Assembly: GCA_951217055.1 (NCBI GenBank)
Contig: OX578286.1
Span: 7,232,033-7,296,032, forward strand
DNA from: Gerris lacustris
Lineage: Eukaryota; Arthropoda; Insecta; Hemiptera; Gerridae
Direction: 5' to 3'
DNA length: 64,000 bases
Positions 1 through 64,000 of the stretch are shown here, piece by piece. The notes under the pieces were generated by a model. The model was not told the DNA's origin and made no database searches. It saw only the letters and a program-made list of their open reading frames with translations. The translations under genes were made by a program, and so were the position numbers. Positions within the stretch are counted from its first letter, which is position 1. Each line of letters opens with the position of its first letter.

Positions 1-47
1 TTTTCCATAATATAGTTGGAATATCCCAAGGCAGATGTCTTAAGTAG

Positions 48-205
48 TTTACACTAACTAACACGTTTTCACTAACTAACACGTTTACACTAACGAATTT
101 AAACTACTAACACGTTAACACTATCTAGTTTACACTAACTAACAAGTTTACACTAACTACTTTACACTAACTAGTTTACACTAACTAACTACATTACAAT
201 AACTT
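48..205. repeat. Degenerate short tandem repeat (ACTAACTA/ACACGTTT)
   Basis: Motifs of the type TTTACACTAACTA and ACTAACTAACACGTTT recur about ten times with variable spacing; a simple tandem expansion. Confidence 0.7.
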
Positions 206-284
206 TGTCACTTCTGTGCCTCAATAATAAAAATAATTCCTTGAGTTTAGCCTTGCCCAATGTTACGGTGAATTTCCTTTTGTA

Positions 285-950
285 TGAAATTTTCCTTTCT
301 CATACGAAGAGAAAGTATTGCTATAACACGAATATTCGATTTTGAGATTTTGATAGATTTACACGTTTTTGAACACTTATAGCTCAGCTTCTGTAATAGA
401 TACAGATATGGGGTTTGCGGGGTCTGAAAACTACATTCTTCGACTTTAAATTTCATATTTATAACATTAAAAACTATAGGGTGAAAGCCATGTAATGACA
501 GTTTGAAATAGGGTCTTAAAAAAAGTCGTTGTTGTAATCGTTGTTGAGTATAATAGTTTTGTGTAGAATATGTTTTGAAAGAATATACTACCATATGGGA
601 GGGGGGTCTTTGTAGGTAAGAGGTAGGAGTCCCTTAGTGTTATAACAATCATTGAAGATGTGTTAAGCACAATGTTTCATGAAATTGAAGATCAAATGCT
701 AAATTACAGGTTTATGCAAGATGTTACCCCGTCCCATCGCTCCTTGCAAACAATTCAATACTTGCAAGAGAATTGCCCAGACTTCAGGCAACATTGTGCT
801 TAACACATCTTCAATGTTTGTTATAATAACACTGAGGGACTCCTCCCAATTTAAAGTAGAAGAATGTAGTTTTCAAACCCCACAAACTCCATATCTCTAT
901 CTATTACAGATGCTGAGATATAAGTGTTCAAAAAAGTGTTTTCTTTTTGG
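285..950. repeat. Foldback repeat next to a fragment of repeat family A
   Basis: Bases 285-365 match the end of dispersed family A (GAGAAAGTATTG, then CGATTTTGAGATTTTGA, then TTTACACGTTTT). Bases about 364-680 recur inverted at about 793-950, including TCTGTAATAGAT, a GGGTTTG stretch and ACTACATTCTTC; the second arm lacks about 180 bp present in the first. Open frames here are incidental. Confidence 0.65.
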
Positions 951-1880
951 CCCACCCTGTATTATAATTTGTTACTTATATTTATCTCCACTTTCCTTTA
1001 GCACCAATATCTATGTTTTCATGCATCATTACTTCTATCGTCAGAATATTTTTAAAATATTATTTGCACACTAATTGGCAGTTTTTTTTTGTAACAATGT
1101 TGAGTTCTTTGCGTCATTTGTTTACTAATATGAAGTTAATATTATAACACCATCGGTATTACCACAAATTATAGAGTTCTGTCATAATCACAATAATTAA
1201 CAATTCTTAATCTTATAATTTATCGACTTAAAGCAATAGTTTATCTATATTGATATTCTAGCTTTTCCAGTGCCATAACTTCTATGACTAATAAAGTATC
1301 TATATTTATGTAATAAATTGCTGTAATCTCTTAACTATTTCTTTAACTACTTTATTAACTTCTTAGTAGGTTAATCTTACAAAATTGTACAATTTATTTG
1401 AATAGTTAAACATTTTTTTTAATCCTTGATTATTATTTTATTTGAAGGTTAAAGTTTAATTTTCCTTGGTGTGTAAAGCAAATGCAGTTTTTCTTATTTA
1501 GTATATTTATTTGTGTAAACTTTATATGATATAGTTACTGGTATCGTATAGTTATACAAGAATTTTTATAAACGACCTTTGTTGTCATTATTATGGTTAA
1601 AGCAAAAAATATTTATATTTTATTGTTATAGTTTTATATTTTTTTTTTTGCAAATTATATTTTGTATTATCTTTTTTTTCAACATTCCACAATTTGCGTT
1701 AGTTATTACTTTAATGCTTTATCGTAATTATAAAATTAATTGTTTACCCCCCCCCCCCCCATTATTATTATTATATAATCATTGTTTATTTACGTTGATT
1801 TAATTCCATAAATTAAGTAAGTTTTGAGAAATTTGTTGACAAGTTTTGAAATTTTAATATCCCAGGTCTAAAATCCAAAC
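951..1880. other. Unrecognised AT-rich DNA
   Basis: No gene seen. Near 1066 there is a short piece of repeat family B (CACACTAATTGGCAG), and 1746-1761 is a poly(C) run. The small hydrophobic ORF at 1579-1803 is a product of T-rich sequence. Confidence 0.5.
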
Positions 1881-2580
1881 AAACTGCACGAACGAAGCAG
1901 TGAGCAACGCAACAATAAATACAAACGAAATTACGAACTAACACAAACAAGGCAATGAGAACACAACAACAAACTTAAACGAATAAGTACGAACTAGCTC
2001 AAACTAATTAGTGAGGATGAAATTACAAACGAGTAAGTACGAAAGAGCACATACGAAGTACTTTGGCGCAACAACAAACTCAAACGAACATAAACAATAA
2101 GTACATAAACAAAGCAATATGGAGGCAACAACAAACTAACAAACAACTAACTAGCACGAAGCAAAGCAAAGTAGTGTAATCGAGCACAAGCAAAGTAGTG
2201 TAAATGAGCACAAGCAAAGTATTGTAAACGAGCACAAGCAAAGTAGTGTAAACGAGCTCAAGCAAAGAAGTGTAAACGAGCACAAGAAAAGTAGAGTAAA
2301 CGAGCACAAGCAAAGAAGTGTAAACGAGCACAAGCAAAGTAGTGTAAACGAGCACAAGCAAAGTACTGTAAACGAGCACAAGCAAAGTATTGTAAACGAG
2401 CACAAGCAAAGTAGTGTAAACGAGCACAAGCAAAGAAGTGTAAACGCAACAATAAACACATACGAATAAGCACGAACTAGCTCAAACGAATCAGTGTGAA
2501 ATCAGCCACAAGAAAGAAATAATAGTACGAACGAGTATAAACAAAGCAATGTGAACGCAACAACTTACATAAACGAAATG
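1880..2580. repeat. 24-bp minisatellite
   Basis: Unit GTAAACGAGCACAAGCAAAG plus four variable bases (period 24), about 12 well-conserved copies at 2150-2450 and diverged copies on both sides. Because 24 is a multiple of three, several minus-strand frames stay open and give 8-residue protein repeats; nothing supports their being genes. Confidence 0.85.
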
Positions 2581-3394
2581 GTAAGTACGAGTGCAAACGA
2601 TAGTAGCAAACCCGCAGAGCATGTATGCCGTGTGGGTTCGATGGACTGTCATACTCTAAGGCAAAATTGAGAACTAACTGATAAGCTTTTAATTTTCTAA
2701 CGCTGCAAAACCAAGGTAAGTAGAAAACACCCATGAATTTGGTAAGTTCAAATCCTAAAAGAGTTGAGTCATGTTCTACATTGATGATTATATCGAGTAT
2801 ATATGTAAAGTGGCTGAACCATTCGTCCTGAAAAACACAATGTTGTGTTGATCAGGACGTATAAAAGAAACAACTAAAAACAAAGGTCAAACAGAATTAT
2901 TCTATTAAATATTTATTTAAGAAATGTTAAACGATACATACAAAATAATAAATACATACATCTTCAATTTTTACTTTAACAAAACGAAAAACAACAATCT
3001 CAAGTAAAAAATAAAAAATAAAATAAAATAACATTTATATATTTAACAATATTGGAGGGATGTTTTTTTATTTATTATTTTTAATTTTTTGCTTATTTAT
3101 TATTTTTTAAGTATTATATAAACATATGTTTTATAAATAAGTACATATTCATATAAATAATATTATAAACAACAATTTAAGCAGCTGAAGTAGTGCACAT
3201 TTTAATGGTTATAAACTAAACATATTTAAAATCTAATGTGATGCTCATTTTAATCCTTTATACTTAACTAATTGAGCTACTGAAGGTCAAATAACTATAA
3301 AAATGCAGTCAATTTTTTTAAGACTTCTAAACTTAATTTAAACTTATAATTAATAGGTTTTCGATGTCTTCTAACATTTCAGCAAACTACATGT
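2581..3394. other. AT-rich 3' flank of gene 1
   Basis: Downstream of gene 1 on the minus strand. No conserved coding sequence or clear close poly(A) signal recognised; TTTATT (AATAAA on the minus strand) occurs only some 300 bp away, near 3069. Confidence 0.4.
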
Positions 3395-3517
3395 TTAAAA
3401 TGTCTTGACTTCATCTAAGATTTCAGCAAGTGCATATTCCCGGTCTCTGCAAACTTTGCCGTCGTCTTCCACAGAAAATCTGCATACACCACTGCAGCAA
3501 TCTGAATCGCAATCGCA
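3395..3517 (-). CDS. Gene 1 exon 2: cystine-knot core and stop
   Basis: A pyrimidine-rich tract and CAG acceptor (3518-3520) precede an open stretch of 40 codons plus TAA that starts directly with Cys, in phase 0 with exon 1. The exon contributes C-D-C, then CC, then CSGVC-type spacing, and a last Cys ten residues further. A non-cysteine tail of about 17 residues rich in E, L and A ends in KTF. Combined with the Cys of exon 1 the framework is C-x6-C-x5-CC-x3-C-x10-C, with an extra Cys inside the second loop (seven in the mature region). The odd number is unusual for a knottin and would leave one free thiol or allow a dimer. Intron length is 2085 bp. The precursor would be 101 residues, normal for the class. 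A rival reading, an unrelated ORF in AT-rich DNA, is unlikely given the exact framework fit. Confidence 0.72.
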   Translation of the reverse strand, partial: CDCDSDCCSGVCRFSVEDDGKVCRDREYALAEILDEVKTF

Positions 3518-3799
3518 CTGGAAAGAAAAAATAATATATAGTTAACTATTATGGTAACGGTAATTGGTGAGGCATATGGTGGTAATATACAACCATACCC
3601 GACTGACATCCAGCCGCCACCTGCCGGTGGCGCAACACAGTCAGCCCATTGTTTTCCATGGAGTCCGCCAAATGGCGCCACCCAAGCCGCAGCCACTCGG
3701 CATCAAACACTTTTTCTTATCTCAATGTTATCACCAACTTTTATTCGGGGCTAACTGAAACAATCATATTAGTGTTTTTACTGGTCAAACAGTTCTTCA

Positions 3800-3975
3800 A
3801 TATGCTAAGCAAGTCGTCGAGAATTTCTCGTGAATTTTGGCAAAAATTGCACTGCCGTCTATGATACGTAGGTACGAACTGAGTGGAAAAGACTTGTTTT
3901 TGTGAATTTTGGCATAAATTGCACAAATTACACTGCCATCTCTGATACGTGTGTACGAAGTGCATGATAAACATT
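3800..3975. repeat. Two-copy local tandem duplication in gene 1 intron
   Basis: GAATTTTGGCAAAAATTGCA...CTATGATACGT and GAATTTTGGCATAAATTGCA...CTCTGATACGT are adjacent diverged copies of about 75 bp. The surrounding 3540-4210 has GGTGGCGCAAC-type motifs in both orientations but no recognised element. Confidence 0.55.
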
Positions 3976-5297
3976 TGTATTGTTTTTGTCCAAAATTATT
4001 GGATGTAGCCAAAAAAGCTTTTGTTCCTTCTTCTTCCACGAACACAACGATATATAGCGAACACAGATATCTCTTCCGGCTCCTTTTATCGAATGGTAGA
4101 AAAAAAGGACTAAACTCGAGTGGCGCAACAGGTGGCAGAAGCAAGTGGCAACAACCAGGTGGTGTCACGTTTAGAGAGATTTGTAAGGCTCTGGGGCAGA
4201 ATAAGTTGCATTTTCTCTGAGGAAACCATATTTATTATAAAATTAGTTAAAGAGACAATATGTCAAGATGAAGTATTACGATGAAGGAATTATTTACAGA
4301 TTTAGACGTTTTAAGCCTTCAAATTTCAAATACTATTACACGCTTCTACAAAGACTAAGTACAACAACAAAATACTCAACAAACTGTATAGATGAGTGTA
4401 GCCTTAAGTACAGAACCGATTTTGATGAAATTAGGAATAAATTTATTAAAAACATATTGCACTCTGAAATTACATCTAGAAATGCTTGGGTTCTCATTTT
4501 AAATTAATAAAAAAAATCATCAATTTTCTTTCCTTTAACAAACGCTTCGGAAAAGTATGTTTTTTATATTATAAACTTAAACAATTTGAATACCAACGAA
4601 ACCACTTAAGTTGCTCTATGAGTAAAGTGTAACAGGTCTATTAAAAATTGACAATATAAAGTATTCTATATATATTTATGTTAAAACTGCTCCATATAAG
4701 TTAAAATCCAATTAATGAACCTAATTGTTACGAAAATGGGACACAAAAATATAAAATGAAATCCAATATAATAAAGTTTTCACAGAAAAAGCTTTTGCAA
4801 TGTGAGGATAATAAAAGTCGGTCCGAGACAACTCATACAAAGAGACACAGAGTTACTTTAACTTTCTTATTTTTAAATTTGTGCATATAAGTTTTTATAT
4901 TATTTTATAAAACATGTATTGTTTTACAAAAAATGACTGTTCAATAAACAAAATTAGTTGAAATTGGCGATGATGTCATTGTTTTACGCAGTGAGAAAAA
5001 TTGGTCATCGTTTTATTTTCATTAAAAAAATATATATGTGTATGCGACTCTCACGCATTAGAAGCGAAAGTTAAGTTCTAGAAACAGTTGATTTTATGCA
5101 TTGCTCTCTTCGCATTTGTTGACCATTTTATTATTTTAGGATTAAGGAATAGGTATGTGGAATTTAATTGAAAAATATAATATTTTCATAACATTTTAGC
5201 GAATAATGAAGAAAAAACATGAAAACAACATTTATGTATATTATAATTAGTATAATATTACTCTTGTATACCAATTCTGTGAATTGATAAATCATCT

Positions 5298-5560
5298 ACC
5301 TCCGTGGTGCAATGGTTAGCACTTATGCCTGCTGATTTAGAGGTTTGTAGATCGAAACTCGTCCAAGTGAAAGATTTTTTACAAGTAAATCAACTACCGA
5401 CTTAAGCCAGCAGTTGATGTATCTATTAAAAAATCTTTCACTTAGACAAGTCTCGAGTTACAAACTTAGTTACATGCCATTTCGTTTCATAAAAGCCAAT
5501 TTAGTCTACTACGACTAAAGAAGTTTCACTTATACAAAAAAAAAAAAAAAAAAAAAAACG
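5298..5560 (+). mobile_element. tRNA-derived SINE with poly(A) tail
   Basis: A tRNA-like head, TCCGTGGTGCAATGGTTAGC (box A region) with a degraded box B (AGATCGAAACTC) about 35 bp on, is followed by a unique body and a 23-A tail at 5536-5558. The body holds an inverted pair (AAGTGAAAGATTTTTT and its complement). Inserted in gene 1's intron, antisense to the gene. Confidence 0.65.
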
Positions 5561-5602
5561 AAAAAAATATTTGTGGAACAAGATTAAATATTATGAATTT
5601 AC

Positions 5603-5785
5603 CTTTTCTTCGTCCATAAAGCACTTAAGTTGTCTATGATGTTCTTCATGATATACTTGAATATCTTCGTCTAAATTCCCATCAGAATTTAATTGCAATA
5701 CAGCAATTCCTTGGACTTCAAGCAGCAAAATTGTGCAGAAAATTGATAAAGTAAACAGAGCAAGAGTTGCACTCATTTTCATCAT
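5603..5785 (-). CDS. Gene 1 exon 1: secreted cysteine-rich (ICK-like) peptide, signal and propeptide
   Basis: Encodes 61 residues. The start has two Met codons (MMKM...), followed by a hydrophobic stretch (about residues 5-25, with LFTLSIFCTILLLEV) that reads as a signal peptide, probably cut near VQG/I. A short acidic spacer rich in D, E, H and Q follows, and then the first framework cysteine at residue 55 (QLKC). The frame is cut exactly six residues later by a GTAAAT donor at 5602-5597, phase 0; read through, it stops after only four more codons. A matching acceptor and cysteine-rich exon lie 2.1 kb downstream. The gene is head-to-head with gene 2, with 1.7 kb between start codons. Seen: ORF, signal-like segment and splice consensus. 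Known: signal plus acidic propeptide plus C-x6-C-x5-CC framework is typical of knottin precursors. Inferred: secretion. Function unknown. Confidence 0.72.
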
Positions 5786-6022
5786 TTTAAAGTTTATTTT
5801 CTTTTGAATATTTGAGGAATAAAAAAAAATATATAAGTTAGACGTCCCAAATCTTGTAGACTATGAGCTTAATGGAATTTACAGAAATTATTTTTGTAAC
5901 TTTTAACTCTAAATGTTAAAATATAAGAATTGTTATAAAATATACACTGGCTTATATTGTTCAAAATCAATCCTTTATATATATATATCCTAAGCAAGTT
6001 ATCTCTAAGTATTATATACACA

Positions 6023-6107
<85 letters not shown>
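6023..6107. repeat. (AT)n microsatellite
   Basis: About 85 bp of near-perfect TA dinucleotide repeat; other long tracts are listed separately. Confidence 0.95.
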
Positions 6108-6111
<4 letters not shown>

Positions 6112-6723
6112 TTTTGTAAATGTATAATGTATCTATCGTGTAACATATATTTTTACATGACAAGATGATCGATAATAAACTTTTAGCAAATTTGATATAA
6201 ATGTTTTTAGTATTATACTTGCAATTTGTAAGTATCAAATATACTGCAAAAAGTTATTGCATCTAATTTATTTAAAGTTAACATGGAAAATAAAAAAATA
6301 TATATTTTCACATTGTGAAAATGAATTGCTTGCTGTCGTTTCGTATAATTAATTTTTTTTTCATTTATTCTTAAATAAAATTAGAACATGAATAAATCAA
6401 AATTTAAATAACAATTTGTTCGAAAAGAAACAACTTTTAATGAACTCATGGAAATTTAATTTATTTGATTTCTCAGAATATGTTAAATGAAATATTTCGT
6501 TCAAATATAATTATAACAAAACTAGATGACGTTTTTGTTTATTTTATTTAATTTTATAAAAGAAAAAAAAAAAATTTAATGAGGGTAAATATGCATTAAC
6601 ATTTTGTATAATTACAATATATATATATATATATATATATTCTATTTTAAATTATTTTCTAGGTCTTAAACAATATGTTAGCTAACTATTTAATGTTTAA
6701 AGAAAGTAAATATTAATTAAAAG

Positions 6724-6768
<45 letters not shown>

Positions 6769-7234
6769 GCATGCACACACTCATATTGTACATATATTAT
6801 ACACATTAGTATACCTTAATAAATCAGTTGTTTAGATATCATATAAATATATATATATATATATATATTTTTTTTTTATTTTTTTTATTTTTTTTAATGA
6901 TCTCTAATATTTTATGTCATTGCACTAGTCGAAAAAAAATGTCATTTATACTTAACTGTTCTAAAAAATAGAAATGACCTACATAAATGAAATATGCAAT
7001 AAAGATAAAAAAATAAAAATTAGAATGTGTAAAGAAGGCAATATTTAGTTACTAAATAAAATGTCTTAATTTGACTAAAGGCCGTAAATTATTAAAAAAT
7101 AGGTATATGATTTATGGAATCATATCTGTTGTATTATACTTTATAGTACATATAATATATGCCGCTGTGATAATTATTGATTTTTAAAGATATATGAAAT
7201 ATAATAATTTACACAGCCGCTGCAATGAAGAGAT

Positions 7235-7241
<7 letters not shown>

Positions 7242-7305
<64 letters not shown>
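7242..7305. repeat. (AT)n microsatellite
   Basis: About 64 bp of perfect TA repeat just upstream of gene 2. Confidence 0.95.
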
Positions 7306-7308
<3 letters not shown>

Positions 7309-7348
7309 GTCTGTTTATTTACTAACATTTATATACTCATTACTCATA

Positions 7349-7359
7349 CTATATAAATA
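7349..7359 (+). promoter_or_regulatory. Candidate TATA box of gene 2
   Basis: CTATATAAATA about 125 bp before the chosen ATG of gene 2, just after an (AT)n tract. Weak evidence in such AT-rich DNA. Confidence 0.25.
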
Positions 7360-7483
7360 TTGCAGTTGTAGTTATTATTGTTTATTGATTTAAGTTTTAT
7401 TGTATAATACCTTGGATAGTTTTAATTCTATTTATTTATCATTTTATTTTATTCGTAATACCAATAGATATTTTGTTGCGGGC

Positions 7484-7615
7484 ATGAAATTAATGATATG
7501 TATTGTTATGTGTTTTATGATGATAACTCTAATGGATATGATAAATGCTGGTGGAGGAGGATATGGACAATATCATGAATATAATGATTGCTTTTGTGAT
7601 GAAATTATTGATGAG
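7484..7615 (+). CDS. Gene 2 exon 1: secreted peptide first exon (partner exon not found)
   Basis: Encodes 44 residues: MKLM, a strongly hydrophobic Met/Ile-rich signal segment (to about residue 22, ending INA), a Gly/Tyr/His spacer (GGGGYGQYHEYN), then C-F-C followed by six residues (DEIIDE) and a GTAATA donor at 7616. The last Cys lies exactly six codons before a phase-0 donor, as in genes 1, 3 and 4. An in-frame ATG exists at 7400, but it would bury the signal peptide, so I start at 7484. A TATA-like box lies at about 7349-7359. I searched the plus strand downstream for AG followed by TGY with a TGYTGY pair and found none. The second exon may therefore be lost, diverged or very distant; without splicing the frame stops after four more codons (VITI). 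Member of the same family by architecture only. Confidence 0.5.
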
Positions 7616-8156
7616 GTAATAACTATTTGAATAAATAATTTATATATTTATGCGAATAGAAATTAATAATGTCATATTTGAATTTCACTTCTATCTGCTT
7701 CTCTCTCAATAGAATGGATATATGATTGTTTACATAAGATCTGGTTTCGATTCCCAGTGGGTTAGATTTATTTTTATTCAGTAGAACTTGGGACCGAGAG
7801 AACATGGCGCTGGAAAGGAATGCCCCCCTCGATCTAGGGCTCATTTTTCTTCTCTCACTGTCCCCTACACGAGGGCATATCGATGGCACGGTTTAGATTT
7901 GGTTTTGGTGAGATCCTATGTACAGAGATTTGTCCTTAAATATATTAAAGAATTAAAGTGATTGGTTATTTTGACTGAGATTATTTGGTACCACTTTATA
8001 ATTATGAATAGTAACACAACAATTTGAGTTACATTTTACCATTTTACCTTTTGTTAACCTTAAACCATTTCTTAATTAAAGTATTATTTAAGTAAAAGTT
8101 AAAGAGCGCAGATGGTTCAAATTAATCTGGGGCTATCTGCGGGTTACTATCAATAA
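7616..8156. other. Unrecognised sequence after gene 2 exon 1
   Basis: Searched for the missing gene 2 exon without success. Bases 8100-8150 match repeat family B (GGTTCAAATTAATCTGGGGC). No other feature seen. Confidence 0.4.
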
Positions 8157-8227
8157 AGGCGCGTCTACACGATCCAAGTTGACTTGGAACAAGAAACTTT
8201 GATCAAATCCACTTGGCCAAAGTAATA

Positions 8228-8908
8228 ATGAATTACTATCTCCAGTAGGGGAAAAAAGTTATGATTTTGAATTAGTTTAAAGGGACTAAAACAGGTATTT
8301 TCATCCCTGAACTCAAAAAGTAGGGAGAAAAAGTAAAAGTAGGACGAAAAAGTAAAGTAGGGCAAAAAAGTAAAGATGCAACCTAATTATTTTATAAATA
8401 GTAGAAAATGTATGGCTAATGTAATAAAGTTGTCGAAATCAGGTTGGCGGCACTGCGCTTTTTTGACCATGTTTATCTTTGTTTACAACATTATAACCTG
8501 CATCTAAATAACCTTCTATTTGAGTTTAATTCCAATTCTTATTTGTTTTTAATATTGAATCTCTTATATCTGCTATTAAAAATTCTAATAATTATTGTTA
8601 TTTATTAAAATAATAAATAAAAACTGTGCAGTGGACGAAAATGTGTATTTTCTTCCTACTGGAGATAAAATATTGTATGTACCTCGTGAGTAAAGTGCCA
8701 TTATTCCCCTCGCGATAATTATCACCCTCGGCTGCGCCTCGGGAGCTAATTAGAGTTATTCCCTCGGCTGCGCCTCGGGAATTAATGAGTCTAATTCCCT
8801 CGGCTTCGCCTCGGGATTTAGGGACCATGGTTTCTTCGGCTTCGCCTCGAGAACCAACATTTTTCGCTCAGGGAATAATGGCTTACTTTACTCCCTAGGT
8901 GCATAAAT
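8228..8908. repeat. Dispersed ~680-bp repeat with GC-rich quasi-palindromes (copy 1)
   Basis: Shares its full course with 53890-54503: ATCTCCAGTAGGG at one end and AGGGAATAATGGCTTACTTT at the other. Four copies of CCTCGGCTTCGCCTCGGGA-type motif at 8725-8855 are each self-complementary in part and stand out from the AT-rich background. Confidence 0.75.
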
Positions 8909-9000
8909 AAATATTAATGCAGTGTTTACAGGATCCAAGTATACTTGGTCCAAGTAGGGGAACTTGTCAAAAAAAATCATTAAGAAGCAAAGGAATGAAT

Positions 9001-9290
9001 AAAATAATCCTACCGCGGGGTTCCGCAAGCCAAGCGAATTTCCATTGGAAATTTGTGTTCAATGTTGTGCAGTTTAAACTTCCTTCATAACTACTACAAT
9101 TGTGTGGATTGTTTAAAGTTAAAAAACTTTATAAGAAATATTGTAGTTGGATTAGGGTTTTTATAATAATGCTTAGTTAAACATAATAGTAGTAGTTTCA
9201 AAGAGGTTTAAACTGCACAACATTGAACTACAAATTTCCAATGGAAATTCGCTTGGCTTGCGGAAACCCACGGTAGGATTATTTTAAATC
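9001..9290. repeat. Palindromic MITE-like repeat
   Basis: AATAATCCTACCG...CGCAAGCCAAGCGAATTTCC...GTGCAGTTTAAAC is repeated in reverse complement at about 9203-9285, giving arms of about 90 bp around an approximately 110-bp middle. Confidence 0.75.
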
Positions 9291-9730
9291 TTTGGTGACT
9301 CATCAGGAGGGGTTAATTACATCATAAAGATCCCATTTTTTAGGGGATGCTCATCTCAACGAGCTTGATTTTTCGGCGCAAGTTTTATTTTGATACGTCA
9401 ATTCGTTCGAGAGCTATCGTGCTTACAAGAAATCCGCAAGAAATTGTTGTTATTACTACTATTATTATTATAAAATTATTATTCGAATCACTATGGTAAC
9501 TCATTTTTTGGATTCAGGATCTTAAAAAATATATGAAGCGATACCTCACTTGATTTTTTGTATATTATTTAATCTTTGCTGACTCATCAGGAGGGGTTAA
9601 TGACGTCATAAAGATCCCATTTTATTAGGGGATCCTCATCTCAACGAGCTTGATATTTCGGTGCAAGTTTTATTTTGATACGTCAATTTGTTCGAGAGCT
9701 ATGGTGCTCACAAGAAATCCGCTAGAAATA
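9290..9730. repeat. Two-copy direct duplication, period about 280 bp
   Basis: GACTCATCAGGAGGGGTTAA through CAAGAAATCCGC occurs at about 9296-9440 and again at 9580-9722 with a few differences. Confidence 0.8.
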
Positions 9731-10346
9731 CAAGTACTAATATAAGTAATATATATAAAGTTTTGTAAAACCTATTTTTTCGTGATCAGGGACCCATGAA
9801 ACGTATTTTGGCCACAATCCCGGCTCAAACTCCCGCCATGCCCGTGGCTCTATTAGCGATTATTTTCCAATGGAAATTCGCTAAAAATTTGAAAGAAATA
9901 AAAGCTGTCAATAATCTTCTTTATAAACAAATCCGTCACAACTTTTCACGTCTTATCTCATTTTTGACAGCTGTCTTGTCATAATCATATGGTTGACGCC
10001 ATCCAAGTCTACTTAGATCAAATAACGTCCAACTCAACTTGGATGTCCAAGTTGACTTTGATAACCTGCTTACACGATCCAAGTAGCGTCAAAATAGTGT
10101 CAAAACTGATTTGGTCCAAGTCAAATTGGATCATGTAAACTCGGCTTAATCGGCACTTGTGTTTTAAATAATATTGGCTCGATTTTAATTGGTTTTCGAA
10201 TCACCACACGACACGAACCGAAAAAAACGGAAGAAAAACGTGTGCCGGGATAGAGAGATATTCTAACCTCACTATAGGGTTCCCTCTCTAACGACCGTTG
10301 AAATAAACCTGCGTTCCAAAGAAATGAAACACTAATTGGCACTTCC

Positions 10347-10714
10347 TAGGGTTGGGATATCGAAAGAAAATATCGATATTTTCGATATATCGACATCGAG
10401 TGGTTCAACATCGATATTGGCGAAAATATCGAAAGACAATATCGATATATCCGATATATCGAGAACCTCGATATATCGGAGTTTTTTATACTGATGAGAA
10501 AAAAAAAAAAAAAAAAGGTCGCCAGGGCAATTATTTTTACCCTGCTGAACAATAGAAAAGAGAAGAAAAGGTCACCGCCTTCCGATTTTCGATATATTTA
10601 AAAAATATCGATATTGCCGATATATCGAAAGATCAATATCGATATCAAATATCGATATTTTTTGGTCCGATATATCGATATTTTCGATATATCGGAATCG
10701 AAGTCCCAACCCTA
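10347..10714. mobile_element. hAT-type MITE, 368 bp, rich in TATCGATA
   Basis: Ends TAGGGTTGGGA / TCCCAACCCTA are flanked by a perfect 8-bp duplication GCACTTCC at 10339-10346 and 10715-10722, the hAT signature. The interior is built from ATCGATAT/CGATATATCG palindromes, with at least six exact TATCGATA octamers. No coding capacity. Confidence 0.88.
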
Positions 10715-10919
10715 GCACTTCCGACTTCTGCCATCAAGTAACCGATTCTAACGACAATTTTTATCAAATCCGATTCCAAAGCGTCCAAAAACTATGTATA
10801 ACCGTGAATACTTAAATTAAATATTCGACGATCGTACTTACCGATGTGGACTGTGAACTGACTCCAAGATGGCGCGAGACGGTCTCGCCGGAAGGGGGGT
10901 TTTGGGGGTCCGCGCCCGA

Positions 10920-11180
10920 AATTCTCAGACTACGTCTGAACAATTAGCTAATTATGACCTACCATCCTAATTTCAATAAAATCAGTGGAGTAGTTTTTAA
11001 GATAAATTAGTTCGCAAAAATTAAATAACAGACCAACAGACAGACACGAAACTAAAAATGTTCCCTGATGGCTGAAACGGATTTCTGTCTTGGAATTTTT
11101 GAAAATCGGAGACATAAAATATTTTTTATCTTTAGAACGGTCACATGGCTTCCGTTACCTTTGGTAACCTCTAAAGGAAA
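10920..11180 (+). repeat. Dispersed repeat family B (copy)
   Basis: Contains the family signature ACAGACAGACACGAAAC followed by ATGTTCCCTGATG and CTGTCTTGGAATTTTT, and a GGAGACATAAAA motif. Shared with 47220-47690 and 48820-49030. Confidence 0.65.
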
Positions 11181-11238
11181 ATCAAAACAATGTTGACGGA
11201 TTTAAATAAATTGGTAATGCGTGAATCTCACGTAAAAA

Positions 11239-12230
11239 GGGTTTCGTTGGTATTGTGAACATAAAATTAGTAAGGGGGGAGGGGAGAAAAGTTTTGATTT
11301 TTTTTTGACAAAATGGCGCGCAAAATTAAATGTTAACATCAAGTGTTATACATTTTTGAAATCTACTCTTCAATACCTTTCATTTGATACCCCACTCAAA
11401 ATTAAAAAAAAAAAAAAATTCGGATAACATGAATTATCTGCCATCATTGATTTCCAGTAAATCAGATCAAATTGATAATCTTATTTTTTGTATGGCCCAG
11501 CAGACCGCACATTTTGCATATTTTTCTATATTTTTAGTAATAGCGGAAATACAATTTTAGGGGGGGGGGGGGGGGGGGGCAAGCAAAATGTCGGTGTTTT
11601 TTGACAAAATGCCGCTGAAAATTAAGCACTATCCCTAAGTGGTATATATATTTCTATTCTACTCTTCAGTACCTTTCATTTGATACCCCACTCAAAATTT
11701 AAAAAAATATTTTTTTTTCCCCGTGACAGGTATTAGCCGCCATCTTGGATTCCCAGTAAATCAGATCAAACTGCTAATCCTTTTTTTTCTATGGCCCAGC
11801 AGACCGCACATTTTGCATATTTTTCTATATTTTTAGTAATAGCGGAAATACGATTTTAGTGGAGGGGGGGGGGGACACGCAAAATGTTGATGTTTTTTGA
11901 CAAAATGGCGCCTAAAATTAAGCACTTTCCTTAAGTGGTATATATATTTGTAATCTACTCTTCATTACCTTTTATTTGATACTCCATTCAAAATTTAAAT
12001 AAAATATTTTTTCGCGTAACGTGAATTATTCGCCATTTTGAATTTGAATAGCTAATAATTGTGAGTTCTCTATATTATTTCTGTGTGGACGTCAAAATGA
12101 TCTTTAATATTGGAAAGTTTCATGTTTTTATCTCTTTTGGTTCAGAAGTTATTGGAACCGTACAAAGTGATAGACAGACACAGGAACGAAACTATAAGTG
12201 TTTCTTTTTTTGATTTTACCAACGAAACCC
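11239..12230. mobile_element. TIR-bounded repeat (GGGTTTCGTTGGTA ends) with ~295-bp internal tandem copies
   Basis: Begins GGGTTTCGTTGGTA and ends TACCAACGAAACCC. Inside, three tandem units of about 295 bp share ATCTACTCTTCAATACCTTT, ATTTGATACCCCACTCA and GGCCCAGCAGACCGCACATT; the phase marker recurs at about 11361, 11655 and 11953. Runs of G (up to 19) sit at unit junctions. A further diverged unit lies at about 12940-13270, and a second copy of the right end at 14000-14092. Confidence 0.7.
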
Positions 12231-13880
12231 TAATAAGGAAGGAAATTAAATAAATTTGAAAATAATAGGTTTTAAAAGCATTAAATTATTTAAGAATAAG
12301 AAATAAGACGCGGGATAGCTGTGTGTAATTAGTAGGGCAGACTATTTAGCAGAATGGTCATTTTGCTTCCGCTATCGTACCGTTACTGCAAAAATTGTGA
12401 TTATAATAAATATTACTATTTATTTGTTTTTAAATAGTTAGAACCAATGATAAGACGGTATCTTGGACCAACGGCAGTTAACTATTTGAGAAGATACAGG
12501 CAGAGATATCGACCTGGGTAAATATCATCAAAATATACAATGAGGAATACTGAGCAAGATATAGATTAGATAATATAGATTATAAAGATTATAGACACAT
12601 CAAAATTATATTAAAGAGTGCGCTTAAAAAAATATTTATAACTTTATGTAATAATGGCTTGTAATTTCTATAGAAATATAAATGTAGTAAGTTAAATTAT
12701 GTTAAAAAATAATTTAAATTAAATATAAATGTTATAATAATTTTAATGGTAAATCAATATTATTTGTATGAAATACATGTCAACCTGAAAATAAATAAGA
12801 GGAAGTGAAATTAAAGGACAGAAAAGGAAATTTCAGTAGTTTTTCACTTTCCTTAAATGTCAGGATGCAGGCAAGAACCTTGCTGAATTCCTGTATATCA
12901 TTATATCCATGAAATTTCCTGGATGACCAGGATTTTTTTCACCCTGTGACAGGAAATATCCACCATTTTGGATTCCTAGTTAATGAGATCAAATTGCTAT
13001 TCTAATTTTTTCTATGTCCCAGTAGACCGCACATTTTGCAAATTTATTTTAACTATATAATATTTTTATTAACACCATAAATATAGTTTTCTCTGGGGGG
13101 GTGCAAAATTTTGACAAAATTACAGCATGAAAAATTAAACACTTTTCACAAGTTTGATATATTTTTTTAATCTACTCTTCAATACCTTTCATTTGATACC
13201 CCACTCATAATTAAAAAAAAATAAAATCGTGTGACATGAATTATCCGCCATTTTAGATTTGAACAGCTGGTAATTTTTAGTTAGTTTTTTTTCCTGTTGG
13301 TGATAATTTTTCCAAGTAATAGGGAGAAAGACGACCACCAGCGGCAGTAAGAAAAAATTGTTATTAAGGACTATAGTTTAAAATTATATGGCGGACGGAT
13401 AGGGCGGAGCAACATAGAGGTAATAAAATAATAAAATAGAATATGTGAAAAGAAACAAAACGTACCGACTGCGACCTGTAGATAGTGACAAAACTTATAT
13501 GCGGGATGCAGATGGCGGATGTATGTGCGGATAGCGGCGGGCGGCGCGGCGGTTACGAAGCGGTGATGTTGAGAGGACTCTTAGCTGACACGTCTCGTCT
13601 AGCTCAAGGCGTCCGTAGCAACACTAATTAGCGGAGCCTCGCGATATCGATGTCAGCTAGTCCCCACTATCTCTCATTGTTTACAAACAACGGCTCGGAT
13701 TCTATCTATTATCTTTATCACCTCACAAACTCCTTACCACCTGTATGTGCGTCAAAACGATCTTTAATACTGCAAAGTTTCATGTTTGTATATTTTTACT
13801 GGTCTTATATTACTTTGCTTTGTAAGTTTCATCGCACATTTCCGTTTCCCCATTTTTGAACCACTTACCGTGATTCAATC
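12231..13880. other. Repeat-derived and unrecognised DNA
   Basis: Bases 12940-13270 are a diverged 295-bp unit of the preceding element. Bases 13490-13660 are unusually GC-rich (GCGGCGGGCGGCGCGGCGG) without a recognised gene. The rest shows nothing I can name. Confidence 0.4.
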
Positions 13881-14092
13881 TTCCCCAAATTTTGCACATA
13901 GATACAACTAAGGTGAAGAATACAGAAACCAAAAAAAAAATGTTAAAATAAGACCAGTTTTGAAAAATTGCATTTTTATATTAATTGTTCCATTCAAAAG
14001 TTATTGTAGCCGTACAGAGTGACAGATAGACAGAAACAGGAACGAAACTGTGAGTGATTATTTTTTGGGTTTTACCAACGAAACCCTAAAAA
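13735..14092. repeat. Dispersed repeat family C (copy)
   Basis: Contains CCACTTACCGTGATTCAATC and TTTGCACATAGATACAACTA, which recur in reverse complement in tandem at 57420-57800, and ends in the ACCAACGAAACCC end of the GGGTTTCG element. Confidence 0.65.
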
Positions 14093-14094
14093 TG

Positions 14095-14345
14095 GCCACT
14101 ACACCTATGGAGGACACACACACTTCCTTTACTCCTAGGATTTTCCATAATTAGAGGGAAAATCCTCAGTGTGTGTAGGCTTATCAATAGGGTGGGTTGA
14201 GGAAAGAATAATAGAATATTATGTTACTAGGTTGTGAAGTGAGTTTTTTCTTTACCGCGGAAATTACATTTACTGTCGAGCGAAGCGAGACAGTAAATAT
14301 TGCCAAGGTAAAGAAAAAACACTTCACAGTCTTGTGGCATATGCT
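14095..14345. repeat. Two short hairpin repeats
   Basis: AGGACACACACACTTCCTTT...AGTGTGTGTAGG (14110-14180) and GTGAAGTGAG...TTTCTTTACC / GGTAAAGAAAAAACACTTCA (14235-14330), the latter around ACTGTCGAGCGAAGCGAGACAGT. MITE-like; class unknown. Confidence 0.5.
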
Positions 14346-15950
14346 ATTTTTTCTGAGGTAGCAGACAATGAAAAAACATTAAATATTAATCACTAATCAA
14401 TATATAATAATAACAAATATTAGTACATACTTAAGACTTAAAAAAAAGAAACCTTAAAAAGAGGTTACACTATAAGAAAAGATAAATAAAACGCATTGAC
14501 ATGTAGCGGATTTTAATCGTACTAGAAGCATTTCTACAAAGACTGCAGCGGCACTAACGGAAGTTTTGACAACTACCCGCCGGAAAATAAAAATCTTTTA
14601 GTTCCTAGGACGTAAAAGATTTTTTCTTTACAGCTAGGTGTAATGAAAAGATTTTTTAAGTCCACGTAATGAAAAAATGGATTTTAGCTATGTTTTTTTA
14701 GGCTCTAAAGTTACTATTTCACAGCCTACCACGGAAAAAATGATATTTCAGCATATTGTAAATGTTTAAGTGCTTCAAGACCTCTGCTGAGACAATATAT
14801 ACTATATTGTCTGAACGATATAGTATATATATCTGAAATATATACTATATAATACTAACGTATATACCCAATTACCTACGAGACCCTAAAAAGGTACTTG
14901 GATTTAAGTAATTTCCTGTGATATTTCGTAATATCTATCAGATAACATTCTTACCGAACATTATTTAGTTTGTAATACACGAACAATATCTATTCTGTAA
15001 ATTCTTCATCCATTGTAATTTATCTGTGTCTGGTTTTTGGTTTACTCAGTTGTTCGCGTAAAAGAGGGAGGAATATTCCCAAGGGAATTGTTTGTTTCCC
15101 TAACACTAAGGCCCTCCCTCCTGTAATTCCCAGATGGGTTGAGGATGGAATTGCTTCCCATCTCATCCCCCCCTCCACATGGATTAAGCCATCAAGCCTC
15201 GAGGTGAAGTCCACTTGAAGCATCGCTGAGGTTTTGGATTCCAACATATATATATATTATAGACTCGACTAAAGTTCCGCCTGGATTTTGGGCTTTACTT
15301 ACTAAAATAAGAAAAAATGAAAAGAAAATCCTTAGAGGCAGAACTAGAAAAGTAATCTAGATAAAATGAGCAAAAATAAATATACTCCAGATAAGCTCTG
15401 CACATCATAAAAGGACCGAAAATATGTAGAAACTTCAATTCAAATACCAAGGCGTAGATAAACAAACATTCATTTGATGACTTAAGTGTGTATCTTTTCT
15501 TGGACAAATTCACCCGATATTTCTCACCCTCGTTTTGCCTCCTCTTAAGATGGGCTTTTGAAATTTGAAACATAAATTTTCCTCACACCCTATCATTGTA
15601 CGAATATAGTCAAAAGTACGAAATAATGTAACAATTAGATATATTCAAAAATTAACTGTTACTAAAAACATTTTAGAGTGAAATATTGGTACTGAAAGAT
15701 AAATACGAGAAAACAAAATGTTCCTTGATGTCTGAAATATATTTTTCTCAAGGAAACGTTTATTTTTATAGAATAAGTAAAAGTGTTATTGAGAATAAGT
15801 AAGTGCAACACTTCCGTTAAATTCCATAAGAATGAAAGCAAATACTTTCCTAACTCCCTGTCACACGTATAAATCTTTTCGACTTTCTTCGGCCCTACGA
15901 AGCGCGGTAGGGCAAGGCACTACAGCTGGAGACTGGATTACAGACCTCCT
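14346..15950. other. Unrecognised DNA
   Basis: No gene supported on either strand. A palindromic ATATACTATAT cluster lies at 14795-14850. The ORFs at 15020-15247 and 15295-15573 (minus) lack recognisable domains. Confidence 0.4.
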
Positions 15951-16480
15951 ATACATTTCTACCTCCCTGTTATACTTTTCTGAGTTTTTAAGCTAAAAGT
16001 AACGTAACGTTTTTGACTTATGTTCCATAGCCTAAACATGAAAATGTCAATATAATACATACATACACTTTTGTTTCTAATAGAAGTAGTACTAGTTATA
16101 GTTCGTAGTACTAGAGTACTAGATGCAACCATTAGTGTGTAGGTAGGGTAAAGTACTTGTTGGAACCTAGCAATTAGGCCATCTTTTAGGCCCATTTTAC
16201 AAGCCCCATGGTAGAGAGTTGCAGCCACTTCACACATCATACCTCTGTACAGTGTACTGCCGAAGCGAGTATGATGTGATCATTATTGAGCCAATCAGAG
16301 CATCACGGCGATGAACCATGACTATGATATGTACCACTCTTGACTAACAGATACAAATTAGAGTACCACGACAGAGAACCCCTTAAACCCTCGCTCTGTT
16401 CCGCTATAGATTCATGGATGAAAATTGGAACATCATAGCAAGGGATCGAACCCACGACATTGTTTCAGTCGACACACAAG
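15950..16480 (-). repeat. Dispersed tRNA-like repeat family D (copy 1)
   Basis: Matches 33090-33390 in opposite orientation: GGAACCTAGCAATTAGGCCA, CCCCATGGTAGAGAGTT and CACTTCACACATCATACCTC. A box-B-like GGGATCGAACCCACGAC (complement of GTCGTGGGTTCGATCCC) at about 16440 suggests a tRNA-derived component. Confidence 0.65.
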
Positions 16481-17463
16481 GTCGTCTACTCTTGTCTTTG
16501 TTCTGTCTGATCACTAATTCTATTCCATCCACAATTCTGCAAAAATTAACGTACTTTCGGGCACCAAGAAAATGTTTTTCTGAAATCTATGTTTTTACGA
16601 GGTTGCTGAATACGAATTTGAAGTCCAAATATCTCATATACGTAGTTTTCCCAAAAAGTGCCCCAAAAGTAAGAAAAAAGTGATTTTCGACTCAAATTTT
16701 CGCCCAAAAAAATGGTCTTTTAAAAAAAAATTGGGTGTTTTAATACCTTAACTGTCAACCATGCTCAACACTAATCTAAAGTTATGAAGATTAAAAATTG
16801 AAAAAAAAAAAAAATAATAAATAAATAATTATAATATTGCCTTTTCCTCATATTGAGTCTTAGTATTTCTATTTAATTTTCAGTAATATAGCAAATAATG
16901 TTTTTACTTTTTTCTGATGTTGACTGACATAATTCTATAGGATTAAAGTCTATGTTCAATTGGTGTAAAAAATTGCAGATCCGTTTTCTGCATAGTTTAA
17001 AGATAATTAAACACAATTTTTTCATTTTTTTGTGCAAAAATTGGGTTGAATAAACCCTCAAAAAGAAAATTTCCCTAATTTAAAGCGATTTTCCAGGAAA
17101 ACTGTTCGTATGTAAAATATGGACTCCAGATTCGGATTCATCGCACAAGAAAAGTTCAGATATTGGGTATTTTCACTCTGGTACTTTTTTTTTTTGCAGA
17201 ACTTTATAAAAATTTAGAGTTGTATCAGCAATGCACAAAAGCAAAGACGGTTTAGTCATAACCACAATTTGTAATTGTATTATGTAAAAATTTTACACAC
17301 TAAATTAACCTTTTTATTCTTTATACATTTTTTTTTTTATCTAATTCAAGAACGCATACAAATATTGTGCTACAACTTGTACAGTTATGTAATATATTAC
17401 CTTATAAAAGTAAAGTTCATAGGAGGAGGTTATAGGTCTCAAGTAAAATAATGGAAACAAATA
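16481..17463. other. Unrecognised AT-rich DNA
   Basis: No gene, hairpin or element end recognised. Low-complexity A and T runs only. Confidence 0.4.
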
Positions 17464-18040
17464 CATTTATCTACGATTGATACGAAATATAAACATTATA
17501 TCTCTGTTTAGATGCGTAGAAAGTGATTCTTTACTTACTTGTATTCATTGCGCATGCGCGTCTCATAGTTCTGAAGAATTCCTCTTCTTTACCACCCTAG
17601 CGCGGTAAAGAAGAGGAATTCTTCAGCTTTACGCACGATTAGCGAGTTTGTTTACATTTAACAAAACTAATTTGCTATTATTTTATTAAAGTTTAAACTG
17701 TTTATATCGAGTATTTAGTGAAAAACAATGAATGAATCAAGTGGCTTTGACGAAAATGTGGAGAATAATACTCCTCCAGAAATAATTAATTCGGCAAAAA
17801 ATACAAATCAAGATTAATGCCATCTTTATCAAGAGAGAGATACGAACTTACATACAGCAAGTTTATTTTTTCTATATTTATTATTCAAATCTAACAATCG
17901 TAGATAAAGTACGGTACGCAACTCGTGCGAAAACGGCATTTTGCATTGCTCTTGTGGTTTTACTACCCTCGCTGTCGCTCGGGTGCAAACTCCACACTCG
18001 CATGCAAAATGCTACTTTCTGCACTCGACGCGTAATGTAC
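17464..18040 (+). mobile_element. Hairpin-bearing repeat with Crypton-like ORF start (copy 1)
   Basis: One of three copies (others 42216-42765 plus, 49045-49625 minus). Order: TTTATCTACGATTG end; a near-perfect 56-bp hairpin CTGAAGAATTCCTCTTCTTT/AAAGAAGAGGAATTCTTCAG at about 17570-17625; an ATG at 17728; a short acidic ORF ending in a motif like SRERYELTYSK; CAATCGTAGATAAA (inverted copy of the start); then a GC-rich part (CTCGCTGTCGCTCGGGTGC). The SRERYE..Y segment resembles the N-terminal region of insect Crypton-type tyrosine recombinase ORFs. Here the ORF is frameshifted. Confidence 0.55.
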
Positions 18041-18755
18041 TATTATATAGTATTATTTGTAAAATAAAGTAAACTTAATTTACAGTTTATTTTCTTGGTT
18101 TTAGGTTGGAAATACAGTTTAAATAACGTATACTTATAATTAAAGTTTATTAGAAGAACACTTTATATAGTGTAGTTAATTTACAGTTAATACATTGTAC
18201 AGTTTATAATAAGGAGTTTAGGTTGGAAGTAAATTTATTATTCACATTTATTTAAAGTACAGTTTATGTAAAATATTACCAAAATAAATTAATATAATAT
18301 ATAATAGCAAATCTTTTAGTTATTATATTATTTAATAAATACCCCTGATGAAACTATAAGGAACAGAAAAGAAAAAAATAATAATTAAATGAAAGTGAAC
18401 AACACATTATGAATGGATAATACAGTTTATTTAATGAATATTTTATTTTGGAGAAATAAGGCTTCCGCTATTAAAACCTAGATTGATTAGGACGAAGACA
18501 GTCATTGATTTTTAAATATAAAGCGATGTACGATATTAGAAAAGCTGATACCATGAACTATTCAGGAGATGTTTCTAGTTTTGAGAGCGAAACTCTTACA
18601 CCAATCACGAGAGACACACCAATCACGATACGTTCGTCATCATCATCTTTCCTTTAATCACTAGAAGAACGTAGGGCTGCAACAAAGGATTTCCACCTGA
18701 CTCGATTTAGCGCCATGTTTTTCAGTTCTCTTATTTCTTTCTCCTCCAGGTTGTT
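18041..18755. other. Unrecognised AT-rich DNA
   Basis: No gene or repeat end recognised. Confidence 0.35.
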
Positions 18756-19352
18756 CTAAGGATCTTCGAAAGCAAAGTAAAATCAGTTCTGCTAAACTGA
18801 TGCCAAACATGGAAATAAAAAAAAGAAATAAATAATAATACAATTACAAATACAAATAAGCTACAAATCTTCTCCTACAACTGCCTAAGAAGAACAAAGC
18901 ATAAAGAGAAGATCTGGAATATAGAACTCTGGAGGAAGTGTGGACATAGCCCAATAGGGATACTACAAAAGCAAGGAAGTATGGCTGGATTGGACACACC
19001 CTCAGGAGGACTGAAAAAAACCAGGATTTCTGCCAGGATTTCTCTTCCCCTGTGGGTTCCATTCCAGGGCCTGTCGACTAACGTTTTTTTCAGTCCTCCT
19101 GAGGGTGTGTCCAATCCAGCCATACTTCCTTGCTTTTATAGTATCCCTATTGGGCTATGTCCACACTTCCTCCAGAGTTCTACATTCGTGATCTTCTCTT
19201 TAGGCTTTGTTCTTCTTAGGCAGTTGTAGGAGAAGATTTGTAGCTTATTTGTATTTGTATTTGTATTATTATTATTTTTTTATTTTTTTTTATTTCCATG
19301 TTTGGCATCAGTTTAGCAGAACTGATTTTACTTTGCTTTCGAAGATCCTTAG
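18756..19352. repeat. Large palindrome (about 265-bp arms, 63-bp loop)
   Basis: Bases 18756-19020 and 19084-19352 are near-identical in reverse complement (from CTAAGGATCTTCGAAAGC to GGAGGACTGAAAAAAA). Open frames on both strands are mirror images of each other. The arm sequence may come from the 3' part of a LINE (a W-x-GH-like motif can be read), but this is uncertain. Confidence 0.85.
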
Positions 19353-20042
19353 ATTGGTTCTTCATCTGAGCGACAGAGACCTCCATATTCGCCTTAGTTG
19401 TGCAAAAACTCCTTTTGCTTTCTTGATTCTCTGTTGTACGTTTTCATCCGTTCCACTGGCCTTCAAAATCTAACTGCTGAAATAATGGAACTGTTCTACC
19501 TGTTCACGATAAGTTCTACAGCCAGAAAACCTAGAACTTTAGAAATGATAATCTGGGTATGCCATCTACTCGGGTTGCTTCGTTTCAATGGATGTAGATT
19601 TGGACATTTCGCTTCCAAAACTAGAATCTTCTTCTATAAGAGTTCTACCCTTAAACTCTAGCTGATACCCTGAACTTCCCTGAAGTTGTTTCCAGTGAAG
19701 AGAGCGACGATTCGAGGCATACATACGATAAATTATGATCACCACGAGAAGACCTAAATAACTTCTAAAATTATCATTTATACTCATGCCAATATAAATT
19801 GTAAATATGACAGCTCAGATTGTCCAACCTATTTGAGGGGAAAAATATAACCACTAGGTGGTTATCTTAAGGTTATCCCGTGATATTTTTATTTGCGTAG
19901 TTGGCTCAACCTACTACCCGTCAAAATCTCGAGCTCACATTGGCTCATCCCCCTTTTTTTTCGATTTTCCCGCGCTGCCAGAATAACGAAGTATAATGGC
20001 ATGAGTGTAATCGGTTTTGTCATTATGAATTTAAAAGTGAAA

Positions 20043-20080
<38 letters not shown>

Positions 20081-20093
20081 ATATATATATTTA

Positions 20094-20136
<43 letters not shown>

Positions 20137-21183
20137 ATCACTGATTACATTTTGGGATTTATTTACTATGAATAAGTTATACAAATCCTCAGAAAAGAAT
20201 AACTAACGTAATACCAATGATTGGTTGTTTAGCTGAGATTTTGTGGTACCACTTTATAATTATGGCTAGAGAGGTTGATAGAAAGTAACAAAATACTATT
20301 TTCAAACGCTTTTCGACACATAATATAATTTTCAGTGTTAAGTATTAACATAGTAAGAATAAATTCTCTACTAGCTACATAATATATTACAAGCTTTGTT
20401 GACAAGCTATCTGTACAAGGTGGGGGTAAAATAGGGCTGTGTGAATAGAAGGATTGAGGAAGGAACCAAGGTAAGATCAAGATGATATTATTATATGTCA
20501 AAAGCGTCTATGTATTTTAATCCTGGGATGCTAATGGTAATTGGGTGGCTGGTATTACTAACCATCTTCGATTCGACTAACATTCGTAAAAAAGAAAATG
20601 TTCGGGTTAAAACTAAACTTTTATAAACAGAAACCTATTAAGAACTCATTATTCAATTTTTAAAATAAGATTTACGAACATTTGATGAAAATAAATAAGC
20701 TTAAGGAACATCAGAACACATCTTAAATCAAGTGAACATTAATTCACCTGGCCGCAAGTCCTAGGCCCTATGCTAAATGATCCAGACCCTAATTTACCGG
20801 CTACTGGCCTCTGTCCCAAGGCCAATTAACCTATGCCCATTGCCCTAGGCCATAGGCTCATTCTACGACCAATCAATTACCTAAGTTCATTACTAAACGT
20901 TAATCAAATCGAGGAATAATTTTTGACGGGAATTTACCAGAAAACGATTCTATGCTTAAAAGGACTTCTTCTACTACACTGGCAGGTGTGTTACCAACCA
21001 GTGCAAGCACTGCAGAAGGATGAGGATCCCTCACCATTACATAGGAGCGTGGAAGGTTATGGGTCAAACTGTGCTCTTCAATTCGACTACCATTAGTATT
21101 GCAGGATTATTATAAAATTTTAGTGAAAATATTGCTGTGTAGTTTCGGCTAACCTCTCTAGTCATAATAACAATATATACAAT
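19353..21183. other. 3' flank of gene 3 and unrecognised DNA
   Basis: Contains (AT)n at 20045-20127. The stretch 20750-20880 has repeated CCTAGGCC/GGCCTAGG-type motifs in either orientation. No coding sequence recognised. Confidence 0.4.
20045..20127. repeat. (AT)n microsatellite
   Basis: Interrupted TA dinucleotide repeat. Confidence 0.9.
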
Positions 21184-21315
21184 TTACAATCCTAAGAAAG
21201 GTGGATGGAAATGCATGAGACGTCCAAGGAATCTAGGATGGCAGAATCTACCCAGTAGAGGAACAGCTGCGTTGAAATGGCACATGTTCGAACAGCAATC
21301 ACCATGATCTGAACA
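21184..21315 (-). CDS. Gene 3 exon 2: cystine-knot core and basic/His tail
   Basis: A T-rich tract and TAG acceptor (21316-21318) lead straight into Cys in phase 0 with exon 1. The exon has 43 codons plus TAA. Cys spacing is C-x5-CC-x3-C-x12-C; with the Cys of exon 1 this gives C-x6-C-x5-CC-x3-C-x12-C, six cysteines, the number expected for three disulphides in an inhibitor cystine knot. The last inter-cysteine loop is long and neutral (HFNAAVPLLGRF), and the tail after the last Cys is basic and His/Pro/Phe-rich (for example GRLMHFHPP). The GR could be a processing site, but that is inference. The precursor would be 81 residues. No close poly(A) signal was identified. Confidence 0.75.
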   Translation of the reverse strand, partial: CSDHGDCCSNMCHFNAAVPLLGRFCHPRFLGRLMHFHPPFLGL

Positions 21316-21653
21316 CTAAACAAACGAAATAACAATTAAAAAATGCAATATACTTATCAAATTTTAATTTAATTTAATAATATACATATATTATAATTGA
21401 GTCATATACTAGGGTTCGCGTGGCTCTATCATTGAAGCGAATTGCATTAAATAGTATTGAATATTCACAATGTTCGACAGTAATGGAGAGTCTAGTAGTG
21501 GGGGAGCCACACAGCATTCTTACTATTCCATTGCATTCCCCAATTTATGTGGCACTTAGCTCTTATCACCTCGGCTCATCCTATTACTGACCAAATCACA
21601 CGACTATATTTCACTTACTTTACTTTCAAATTACTTATTCAAATTACTTATTT

Positions 21654-21965
21654 ATAACACCATAATCAAGCCCACTTGGTCATATGGTATTGAACTCTGG
21701 GGATGAACCAAGCGTTCCAACTCCTACCGTATCCAATCCCTTCAATCCAAAATCCTTAGAAGAATAACTAACACTCCTTTCTATGTCTCCGACTTTACAC
21801 TTCACAGTGACCTTAAAGTTGCCTTTGTTCGCGACCTAGCCACCTCCCGATACAAATCTTTCCACGACTGATTTTCCCATTATCCTAATCCTTTTCCACA
21901 ACCTAACATCGCCATTCATCCCTGATAACCCTCCTCGACGCCTAAAAAGACAGTGGTCCCGTGTC
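21654..21965 (+). pseudogene. Jockey-type LINE remnant, C-terminal part of the RT ORF
   Basis: With stops and shifts the plus strand reads KPTWSYGIELWG, then LQSKILRRITNTPFYVS, SDLKVAFVRD and PPRRLKRQW. These are the hallmark blocks after the RT domain in Jockey-clade LINEs (K.W.YGI.LWG; RFQSK.LR.I..APWYV; RRLKR). Lies in the intron of gene 3, antisense to the gene. Inactive. Confidence 0.75.
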
Positions 21966-22129
21966 CATTTTAACATCAAAATTTAGAAAAGAAGTAGTAA
22001 AGAAAGAAATTTATTAAAATGAGACCAACAAGTGAACTAATTAGGACTCAATATTCCAATTTCATTAAAATCGGACAAGTATGTAGTTGATAGCGCTTTG
22101 TGGCAATTAAGTATTTGAAGAGACACTTG

Positions 22130-22910
22130 CAGATTTCGTTAATTTAATTATAATTTATTCAATTTTTACAAGTTATTAGTAGTATTCATACTACGGAACG
22201 TGTAAATTTTAATTTAAATCAAATTATAAATTGAGTACTTTATAATTACAAGCGTATTTCTCAGTCTAGTTCTATTGTCGTTTGTTGACTTCTAAGACTT
22301 GTAGAAACATTTGAAAGCTTAATTCGGGATTAGGTAGCGATATTGTCAGAGGAAAATATTCTTTAGTGTAGCTTAATTATTTAGAGCTCCCGCACACTGG
22401 ATATGAGAGGGACGTACGTGGTTCGAGTCCCGGCGCTGAAGTCTATTTTTCTCTGTCTGTCTCCCTTTATAAATAGTAATTATAATTTGATTTAAATATT
22501 TTTCTCTGTCTGTCTCCCTTTATAAATAGTAATTATAATTTGATTTAAATTAAAATTGAAACGTTCCGTAGTATGAATACTACCAATAACTTGTAAAAAT
22601 TGAATTTCTAATTGATTGTACTAAGTACAGGTACTAATTGAGTATTTTATAATTACAAGCGTATTTCTCAGTCTAGTTCTATTGTCGTTTGTTGACTTCT
22701 AAGACTTGTAGAAACATTTGAAAGCTTAATTCGGGATTAGGTATCGATATCGTCAGAGGAAAATATTCTTCAGTGTAGCTTAATTGGTTAGAGCTCCCGC
22801 ACACTGGATATGAGAGGGAGGTCCGTGGCTCGAGTCCCGGCGGTGAAGTCTATTTTTCTCTGTCTGTCTCCCTTTATAAATAGTAATTATAATTTGATTT
22901 AAATTATAAT
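22130..22910 (+). mobile_element. Duplicated tRNA-derived SINE (two copies in tandem)
   Basis: Two copies (tRNA-like parts at about 22370-22440 and 22770-22845) share GTGTAGCTTAATTGGTTAGA (box A region), CACACTGGATATGAGAGGG and a box B GGTTCGAGTCCCGG/GGCTCGAGTCCCGG, then a tail CTGTCTGTCTCCCTTTATAA. Each is preceded by the same 150-bp block starting TATAATTACAAGCGTATTTC, so a segment of about 420 bp was duplicated. AGTATTCATACTACGGAACG appears inverted at both sides. A fragment recurs inverted at about 38380-38475. Confidence 0.75.
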
Positions 22911-22950
22911 TTATTATAATTAAATTATAATTATTAAATTAATAACTTAC

Positions 22951-23064
22951 AGTTTCCAGCATTTGTCTGCATTGTAGTGGTTCGGGTGTTTCTTGAGATA
23001 TAACTAAAGTAAAAACTATTACAAATATCGAAAGAAATAATACAATATTATTATGCTTGGCCAT
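22951..23064 (-). CDS. Gene 3 exon 1: secreted cysteine-rich (ICK-like) peptide, signal region
   Basis: Encodes 38 residues. After MAKHNN comes a hydrophobic core (IVLFLSIFVIVFTLVIS, residues 7-23), a probable signal peptide cut near SQ/E, then a short spacer TPEPLQ and the first framework Cys at residue 32. Six residues later (RQMLET) the exon ends at a consensus GTAAGT donor (22950-22945), phase 0. A TATA-like TATATAAAG sits on the same strand at 23160-23168, about 95 bp upstream of the ATG, which would give a 5' leader of roughly 65 bp. Compared with genes 1 and 4 it has almost no propeptide. The intron (21316-22950, 1635 bp) holds SINE copies and a Jockey-like LINE remnant. Confidence 0.74.
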
Positions 23065-23159
23065 ACTAGTTTTAATTGATTAAATGGTAAAATAATATTG
23101 TTTTTACATGAACTTGTAAACTTAAAATGTATTTGTCGTTGTTTTTGGAAGTAGGTTGT

Positions 23160-23168
23160 CTTTATATA
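23160..23168 (-). promoter_or_regulatory. Candidate TATA box of gene 3
   Basis: TATATAAAG on the minus strand, about 95 bp before the gene 3 ATG. The surroundings are AT-rich, so a chance match is possible; position and form fit a TATA-driven secreted-peptide gene. Confidence 0.35.
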
Positions 23169-23245
23169 TTTTTTGGGGGACTATATATACATACATCTAT
23201 ATAATCTTTCTTTTTTATTTGAACTGTCACAGACACACTCATCTT

Positions 23246-23252
<7 letters not shown>

Positions 23253-23333
<81 letters not shown>
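23253..23333. repeat. (AT)n microsatellite
   Basis: About 80 bp of TA repeat, upstream of gene 3. Confidence 0.95.
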
Positions 23334-23338
<5 letters not shown>

Positions 23339-23635
23339 TGAAGATGACTGTAAATCAGTGACATACACTGTAAAACAAAAAATTGCCACCCTGACCTGAT
23401 TTAGAGGTAGCAATATTTTGATGTTATGACCTTCTATATACAAAAGTAATATGCGATAATAATTATTAATAAACAAAATATCAATTTGAACATTAATCTA
23501 AAAAGAAAATAATTATAGTTAGAATTGTTCAACTAAACATGTTTTAAAAAGAAAATATAAATATATAAACGTAAGAAACCACAAACGAATTAGATATCAA
23601 TAGAATAATAAAAAAATCGGGTACAGGGTACCTCG

Positions 23636-23745
23636 GAACTTTTCCTCACTTCAGAGGCCACTAAAGTAGCCTCTCCTGCTGCGAAGCAGCAGGAGGAAGC
23701 AGCATTGGACATGGTCAGTACTTGGATGGGTGACCATTCTGAACT
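23636..23745 (+). repeat. 5S rRNA-like fragment (probable SINE3-type or 5S pseudogene)
   Basis: GAAGCAGCATTGGACATGGT followed by CAGTACTTGGATGGGTGACC closely follows the internal control region of animal 5S rRNA. The 5' half does not match, and a 15-bp hairpin CTCCTGCTGCGAAGCAGCAGGAG precedes it. Not a functional 5S gene. Confidence 0.6.
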
Positions 23746-24059
23746 AACTGATTTATTATCATTCTTCAAAAAAAACTTATTTTTAATACCTATATTTTAT
23801 TTTATTATTTGAAGTTTGGCGGTATTTTGACAGATATAAACAAACTTTTACGTCATCAAAATTATCGCACTAATAAATAATTATATTCGCTTATAACTTT
23901 TAAACTAATTATTGGAATTTCATCGGGTTTTTTTTATATTTGTTCCTTAATTTTTTCCGGTTCCAACGATATGCTATATGTCACAAACCTATTTATTCTT
24001 TCAGTATAATTAACCGTCAAAGTTTAAAAAATAAAAAATTGATACCATCAAAATGGCGG

Positions 24060-24590
24060 TCAATATCAAAATGAAATTTAGTGGGGCGTTTGTCATACAG
24101 GGAGGTATATTTGTGCCAAATTTCAACTCGATCAGGACCATTGTCGATTTATTACGTTTTTTTTAATTTTTGCTGACTCAACAAACTGGGTTCAAGATGG
24201 CGGGAAGATTTTTATAAAATTTGGATGATTTGTAGAAAGAAAACCGAAGAGAGCACCAGATTAATTTGGACCGTCTGTCTGCGCTCTTTATATTTTGCTT
24301 AATTGATACTTTAATTTTTGTAAAAAATCAAAACAATTTTAACATATTAAAAAAATGGGGGAAACAAATAAATTAGACAATAATGGCTTGTCAAAGCATA
24401 AAATAAATACAGTACGCGATATGGATGTGAGGTTGCTATGTGCCACACTAATTGGCAGTTATTTCATATGAATTCAATTAACTTAATAAGCAGTTGGTAA
24501 AGTGTTTACAATGCGCGTTATTTTACGAGATTGTGCGGGAAAATTTAGAATTGGCTGCCGAAGGAATGAGCATTCGAGCTATGGTCTATG
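24060..24590. repeat. Repeat family B (copy)
   Basis: Contains GACCGTCTGTCTGCGCTC, an AATTTTTGCTGACTC stretch and TGTGCCACACTAATTGGCAG, shared with 26640-26880 and 48480-48530 (inverted). Confidence 0.55.
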
Positions 24591-24591
24591 T

Positions 24592-26241
24592 CAGGGGTGT
24601 CAAACTCAATTAAAACACGGGCCATTTAATTAACTGTTGAGATTCCGCGGGCCACATGACTTTACAAATTTTCTTAAATTTTAGGATCATAATTTATTAT
24701 GTTTTAAACATTTAATTTAATGTTTTTATTAAACTTTTTCTTTTTTTTATCGGAAACTTGGCAGCGCTTTTCCCCTACTAGTTTTCCAATATCAGGATTT
24801 AAAGACTGAGAACAGACTATCTTCATTATAGCAGAGAGATATAATTTATCAGTTAACCTTGATCTGTAGGCCATTTTATATAATTTCATGGACGAAAATA
24901 GTTGCTCACACAAGTATGTATATTACCCAATATAGCATAAAATTTGTGCAGCAATTGTTTTAATTTTCGAGTATGTTTCACATAAATAGGAATATATTTT
25001 GGGAATTCCTTCTTCTCTATATCTGTCTTTTAAAATGGAATCATTCTGGAAATCAATAATTCCAGTTGTATTGAAATGAAAGCATTTTTAACTTCAAAGG
25101 AAAAAGACCCAATAAAAGCTGAAGTTTGTCAAAGAACCAAGATGATAGTCTTCAAATCCATCTAAGTGCCACAATGTCATATGGCTGTGAGTCTTGGACA
25201 TTGACTAAGTATGGCAAGAGTCAAGTTCAAGCCCCAAAAATGAAGTGCCTGAGGAAACCAGGAGAGACCGGGTGAGGAACTTTACTATAAGAGTGGTCTT
25301 AGAAATCCAGCCCGTGTTGAGAACAGAGAATGCCCAACTTAGATGGAACGGCCACGTAAATAGGATTGACAGTGATTCCTAATAGAGCCCTAGTAGCTTG
25401 ATGTGAAGGGAGAAGACTAAGAGGAAGGAAAAGAACCACGTGGATAGACAACATCACATCCACCCTGGTCCAGTGGATGTGCCCTATCCCTGTCATTGGA
25501 CTAAGGAGGGTGGAAATCTTTTTGGTTTTCCTCAACACCGCAAGGTAGAGGAGGATCCGAATAAGTAAGTAAGTAAAGAAAAAGGCCCAATAAAAAGAGA
25601 AAAAAAATCTGTAGTTCTTTGAAATCGTTATAAAGTTTATCGAATTCCTTTTTAATTCCTTCAATTTTACAACAATATTGTGAAAATAAGTAACTTTGGT
25701 TTTCTGCTTTAAACTGCTCACACGTAGGAAACAAACATTTTTGTAGATTTTTTTTAAACGAAGTAAGTTTTTTACCAAAACTTGTTATTGCATCGTACAT
25801 ATTTGTAATTAATTGATCTTTGCCATGCAATGTAATATTAAGAATATTCAAATGATCTGTAATATCTGTCAAAAATACCAGATCTTTCATCCACAAAGGA
25901 TCATTTTTAATCATTATACTTTCGTTTTTATCATCATTCATTTAAAAAAAATACAATTATTTCCTCTAAAAGCAAATAGAAAGTCTTCAGAACTTTATAG
26001 CAGGACAAACAATGAACTTCTGTGTAATAAGTAAGATCTTTGAATTCTAATTCTAAATCTATAGGGAATGAAGTAAATTTTCTCATTGCCTTCCTACCCT
26101 TCCTTTGGGATGGCCCGTGTCCTTTTGAATCTGTCGCCTTCTCAATGTTCCATTTGAAACATATTGTTCTGTTTTCATTTTTTACCAGAGCATCGAGGGC
26201 CACAAATTATTACCTCGGGGGCCGCCAGTTTGACACCCCTG
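24592..26241 (-). mobile_element. hAT transposon, 1650 bp, decayed and carrying a nested LINE
   Basis: Terminal inverted repeats CAGGGGTGTCAAACT / AGTTTGACACCCCTG are flanked by 8-bp duplications GTCTATGT (24584-24591) and GTCGATGT (26242-26249), one mismatch. Minus-strand frames carry hAT transposase blocks: DLTYYTEVHCLSCYKVLKTF, DPLWMKDLVFLTDITDHLN, GKDQLITNMYDAI, and near the C-terminus CEQLFSSMKLYKMAYRSRLT with SQSLNPDIGKLV, the dimerisation region. A frameshift lies in the poly-T near 25945, and the N-terminal part is missing. Confidence 0.9.
25118..25577 (+). mobile_element. 5'-truncated RTE-like LINE nested in the hAT element
   Basis: Flanked by an 18-bp duplication (GAAAAAGRCCCAATAAAA at 25100-25117 and 25578-25595). 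Plus-strand blocks TYGCESWTLT-like (SYGCESWTLTKYG), KMKCLRK, AQLRWNGHVNRI and GRKRTTWIDNI match the region downstream of the RT domain in RTE-type elements. It ends in a (TAAG)n tail, as is common for RTE/CR1-type 3' ends. Confidence 0.82.
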
Positions 26242-26339
26242 GTCGATGTTATATGAAACTATTGCTTCCGAGCTTACCCATGGTAACGGAAGCTATGTGA
26301 TTGTTCTGAAGAACGAAAGGTCTTTAGGTCACCGATTTC

Positions 26340-26880
26340 AAAAATGCCAAGACTGAAATCCGTTTGAGACACCAGAAAACATGTTTGGTACCGTGTCTGT
26401 CTGTCTTTCGGTCTGACTGTCTGTCGGTCTGTCACTCATTTTTTGCGAATCAACATATATTAATAACTACTCATCTGACTTTATTAAAATTTGAATGGCA
26501 GGTCATAATTAGCCCATTGTTGGTCCCATATAAGTTTCAACCTTCTGGGCTTATTTCCTTCTTTTCCACATGCGCTCAAACATACATTTATTTACAACTA
26601 TATCATCAAAAGCACCTATCTGATTTTTATGAAATTTGGATGGTTTGTCGAAAGTAGCCTGCAGATAGCCCCAGATTAATTTCAACCGTCTGAGTGGTTC
26701 TTAAAATTTGCTAAATTGATACTTAATTCATGTAAATAATTAAAACAATTTTGACAGTTTTAAAAAACGGGGGAAAAATTAAATAAATTTGACAATAACA
26801 TGTTTAAATAGTATAAAATAATTAAAGTATTCAAAATAGAAAGCGAGGAAGCTATGTGCCACCCTAACTGGCAGAGAATG
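26340..26880 (+). repeat. Repeat family B (copy)
   Basis: Has CTGTCTGTCTTTCGGTCTG tandem, GGTCATAATTAGCCCATTG, AGATAGCCCCAGATTAATTT and CTATGTGCCACCCTAACTGG, shared with copies at 24060, 47220 and 48480. The poly(A/T) and CTGT-rich ORFs are not genes. Confidence 0.65.
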
Positions 26881-27361
26881 TTTTCTATTGGGTGCCCAAT
26901 TTAAATCTTAATTATTCTTACACACATTAAAAATGAACCTCCTTGTATAATACATAAACTTATTTCATACTTTTTTGACTGTTCATCCATCACCGTTATC
27001 ATACGTTATGAGGAATCATAATGATACTTCTTAAAACTAAAAATATAATGAAATAAATAATATAGTATACAATTTTATTTCACTTGTTATTTCAATGTCT
27101 TTCAATAAATTAAGTTCTTTCAACATAATAACAATAAAAAAAAAAAAAAAAAAAAACCACGAACAAAAAAACTCCAATTAAAAAAAAGAAATGAGTCAAA
27201 ACAACTCAAAACTGATTTTAAGTGTTCAAATACTGCTTTTATGATAAAAAAAAATAAATTACTATAAATGTAAGACGTTGACAATAGATACAGAAATAGC
27301 AAAGTACTTATTAAGACCTATTGTATTACAAAAACACATTAATAAATACGCATATAAAAGG

Positions 27362-27420
<59 letters not shown>

Positions 27421-28700
27421 GAAACTCGGCATAATATGGGATCATTTTGCCTTATTTTGCTATTTAATAGCACCTTTCATAAAAATCTTTCAAAAATGCA
27501 CCTTTAGGCTCAATTTCTTTAATTTTCATACAAAGTAGAATCTAGATAATAGAATGTTCAAAGATTCTGATTTCTCCCGAAATAAAGAATCAGGAGTATA
27601 CTGTGCAATGTTGCCAGACTTAACTACAATAGGCTTCCTTGTCTACTACCCAGTAGAGAGAGAGAGATAGACAGAAAGGTGCCTTTTGCACCTGTACACT
27701 TGTACAGTCTTTTTATTCTAGGGAGTCCTCACTGCCGGTCATATTAGTCTAGTTTTTCAGTGTGAACTCTTTTTCTGCGATTTTATTTTTCCTAACTTAT
27801 TCTAAAGTGCATTTAGTTTGTAACTGTATAACGTGTATTCCGTCATTACGTGTGGTTGTGTTACGAAAAAACTTTAAAGTAGTTACAAGTGTTTTGTGTT
27901 GAACTTTTATATGTCAAGCAAACTAATTTATGGATAATGTTAAAGGTAAGTCGTTTTGTTTTCTTAATCCTTGTATGTTTTTAAATATACACATATAAGA
28001 AACACATTTATGAAAGTAGAATATTAATTTTCAGGATTTAATTCATCTGGATTTAAAGATCTAAACGATGTATTGATTAATTGATGTTTTCGTTTTTGAA
28101 TGATTTAGTTTTTCATTAGATATATATATATTTGCACAAATTTTGGGCTGAACTCATTAAAATGTATCATAATAAATATATATAAATAAATATAGTATAT
28201 TAAATAAACCTAATATAACAAATTACAAAACCGAATGATGAAATTAATAATATATATGTTATTATAAAAGCAACCAGTGTAAACGTTTTAGTATTTTAAT
28301 ATTAAAGATCCATACTAGATTTTAATAAGTAAATAAAAATAATAACATCGCGATTCAAGATATAACTTTCTTATCTATTGAAGTTTCACATGGTTTTCAT
28401 GAATATAAAAATAAAAGGTAACACAATTTTTGGTCTTATAATTGAAGTTGTAACCTGCTCATGTTTTCTTATAAGTGAAACCTCCGGGACAAAAACAATA
28501 ATAAAGACGTAGGATATTATTTGAGTTCAGACACTATTATAATTATATCATATTTATCGCTCATGTGAAACAGTGAATTTGTAAGAGTATATTATCTTTG
28601 TGATTTGTACATAGAAGAGTTGATAATCCTTAGTCAAAAAAATTATCTCAAAGAAAGTGTTTAGTTGATATTTGTTCTCGTAATTCATATCGTGTACTTT
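26881..28700. other. Unrecognised AT-rich DNA
   Basis: (AT)n at 27364-27417. At 27931-27946 a tiny ATG frame (MDNVK) ends in AAAGGTAAGT, and an acceptor TTTTCAG follows at 28028-28034, but the spliced frame stops after 21 codons; possibly an element-derived leader. Nothing else seen. Confidence 0.35.
27364..27417. repeat. (AT)n microsatellite
   Basis: About 54 bp of TA repeat. Confidence 0.95.
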
Positions 28701-29024
28701 TATTATCGAAGTGAGTAGATAATTTGATTTGTTTTTATTTTAACTTTTAAACGAAAAATGAGCCTTTTAAAACGTTGTGATCATGTACATTTATTTACAT
28801 ACTTATTTGTATGAATTAGTTTTGTCCATAAAGATATATTCTGTATTGTCTCTAAAAGATAAAATTAGAATAAATTACTTAGAGTTAGGTGTTGGTTGGA
28901 ATGAAAGTCCTTTTTAATTTTACATAAGAAAATCTCTCAAGTCCACATAAGAAAACTTTCAATTAGAATAAATTACATGCAAAATTATGTATATTGCAAT
29001 TGAAATATTTCTAAAGTGTCATTA

Positions 29025-29488
29025 GGTTTGTTCCAACCTCATATTTGTACCGTCCTTTGTATCGTCCCGCGGATCGTTCGGGAATCGTTTAGGACTGATT
29101 TTATACGCATGCGCTAACATTGTACTGTAATAAAATCATTTCAGGATGGAACACCCGTTCCATTCCTACACACTCATATTCCTACACCCGTAGGACTATA
29201 ATTCGCACTGTATTATAAACATTCAAGTAAACCTAATAGTTAGGAAACCTTCCTGTTGATGTTTGTGACAATTGACATAACTGCGCATGTCATACAAACC
29301 AGTTCATGGTATTGCCAGAGTATTGTTTGGACGGTACAGTGAACGGTTCGCAAACGATCCCTGCTGGGGTTGGAACAGTTTCGTAGACGGTACGAAACAC
29401 TGTCACAAGTCGGCTTGGAACGGCTTTTGTCCATTGCGCATGCCCGTGACGATCCCGCGGATGGTACAATGCATGGTTGGAACAAACC
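29025..29488. mobile_element. MITE with GGTTTGTTCCAACC ends
   Basis: Ends GGTTTGTTCCAACC and GGTTGGAACAAACC (reverse complements). The interior has GATCGTTCGGGAATCG, GTACCGTC and CGCATGCGC motifs in both orientations. Related fragments are at 40030-40245, and the same ends are used by 31784 and 44105. I could not define a target duplication. Confidence 0.7.
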
Positions 29489-29739
29489 TTTAATCACTCA
29501 GTGTTTATAATATACACAGTCTCGTGTGAGATTTTGTTTTGAGTGTTACTTCCTCCTTTTCATAATAGTTTCTGGTTCCTCCTGTAAACCTGACATTTTG
29601 AAGATACGAGTAATCACATCTTAGCCTTCGATATGTAATTCTTCTGCCCTACTCATACACATTGTTAGTTCATTTAGGCCCCTCCCCCTCCATCAACCAC
29701 AATAATATTATTAATTAGTTAATACTCCCTCGTAGATCA

Positions 29740-30580
29740 ATAAAAGGGGAATTAAATGGCTAATAAGGTGTAGAAAATTAAGAAAATCACTATTTAATTT
29801 AAGAAACTTTTCGTCCAATTATTAATGTTATCTTCAGTCTTGTTTTATTCTAAAATTCAAACTAACATATATAACATTAATTCAAGGTAATTATAATTAT
29901 TCTTAATACATTTTGACATATCCTTCTGATCCCACTAAAATCAAGTTTTAATTAAGATTTGCAATTAGTAAATAATATACTTACGCGTCATTATTGTGTA
30001 ATTATAATATAATATACTATCTCCATAAGAGAGGGTTTTGAAAATATATATATATTTGTTTTAAATTAAAATTAAAAAGTTTAACCGTATAACCTTGGTA
30101 TAATAACCGACATCGAAGTAACCAGTAAAAGTTAGTATAAATATAAATTAAAATATTAAACAAAACTAGTAACAGTTTATAACATTCTAAAAAACATATA
30201 ATAACAATAACTACAAAGACAATTATCAAAAAGCCGTATATATGTGATCTTCATAATAACTATTCATCGAGGAGATTCATCTTATTATACAGTGATTCTT
30301 AATTAAAATTAAAACTTGATTTCAGGGGGATTAGAAGGATATGTCAGAATTTATAATGAATAATTATTCATTATAAATTCTGCCATATCCTTCTAATCCC
30401 ACTATTATATTAATAATATCTCTCTATTAATTATATTTACCGTGAATTAATGTTATATACGTTTGTTTGAATTTTAGAATATAAACAAGCCTGAAGATGA
30501 CCTAAATAATTGGTCGAAACGTTTCTCAAATAAAATAGTGATTTTCTTTATTTTTTACACCTTATTAGCCATCTAATTTC
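29740..30580. repeat. Inverted repeat (LINE-end-like) with nested palindrome
   Basis: Bases about 29745-29955 (ATGGCTAATAAGGTGTA through ATCAAGTTTTAATT) recur inverted at 30300-30575 with extra sequence. Inside the second arm GGATTAGAAGGATATGTCAG...CATATCCTTCTAATCC forms a further palindrome (30330-30398). GAAGATGACCTAAATAATTG then GGTCGAAACG is reminiscent of LINE 3' ends. Confidence 0.65.
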
Positions 30581-30740
30581 TCATCGAAGTGAGAAGATGA
30601 TTTGTTTTGTTTTTATTTTAATTTTTAAACGAAAAATGAGCCTTTCAAAACGTTGTGATCATGTACATTTATTTACATACTTATTTGTATGAATTAGTTT
30701 TGTCCATAAAGATATATTCTGTATTGTTTCTAAAAGATAT

Positions 30741-31783
30741 ATCGCAAGGAAAATGAGAACAAAGTTTTTTCAAATATAAATATATAAATTATTGTATGCA
30801 TTGCTGCTATCTCATTGTCAATTTCTTCTTCTTCATTTATAGGAGCTGGGAAAGCAGCCAAGTGTGAGATGAAGTTTCTTGAAAGCCACATGGAATTGAA
30901 GAAATCTTTCGATTTTTGAACGGACAAGGAAGCAGACATCCTTTGAACGTTAAATTGATGGCAGTCTATCAAAACTCAAAAGCAAATTGCAAAGAGAATT
31001 GAAATTTTTTTGTAACAATGATCAGAGTATTAAATAAAAAATAATAAAAAAGAAAATGACTTTATAATGTTTTATTTTGTGGAATAGAACCTATGTAATT
31101 TTACTATCATCACTTAAATACTACAACTGAGGATACCTCTAAATCTTTTGCTTTGACAAGTCGTATCAGTATTGTTTTAATTTGATTTGAAACTTATTGG
31201 AGAATTTTACTCAAGAAAAATATTATTTTCAGGGGTCAGTGTAGAGGATGGTGCACTTGTACTACAGTGCAGAGGAAAATTTATACACCTTGAGAACCAC
31301 AATTTATTTATGTTTCATTTTTATGTTGCAGCATTATTATTAGAATTGGGACAACCGACTAGAAAAAACAATTGAATGTATAAGTTGATTCGGGAAAAAA
31401 CAATCGACTGAATTCAATCGACTTGAAACAGTTTCATAGTGGGAATAGGGTATACGAATAAAGAATATTAGACTATATTTTAAAAATTTATTTAAAAAAA
31501 ATATATTTTTAGTAAATTTGCAAGAAATGAGAATTATTCTTAACAATTAAATTTAAAAAAATAATTTATTTTAATCAATTTTTATAAAATAAGTATGATA
31601 TAAATTTATAGTTAGTCTTAAAGCACAATACAATTTAATAATTAAGTCTCGTTAAATAAAATGCTTGGATACTACTGTAATTGTAGGTAAAGGATGTACT
31701 GTACATGATGTCACCACTGAAACTTAACGAAACAATTGAAAATAGTCTAGAAGTCTAGAATAGAGGAAGGTGAACTAAAGATA
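30741..31783. other. Unrecognised DNA
   Basis: The short ORFs at 30730-30972 (minus) and 31187-31375 (plus) show no domain, no signal peptide and no splice pattern of the peptide family. Nothing else seen. Confidence 0.35.
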
Positions 31784-31975
31784 GCAGGTTTGTTCCAACA
31801 GAGCCTCGGACAGTTCTAGAACTGTCTGGATCATGCGCACTATCAAAGTCCGTTCTAACACGGTTCTGGAACTTATAGCCCCGCGTTCCAACAAAAAGTC
31901 AAACTGTTCTGAGACAGTTCTAGAACTGTGAAAACAGTTCCCGAACTGAAGCAGGAACTTGATGAGAACTACTAA
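31784..31975. mobile_element. MITE fragment with AGGTTTGTTCCAAC end and CAGTTCTAGAACTG palindromes
   Basis: AGGTTTGTTCCAACAGAGCC then CGGACAGTTCTAGAACTGTC and GCGCACTATCAAAG. The same sequence runs in reverse complement at about 43935-44105, so two copies lie in opposite orientation 12 kb apart. Confidence 0.65.
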
Positions 31976-33090
31976 TACTAGTAGACGGAGGCGTGTAGGT
32001 TACACTACTACTAATGTTCAACTATAACCTTATTTGTTATCGTTTCTTTTCTCTCTCCACAGTTTTATTACTTCTTACTTCTTTAAATATATTTTTTTTT
32101 ATCATGATAGTACCTATGTTGGAATAATAAAATTTCCTCAGGATAATTAAAATGCCTCATAGTGACTTTGAGTCCTATAAAAATTACCTCATATCCGATG
32201 ATGATGAATAAGACTTATTAAAAAAAAATTGTTCTTATTATTTTCTTTTTTGTAGTTTTGAACCCTTTATTTCTAAATATTTCTTGATGTGTGGTTGACC
32301 TTTTTTTATATTAGGGTTTATTTTTGAATAAGCTAAAATAAAATTCACATATTATCTTCTGAACCGCTATATTTCACCCTCACGTTTGGTTTGGGCTTCT
32401 TCAGGCTCATAAAAATCCTGTATTTTTGTTAAATGAGTCAATAAAACATTTTTTTTTGTAAATTTAATAATTGTATGTAACATTAACATTAATTTTTTTT
32501 AAAAAGAATCATATATTTGCTTTGGAGAGACAATTTCAACAAGTTTCTTGAAAGCAGTCAATTGGGGAGATTATTATTGATAAATCCGATAATTTTTTAA
32601 AATAAAATTTAGTAATTTATAAAAACATTAAGTTTAAAATGTTTATAAAACAATTACTTATTTTAATATTAATTTCTCCTACTGGCAGCAAGAGAGGGAC
32701 TTGTAAGCCTCTCCCAAGCAATCAATATATAGCATGCATTTAATATTTATGTATCTATATTTTTTTAAATAATTTTACAGTTAATGTTTAAAAAAATTTC
32801 TTTATTTATGCAAACAAATTTTTAATTGGCAACTGAGACTAAAAGACAGGATTGTTACAAGCCTGACGAATCCCAAAGGTGAGAGCAAAATATAATCATT
32901 CAGAAAAGACAGTGAGACAAATTTGTAACTTTGAAAACAATTTGCCTGATGTGCATTCCAAAGTCGCATTGTCCACTGCGACAATGCGGGGTGAACGCAT
33001 GTTCATTCAGGGCAAATGCACAATAGTGTTTTCCCACCCTAGGAGGAAAACTAAAGGATTGGAGTTAAGGTAAGCCGTGTGGATTAAATT
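31976..33090. repeat. Dispersed repeat family E (copy 1) in AT-rich DNA
   Basis: About 32330-32990 matches 43000-43550 inverted: CGTTTGGTTTGGGCTTCTTC with AGGCTCATAAAAATCCTG, and GACAGGATTGTTACAAGCCT with TTTTTAATTGGCAACTGAGA. Bases 31976-32330 show nothing recognisable. Confidence 0.6.
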
Positions 33091-33390
33091 ACTTACACCA
33101 CTTCTACCCGGCACATCACTGAATCAAGAGTAGAACGAGGTCGTGGGTTCGATCCCTCACTGTGATGCTTTAATTTATATGGCTCACTGCTCACTAATGA
33201 TCACATCATACTCGCTTTAGCAGTACAATGTACAGAGGTATGATGTGTGAAGTGGCTAGAACTCTCTACCATGGGGCTAGTAAAATGGGCTTAAAAGATG
33301 GCCTAATTGCTAGGTTCCAACTAGTGGTTTGTCCTAACCGTCTAGTACTCTAAGAAAGTAAAAGATCTAGAAAAAACCCTCTCGAGAGAA
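33090..33390 (+). repeat. Dispersed tRNA-like repeat family D (copy 2)
   Basis: GAGGTCGTGGGTTCGATCCC is a box-B-like sequence; CTCTCTACCATGGGGCTAGT and TGGCCTAATTGCTAGGTTCC follow. Matches 15950-16480 in reverse. Confidence 0.65.
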
Positions 33391-34059
33391 GTAGGTTTAA
33401 GAAACTACTGGAAGAATCAAGCGACAGGGAATAGACAAATGATAGCCATGAAAGACAGAGAAGAAAAGGTAAAGAGGGAAACAGAAGAGACCTTAACCCT
33501 GCCTTACTAACACTGTCTACTAGTCAATTATTTCTAACACTACGCCTCTCAGACGTAAATTAAAATTAGACCAACTTATACCCGTTTAAGATTTAAATTT
33601 TGTTACTTATGCCAATAAAGAATTTGTTTGTTTTTTTTAAAAAAAAAAGGTTTAAATGCTGATAAAATCATAAACTTGAAACATTTCTAATAAAATGGTT
33701 AAAAGGTGCTCGTTAGGGAGAAAATGATTACCAAACTGACCCTTTAACGTGAAAAGAGCAGGTCAAAATATACATTTTACATTTTTCCTCACTAGCATCT
33801 GCTGCATTTAAATCTTTACTTATACTATGATAATCTAATGAATAGATATAAAAATAAAGTACACATTTTTATAAATATGGCAATCTAATATTTAATAATC
33901 AAATTTTAGGATCAATAAAAAAAGCCAATTAAAGGCAACAAGCTCGATAAGGTTAGGCTCGATAGAGCCCCTGAGGCACAGTAAACTAAAAGAAATGGTA
34001 AATTACTAATATATAAAAGCACAGCAAAGACCCAACTTTGACGCAATCTGAAGGTTAAT
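33391..34059. other. Unrecognised DNA
   Basis: Possibly the upstream part of the degraded LINE that follows, but no endonuclease motif is legible. Confidence 0.3.
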
Positions 34060-34340
34060 TAAACAGTGGTACCTAGAAGGACTAATGGCTGGCACGCTTG
34101 CGCACCGAGAGCTATCAACTATAGTCAGCATGTACGCCTCAGAGACGTAGTGTTATAAGTGCAGGGTTAAATGTCATTGCTGAGTACTACTCAGATCTAT
34201 ACTCAATTAACTAACAAAAAGAATTGATCAACGATAAGGCAGAGAGCAGTCTAGGTGATCTTTTAGTGGAATGGGTCTTAGCAAGACTCAAGATCAATGA
34301 AGCTTCAAGACCAGATCAAGTAAAGAACCAAGAGTTGAAA

Positions 34341-35142
34341 GGCGGAAATACACATGCTAAGTTACCCGCTCAAAAACATATGAGTAGCTCGCAGAGGAGT
34401 GCTACTATGTGTATACATCAAATAGCATGCGAGTAAATCGCGCGGGGTTTGATTTTTGTCTTGCCAGTGGCACAAGTCGAGGGGGGGGGACTGATAAGGC
34501 ATGTATGAACAGGCCTGCCAGCGCAAGGTTGCTAGTAGCTGGCACGAGTCTCCCTCAGCCTTTCAGTCTTCAGTTACGTTCCTTCCTTTTGCAGGTATCT
34601 GACAACAACTCATCAACTTTCTCCGGAAGCATTCGCAATTGATTCCTAAAACCATTGACGTCTCCAAACTGCACTTCATTAAGTATGGCACTGACTCACT
34701 CCATGTTCTTATTTCCCTTCTAGCTTTCCAATCTTTTGCCCACATTCTTTGTGTCTTTTTATTATTTTTCAAATGTTTTAAAAAACAGTTCTTTCCAAGT
34801 AACTGAACAGTCTGGTTAATTTCATTCCGCACCGATAGATTCATAATGTACCTACATTAAAACACAATTAATAAAACTATCAGAATTAATTAAATCAAAT
34901 ACAATTATTTAATCATTTATTTCGGCTAAGAGAAGGCAAAAAACGTGTGCCTGTTTCAAAACTAGAACTGTGACTGGAATGTGTATTGTCTCGTGCTAGT
35001 AGCTCGCACAAGACCTATCATCCGGATGATACTAGCATGCTTTTTCACTGGCAAATGAACACAGCGTCTGCAGCATGCCAGCTACTGACATGCTAGTAAC
35101 TCGCCACTGGCATGCTTTTTTACTAGCATGTGTATTTCCGCC
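34341..35142 (-). mobile_element. Harbinger-like element, 802 bp, with transposase N-terminal remnant
   Basis: Ends GGCGGAAATACACATGCTA / TAGCATGTGTATTTCCGCC, flanked by TGAAA on both sides (or by GAA if the TIR starts with A). The minus strand at 34844-34563 starts MNLSVRNEINQ, then has TQRMWAKDWKARREI, and in another frame NGFRNQLRMLPEKVDELL, resembling the N-terminal part of insect Harbinger-like transposases (W..R, then FRN.LRM....DELL). The catalytic DDE part is absent. The interior is rich in CTAGTAGCTGGCA / TGCTAGTAGCTCG motifs. Confidence 0.72.
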
Positions 35143-35479
35143 TGAAAGCAGGAGGTGTAACCTAAGCCAACTGTGACTGGACTTATTCCATCAATGTCTA
35201 AACGAGGGCAAAATTCCTAAAGACTGGGTAAAAACGAACTTACTGGTATTGCACAAGAAAGGAGATAAACTAGAAATTAACAAGTATTTATATAGACCTA
35301 TTATAGGTAGTATTTTATCATCTGTTTACAAGGCTTTTATGTCAATCATAAACCGAGGAATAAAAAAACCTAATGGACTGTCAATTAATTACTTTAGCAT
35401 TAAACCAAACAGATTTTAGATCAAACTTTTCTACAAAAGATAATATCTTCAAACTTAAGCAAATAATCAGATACTAACT

Positions 35480-36125
35480 CAAAAATCGGTCCGAGACAAC
35501 TCAGACAAACTTTCTCATATATTAGTTTATAATTACTTAGCCCAGTGTTTCCATTTATTAGTTTTCAAATGTACATTTAAATATTATTGAACATTTCATC
35601 AAAATTTATCATAAAAATAACTTCTCCTGGTCGGGGAATCGAACCCGGGCTCTCTCCGTCCGCGTTTTAAGCTAATATCTCAGGAACTAGATTTTTCCCG
35701 GGAAAACGGCTTATATCGTTGGATTCGTATTCAAATGGACTACATTTTAGAATTTTTTAATCAAAATCGTCGGAACCGTTTTCGAGAAATAATTTTTTTT
35801 CATGTTTTTTCAGAGTTTTTGGGGGGTAGCGCCCCCAAATTTAGAGCTAAAATTCATTTCTCGATTTCGCCTCGGGGTATGATTTTTCTGAACATGTATG
35901 CCAAATTTCGTTAAAATCGGGCCAGTAGTTTGGGCTCCAGGCGTCTGCACAGACGACAGACAGACGACAGACAGACGACAGACGACAGACGACAGACGAC
36001 AGACAGACATTTTTTAAAAACCACTTTTTTGGACTCAGGGGACCTCAAAACGTGTAAATCCATCAAAATCTCAAAATCGAATTTTCGCGCCATCACAATA
36101 CTTTCTCTTTATATGAGAAAGTAAA
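35480..36125 (-). repeat. Dispersed repeat family A (near full length)
   Basis: From CGGTCCGAGACAACTCAGAC to TTTCTCTTTATATGAGAAAG. It contains CGGGGAATCGAACCCGGGCT, the complement of a tRNA box B, and a variable (CAGACGA)n tract at 35950-36008. Other copies: 285-365, 48125-48425, 62390-62850 (same orientation) and 63255-63860 (opposite). Class unknown; it inserted into the LINE after that had settled. Confidence 0.75.
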
Positions 36126-37290
36126 AAACTATAACTTTACTTTTGTGATAATTTTAGTTGATTATATAAATATATGAAGACATTAAGTATTTGATTCGAT
36201 AACACAAAAAGTAAGAGACGGATTGAAGGAAATAGGAATAGAAGATAGTTATGAACAATTGTTTGAGTTTATTTATAGTAATTCATCTTTATATAAAGGC
36301 TAAACTTAGAAACGTTAGAAAGGTATCAACATGGTACAAATAGACAAGAGAAGTAAAACAGGAAAACATCCCTTCCGCCAAACTATTCAACAATAATGTG
36401 CTTTGGGCTTATATATAGAGTCAACAGAGAACTGGAATGGCAAGGAAAAGGGTTTAACATTAACGGAAGTTGATTGAACATACTAGCTTTTTAAGACGAC
36501 CAAGGACTGATAAGAATTTGACTGATCTAAGAATGTGGAGGAATGATTACCATTACGGAATTAAGAACCAAAAGTCTTACAAGTTGGGTTGGAAATCAAT
36601 ACTTATAGCAAGACCAGTTACGACTTTTAATGTCGGAAATTAAAACATTGAGCAAGAAGGAGAAATTATTGGAAATGTAGATACATTTGCCTAGTTAGGG
36701 CCATTTGATAAGCAAAGAAGGAGAAGGAAAAGAATTTGCAAGAAGAATTCTTGCATGGAGTCGTTCAACAAAAATATTAACATATTTTTTCAGCAGCAAT
36801 CAACATGTTTCTAAAAAAGAAACTATGGAATAGCTGTGTACTGCCTGTCCTATATCATCTGTAAGCGAAACACGGTCATTGCCTGCAAGAGTCATACACA
36901 AATTGAGAGAGTGTCAAAGAAGTATGGAGAGAGGTATGCTCGACATTTCAAGGAGAGACAGCAAATCAAACAAATGGTTATGAGAAAGGACATGGCTACA
37001 AGACATCTGCAGAACAATAGTCAGGAAGAAATGGAACTGGGCAGACCAGGTGATAAGATCTGACGAAGAAAGGTGGATTGCATCATCAATGATAGAATGG
37101 TACCCAAGGGACAAGAGAAAAAAGAGAGGGAGACCAACTACAAGTTGGGATTGGGAAATGAAGCGTGTTTCGGCGACGAAACATAGAGAAGAGTAGTATA
37201 TGGGAGAAGAAGGAATGGTAAGGATGAGAGAGGTCTACATAAGTGAATGGTTGCACTGGAAAGAAACTATAACAGATAAATGAAATTAAC

Positions 37291-38266
37291 GTAAATGTGT
37301 GTGTTTGCATGGGCGTATCGTTTAATCATTAGATGAATTATTAAAGAAAAAATAAATTAATTAAACTAAAATGGATGTTCATATGCATGTATATACTTAC
37401 TATACCTACTTATTTAGGTATCTGATAATGGTCAAAAATGACCTATAACTACCCACTTATAATATACAAGTACTTACATTTAACATACATACATTTAAAT
37501 AGTCTACACATCAACAAGAAGACAATATAGGTAGTTAATAAATCACATCTTAACCATGCCTAAACCTTTACTAACATAATTATCACCGCTTCTTTAAAAC
37601 GCTGAAATTAAATCTACGAGTGTATACCTAGTATAATAATTTCTAAATCAAATTGATGTCTGCCAATAGGTATTTTCTAAAACGTTATCTCTAAGAGGAA
37701 CATTGGGAAAGGAAGAAGCGAAGGGGAATTGAGCCCAGAATGTTCTTCTAAAGGCAAGAAGTTAATACTTGAGAAATGGCTCCTTTTTTTGGATATAAAC
37801 ATATTATTATAGTCGTCGCTGCTATGCCAAAACCATGAAACTGAACATTTTCACTTATTCACCATAAGTGAACACCATCTTACTCCATATTTTTCGGATT
37901 AATTTGCCAAACGTACGTTATTGAATCTAAACAGAACTCCTCATTTTCAATGGTTTTTGTTTCACGAATCTGAAATAAATCAGTTTTGTGATATTCCTTA
38001 TTCACAAATGTGTTATTTCGCTAATTTGGCACCGCAGAAAAAGTGTACTCTTGACACAAATGTGACAGATAAGCAACTTTTGCTACTGATCTTCGAGAAA
38101 TATGTACTTTCAATATAGATTCGAGAATCATGTAATTCCATGGTGTGACCCAAGTTCATAATTCATCTATCTTCCTCCCTTGTTCAACCTCGTAATAATT
38201 TCAAATCTACAGTCATATTTTATTGTAACAACACTAATATAGATAATTAAATTGGAAAATCTTTAG
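37291..38266. other. Unrecognised DNA
   Basis: No gene or element end seen. The 65-residue ORF at 37921-38118 has no recognised motif. Confidence 0.35.
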
Positions 38267-38618
38267 AATACGCTTGCCAAGCCCGCAACACATATTTTTA
38301 TTGATAAGTCGGTGTTATCGATTGTTATTATGACGACTTTATCTATTTATTTAAACAATACCATTTTTAAGTTTTAGGTAGTATTCATACTACGGAAAGT
38401 TTAAATTTTAATTTAAATAAAATTATAATTATCATTAACAAAGGGAGACAGACAGAGTAAAATAGACTACAATACCATGATTTGTTAAAGTTAAGTTTAA
38501 TTAAAAATCCTGCTTATAGACCAGGTAGAGGTCCAAATCGAAGTACAGAAGAGTTTAAAATGAGATGTAGAACTTCAACAAATAGTGTATTGCGGGCTTG
38601 GTAACCGCATTCTAAAGC
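38267..38618. mobile_element. MITE with AATACGCTTGCCAAGCCCGC-type ends
   Basis: TACGCTTGCCAAGCCCGCAA at 38270 and its imperfect complement TTGCGGGCTTGGTAACCGCA at 38592-38611. A SINE fragment (TATTCATACTACGG...AGGGAGACAGACAGAG) lies inside at 38380-38460. Confidence 0.6.
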
Positions 38619-38804
38619 TTAGCCATTAAATTAACTTTTAGATGCCTAACAGAAGTTAATAACCATTCTATGATAGATAGATCATTATTTGTTGTTTAAG
38701 CAAACCATAATTTTAAGTTTACTAAACCCCCAACTATTTAAATGAATGATTCTGGGTTTCTTGTCTAAACGACCTTTTAAAGATTGTCGTCTGTAAAACC
38801 TCGG

Positions 38805-39404
38805 GCCTCGATTACATGAGAGCGGGTTTACTAGCTAGAGAGTAGTGAGTAGCTCCTCACTCTGCAGCAGTTAAGCCTGGGTCACACTAGGCTGGTTGCC
38901 AGCCGCTGATAGTAGCACCAGCAAGTAGCGGCTGGCAACCCGGTCACATTATAGATTGTATTGGCTGCTACTCGCCAGCGTTTTCAATAAAAAAAATATA
39001 AAGGTCACATGATTATACTCGTCGCTGATAGACTACTAGAGTGGTCAGATTGCGCTGATGGCTGGTGGTAGCGAGTGCAAGTGAAGGTGGGGGGTGTGGG
39101 TGGGGCTAGATTGAGTCACGTTACTTGCTAGTCGCCGCTGCCTGGCTACCAAAAGTTGAACACGTCCAACTTCACCAGCCCCTTCCAATTACTCGCCAGC
39201 TGCGAATTTTGGGGTCACACCAAGCTGATCAAAGGCTGACAGCAGCGGCTTCCTCAATTCGCGGCTGGCAACCAGCCTAATGTGACCCAGGCTTAAAGTA
39301 GCCCAGCGATCAACTTTACTCGCTCAACGTGAGCGTACTACTACGTACGTTACTAGCTAGCTATATTAGACGGAGCGAGTCTACTCGCCCCGTGTAATCG
39401 AGGC
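38805..39404. mobile_element. Outer MITE interrupted by an inner MITE
   Basis: Ends GCCTCGATTACATGAGAGCG / CTCGCCCCGTGTAATCGAGGC (reverse complements apart from a few bases), with CTAGCTAG motifs in both arms. Its middle is occupied by the element at 38875-39292. Confidence 0.65.
38875..39292. mobile_element. Inner MITE, 418 bp, TTAA target duplication
   Basis: Ends GCCTGGGTCACACTAGGCTG... / ...TGTGACCCAGGC with TTAA at 38871-38874 and 39293-39296. GGCTGGTTGCCAGCCGC and its complement recur inside. TTAA duplication is typical of piggyBac-like non-autonomous elements; the ends are not the classical CCC, so the class is tentative. Confidence 0.72.
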
Positions 39405-39632
39405 TTAATTAGAGGTTGGTGCTTGGTTTTGATGTTGATCCACAGGTTGGAGTAAAATAAAAAAAAAAAAAACATGGAATATAACGAGGTATATAATTTA
39501 TATAATGAGTAATAATTTATATAACTATTGTGTAGATGTGTAATAATTGTGTGTGGGTGACATGTGTGACCATTGACATAAAGGCCGTATTAGACTATCA
39601 AATTTGTTGTCAATATGCTATGTCAATGTTTA

Positions 39633-39792
39633 AGCCTCGCCCAGACTGCCGAACAGAACAGAGGAAACGAGCCGAGCATTGGTCTCCACACATTCCCACA
39701 GTGAGATGTGCAGGTGCACTCTAGACTGGACATGCGCAGGTACCAATGCTCGGCTCGTTTCTTCTGTTTGGTTCGGCAGTCTGGACGAGGCT
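39633..39792. mobile_element. 160-bp foldback MITE with TTA target duplication
   Basis: About 54-bp terminal inverted repeats (AGCCTCGCCCAGACTGCCGA... / ...CAGTCTGGACGAGGCT) around a 50-bp centre, flanked by TTA at 39630-39632 and 39793-39795. Fits the PIF/Harbinger type. Open frames here mirror each other and are not genes. Confidence 0.82.
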
Positions 39793-42215
39793 TTATTGTC
39801 TGTCGATATGTTGGTGGTTGAAATGTTATGTTGGTCCACAGGTTAGAGTAAAACAAAAATTCATGTGTGACGAGCCTCTTTTTAACATAATTTAAGATAA
39901 TAATGGATATACCAACTCTTCGCTCATTTTAAACCCAAAAACCTCACCCAACAAACGTGAACACACTGTAGATTTGATAGAAAACTTTGTAAAAAGTAAT
40001 CTATGTGTTAAATGTTGTCAACTTGGTTGACAACCAAGTTGATCGTCTAAAGGCTGCATAACATACAAAACAGTACTTGGTATAGTCAGTGGATCATGTG
40101 GACGGTGCAGGTAACGGCCTGCAAACGATCCCTGCGTGGATTGGAACAGTTTGGAGGACGGTACGAAACACTGTCACAAGTCAGGTCATTACGCATTCCT
40201 GTGACGATCCCAAGGGCGGTACACTGCTTGGTTGCAACAAACCTAATGATTTTCGGTCGATATAAAAGAGCAAAAGGCTTTCCTTGCCTGTTATTTTAAC
40301 AGTAGGCAAAATAAAATACGATCAACTGTGGAATGCGAGTCTAAACTAAATTTCACAAATTCTTACTCCTTTGCAGTAGAAAGGATAAAGATATCTCCAT
40401 TCATAGTAAATAAATTAAATAATACTGATATTTTGGATTTCTAAGGTAGGAGATACCTTGGAGGAAAATTTGTTGAGTAAAATATTCAAGAAATGAATGA
40501 GGTTTAACCCAATTGTTTTACAAAACCAACCATGAAGATGAATATAAGGAAGTGACTATAGTACTTTTTTATCTTAAAAAAAAAAAAAAAAAAAAAAAAA
40601 CTATTTCTAATGAGCTGAAAAGTACATATAATTCAGGAAAAGTGAACTATAAAGACTTAATGAAAACGTGTCATCAATATTATACCTTAAGAGTACCACA
40701 TTTCATTCAAATTTTCACCATTCCAATCAAACAAGGGACTGTCTACCTGCACTGGATATTGATGAAGAATCTGATATGTATATAATTTATGTAATTATAT
40801 AACAATTGCATTTTTCATCACAGAAATCAAAAGTTGTATTGTATTGGAAAAAAAAAGAAATAAATATACTGATATGACTGGTTATTATTAGTAAATGTAC
40901 TGTTACTATTATTTTTATTTAATATATATTATGATTCTTACCAAATACATTTGACTATATTATGTACTTTAATTTCATGCTATATTCCCAGTCCTACATT
41001 TTAACAGTGCTAATTATAAGAAGAGTGAAGGAGTTGGTTGGAATAAAATAATAATAATCCTATACTCTATACTCTACAAGTCCACCTAAGAAAATCTCTT
41101 CAATTAAAGTGTTATTTTACGTTGTCAAAATCATGAATCTATCTTAAGGAACTAAAAGATAAGTATGTAGTAATAACCAGGTGAAAACACACACCTAAGT
41201 AAAAACTTTCATATAATTCTCAAAGCGATATTTTCATTTTGCGATTTTTAATGATGCACTTTTAAAGTCAATTCTCTGAAAATGTGTAATTTGCAGATAC
41301 GTTGTTTTGGCATAGCACCAACGATAAATTAATAAAAAATAATTCTAAGTTTTTTTATAACTATAATTTCATAGTTTCAACCCAGGGATGTGAAAAGACA
41401 CAGAGGGATACAGAAGGAAAATACCACAACTTTTCCCGGAAAGTTAACTATTAAGAATATTTCTTCAGTAGTCTGACTTACTAATTTGCAGATTATCTCA
41501 TCAATGGGAAGGGGGTATAGAAATAAGGGGGAGGAAAATAATATAAATATTCTTGCTTAGTAAAATAATTTAAATGTTTCTTGATGGTAATTTATAAACC
41601 CATTAAATTAAAATAACACTATCGCACACGTTACGAAGCTGGTTTATTCATAAGTTTTATTTTAGACATTGTAAGTAGAAAGGAAAAAATAACAAAAAAA
41701 GAAATTATGTAATTAAATATTTTAATTATATAAAATATAATATTTAACCATTTTTTTTTTATTAAAAGAAAAAAAAGTAAATAAATAACAAAAAATACTG
41801 CCTTTGATTATACATTTTAGTGTGTCAACAACACAAGTAAGATGTTCCAATCATGTTGGGTTTTCAAGGGGTGAATAAAATTAGTCAAAAATGATTTCAT
41901 ATGCGTACTATTGGCTATATTTCATCCATTGAGGGTCATCAATTAGGCCTTTATATGTGTTAAGTGGAGGAATCCAAAGTAAAAGTTAACAAAGCTTGTT
42001 TTTAAAAACATAAAAAAATTGTTAGAACTATTAAGAATAAGGAAACTCCACTTCTACTTAACAATATAAAATAAATAAATTTCATAATTACAAAACAATA
42101 AAAAAATGTAAAAAAAAGGATTTTAAAAACCATGAACTAAAAATAATATAATCAATTATCAGATAATACAGTTGAGGTATAGATCCAAGAAGCCAGTTTA
42201 AAGCAGGTAAGGTAA
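39793..42215. other. Mostly unrecognised DNA with one MITE fragment
   Basis: 40030-40245 is a fragment of the GGTTTGTTCCAACC MITE (GTAACGGCCTGCAAACGATC, GTGACGATCCC, ending AACAAACC). 41040-41100 resembles 28885-28945. The ORF at 40513-40785 spans a poly(A) run and lacks motifs. Nothing else recognised. Confidence 0.4.
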
Positions 42216-42765
42216 CATTGTATCTCTGTTTAGGTGCGTAGAAAGTGATTCTTTACGTACTTGTATTCATTGCGCATGAGTGTCTCATAGTTCTGAAGAA
42301 TTCCTCTTCTTTACCACCCTAGGGCGGTAAAGAAGAGGAATTCTTCAGCTTTACGCACAATTAGCGAGTTTGTTTACATTTAACAAAACTAATTTGCTGT
42401 TCTTTTATTAAAGTAACTGTTTATATCGAGTTTTTAGTGAAAAACAATGAGTGGATAAAGTGACTTTGTCGAAAATGTGGAGAATAATACTCCTCAAGAA
42501 ATAATTAATTCGACAAAAAATACAACTCAAGAATTAATGCCATCTTTATCAAGAGAGAGATACAAACTTACATACAGCAAGTTTATTTTCTGAATTTATT
42601 ATTTAAATCTAACAATCATAGATAAAGTACGGTACGCAACTCGAGCAAAAACTGCATTTTGCTTTGCCTCGTGTGGTTTTACTACCCTCGCTGTCGCTCG
42701 GGTGCAAACTCCACACTCGCATGCAAAATGCTACTTTCCGCACTCGACGTGTAATGTAATATTAT
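42216..42765 (+). mobile_element. Hairpin-bearing repeat with Crypton-like ORF start (copy 2)
   Basis: Same order as 17464-18040. The hairpin is at about 42293-42348 with loop ACCACCCTAGGGCGGT, complementary to itself, so this copy is the most perfect palindrome. The ATG at 42447 is followed by an early stop (TAA). Confidence 0.6.
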
Positions 42766-42949
42766 GTGGAGAGACTTTTTTTGAACACTTAATGATGACC
42801 TCCACTAACGCTTCATATCTTAACTTCCCTATCTATTGTTTTCATTTTCTCACCTCTCCAATTGTTTTGTTTATGTTTAACTCAGAAATTGATTACTTAC
42901 GTGAATTAAAATATTCTATTGTTAAACTCAACAAAGTTTATAAGAATGC

Positions 42950-43560
42950 ACATTAGGGCAAATTATTTTTAAAGTTACAAATTTGTCACACTTTCTTTTC
43001 TCAATGATTATATTTTGCTCTAACATTTGGGACTCGTCAGGCTCGTAACAATCCTGTCTTTTAGTTTCAGTTGCCAATTAAAAATTTATTTGTATAAATA
43101 TAAGTAATTTCTTTTTAAACATTAACTGTAAAATTATATAAACAATATAGATGCATACTTATTAAATACATGCTACTGATTGCTAGGGAGAGACTTCCAA
43201 GTCTCTTTCCAGCAACCAGTCGGAGAGATTAATTATTAAAATAAGTAATTGTTTTATAAAAATTTTACACTTAATGTGTTTATAAATTATTACTGAACTT
43301 TATTTTAAAAAATTATAAGATACATAATTTAATTAATCTCCCCTATTGACGGCTTGCGAGAAACTTTTTGAAAGTGTCTCTCCAAAGCAAATATAATTTT
43401 TTTTTTTTTTAAATATATTCAATTTATAAAAATGTTTTATTGACTCATTTAACAAAAAAACAGGATTTTTATTAGCCTGAAGAAGCCCAAACCAAACGGA
43501 AGGCGAAATATAGCTATTCAGAAGATAAAATGTGAATATTATTTTTAGCTTTTAAAAAAA
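42950..43560. repeat. Dispersed repeat family E (copy 2)
   Basis: Inverted match to 32330-32990; includes GGACTCGTCAGGCTCGTAAC, GAGAGACTTCCAAGTCTC and AGCCTGAAGAAGCCCAAACC. Confidence 0.6.
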
Positions 43561-43934
43561 TTAACCCACACTAGACACTATGAAAAAGTAATATGTTTTA
43601 TTAGCATTCAGTGATTTATTTTCAATCCATTTTTAACTTCTATTGTTATGTAAAAACATAAAGAACAAGAAAAACTATTTTTTAAAAAATTATAAACAAT
43701 ATAAATTTGACCATTTTTTGGACAAATATTACAGACTAGGGTATGACAGATAATATATTAGTAACATTTGCCTGAAGCAGACTAACTGAGGAAAGATTAC
43801 CTTGAATATGGGCGGGAAAAAACTAGTGGTGGAGTCAATACCACCTTTTTTCAAAAATATACACGTCAAAATGACGTAGATAAGCATTCTAGGGTTAATA
43901 GTTCTCATTGAGTCCCTGCTTTAACTCGGGGTAA

Positions 43935-44106
43935 TAATAACTGTTTTCACGGTTCTAGAACTGTCTAAAACTGTTTGTCCTTTTGTTGGAATAAGGGAAT
44001 GAAAGTTTCAGAACCGCCTGAGAAGCGTGTTGGAACGGTCTTTTGATAGTGCGCATGATCCAGACGGTTCTAGAACTGTCCGAGGCTCTGTTGGAACAAA
44101 CCTGTA
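43935..44106. mobile_element. MITE fragment with GTTGGAACAAACCT end
   Basis: Reverse complement of 31784-31975, including CAGACGGTTCTAGAACTGTC and AGGCTCTGTTGGAACAAACC. Confidence 0.65.
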
Positions 44107-44119
44107 GTAGATGCCATGA

Positions 44120-45260
44120 GTTTCGCATTGTCGGAGGTAAATATCGATGCCAGAGTTAGGAGGTATATAACCGCAGCCTTATCATTATGCTAGTGTTATT
44201 CATAGAGAGGTGGATGATTTGTTCTAAACTGGTGTCTTGGGTTTTGACGTGTGAGGATTTGAGGTTTGATTTTGTGGCAATTAGTACACCGCCTCCACTG
44301 GATTTTTGGCTGTTGAGAGAGTTCTGATCGCATCTAAAGATGTTGAAGTTTAAAAGTCCAAGTTCAGCAGTGAAGTTTGAGCTCATCTGGTTAGTTTCAG
44401 TCAGAGATATAATTTCTTAGTCAACCAAGGGTGCCGTAGTTTGAAGGGTAGAAAATTTAGTACAAATACCGTTAACGTTTTGGTAGGAAAGAGAAAGGTA
44501 TTGATGTTTGCCGAAGTTAACTAGTTTTTTATTTATATGAACAATTTTAGGTGTGCCATTTCTATACTTAACGGTAACATCTTTTTCCCTATTATAATTC
44601 TCTCTTCAAGTTCACTGCTAAGTTTATTTAGATATTCAAGATGTTTAGGAGTTTCAACAGATGTGATTTGTAAGCTTTATGGTTGAATTTTAATCCCAAT
44701 ATCCTTCTAGATATGAGGTGAGTGTAGGATAATTTTGATAGCCCTGGTTTTGTTGTTTTTCATAGACACTCCTAGTCTCAGAGTTTTTATTGAATCAATA
44801 GATATTTTTCATTTTTCAGATTGTGTTAATGATGTCTGTCACTGTGGTGTTCTTGAACGTCCGTAGATCCGTTTTCTGGTAAATTAATGATAGTAAGATT
44901 ACAGTCTCTAGATTATCTATAATTTATTTCTTGGATTACTTCTTCCATAGCAAACAATTTCTGTAAGTTATTTCTACAAATGGGATGGGTCAGAGTCTGT
45001 TTGATAACAGGTAGCTTTTGCATTACCTTATGATTATCACATACATTGATGTGTTAAAGGCTTTGGATTTCCTAGACAATCATTACACGTAAATAAAATC
45101 TCTTGAGGTTTACCTGCTATCAGTTGAACTTCTCTTCTTGATAAATTACAACACCTGTAATTGTATGTAGAGATTTTAAACAAACAGAGCAGGTTATTAT
45201 TTCATATTTAGCAGCTAATTTATTATTCCAGGCTGATTGATGTTTCACTCATTGTAAAAA
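44120..45260 (-). pseudogene. LINE remnant: zinc-finger ORF1 and endonuclease start
   Basis: Minus-strand frames, broken by shifts and stops: near 45200-45100 a C-x2-C motif (EIITCSVCLKSLH) typical of PHD-like ORF1 zinc fingers; near 44890 NLTIINLPENG, like an ORF1 RRM segment; then LSLSYQNVNGICTKFSTLQT (about 44500) and EIISLTETNQ, SGGGVLIATKSNLKSS (44156-44386), the start of an APE-type endonuclease (Y.QNV.G, TET, GGGV). The RT part is absent. I/Jockey/CR1-like; exact clade open. Confidence 0.78.
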
Positions 45261-46292
45261 CCACTAAACTTAATAAAACTGCATAAAAAACAAGTTAAAA
45301 GTTCTATAACTTAAGAATAATTAATTTAAGAGTAGCGCACAAACATTAAGATGCTATCACTTATCACTATAACAGGTGAACTAGTGTTTCTTTACTTAAC
45401 TAAACTATAATCCACTCCACTTCAATTTTTTTTTTAGCCGAATATAACCAAAATATAACAAGGCAATGAAATTAGATCAAATTAAAAACCTAAATCTTGA
45501 GCTATAAGTTATAACGACACGGACACGTAATTGTAATCGATATCGAAATACAATCCCTATAACCTTCCCTCTTCCTTATCACTTATCTTGTTAATTTTTA
45601 TTTTAATATGCCTTCTGTTTATACTTAATATGTAAAAAGTTTCACTTCTAGTATTACTGTTTATCTTAATTAAATTTAAAAAAATATATATATCATTTTT
45701 CAGTTATCCTAATACATCAAAGGTTAAAATAGTTATTATTTTTGTCATCCATTAGAGTGTGAATATTTTTGTGTAGTATATTATTTTTTCCACAAATCCC
45801 AATACTCTGTAGCATTCTATATTAAAAAGCCACTATAAAACATTCTAAATTAAAAAATATTGAATTATTTTATGGAAAGGGGTATCTCCACGGCCATAAG
45901 AGAAAAAATAGTTTGAGAATAAATGTACCACATCAATTGGCAGACAATTTTAAACGTCTTTTTATAAATAAATTTCCGTCGAATCTTACAATTCGTCCAA
46001 AATTTCGAATCTTTTAATGCATCTGGAAGAAACTTGTGAATAAAAGGTCTAAACAAGTTATAATGATCATTGTCCAGTTTATTAAAATAATTGACTAAAT
46101 ATTAACTGGTTCTGTGATTCAGATTTCAGGCCAAAAATGAAGATTAGATCTGGCAACAATGTACATTCTACGCTTAATTGTTGAATCTAAGATGCCATAT
46201 CTAACCCCGAAGGAATTAAATATTAATTCGCATAAAAACTGAATCACAAACAAGATTCCAGTGTGACATGATTCATTTCATGCGTTTAGTCA

Positions 46293-46376
<84 letters not shown>

Positions 46377-46703
46377 TATCGTGCAGTACATGTATTTATA
46401 ACAGCTATTATATTAATTATATATTATCAGTAAATAGCGCAAAGTTAAATTAAAAAAAAAAGGAAATTTATATTTCATAATTAATTGCAGCGTTTCTATA
46501 AAGTCAGTTTTATAACATTTTTTTTTATTGTATTACAACTGTTTCCTTTCCTTATGTATTATTCAATAACATTATTGTTAGAATACATTTGAAAATAAGT
46601 TTTAAACAATAATAGTTATTGTACTCTCATATATTTCATACTTTATTTAATATCAAAAAATAGTTTATTTAATATTTTATATTATATTAAATTCAAAAGC
46701 GAA
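45261..46703. other. Upstream region of gene 4
   Basis: AT-rich, with (AT)n at 46292-46375. The minus ORF at 45865-46056 has no recognised motif. No clear core promoter could be assigned because TATA-like runs are frequent. Confidence 0.4.
46292..46375. repeat. (AT)n microsatellite
   Basis: About 84 bp of TA repeat, 330 bp before gene 4. Confidence 0.95.
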
Positions 46704-46937
46704 ATGCAATCATTCCGCTGTAACATGTTATTAGTTTTGTCTCTTTTTTTTACGTTTATTTTAAAAAATGATGGAGCTCCGCATCATCCAAAAACAACTA
46801 CAACTTCTGCAGCTGCTCCAGCTTCTGCAGCTGCTCCAGCTTCTGCAGCTGCTCCAGCTACTGAAACTGCTCAAGGTACTGAAGCTGCTCCAGGTTCTTC
46901 TGATAAAACGGATAACTGCACTCTATTGTATAAACCT
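46704..46937 (+). CDS. Gene 4 exon 1: secreted cysteine-rich (ICK-like) peptide with Ser/Ala/Pro-repeat spacer
   Basis: Encodes 78 residues. MQSFRCN and a hydrophobic core (MLLVLSLFFTFIL, residues 8-20) form a likely signal peptide, cut near NDG/A. Next is a His/Pro/Lys/Thr stretch, then a low-complexity spacer in which the six-residue motif SAAAPA is repeated about three times (an 18-bp DNA repeat near 46806-46860), followed by T/E/G/S-rich sequence. The first framework Cys is at residue 72, six residues before a consensus GTAAGT donor at 46938, phase 0. Without splicing the frame runs on to a stop near 47069. Such Ser/Thr/Ala/Pro spacers resemble mucin-like, O-glycosylation-prone regions; that role is inference. 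Confidence 0.74.
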
Positions 46938-47209
46938 GTAAGTATTTTATATTTATTGATTGCATTCAAGGTTGCTGAAAGCTTAAGGAAACATCTTGAT
47001 CTTTCCATCCTGCAATATCGCTACAAATTCAAAATTCTCTTTTCAGAAAAACAAAATTTTAGACATTAGAAGGTGTTTCTATTTTATAACACCCATATTA
47101 TGAAATTTACTTGTTAAACAAAGTTATTTGAATAAATGATCCATAAGTATATGAATTTAGCAAAATTCAAAGAGTGCAGATTCTTAAAATGAATTAAAGT
47201 GTCAATTTA

Positions 47210-47690
47210 GCGCAGACGGTTGAAATTAATCTGGTGCTATCTGCGGGCAACTTTTGACAAACCATCCAAATTTCATTGAAATCAGATGATACTTTGAAAT
47301 ATATAGGTGTAAATAAATGTATGTTTGTGCGCATGTGGAAGAGAAACAAATTAGTGAAGACGGTTAAAACTTATATGGGACCAACAATGGGCTAATTATG
47401 AACTACTATAAAAATTTCATCAAAATCAGACGGGTAGTTTTTGAGATATGTTGGTTTGGAAAAATTGGACGACTGAAAGACAGACAGACAAACAGACCGA
47501 CAGAGAGACAGACCGAAAGACAGAGAAGGAAACAAAATTACTTCCTGATATCCGAAATGGATTTCTGTATTTTTTTGGATTTTGTATTTTTTTTGGATTC
47601 TGTAAGTTTTTTTTAGTCGGAGACAAAACAAATTTCGTTCTTTAGAACGATGACAATACATACGTGGAGGTTACGTATTACGTTACCTTG
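47210..47690 (+). repeat. Repeat family B (copy) in gene 4 intron
   Basis: CGCAGACGGTTGAAATTAAT, ATCTGCGGGCAACTTTTGAC, and a GACAGACAGACAAACAGACC run, ending CATACGTGGAGGTTACG. Same sense as other family B copies. Confidence 0.65.
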
Positions 47691-47699
47691 GTAAGACCG

Positions 47700-48125
47700 G
47701 AAGTGAAACTAAGTATTTAACGAGTAAATACCCTGTCTATAATATGTATTAAACAAGTAAACACGCTACCTATATGTGTTACACTGGTAAACAAGCTACC
47801 TATATGTGTTACACTGGTAAACAAGCTACCTATATGTATTAAACAAGTTAACAAGCAACATATATGTATGAACAAGTAAACACGCTACATATAAATAATA
47901 TGTATTAAACAAGTAAACAAGCAACATATATGTATAAATTAGTAAACACGCTACCTATAAATATGTATTACACAAGTAAACACTACCTTTATGAATTAAA
48001 CAAGTAAACAAGCAACATATATATGTATAAACTAGTAAACACGCTACCTATTATGAATTACACAAGTAAACTCTACCTATATATATCACACAAGCAGTCA
48101 CGCTATCTATATGAATTAAACAAAT
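47700..48125. repeat. Minisatellite in gene 4 intron
   Basis: About twelve variable units of roughly 30-38 bp around TATGTATTAAACAAGTAAAC and AAGCAACATATATGTAT or ACGCTACCTATA. Confidence 0.8.
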
Positions 48126-48425
48126 AAACAAAAAAAATCGATCCGAGACAACTCAGACAAACTTTCTCATAATACGAGATCATAATTACTTAGCCCAGTA
48201 TTATCCATTTATAAGTTTTCGTAGGTAAATTGAATTATTATTGAACATTTTATCAAAATGTATCATATAAATGACTTCTCATCGGCGGGGAATCGAACCC
48301 GGCCTTACTCCGTCCACGTTTAAAGCTATTTCTTAGAGGACCTCAACAAGTGTAAATACATCAAAATCTTAAAATCAAATTTTTGCGCTATCACAATACT
48401 TTCTCTTTATAAAAGAAAGTAAAAA
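48125..48425 (-). repeat. Repeat family A (internally deleted copy)
   Basis: ATCCGAGACAACTCAGACAA, the box-B-complement GGGGAATCGAACCCGG and the end TTTCTCTTTATAAAAGAAAG are present; the (CAGACGA)n and the middle are missing. Confidence 0.7.
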
Positions 48426-48479
48426 ACGAATGTCGCAAAATAATCAAACTAAATATTAATCAAACAAACCAAAAAATAG

Positions 48480-49030
48480 ACTGCCAATTAGTGTGGCACA
48501 TAGCTTCCTCGCATCGTATCATGTACTTTATTGTTATATTAACTATAAAATTATTATTATATTACATTATTGTTGTATTGTTAATTGTGTAAAAACTATT
48601 AATAGTTTTAGCGACCTTTAACATTTCATAGTGGTGTCGCTGTTTGTTTTACTAAAAAATTGTAATTGAAAAAAATGTTTGTCTCATTGAATAGATGAAG
48701 TTAGATTTTTTCCCCGACCTAAAATTCCAATTAAAAATTTGAAGTTCATGTTTAAGCTAGCATTGCTCGTGAACGCTTTGATGGATAACGTTGTCCAACG
48801 AACTCGTCCTGGGCATTAGTAAAATGAACATGTCTACCAAATTTCATCAAAATCGGTCGACATTTACTCAAGTTATCGTCACACATTTCATAATTCGCGG
48901 ACATACAGACAGGCAGACAGACAGAGACGAGACCAAAAATGTTCCCTGATGTCTGAAACTGATTTCTGTCTTGGAATTTTTAAAATCGGAGACATAAAAG
49001 TTTTTCGTTCTCAAAAGTGAACACAATGTA
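48480..49030. repeat. Repeat family B (two-part copy)
   Basis: Inverted GACTGCCAATTAGTGTGGCA at 48480 and, from about 48820, ATTTCATCAAAATCGGTCGA, ATGTTCCCTGATGTCTGAAA and GGAGACATAAAAG. Copies lie at 10920, 24060, 26340 and 47210. Confidence 0.6.
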
Positions 49031-49044
49031 GCTCGGAAGCAATA

Positions 49045-49625
49045 TATCTATTTAATAGTACATTACGCGTCGAGTGCGGAAAGCAGCATTTTGCATGCGA
49101 GTGTGGAGTTTGCACCCGAGCGACAGCGAGGGTAGTAAAACCACACGAGCAATGAAAAATGCCGTTTTCGCACGAGTTGCGTACCGTACTTTATCTACGA
49201 TTGTAAGATATAAATAATAAATACAGAAAAAAATATACTTGCTGTAAGTAAGTTCGTATCTTTCTCTTGATAAAAATGGCATTAATTCTTGAGTTGTATT
49301 TTTTGCCGAATTAATTATTTCTGGAGGATTATTATTCTCAACATTTTCGTCAAAGTCACTTGATTCACTCATTGTTTTTCATTAAAAACTCGATATAAAC
49401 AAGTTACTTTAATAAAAGAACAGCAAATTAGTTTTGTTAAATGTAAACAAACTCGGTAATCGTGCGTAAAGCTGAAGAATTCCTCTTCTTTACCGCACTA
49501 GGGTGGTAAAGAAGAGGAATTCTTCAGAACTATGAGACGCGCATGCGCAATGAATACAATTACGTAAATAATCACTTTATACGCATCTAAACAGAGATAT
49601 AATGTTTATATTTCGTATCAATCGT
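49045..49625 (-). mobile_element. Hairpin-bearing repeat with Crypton-like ORF start (copy 3)
   Basis: Best-preserved ORF of the three copies: on the minus strand 49372-49052 begins MSESSDFDENVENNNPPEII, continues with TTQELMPFLSRERYELTYSK, then runs into non-homologous hydrophobic sequence. The MPFLSRERYE..Y segment resembles the N-terminal core-binding part of Crypton-type recombinases. The hairpin is at about 49474-49530. The rest of a recombinase is absent, so this is a non-autonomous derivative. Confidence 0.55.
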
Positions 49626-50335
49626 AGATAAAATTTATTTTATACTTAAGGATTATTATTAGTCAGGTACGGTTTAATAATAACTACATAGTTTACCCAA
49701 CTAGTATCGTGTAATTTATGCACATCGTCAGGTTAACTACAAGTAATAGACAATATATACTAAACCTAGAGTTATTATACATATTATATAACAATTTGTT
49801 CAAAGATAAGACACGAAGTTATGACTGACAATAATTAGCAGAGTTCTTTTATATATTGACATAATTAATATTGATTATATTATTATATTATTAAACAGTG
49901 CACACTATTTGTCATCCTCATAAATATTTACCTTGAGTTTTTTCTTAAAAAATAAAAAAGTAGCTCATTTAATTTAAATATAGCTTTATAAGTTACTTTT
50001 AAAAATAAATCTTGATAATCTAATAAACATCCACAGTGAACGAATAAATTCAAGTATATGACAGATTAATTATAAAAAGCAACTAATATATTTCACCACA
50101 AGCTACTTTTGGCACATCTTTAGACTGTTACTCCCCTTTAAAAAAAACAGAACAGAAGTAACAATCTAAAAATGGTGTACGGAATTTTCTTTTTTAGACT
50201 GTTACTCCTTTTTGTCCCTTTTGTCCCCCTTTGTTTTTTGTCCCCTTTGTACATTGGACTAAACATCCCTTTTTCTTAATTAATTAGTCATAGTAATTAT
50301 TTAGTCAAAGTCACATTTATTCTAAAACAACATAT

Positions 50336-50913
50336 AGTCCAGGAGATAGCGTGCTAAAAAGTGTTTGACTAACATCAAGCTAGAATTTTGTATACAAGTC
50401 AATCTTTTAGCACCTTTTAAGAATATGTGGTCGGCTAAGTTCGTCTGCGGGATATTGCTTGGCAATAGGCGTTTGAAAAAAACAAACCGGTGGAGAGCGG
50501 CCATGTCTCACCAATTATGGTGGACAATATGATTTTCATGGTCCTGAGTACAGAATTAATTAGTAGACCAAAAGTCAAGTCGATGTTATTTTTACACTTG
50601 ATAGGTTAGTTATTCAAATATTACTCAAAATAACGTGGTCACCTGTCAAGGGACAAACTAACATCAACTTGAATTTTGGTCTACTATATAATTCTGTACT
50701 CAGGATCATGAAAATCACATTGTCCACTATAATTGGTGAGACATGGCCGATCTCCACCGATTTGTTTTCTTTAAACGCCTATTGCCAAGCTATGTCCCGC
50801 AGATGAACTTAGCCGACCACATATTCTTAAATGGCGCTAAAAGATTGACTTGTATACACAATTCTAGCTTGATGTTAGTCAGACACGTTTTTGCACGCTA
50901 TCTCCTGGACTAA
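50336..50913. repeat. Near-perfect palindrome, about 290-bp arms
   Basis: AGTCCAGGAGATAGCGTGC...CAATTATGGTGGACAATATG...ATAATTCTGTACTC...GCACGCTATCTCCTGGACT folds on itself with a small centre near 50625-50660. A single arm recurs at 56955-57190, with part of the centre at 58140-58240. Confidence 0.85.
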
Positions 50914-51039
50914 TAAAGGAGTAACAATCAAAAGAAGTACCCTACTTTTGAGTATCGTATGCTATCAAGGTAGTAGTAATAAGGGCGGGGAGACCTTGCC
51001 AGGCAAACAGACCATCTTTTTGCCAACCCCAGACGAACC

Positions 51040-51500
51040 CACACCCCTCAAACCACCTCCACCTCATCCTCAAACCTTTTAGTTTGGATTATAAAGGAGA
51101 GGATATCTTGCCACTTAAGAGTTTCAAGTTCCTCTACCCTAATTTCTCCATTCCCTAAGATATGAAAGCGTAATCTCCCATATCCTTCACACACTCCCAG
51201 GTAATGGTAAGCTGTTTCCTCCTCCTCACCACACACTGGACATGTGGGGTCCTCTTCTACTTTTAGCAATGTCAGATGTCTACTGAGCTTGCAGTGTGCA
51301 GTTAGCACTCCAACCAGATTTCTCAGGTTGATCCTGCTCAGTCCTAGCAGCCATCTGGTTTTCCTTTTGTTTATTTTTCGGCAGTAACATCTTAGACTGC
51401 CTGCATCCCTCTGTGCCTAACCATTCCTTATGTGCTTCATCCCATACCCACTTCTTAATGGCTGATTTGACCTGACCTTTCGACCAATCAACTGCATGCT
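51040..51500 (-). pseudogene. Non-LTR retrotransposon remnant, RNase H C-terminal region
   Basis: On the minus strand: SAIKKWVWDEAHKEWLG, then after a frameshift KRKTRWLLGLSRINLRNLVG, LTAHCKLSRHL, and the zinc knuckle CPVCGEEEETAYHYLGVCEG. This W..W, LLGLSR..LR.LVG..T.HC.L..HL and C-x2-C-x8-H-x4-C order marks the end of ORF2 in RNase-H-bearing insect LINEs (R1/Jockey-related). Upstream RT absent. Confidence 0.85.
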
Positions 51501-51886
51501 ATCAAAGTAATAATAATATATAAATGTCCGCTGCAATAATTTATGAGTCCGTTTTTCTTCTTATATTACTCCTCTATTGTTTTTTTTTTAGAATATAAAT
51601 GTCTTTGACTAAATAACTATTAAGACAAAGGGATGTTTAGTCCAATGTACTTTGGGACAAAGGAATATCACACTCCTGTTTTTATAAGGGGAGTAACAGT
51701 CTAAAGAAGAACATTCCGTACACCTTCTTTAGATTGTTACTCCCTTCTGTTTCTTTGTAACAGGAGTAACAATCTAAAGAAGTGCCTGTTTGTCTATGTT
51801 GATGTAAACCTATTGCTTCTTCGCCTAACTTACTTCTGTGATAATCATTTCGACAAAATTTAAAGATAAAATAAAACTGTTTTCAG

Positions 51887-52006
51887 TGCGAATGGAACGA
51901 AGATTGCTGTGAGTGGGCGTACTGTGAAGAAGTCAAACCAAAAGTCAGAGTTTGTCTGCCGTATGATTCATCTTCTTCATCCGAAGAAAATGGTTACTAC
52001 TTCTAA
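51887..52006 (+). CDS. Gene 4 exon 2: cystine-knot core with poly-Ser/acidic tail
   Basis: The TTTTCAG acceptor ends at 51886 and is followed by Cys in phase 0 with exon 1, 39 codons and TAA. Cys spacing is C-x5-CC-x4-C-x9-C; with the exon 1 Cys the framework is C-x6-C-x5-CC-x4-C-x9-C, six cysteines. The loops are acidic and Trp-rich (CEWNEDCCEW). The tail after the last Cys carries five consecutive Ser, two Glu and ends in GYYF. The precursor is 117 residues, and the intron is 4949 bp and full of repeats. A canonical AATAAA lies 23 bp past the stop (52029-52034). This is the best-supported exon of the family because the acceptor, frame, framework and poly(A) signal all agree. Confidence 0.78.
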   Translation, partial: CEWNEDCCEWAYCEEVKPKVRVCLPYDSSSSSEENGYYF

Positions 52007-52028
52007 AACCGGTGAAATTGAACAAATT

Positions 52029-52034
52029 AATAAA
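52029..52034 (+). promoter_or_regulatory. Poly(A) signal AATAAA of gene 4
   Basis: Canonical AATAAA 23 bp after the stop codon of gene 4 exon 2. Further AATAAA hexamers follow near 52064 and 52133, so the 3' end may vary. Confidence 0.5.
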
Positions 52035-52279
52035 TAATAGTATTGAATACGTTTGCAGTGATAAAATAAAACTTAAAAACAATGTTGCCAATGTTAAAAA
52101 CTAAAATTTGTTCATTTGTTTGTATAATCAAAGAAATAAAGGAATTAAATGCTTATCTAGATGATTAATAAAATTACTTGTTTAGGATTAAACAAAGACG
52201 TCTCTATTAAAAGTAACTTTATGAAGATTACCACTAATGGTTAAAAGTTGGCTTTCTACATAAAGTTAATTTTAGTAGA

Positions 52280-52640
52280 GGGGCGCCTCAGTGGCGTATC
52301 CAGCGGCTAGGTCTGGAGGGGGCACATTCTAAGCCAGTTTAGATTGGAGGGGGGGGGGGAATTCGTCGTGGAAACAAGAAAAGGGTACTACTTATTCAAC
52401 AAAGCAGCTGCCCCCCCCCCCCCCTCCAAAAAAAAAATCTCCTCTCCCAAGTACCAATAACTGTGGTACTTGTGGTAGAACGTATTCGTTAGAAAAAGTT
52501 ATGCTGATGCATTCTGCAGTACAATAGCTTACTGTAAGTCATGGGCGTCGTCTGCAGTTAATTATTGGGAGGGGGGATCTATGGCGGGGGGTCGGGGGGT
52601 CCTGCCCCGGAAATTTTGAAAATATGACCTCTCAAAACAG
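52280..52640. repeat. Fragments of CAGTGGCGTA-type repeat
   Basis: CAGTGGCGTATCCAGCGG followed by a G-rich run, and CATGGGCGTCGTCTGCAG followed by another G-rich run, a common form of hAT-like MITE ends in animals. Poly(G) at 52350 and poly(C) at 52411. Full ends and target duplication not defined. Confidence 0.45.
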
Positions 52641-53498
52641 CGCTTTTATGCTATCTATTGGTCCGCCATCTTGAATGCAACTTTAGAAAAAAATGCCCTA
52701 CTCTACCCCTGTTTTCTACTCTACACTGATTTTCCATTTTTGTAACCCCAAAACTACCTCCACGTTTGTTGTTTCCCGCCTTCGATTGAGCCAACTCTAA
52801 TCTTATAGACTGTAAAGAGATTAAATTTATTCTCCTCTAAATCCCCAGGTTAATCTATTTACCATTTTCATTTTAGGGTTTCCAAGATCCTTCACGAAAC
52901 CCTTATACCGAGGGTAATGTGTCTGTCTGTACGTCGCTCTTTGGTACATATCTCTCAAACCGTTATGGATAAAAAGTTGAAATTTCAAGTGTCGCAACTT
53001 TTTGACACACACAAAGGAAAAATACAGAAACGTTAAACATTTAAAATAGTGCTATGTATACCTTGTAGTAAATGTTCTTAATGATAAGGGGGGGGGGGGT
53101 CCTGAAGGGTAAGAAGAAAAGCAGACTAATTCATGTCGTGTGGCAACAATTCGGCTACACTAGCCATTTTCAAGCTTCAAACATATAAAGTTAAGTTAAG
53201 TTATACAAAAAAAATACCAAATAGTTTCACACCAATACAATCATTCGCACACTTATTCACCCTGAAGTTAAATTAAAGAATAAATAATGAATTAAATGGA
53301 CTGAGAAAAAGTAAGCAACCATTTTCAAGAAATTCTTTTTAAAAATGGTTTATCACCTATAATTTTACCTAAAGAACCAAGTGTTTAGAATGAATTGTCC
53401 AAAAAATTATGTAGCCTCATCTAAGTTATCAAGTGGATGAAAAATTAACCTAGCAGACAAGTATAAAACATGATGACCCATCACCGTTTTCTTAGCTG
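52641..53498. other. Unrecognised DNA with family B tail
   Basis: GGGTTTCCAAGATCCTTCAC...CCTTATACCGAGGGTAATGT (52875-52920) resembles the probe-like tails of family B. A poly(G) run at 53088-53098. No gene recognised. Confidence 0.35.
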
Positions 53499-53577
53499 AG
53501 CGACTCTTAACATGCAAACTCAGAAGAACCATAGTCGCTGAGCGACTATGGTTCTTCTGAGTTTGCATGTTAAGAGT
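53499..53577. repeat. Short perfect hairpin (36-bp arms)
   Basis: CTCTTAACATGCAAACTCAG...CATAGTCGCT is followed at once by its reverse complement. Flanking sequence on the plus side (53590-53790) has a Ser/Asp-rich reading frame with stops; origin unknown. Confidence 0.8.
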
Positions 53578-53889
53578 TAACATCATCACCTAAATTATTA
53601 TCAAAATCAAATAATGATATTGATGATTGTGAAGAGTAAAAGAACGATTTTAATAAGTCTATTTTATTTTCAAGTGCGTTAGATAAAAGCAAGCAAGTTT
53701 TAAGTGCTGAAACAGATAACTTATCAAGTTCTTCTGAAGATAGAGATCACAATATCAGTAGGATCATGTGAGGAAGTTTAGTGTTATGTCAGTGACTGGG
53801 TTAGACGACACAGAATCAGTGTAAATATAAACCTTATATTAATATAAACTAGTGATTATTCTCATATGTAACTGTTATAAAAATAATTT

Positions 53890-54503
53890 TATCTCCAGTA
53901 GGGAGAAAAAGTTATAATTTTGGATTAGTTTAGAGGGACCAAAGTAAGTTTCTTCTCCCCCAAACTCAAAGAGTAGAGAGAATAAGTAAAACCAGGGAGA
54001 AAAAGAAGTTTTGCCAACTTAATTATTTTATAAATAGTAGAGAATGAATGGCTAACGTATTGAAGTTGTTGAAATTAGGTTGGTGACACTGCTTTTTCGA
54101 CCTTATTTTGTGTTTGTTTAAACATGCATCTAAATATCCTTCTATTTGAGTTTAATTGCAATTCTTATTTGTTTTTAATATTGAATCTCTTATAATCTGC
54201 TATTAAAAGTGCTAATAATTATTGTTATTTATTAAAATAATAAATAAAAACTTTGAAATAGATGAAAATGTGTATAATATCCCTACTGGAGATAAAATAT
54301 ATGTACCTTGGGAGTAATGTGCTATAATTCCTCTCGCGATAACTATCTCCCTCGGCTGCTCCTCGGGAGCTTATTAGTGTTATTCCCTGGACTTCGCATT
54401 AGGATTTAGGGACCGTGGTTCCTTCGGCTTCGCCTCAAGAACCAACTTATTTACTCAGGGAATAATGGCTTACTTTACTACCTAGGCCCATAAATAACTA
54501 TTT
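53890..54503. repeat. Dispersed ~680-bp repeat with GC-rich quasi-palindromes (copy 2)
   Basis: Matches 8228-8908 throughout, with a deletion of one CCTCGGCTTCGCCTCGGGA-type unit. Confidence 0.75.
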
Positions 54504-54810
54504 TGTATCAGCACAAAAAAAAGGATGTAGAGAATGTAGATAATTCAGAAGATAGGGTTTATTAAAATTGAACAATATCATTGATTAAGCCAATAAAAAG
54601 ATTGAAAGCTCAAACAAAATATTACAGTTGATGAGTAGCAAAAGAATGCTATTCACATATGGAGAAACTTTAATGTCATCAATATTGAATATTCTTGCTA
54701 ATTACTTTATTAATTGACCAATTCTTTGCCAGAAGTTGACTCAAGTTGGTCAATGATGTTTGTACAAAGGCTTTTGCAGTTAATATATTTACCCAATATC
54801 GTTACAAGTG

Positions 54811-56580
54811 GCACTTGTTTGAATTGCTACTCCCCTTATAAAAAGACAAAGAAGAGTAACAATTTAAAGAAGTTGTACGGAATGTTCTTCTTTAGACTGT
54901 AACTCCCCTTATAAAAAGACAAAGAAGAGTAACAATTTAAAGAAGGTGTACGGAATGTTCTTCTTTAGACTGTAACTCCCCTTATAAAAAGACAAAGAAG
55001 AGTAACAATTTGAAGAAGGTGTACGGAATGTTCTTCTTTAGACTGTAACTCCCCTTATAAAAAGACAAAGAAGAGTAAAAATTTGAAGAAGGTGTACGGA
55101 ATGTTCTTCTTTAGACTGTAACTCCCCTTATAAAAAGACAAAGAAGAGTAACAATTTAAAGAAGGTGCACGGAATGTTCTTCTTTAGACTGTAACTCCCC
55201 TTATAAAAAGACAAAGAAGAGTAACAATTTAAAGAAGTTGTACGGAATGTTCTTCTTTAGACTGTAACTCCCCTTATAAAAAGACAAAGAAGAGTAACAA
55301 TTTAAAGAAGGTGTACGGAATGTTCTTCTTTAGACTGTAACTCCCCTTATAAAAAGACAAAGAAGAGTAACAATTTGAAGAAGGTGTACGGAATGTTCTT
55401 CTTTAGACTGTAACTCCCCTTATAAAAAGACAAAGAAGAGTAAAAATTTGAAGAAGGTGTACGGAATGTTCTTCTTTAGACTGTAACTCCCCTTATAAAA
55501 AGACAAAGAAGAGTAACAATTTAAAGAAGGTGTACGGAATGTTCTTTTTTAGACTGTAACTCCCCTTATAAAAAGACAAAGAAGAGTAACAATTTGAAGA
55601 AGGTGTACGGAATGTTCTTCTTTAGACTGTAACTCCCCTTATAAAAAGACAAAGAAGAGTAACAATTTGAAGAAGGTGTACGGAATGTTCTTCTTTAGAC
55701 TGTAACTCCCCTTATAAAAAGACAAAGAAGAGTAACAATTTAAAGAATGTGTACGGAATGTTCTTCTTTAGACTGTAACTCCCCTTATAAAAAGACAAAG
55801 AAGAGTAACATTTTAAAGAAGGTGTACGGAATGTTCTTCTTTAGACTGTAACTCCCCTTATAAAAAGACAAAGAAGAGTAACAATTTAAAGAAGGTGTAC
55901 TTAATGTTCTTCTTTAGACTGTAACTCCCCTTATAAAAAGACAAAGAAGAGTAACAATTTAAAGAAGGTGTACGGAATGTTCTTCTTTAGACTGTAACTC
56001 CCCTTATAAAAAGACAAAGAAGAGTAACAATTTAAAGAATGTGTACGGAATGTTCTTCTTTAGACTGTAACTCCCCTTATAAAAAGACAAAGAAGAGTAA
56101 CAATTTAAAGAAGGTGTACGGAATGTTCTTCTTTAGACTGTAACTCCCCTTATAAAAAGACAAAGAAGAGTAACATTTTAAAGAAGGTGTACGGAATGTT
56201 CTTCTTTAGACTGTAACTCCCCTTATAAAAAGACAAAGAAGAGTAACAATTTAAAGAAGGTGTACGGAATGTTCTTCTTTAGACTGTAACTCCCCTTATA
56301 AAAAGACAAAGATGAGTAACAGTCTAAAGAAAATGTACGGAATGTTCTTCTTTAGACTGTTACTCCCCTTATAAAAAGACAAAGAAGAGTAACAGTCTAA
56401 AGAAGGTGTACGGAATGTTCTTCTTCAGACTGTTACTCCCCTTATAAAACAGATGTTTGATATTCCTTGTCCGAAAGTACATTGCGGACTAAACATCTCT
56501 TTGCCTTAATAGTTATTTAGTCTGTCGTTTAAATTCTAAAAGAAATCATAGGGGAATAACAATCTAATGAAGTATCTATA
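54811..56580. repeat. 73-bp satellite array inside a copy of the foldback element
   Basis: About 22 copies of a 73-bp unit (…CTTTAGACTGTAACTCCCC, TTATAAAAAGACAAAGAAG, AGTAACAATTTAAAGAAGG…), at a constant 73-bp step from 54833 to about 56440 with only scattered substitutions. Each unit is self-complementary because it holds both orientations of the 50111-51786 element's terminal sequence. The array is bounded by GGCACTTGTTTGAATTGCTA (degenerate end) and by the element's subterminal block (GGACTAAACATCTCTTTGCC, 56490) with an end-like GGGGAATAACAATCTAATGA. Confidence 0.9.
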
Positions 56581-57190
56581 ATATAATCTTTAGATGTTTA
56601 ATAATTACACTGATATAGTAAGAATAATGGCAGAAGTTTATTAACAACATTTGTTGAAACAAATTGTGTGTAAATTGATTTGGACAGTCATGAAGTACGT
56701 ACTTCATCGTCACTGTTAAAATATGAGTAAGGCAATGCATAGTACGTATGAATTGATGCAGACCTATACGAAATACATCCCATGTGTGTCATAAATGTGA
56801 AGTAATATTAGACTTTCATCAATAACGACGTTTTATCCAATTAATTAGACAGGAAAAAATTTAAGTTTTTGATTTCATTTCATTTACTGGAATCAATTAT
56901 AAAAAAATAATTATATTTTGTACGTACATAAATACATTTTTTTTTTACATACAATCTTTTCCTGATAGTCCAAGAGTTAAGCGGGCAAAAAAGTGTTTGA
57001 CTAACATCAAGCTAGAATTTTGTGTATCAGTAAATCTTTTACTGCCTTTTAAGAATATGTAGTCGGCTAAGTTCGTCTGCGGGACATAGCTTGGCAGCAG
57101 GCATTTGAAAAAAAAGCAAAATGGTTGAGAGCGATCATGTCCCGCCAATTATGGTGGACAATGTGATTTTCATGATCCATGATCCCGAGT
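56581..57190. repeat. Unrecognised DNA followed by single arm of the foldback palindrome
   Basis: 56955-57180 matches one arm of 50336-50913 (GTGTTTGACTAACATCAAGC, AAGAATATGTAGTCGGCTAA, CAATTATGGTGGACAATGTG). 56581-56954 shows nothing recognisable. Confidence 0.65.
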
Positions 57191-57800
57191 ACAAAATTTG
57201 TTTATTTATTGTTTTATTAGGGTGTCCGACAACGAGGTCATATACACCCAATACAAGGCATCAGTTAATACAGCAATTAGAACGATAAAACTAAAAAGAA
57301 AAATATAATAAATAATTATTTTAATAATAAATATTAAATAAATAAGTAATAGTAAATATAAAAATGCCATTGTTCAAAACTGGTCTTATTTTCAACCTTT
57401 TTTTTTTTTGTTGTTGTTGTTGTAATTCTGTATTCTTCACCTTAGTTGTATCTATGTGCAAAATTTGGGGAAGATTAAATGACGGTAAGTGGTTCGAAAT
57501 TGGGGTAATAGGTGTGCGATGAAACTTAAAATTAAAATAAATTTGACACCATTTTGTTTTTGTTTTTGGTTTCTGTATTCTTCACCTTAGTTGTATCTAT
57601 GTGCAAAATTTGGGGAAGATTGAATGACGATAAGTGGTTCCAAATTGGGGTAATAGGTGTGCGATGAAACTTAAAAAGCAAATAAATTTGACACCATTTT
57701 GTTTTTTGTTTTTTTGTTTTTGGTTTTTTGCATGTACCTTAGTTGTATCTATGTGCAAAATTTAAAATGTGTGATGAAACTTACAAAGCAAAGTAATATA
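57190..57800. repeat. Repeat family C tandem copies
   Basis: TTCTGTATTCTTCACCTTAG through GGGTAATAGGTGTGCGATGA is repeated at about 57425 and 57571 (period about 146 bp), with a truncated third copy at 57730. Related to 13735-14092 inverted. Confidence 0.75.
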
Positions 57801-57964
57801 AGACCAGTAAAAATAAAATATAAAAATAAATTATCAAATAATTAAAAATTATTAGATACAATAAATTGAAGGTGAACATTTCATGGATTAGTATAGATTA
57901 AATAGATTTAGTTAGGTAAATAGATAGCTGAGATAGTTTAATATTATATTATTATCATTTAACT

Positions 57965-58125
57965 ATATATCTTTGAGGACGTTGATATGGTGTAGGAACT
58001 GGATCAGTTTCTTTACTTTAGTCTTGTCATCCTTTAGGATCGCTTGAATATAGTTTGGAAGGTCACATCTTTGTCTGTTCTCGTCCAGTCTGTTGCAGTC
58101 ACTTAACAAATGGTGTACGGTCAGT
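57965..58125 (-). pseudogene. LINE remnant, very C-terminal end of ORF2
   Basis: The minus strand reads LTVHHLLSDCNRLDENRQRC, then KVKKLIQFLHHINVLKDI and a stop. This is the usual end of RNase-H-bearing insect LINEs (LTV.H.L..C......R; V..FL...L...I). GTCCGACAACGAGGTCATAT at 57225-57245 may be the 3' UTR end. Confidence 0.7.
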
Positions 58126-58250
58126 AATTCTCCACATTAGTTAGTACAAAATTAGTTAGTTACCCGAAAATCAAGTTGAAGTTAGTCTATCCCTTAATAA
58201 TACTTGTCATTCAAATATTACTTCAAATCAAGTGACAATGTTGACTGTAA

Positions 58251-59175
58251 AGGCAGGATTACACGCTACGATAAATCGAGACGATGTGATTGTAACAATT
58301 CATTGTTATAAATAAATTATTCCGGTCGGAGTATTCTTTGCTCTTAATGAGCCACAAACACGGAAAACTCTGATATTGTTCAATAAATTCAATCAAGAAC
58401 TCACAAGTACTTTGTTTAAAAAATGCCATGATCACACAAAGAAGGAAAAAAAAAAAAAATGCAATCAAAAAATTGTATAATTTTATTAATGTCTTTCGAT
58501 ACGAACCCTAGTTTGCCATGAAGAAGCTTTCCCATTGTCATTGGGTGTAATCGAGATAGACCATTTTTAGCTGGATTTAATTTTTATTTTCCATGATGAC
58601 ATGGTATGGTCCTACGTCGTTGCTATTGAAAATTTCGTTTTCTTCTATATTATTAATGGTTGCTTTTGGCCGTTGTCTTTGATCCAATGGGAAGTTTTGA
58701 ATGATTCCGCCACTGTTCTCTTGAATTTTACTATTTGTTCTTTTTTTTAACCTTCTTTAATCTGTGTGGTTTCTAGTCTGGTGGTTTAGGGAGGGTTTTC
58801 TTGAATTTCAAGTCAATTTATTTCGTTTTTCAGTCTTCAAGGATTGTTTCCTTTTTTTTAATTTTTTCAGAAATTATTTTTGCAGTCAATGTTATGAATG
58901 TTATGTTATGTTATCAATGTTATGTTTTACGAATGTAAAACAAAGTTTCATATGAACAGGCAACGCAAATTGAGTCAAATTGTAGCGACAGATGCCTGCA
59001 ACTGTTCACATGTTCCAACCTGTCGTTACGATTCGGAGAAATCGACACCAACCATCCTGTCCAATTCCAACTCCAATAAATCGCTACAATGTTCTGTTCA
59101 CACTCAACGGTAAATCGTGACGATTCCCTTATTACGACTAATTGCTAGCATTTATTGTAGTGTGTAATCCCGTCT
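58251..59175. mobile_element. 925-bp TIR element with TAA target duplication (PIF/Harbinger-like)
   Basis: Ends AGGCAGGATTACACGCTACG / TGTAGTGTGTAATCCCGTCT with TAA at 58248-58250 and 59176-59178. The interior has no recognised transposase; short frames lack motifs. Confidence 0.75.
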
Positions 59176-59568
59176 TAAGACCATAGCCTTATTAGACCAT
59201 AGCCATATTACTTACATATTACATTCTTTTTTTTAGTATGTAACTCTTACCGATGGATCTTTATCAATGGATTTGGATGCTAACCGATGGAGAGTAGGGG
59301 AAAGTAGGGTAAAATAGGGTACGCGGGTCAAACCGAGTGCATCAATTTTTCCTAAACTAGTGCTGCTACCTATCTAGTGTTGCAGCCAACTCAGTCATGG
59401 ATGACTCTCAGTTGGTTTGTGATAGTTAATGAAGACGAAACATCGTTTGTTTTATTCAGCACTTATTTATTTTATTTATTTTTTTATTTTTTTTTTTTTT
59501 AATTTATTTATTTTTTTTTTTACGAGAATTTGTTTGTGTTGTTAGCAAAGAGCCCTTAAATTTAATAA

Positions 59569-59938
59569 AGCAGCCCCTACACGATCAAGCCGCTTGATCA
59601 AAATATCGCGTCAAGCTGTTTGACACGAGCGTCAAGCCGCCTTGGGGCGCATCAAGCATCCCATCAATCTTTTCATCAACACTCATTAGTAGAGTTTTGG
59701 ACTAGTGAACTGCTCCTCCTGGACTGTAATAAATCAGTATTGTGTAGATACCATGGTTTCCAATCAGGATTTGAGGTGTCGAGCAGGTGGTTGACGGAAT
59801 GCTTGATCAAGAATGAGTCATTCAAACTTTCCATCAATCTCCGTCAAGGCTTGACTCAAGCATCAAACGGGTTCCTAGACTATTAATCATGCTTGACGCG
59901 ATGTTTTGATCAAGCGGCTTGATCGTGTAGGGGCTGCT
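59569..59938. mobile_element. 370-bp MITE with TAA target duplication (PIF/Harbinger-like)
   Basis: Long inverted ends AGCAGCCCCTACACGATCAA... / ...TTGATCGTGTAGGGGCTGCT, with TAA at 59566-59568 and 59939-59941. The interior carries further GATCAAGC/GCTTGATC motifs. The open frame across it is not a gene. Confidence 0.85.
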
Positions 59939-60127
59939 TAAGTGGTAAGTAAAACTCTTTATTAAGTAGTTCAGTTAGAATTATTAGACAACAGTGTGAT
60001 ATTTTTGTAATCACCTGTTGATGAATGACAGCCATTTGTTTTTGAAAACTCCCCTTGGGGTAATACCGGGTACTAAGGTGTAGGGCAAAACCGGGTAGTA
60101 CCCGATATTACCCCATATTATATTTGT

Positions 60128-60500
60128 ATGGTGAATAACAACTGTTTTGTTAGAATAAGTCCAACAATGATACAACCCATACCCCATGATGAAGAGAGAA
60201 TTGATAAAAAGCGAGGTATCAGAAAGAGAGGCAAAACGGAGATTCTTACAGGAACCCCTTACAAAGCAGAACTAAAACAAGAAGAGGCTGCAAGGCAAAA
60301 GAAAAAAAAATATAACTAAAAAAATATTTAAGGCACCTAAAGCTAAAAATAATAAACAGCAGATGAAAGTGATTCCACTGAAGTCTGCCTATTTTGTTTT
60401 AAACTTTATCCTGACTGTGCTTCTGGAGAAAGGTGGATAAGGTGTAGCGAGTGCAACCTCTGGGCACATGAGCAATGTAGCGCTTATGAGGGAGAGACAT
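60128..60500 (+). pseudogene. pogo/Tigger-type transposase remnant, C-terminal zinc finger
   Basis: Plus strand: ISPTMIQPIP, then KRGIRKRGKTEILTGTPYKA and ELKQEEAARQKKKK (60150-60318); after a frameshift in the poly-A, STEVCLFCFKLYPDCASGER followed by WIRCSECNLWAHEQCSAY and a stop at 60499. This is the basic linker plus C-x2-C...C-x2-C..WAH..C finger that ends many insect pogo/Tigger DDE proteins. The catalytic domain is not present. Confidence 0.78.
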
Positions 60501-60559
60501 GAAATTCGGCACACGGGTGCATCTCGGCATTTGAGACAACTGGACACTTTTTCGATTTT

Positions 60560-61060
60560 TCACACTTAATATATTTTCAAGAAGGCCAATATGGCGGGCG
60601 ACTAAAAAATGTTTTTAGTCACCGTGACATGTTATACATTAAATTAAAGGTCTTGAAATGTAGAAAAAGAATACGCAACTATTAAAATCTCACACCTAAT
60701 ATTTTTAAGATGGCGGCCAATATGGCGGGAAACCAAAAAATGTTTTTAGTCATCGTGACATGTTATACATTAAATTAAAGGTCTTGAAATGTAGAAAAGG
60801 AATATGCAACTATTAAAATTTCCCACCTAATATTTTTAAGATGGCGGTCAATATGGCGGGTGACTAAAAATTTTATACATCAATTCAAAGGTCTTGAAGT
60901 ATAGAAAAATAATACGCAACCATTAAAATTGCACACCTAATAATTTCAATATGGCGGGTGAATAAAAATGTTTTTAGTCACCATGACATGTTATACATCA
61001 ATTTAAAGGTCTTAAAGTGTAGAAATAGAATATTATGCAACTATTACACTGAATAATTTT
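60560..61060. repeat. About 130-bp tandem repeat with YY1-like motifs
   Basis: Four units sharing AATATGGCGGG, GTTTTTAGTCACCGTGACAT and TTAAAGGTCTTGAAATGTAG, at about 60590, 60715, 60845 and 60950. AAGATGGCGGCC and AAGATGGCGGTC occur at unit junctions. Confidence 0.8.
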
Positions 61061-62389
61061 AACTTAATCGTAGAGAAATCGGCGATTATCGTCTCAAGTA
61101 CTTACGTGAAGCGCGCCTTACTTGTTTATGAATAATAAATAGATAAACCATAAATTAGCCATAGAAGTTATAAATTATGGATTTTCTTGAGTACACAGTT
61201 TTACCCTACCATTCTTCAAAATTCTGTTTTTGACTAAATCCACGAAATTTATTCTCAGGACCTTGTAAGTAAATTATATTGGCAAAATCGGTTAAATTTT
61301 AGTAGTCCAAATGTGTTTAAAGAAAAATAGTTATTAAATTATTGTTTTTGTTGTTGCCCAGGAGTTCAAAAATGGGGAAAACAGTTATGGTTTTGCCCTA
61401 CTTTCCTACTTGATAGAAGTTGCTTCGATCAGCCATAGAAATCATACAATACAGATTATGAATGGTTTTAAAGCAGACCCTCAGATCACCTATCATAACG
61501 ATAAAAGGCAAACGTTTTCTATTAGACCACAGCCTTCCGTAAGCCGTTTTCTCACAAATTATCATTTATAATTTAGATAACATTATCTCTAAAAGCCATT
61601 AATAATTTGTTTTTTTTATCCACAAACAAGATAATTCTTCATTTAAACAATCATACTGTCAAAAATAATTGATGAAAGTTTTTAAATGATAACAAGAGAG
61701 CATTAGTCGAAGAAATATTTCACAGTGTTTATTGATAAATTTACTTTTACCTACTCCAATTAATTATTATATAATATAGATTCAATAAACATATATAATA
61801 TATCTATACTTTTTTCTAGCGTTGTATTATTTAAAGTTTTATTCCGAGCTTAACTAATCATTGTCTTTTAACAATAGTGCTTCCTTATATGAACATATTA
61901 CCAATAACTATATTTATCAATTGAATTTACCTATAAAAATATATTGACGCTAAATAATAATCTATGAGCATTAAACTCATTACTGTGTTCGAACCTAATA
62001 ATTATGTGCTTTAGTATAATGACACAAGCATTATAATTACAACCAAGTGTGGCTTAATTACATTTCTTTGTTCATTTTTTTTTTTTTTTTTTTGTTTCAT
62101 TAAAATTATCAAAGTTTTAACTTTAAAAGACGTATTGATCAAAATATAGTTTCACTGTCATTTTGAATCGGTCGGTTGTATTTTATTCTGCGCATTTTAT
62201 AAATTTATAAGTTCATAGGATATTATTGTGAAGTTATATAGGTAAATTAATTGAAGTGAGTGAATAAAAAGTATATACAAATTCTGTTAAAGTGTGAGCT
62301 TTATCAACACGTAAGTTAATTATGCAGAAATTAATAATAATCATTTCTAATCCTAAGTTAATAATTATTATAATTTTGTATAACCAAAA
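61061..62389. other. Unrecognised AT-rich DNA
   Basis: No gene, repeat end or RNA recognised. Confidence 0.4.
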
Positions 62390-62850
62390 AAATAAAAATT
62401 CGGTCCGAGAAAACTCAGACAAATTTCTCATATACGAGTTTATAATTACTTAGCCCAGTGTTTTCAATTTATTAGTTTTCATATGTATTTGTAATTATTA
62501 TTCAACATTTCATCTACATTTTTTCATAAAAATAACTTCTCCTGGACAGGGAATCGAACCCAGGCTCTCTCCGTCCGCGTTTTAAGCTATTTTCTCAGGA
62601 ACTAGATTTTTCCCGGGGAAACGGCTTATATAGTTTGATTCGTATTTAAATGGACTACATTATAGACATTTTTAATCAAAATCGTCGGAACCGTTTCCGC
62701 GAAATACATTTTTTCACGTTTCTTCAGAGTTCTTCGGGGGTAGCGCCCAAAATTTGGAGCTAAAAATAATTGCTAAATTTCGCCTCGGGGTATGATTTTT
62801 CTAAACACGTATGCCAAATTTCGTCAAAATCGGCCGAGTAGTTTAGGACC
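62390..62850 (-). repeat. Repeat family A (copy, minus orientation)
   Basis: CGGTCCGAGAAAACTCAGAC, box-B-complement GGGAATCGAACCCAGG, and CGGGGTATGATTTTTCTAAA. Forms an inverted pair with 63255-63860 across a 400-bp spacer that has the same sense as a family B tail (CTTTGAAATTTGGCATATAT). Confidence 0.75.
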
Positions 62851-63254
62851 CTTATATTTTCCTGCGTGTGTCTGCATGTCCGCCCGTCTGTCGCCTGCTC
62901 TCATGGCTACTCCTTTTGTCTGGTCACTTTGAAATTTGGCATATATATGTATACTGTCTACCCACATAAAATATAAGGGTAAAAAAAATATATATAAATT
63001 TTTTTGGAGACGGTGTGGGGTATCATATGAAAGGGTACGTCGAGCTGATTACAAAAGTATACAATTTTTGGTTATAAGCTTAGATAGGCCAGTATAAAGT
63101 TAGTGAGAATAGTGCCCCCCCCCCCCCTCTACCCCACTTATGTAAAGTGCAAAAAATCTGAAAAAATTCCTCAACATTCTTCGACTAAAAGTAAAGATAC
63201 CACATTTTAGAAGTTTTGAAAAAAAAAAAAAAAAAAAAAATACTGACAAAATAC

Positions 63255-63860
63255 GTTTTTTACTTTCTTATATAAAAGAGAAAGTATTGTGATGGCGCGA
63301 AAAATCGATTTTGAGATTTTGACGGATTTACACGTTTTGAGGTCCCCTGAGTCCAAAGAAGTATTTTTTAAAAACATTCTGTCTATTGTCTGTCAGTCGT
63401 TTGTACTCTGTCTGCCGTCTGTCGTATGTACAGAGTCCTGGAGCCTAAACTTCTGATCCAATTTTGACGAAATTTGGCATACGAGTTCAGAAAAGTCATA
63501 CCCCGAGGTAAAATCAAGAAATTAATCCTAGCTCCTAAATTGTGGGCGCCACCCCCCAACAACTCTGAAAAAACGTGAAAAAAAAAATTCTTGAACAAGG
63601 TTTCGACGATTTTGATTAAAAATTCTAAAATATAGTCCATTTAATTACGAATCAAACGATATAATCGTGGAAGGAAAGAGCCCGGGTTCGATTCCCTGCC
63701 AAGGAAAAGTTATTTTCGTGATACATTTTGATGAAATGTTTAATAATAATTAAATGTACATACGAAAACTAATTAATGGAAAACACTGGACTAAGTAATT
63801 ATGAACTCTAGTATGAGAAAGTTTGTCTGAGTTGTCTTGGACCGATTATTTTTATAATTA
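63255..63860 (+). repeat. Repeat family A (copy, plus orientation)
   Basis: TTTACTTTCTTATATAAAAG start, CGATTTTGAGATTTTGACGG, a CTGTCTGTC-rich tract, then the tRNA-like AGCCCGGGTTCGATTCCCTG and the end GAGTTGTCTTGGACCG. Near full length. Confidence 0.78.
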
Positions 63861-64000
63861 TGCTCTTTTGGATGTATTTATATGTTTTTAGTCCGGTTCA
63901 GTGGCAAAAATTAGTTTATCAGAAGTTTGTTTATGTGTCTTAAGAATATCAGACCCATAGGATAGTTCGAAATAGGCTATTTAGCATTTTAAAAAGCACC

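Follow-up and report, generated by a model that had tools for sequence, protein, structure and literature searches.

The window analysed here, a stretch of 64,000 nucleotides from Gerris lacustris, contains three two-exon genes that follow a common plan: the first exon supplies a signal-like start, a spacer and a first Cys followed by six residues, and the second exon starts at the second Cys. Gene 1 lies on the minus strand, its first exon (5603..5785) presenting an acidic spacer and a GTAAAT donor, and its second (3398..3517, stop codon 3395-3397) reading C-x5-CC-x3-C-x10-C before an acidic tail, with one extra Cys beyond the framework. Gene 2, also on the minus strand, combines a first exon with a short spacer and a GTAAGT donor (22951..23064) and a second exon (21187..21315, stop codon 21184-21186) with C-x5-CC-x3-C-x12-C and a His/Pro/Leu-rich tail. 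Gene 3 is on the plus strand, with a repetitive Thr/Ala/Ser/Pro-rich spacer and a GTAAGT donor in its first exon (46704..46937), and C-x5-CC-x4-C-x9-C followed by a Ser/Glu/Tyr tail in its second (51887..52003, stop codon 52004-52006). We infer the pairing of the exons, here and in the neighbouring genes, from their adjacency in the sequence. The predicted junctions are 5603/3517 (-), 22951/21315 (-) and 46937/51887 (+), with an intron of phase 0, and all the exon pairs that the preliminary description had placed at them are present.

The six cysteines occur in the order C-C-CC-C-C with the knottin spacing C1-x6-C2-x5-CC-x3/4-C-x9-12-C in all three window genes, the spacing first described for them (C-x6-C-x5-CC-x3/4-C-x9-12-C). 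Six residues separate the first Cys from the junction in every case, and a scan allowing five to seven recovered the same three genes. The whole knot is never encoded by contiguous DNA in the window, a single exon being short of one knot Cys. A hydrophobic core follows the Met in every first exon, as seen in a hydropathy scan rather than with a trained predictor. The tails are acidic in genes 1 and 3 and contain Pro, Arg and His in gene 2, and genes 1 and 2 lack repeats or a mucin-like spacer. The possibility that the three are exons of one long gene was ruled out, as a signal-like exon and a stop codon are present in each of them. ARAGORN, run on the window with the bacterial code, returned nothing.

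For the lone first exon, mentioned in the preliminary description without coordinates, our candidate is at 7484..7615 on the plus strand, with a signal-like start, a Cys followed by six residues and a GTAATA donor. It exceeds the chance expectation, a hydrophobic stretch of such strength being expected only 0.03 times per simulated window, but it has no partner: no fitting second exon was found on the plus strand up to gene 3, and it therefore stays incomplete, a candidate relic or incomplete gene. The only four-Cys candidate, at 34151, was rejected as its pattern is unrelated.

That such an arrangement is very unlikely to arise by chance, as already argued for this locus, was borne out by simulation. 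With an AG acceptor required, the second-exon pattern was matched three times in the window and in none of 200 simulated windows. When the acceptor was dropped, a looser pattern matched in six overlapping rows, grouped at four places, compared with 0.34 in a simulated window; of these places, the fourth, at 48041 (-), falls within a tandem repeat and was taken as chance. The first-exon pattern is weak on its own (six matches in the window against 0.95 per simulated window). Strict second-exon matches numbered 17 across 264 kb, with none in 40 order-3 simulations, and relaxing the AG requirement gave 20 against a simulated mean of 0.05; allowing loops of 3-8 residues returned the same 17 matches, all with five residues before the CC. 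Among 19 tabulated exons, both TGT and TGC are present at every Cys position, and the pyrimidine share before the acceptor is 0.74 against a background of 0.48.

The presence of the family at the described loci was confirmed, but its extent had been understated, since it reaches beyond the window on both sides and into the rest of the 937-Mb genome. To the left lies a fourth single-knot gene, with Val/Thr/Pro repeats and five, not six, residues before its junction. To the right (C10) are two multi-knot genes, the first beginning 468 bp past the edge: gene A, with 5 predicted knots, and gene B, with 8 predicted knots, Ser/Gly/Asn-rich repeats of about 25 residues and internal exons of 339 and 1444 codons. 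A third multi-knot gene, on C8, has at least 18 predicted knots and Pro/Thr linkers; its signal exon is followed by 18 further exons, the final one containing a stop, and the predicted chain of exons extends from 5585179 to 5606177. In these genes, an internal exon first completes one knot with cysteines 2-6 and then, past a linker, opens the following knot with its cysteine 1 and six more residues, an intron being predicted to interrupt every knot. With a generic donor matrix, 23 of 28 internal exons gave the top score to a donor of phase 0 lying six residues past a Cys, and such donors ranked 2nd to 4th in the other five, while they represent only 28 of 342 GT sites; the exon side of the donors often departs from the consensus. 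On C8, a two-exon unit including its intron is duplicated (84.7% over 464 bp). Apparent membrane segments ending the internal exons at 7312215 and 7329683 were discarded as an artefact of reading past the Cys-x6 donor into the intron. The last exon of gene A does end in a hydrophobic stretch.

The search of the assembly for the cysteine framework, suggested in the preliminary description, retrieved 33 sites against 3 in a reversed control, and this count is a lower bound because the pattern took the Asp form only. When inspected by eye, 18 of 24 fetched off-locus sites continue as ICK-like exons and 6 do not. The ICK-like sites are distributed over at least seven contigs (C2, C3, C6, C7, C8, C9 and C10), and many members are small and unlinked. 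C6 encodes a further single-knot gene with exactly the same plan, first exon and junction as the window genes. Two C6 members have Tyr-rich tails. Loss of constraint on the cysteines had been proposed as a refutation of the family; among five copies on C2, and thus for these copies rather than for the window genes, the constraint held. None of the 60 pairwise Cys codon comparisons showed a replacement and, since the search pattern itself fixed three of the six cysteines, the informative part is the 30 comparisons of unfixed cysteines, all unchanged. Four divergent pairs of these copies gave pN of 0.20-0.30 against pS of 0.76-0.92, while in one pair pN was above pS (0.20 vs 0.15) and in another they were about equal (0.20, 0.21).

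Sequence similarity between family members is barely detectable. In genome searches, gene 1 reached the C6 gene at E 0.09, the gene 3 exon retrieved only itself, and the C6 exon retrieved C6:35891860 (E 0.03), C3:48014567 (E 0.15; this site has an internal stop and no ICK pattern) and gene 1 (E 0.54). Exons were used singly as queries, never spliced into one protein. No homologue was found within the E limits among 5.8 billion predicted proteins (6, 136 and 7984 candidates, the 7984 being scored with query words limited to residues 1-500 of the 1444-codon exon); our guess is that spliced eukaryotic genes are scarce in this set. The window exons are below every Pfam cut-off: gene 1 has a weak Conotoxin_I2 match (E 0.096), genes 2 and 3 have no Pfam match, and the O-superfamily conotoxins (PF08087) did not match any window exon at E up to 10. 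Among ten neighbour exons scanned, one passes a cut-off, a gene A module matching PF08087 conotoxin-O (24.7 vs 24.3 bits). Against the PDB, the second exon of gene 1 alone retrieved only a non-knottin (E 0.27) and the C6 exon alone had no match. A profile of the three window exons and C6 retrieved three ICK toxins (E 0.14-2), and wider profiles placed ICK peptides first, with best E of 0.007 (A4) and 2.9e-4 (A5, C8 profile). Profile A4 matched the beetle antifungal knottin ALO3 at E 0.039. The C8 profile matched Hi1a (E 2.9e-4), Xt3a (E 0.0089), the assassin-bug toxin ADO1 (E 0.13) and tachystatin A (E 0.25), and 2 of the 18 C8 modules matched Tachystatin_A (best E 0.0034).

The cystine knot is a predicted assignment, resting on the framework and the profiles. 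With the profiles retrieving ICK peptides first and the C6 gene sharing the same plan, the original reading of ICK-like secreted peptides with a fixed phase-0 intron is still the best one. Judging from the sequence, the window genes are very probably real coding genes of a fast-evolving insect or pancrustacean secreted ICK family, with a phase-0 intron after Cys1 and six residues. In the mitochondrial sequence, where cox1 was identified by family and nad2 and cox2 were read by eye, the tRNA genes follow the ancestral insect order, which fits an insect or other pancrustacean but not a ditrysian moth; eight cox1-like fragments were counted.

Few small protein folds are as stable as that of the knottins. 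After removal of the signal, the six cysteines would pair 1-4, 2-5 and 3-6 as a knot, giving a hard, stable core and leaving the loops and tail free to change. The window genes would represent the minimal, single-knot form, and it appears that the cut piece of the knot was multiplied next door into many-knot proteins. As an internal exon of phase 0-0 carries cysteines 2-6 and the next cysteine 1, one exon would equal one knot in frame and, according to this exon plan, the copying, loss or skipping of one internal exon would add or remove exactly one knot. Similarly, any exon with cysteine 2 at its start could follow and complete any first exon with Cys-x6 at its end; with such interchangeable ends, signals, spacers, tails and knot number could therefore be recombined through the introns. 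Tentatively, and with somewhat more doubt than confidence, we propose that this out-of-register exon is a general insect engine for poly-knottins of any length and recombined single-knot effectors, with the window holding the one-knot and C10 and C8 the 5-, 8- and 18-knot products; exon skipping could yield further knot numbers.

Regarding their role, these peptides may be extracellular effectors for which antimicrobial or other defence, and secretion, would be more likely than a dedicated venom, this being the weakest step of our proposal. Defence peptides with antimicrobial or antifungal activity, similar to ALO3, the tachystatins and the hymenopteran naickins, are a reasonable possibility. 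Both the ALO3 match and the Tachystatin_A modules point in this direction, although genes 1 and 3 have acidic rather than basic tails. The intron position is also that of the naickins and amickin-1, described as tachystatin-type AMPs (PMC2853521). Venom or salivary toxins directed at the ion channels of a prey or host animal, like those of assassin bugs, spiders and remipedes, seem rather unlikely. The PDB profile matches are indeed mostly venom ICK peptides, including ADO1 and the remipede Xt3a, and change outside the cysteines together with tandem clusters is usual for venom genes; however, the solved ICK structures are mostly toxins, and these matches therefore indicate the fold and not the role. 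Moreover, the profiles also retrieve ALO3 and tachystatin A, and a spread over at least seven contigs, with mucin-like and 1444-codon exons, would be odd for a venom set. We are slightly more doubtful that the knots have a structural purpose, as modules that cross-link extracellular matrices, mucus, cuticle or silk, with the single-knot genes as offshoots: the Pro/Thr linkers of C8, the repeats of gene B and of the left-hand gene, and the Tyr-rich C6 tails would fit, but repeats and mucin-like spacers are lacking in window genes 1 and 2, and many members are small and unlinked. Finally, it is very improbable that the exon pairs are unexpressed chance matches or relics (pseudogenes), as the lone first exon and the 6 of 24 off-locus sites that do not read on might suggest, considering the empty simulated windows, the open frames, splice sites and plan conserved at unlinked loci, and the Cys constraint among the C2 copies.

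If these are genuine genes of a secreted ICK family, a splice boundary fixed inside the knot is a simple rule that would let evolution add knots singly and in frame. Should transcripts confirm it, this would explain the diversification of such peptides, supply natural many-knot proteins for study, and provide a search rule (AG/C-x5-CC and C-x6/GT, the slash marking the splice site) for genes that may escape standard annotation, each of their knots being spread over two exons.

The family shares its cysteine framework with ALO3 and the O-superfamily conotoxins, a likeness of framework and profile and not of intron position. Polydnavirus Cys-motif genes have an intron inside the cysteine motif, and this likeness is a lead only. 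We did not find the many-knot form in the published literature. A comparable gene structure is that of naickin-1, -2 and -3 of Nasonia vitripennis and amickin-1 of Apis mellifera, tachystatin-type ICK peptides for which a phase-0 intron before cysteine 2 has been published (PMC2853521), a position that all three window genes share by sequence. In contrast, the tails of these bee and wasp knottins are rich in proline and positive residues, which only gene 2 approaches, genes 1 and 3 being acidic, and the available text mentions no multi-knot form (PMC2853521). The remipede Xt3a is a pancrustacean multi-ICK protein, but with two domains only (PMC9950431); the words exon and intron are absent from the main text of that study, and its UniProt search with single Xt3a domains gave 137 pancrustacean hits, which included 53 ICK sequences and no multidomain one (PMC9950431). 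The bivalent spider toxins of the Hi1a/Hc1a type similarly contain more than one ICK domain per protein. Nevertheless, their third exon encodes the whole mature two-domain toxin, whose origin did not involve introns, and the study states that intron-mediated repeat formation is unreported for bivalent toxins (PMC13172734), whereas the multi-knot genes described here have a predicted 5, 8 and no fewer than 18 knots, each expected to be interrupted by an intron.

Three two-exon genes are present in the window, as the preliminary description had claimed, and could be read directly at their junctions: gene 1 (5603/3517, minus strand), gene 2 (22951/21315, minus strand) and gene 3 (46937/51887, plus strand), with introns of 2085, 1635 and 4949 bases by coordinates. 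In all three, the first exon runs from a hydrophobic signal-like start through a variable spacer to a cysteine, six residues and a GT donor, and the second exon has the second cysteine directly after the AG. Scanning for second exons (AG, Cys, 4-6 codons, Cys-Cys, 2-5 codons, Cys, 4-15 codons, Cys) retrieved exactly these three places, versus none in 200 simulated windows (order-2 Markov). A looser scan without the AG gave four places in the window versus 0.34 per simulated window; the fourth sits in a tandem repeat and is taken as a chance match. The first-exon rule is weak by itself (6 matches versus 0.95 per simulated window) and, therefore, the pairing of the exons depends on the second exons, adjacency and strand. 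These are very likely real genes, and they are likely of the inhibitor cystine knot (ICK, knottin) kind. Among the repeats, a 73-bp satellite of 22 copies occupies window positions 54829-56449, its unit being 82-88% like stretches 50117-50208 and 51679-51782, close to the second exon of gene 3. A fragment in the intron of that gene (51048-51416, minus strand), weakly like zf-RVT (E 0.0026, below cut-off), is probably a retrotransposon remnant.

The window corresponds to bases 7232033-7296032 of contig C10. When it was extended by 100 kb on either side (264 kb), a wider pattern (first loop of 3-8 codons) recovered 17 second-exon places. Three are those already described and one is 15 kb to the left of the window; the remaining 13 lie to its right (7305192-7342655), and all of these are on the plus strand. 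The strict pattern likewise gave 17, versus 0 in 40 order-3 simulations. The frame before the left-hand second exon spans 323 codons, opens with a signal-like start, contains Val/Thr/Pro repeats and closes with a cysteine and five residues followed by GTAAGT; we read this as a fourth predicted single-knot gene whose spacer is mucin-like.

The right-hand exons belong to two predicted multi-knot genes, both on the plus strand. Read in order, gene A opens with a signal-like exon (7296500-7296745, 468 bp beyond the window), after which come five knot exons; gene B opens with one at 7327093-7327182, followed by eight knot exons that include internal ones of 339 and 1444 codons. The 1444-codon exon (L018:1495-5826) lies between two knots and is 20% Glu and 13% Lys; it had no Pfam match, and words from its first 500 residues retrieved no homologue. 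Eleven of the 13 exons are non-terminal and present five cysteines, a linker, and then a cysteine and six residues at a phase 0 GT donor. A third multi-knot gene, traced outward from one pattern match on contig C8, consists of a signal-like exon (5585090-5585179) followed by 18 others that extend to 5606177; a stop closes the last of them. The 18 exons are of two types in alternation, and our list begins with the second type; one exon may therefore have gone unlisted between 5588417 and the signal exon. One intron of this gene holds a tandem repeat array of about 53-bp period (C8:5598443-5599457).

The C8 donors were initially chosen by the rule of six residues after a cysteine, and a rule-free test was then run, in which a generic donor matrix scored every GT in 28 internal exons (17 from C8, 11 from C10). 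The top-scoring donor was in phase 0 and six residues past a cysteine in 23 of the 28, and the donor of this kind ranked second to fourth in the remaining five, while only 28 of the 342 GT sites are of this kind. Over the assigned junctions, including those of first exons (located by scans permitting other spacings too), the spacing is six residues in 35/36 and five in 1/36. Every internal exon is in phase 0-0 and combines cysteines 2-6 of one knot with cysteine 1 of the next, which makes it a circular permutation of the knot. Duplication of one internal exon would add exactly one knot and keep the frame. C8 carries two copies of a unit made up of two exons and the intervening intron; the copies share 84.7% identity over 464 bp, and their ends fall outside the exons. 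This fits growth by recombination in introns, which is inferred rather than observed.

Across the assembly (937 Mb, 69 contigs), an Asp form of the pattern (AG and Cys, four codons, then Asp and Cys-Cys, then a codon whose first base is A or T and whose second is C or G) gave 33 sites versus 3 in the reversed control, a lower bound, as only 8 of the 17 units of the C10 locus fit this form. Besides these 8 and C6:35891999, there were 24 others, all fetched, of which 18 continue as ICK-like exons, judged by eye; L032, L033, L034, L044, L049 and L055 do not, by the same judgement. Six sites cluster on C2 near 113.41 Mb and four on C10 near 14.07 Mb; ICK-like sites occur on seven contigs, the sole C1 site not being ICK-like. 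A single-knot relative on C6 was picked up at weak similarity (E 0.09); 3.7 kb upstream of it lies a first exon with a cysteine, six residues and GTAAGT. Two C6 members (L002:1492-1653; L026:1588-1665 onward, minus strand) carry Tyr-rich tails, unlike the other members seen.

On the mitochondrial contig C69, the tRNAs run Ile, Gln, Met, then Trp, Cys, Tyr, Leu(UUR), Lys, Asp; cox1 occupies the interval from Tyr to Leu, and nad2 and cox2 were read by eye. We take this arrangement to be the ancestral insect order, which places the organism among the insects or other pancrustaceans. A cox1 copy at C1:5210962-5212302 scores the same as that of C69. Among the ten matches listed there are a further eight cox1-like fragments, on C1, C2, C7 and C9, one of them below cut-off. 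These copies may be mitochondrial insertions or an assembly artefact.

Regarding the fold, a profile of 36 exons (omitting L039, whose first 26 residues are the same as those of L038) found 17 chains in the PDB at E values of up to 2.5, with a mu-O conotoxin (0.007), maurocalcin (0.023) and ALO3 (0.039) at the top. Except for pB1, which is unplaced, these matches bear names that we take to be those of knottins. A profile of 18 C8 exons matched 36 chains up to E 5, headed by spider Hi1a (2.9e-4) and psalmotoxin (0.0033), with remipede Xt3a (0.0089) in fifth place; six are clearly non-knottin, the best-ranked of these at E 0.47, and a few names are unplaced. A four-sequence profile including window exons matched three ICK toxins in the PDB (E 0.14-2). 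Searched alone against the PDB, the second exon of gene 1 matched one non-knottin (E 0.27) and the C6 exon matched nothing. The window exons pass no Pfam family cut-off; one of ten neighbour exons, from gene A, passes PF08087 (24.7 versus 24.3 bits) and the other nine pass none. At E up to 0.1, Conotoxin_I2 matched 7 and Toxin_18 matched 4 of the 36 profile members. Toxin_12 was matched by 6 of the 18 C8 modules.

No close copy of the window genes was found, and the constraint figures concern copies on C2 and C6. Five C2 copies were compared over their first 26 codons (10 non-independent pairs), and cysteine codons were replaced in 0 of 60 pairwise comparisons, 30 of them free, the search pattern having fixed three of the six cysteines. 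The four pairs that include L040 had pN 0.20-0.30 and pS 0.76-0.92, and the C6 pair 0.31 and 0.99. For the close pairs, pN was 0.20 in both L037/L038 and L037/L039, with pS of 0.15 and 0.21, respectively; pS exceeded pN in the other four. In the tandem copies L036-L039, the tail from the knot to a fixed C-terminal end is hypervariable, and the DNA past the stop aligns well. As to function, we lean towards secreted effectors of defence or of secretion, and place venom or saliva peptides second.

The plan of the window genes is that published for hymenopteran ICK genes (PMC2853521), and their architecture is therefore already known; they are single-knot members of it, standing beside multi-knot genes. 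Hc1a-type double knots are reported to sit within one exon, and repeat formation through introns is unreported for the bivalent toxins described to date (PMC13172734), and no multidomain ICK is reported among the pancrustacean UniProt matches of a single-domain search (PMC9950431). Many-knot genes with split knots were not found among the literature matches listed. Set beside these systems, the multi-knot genes look like a new variant of ICK genes.
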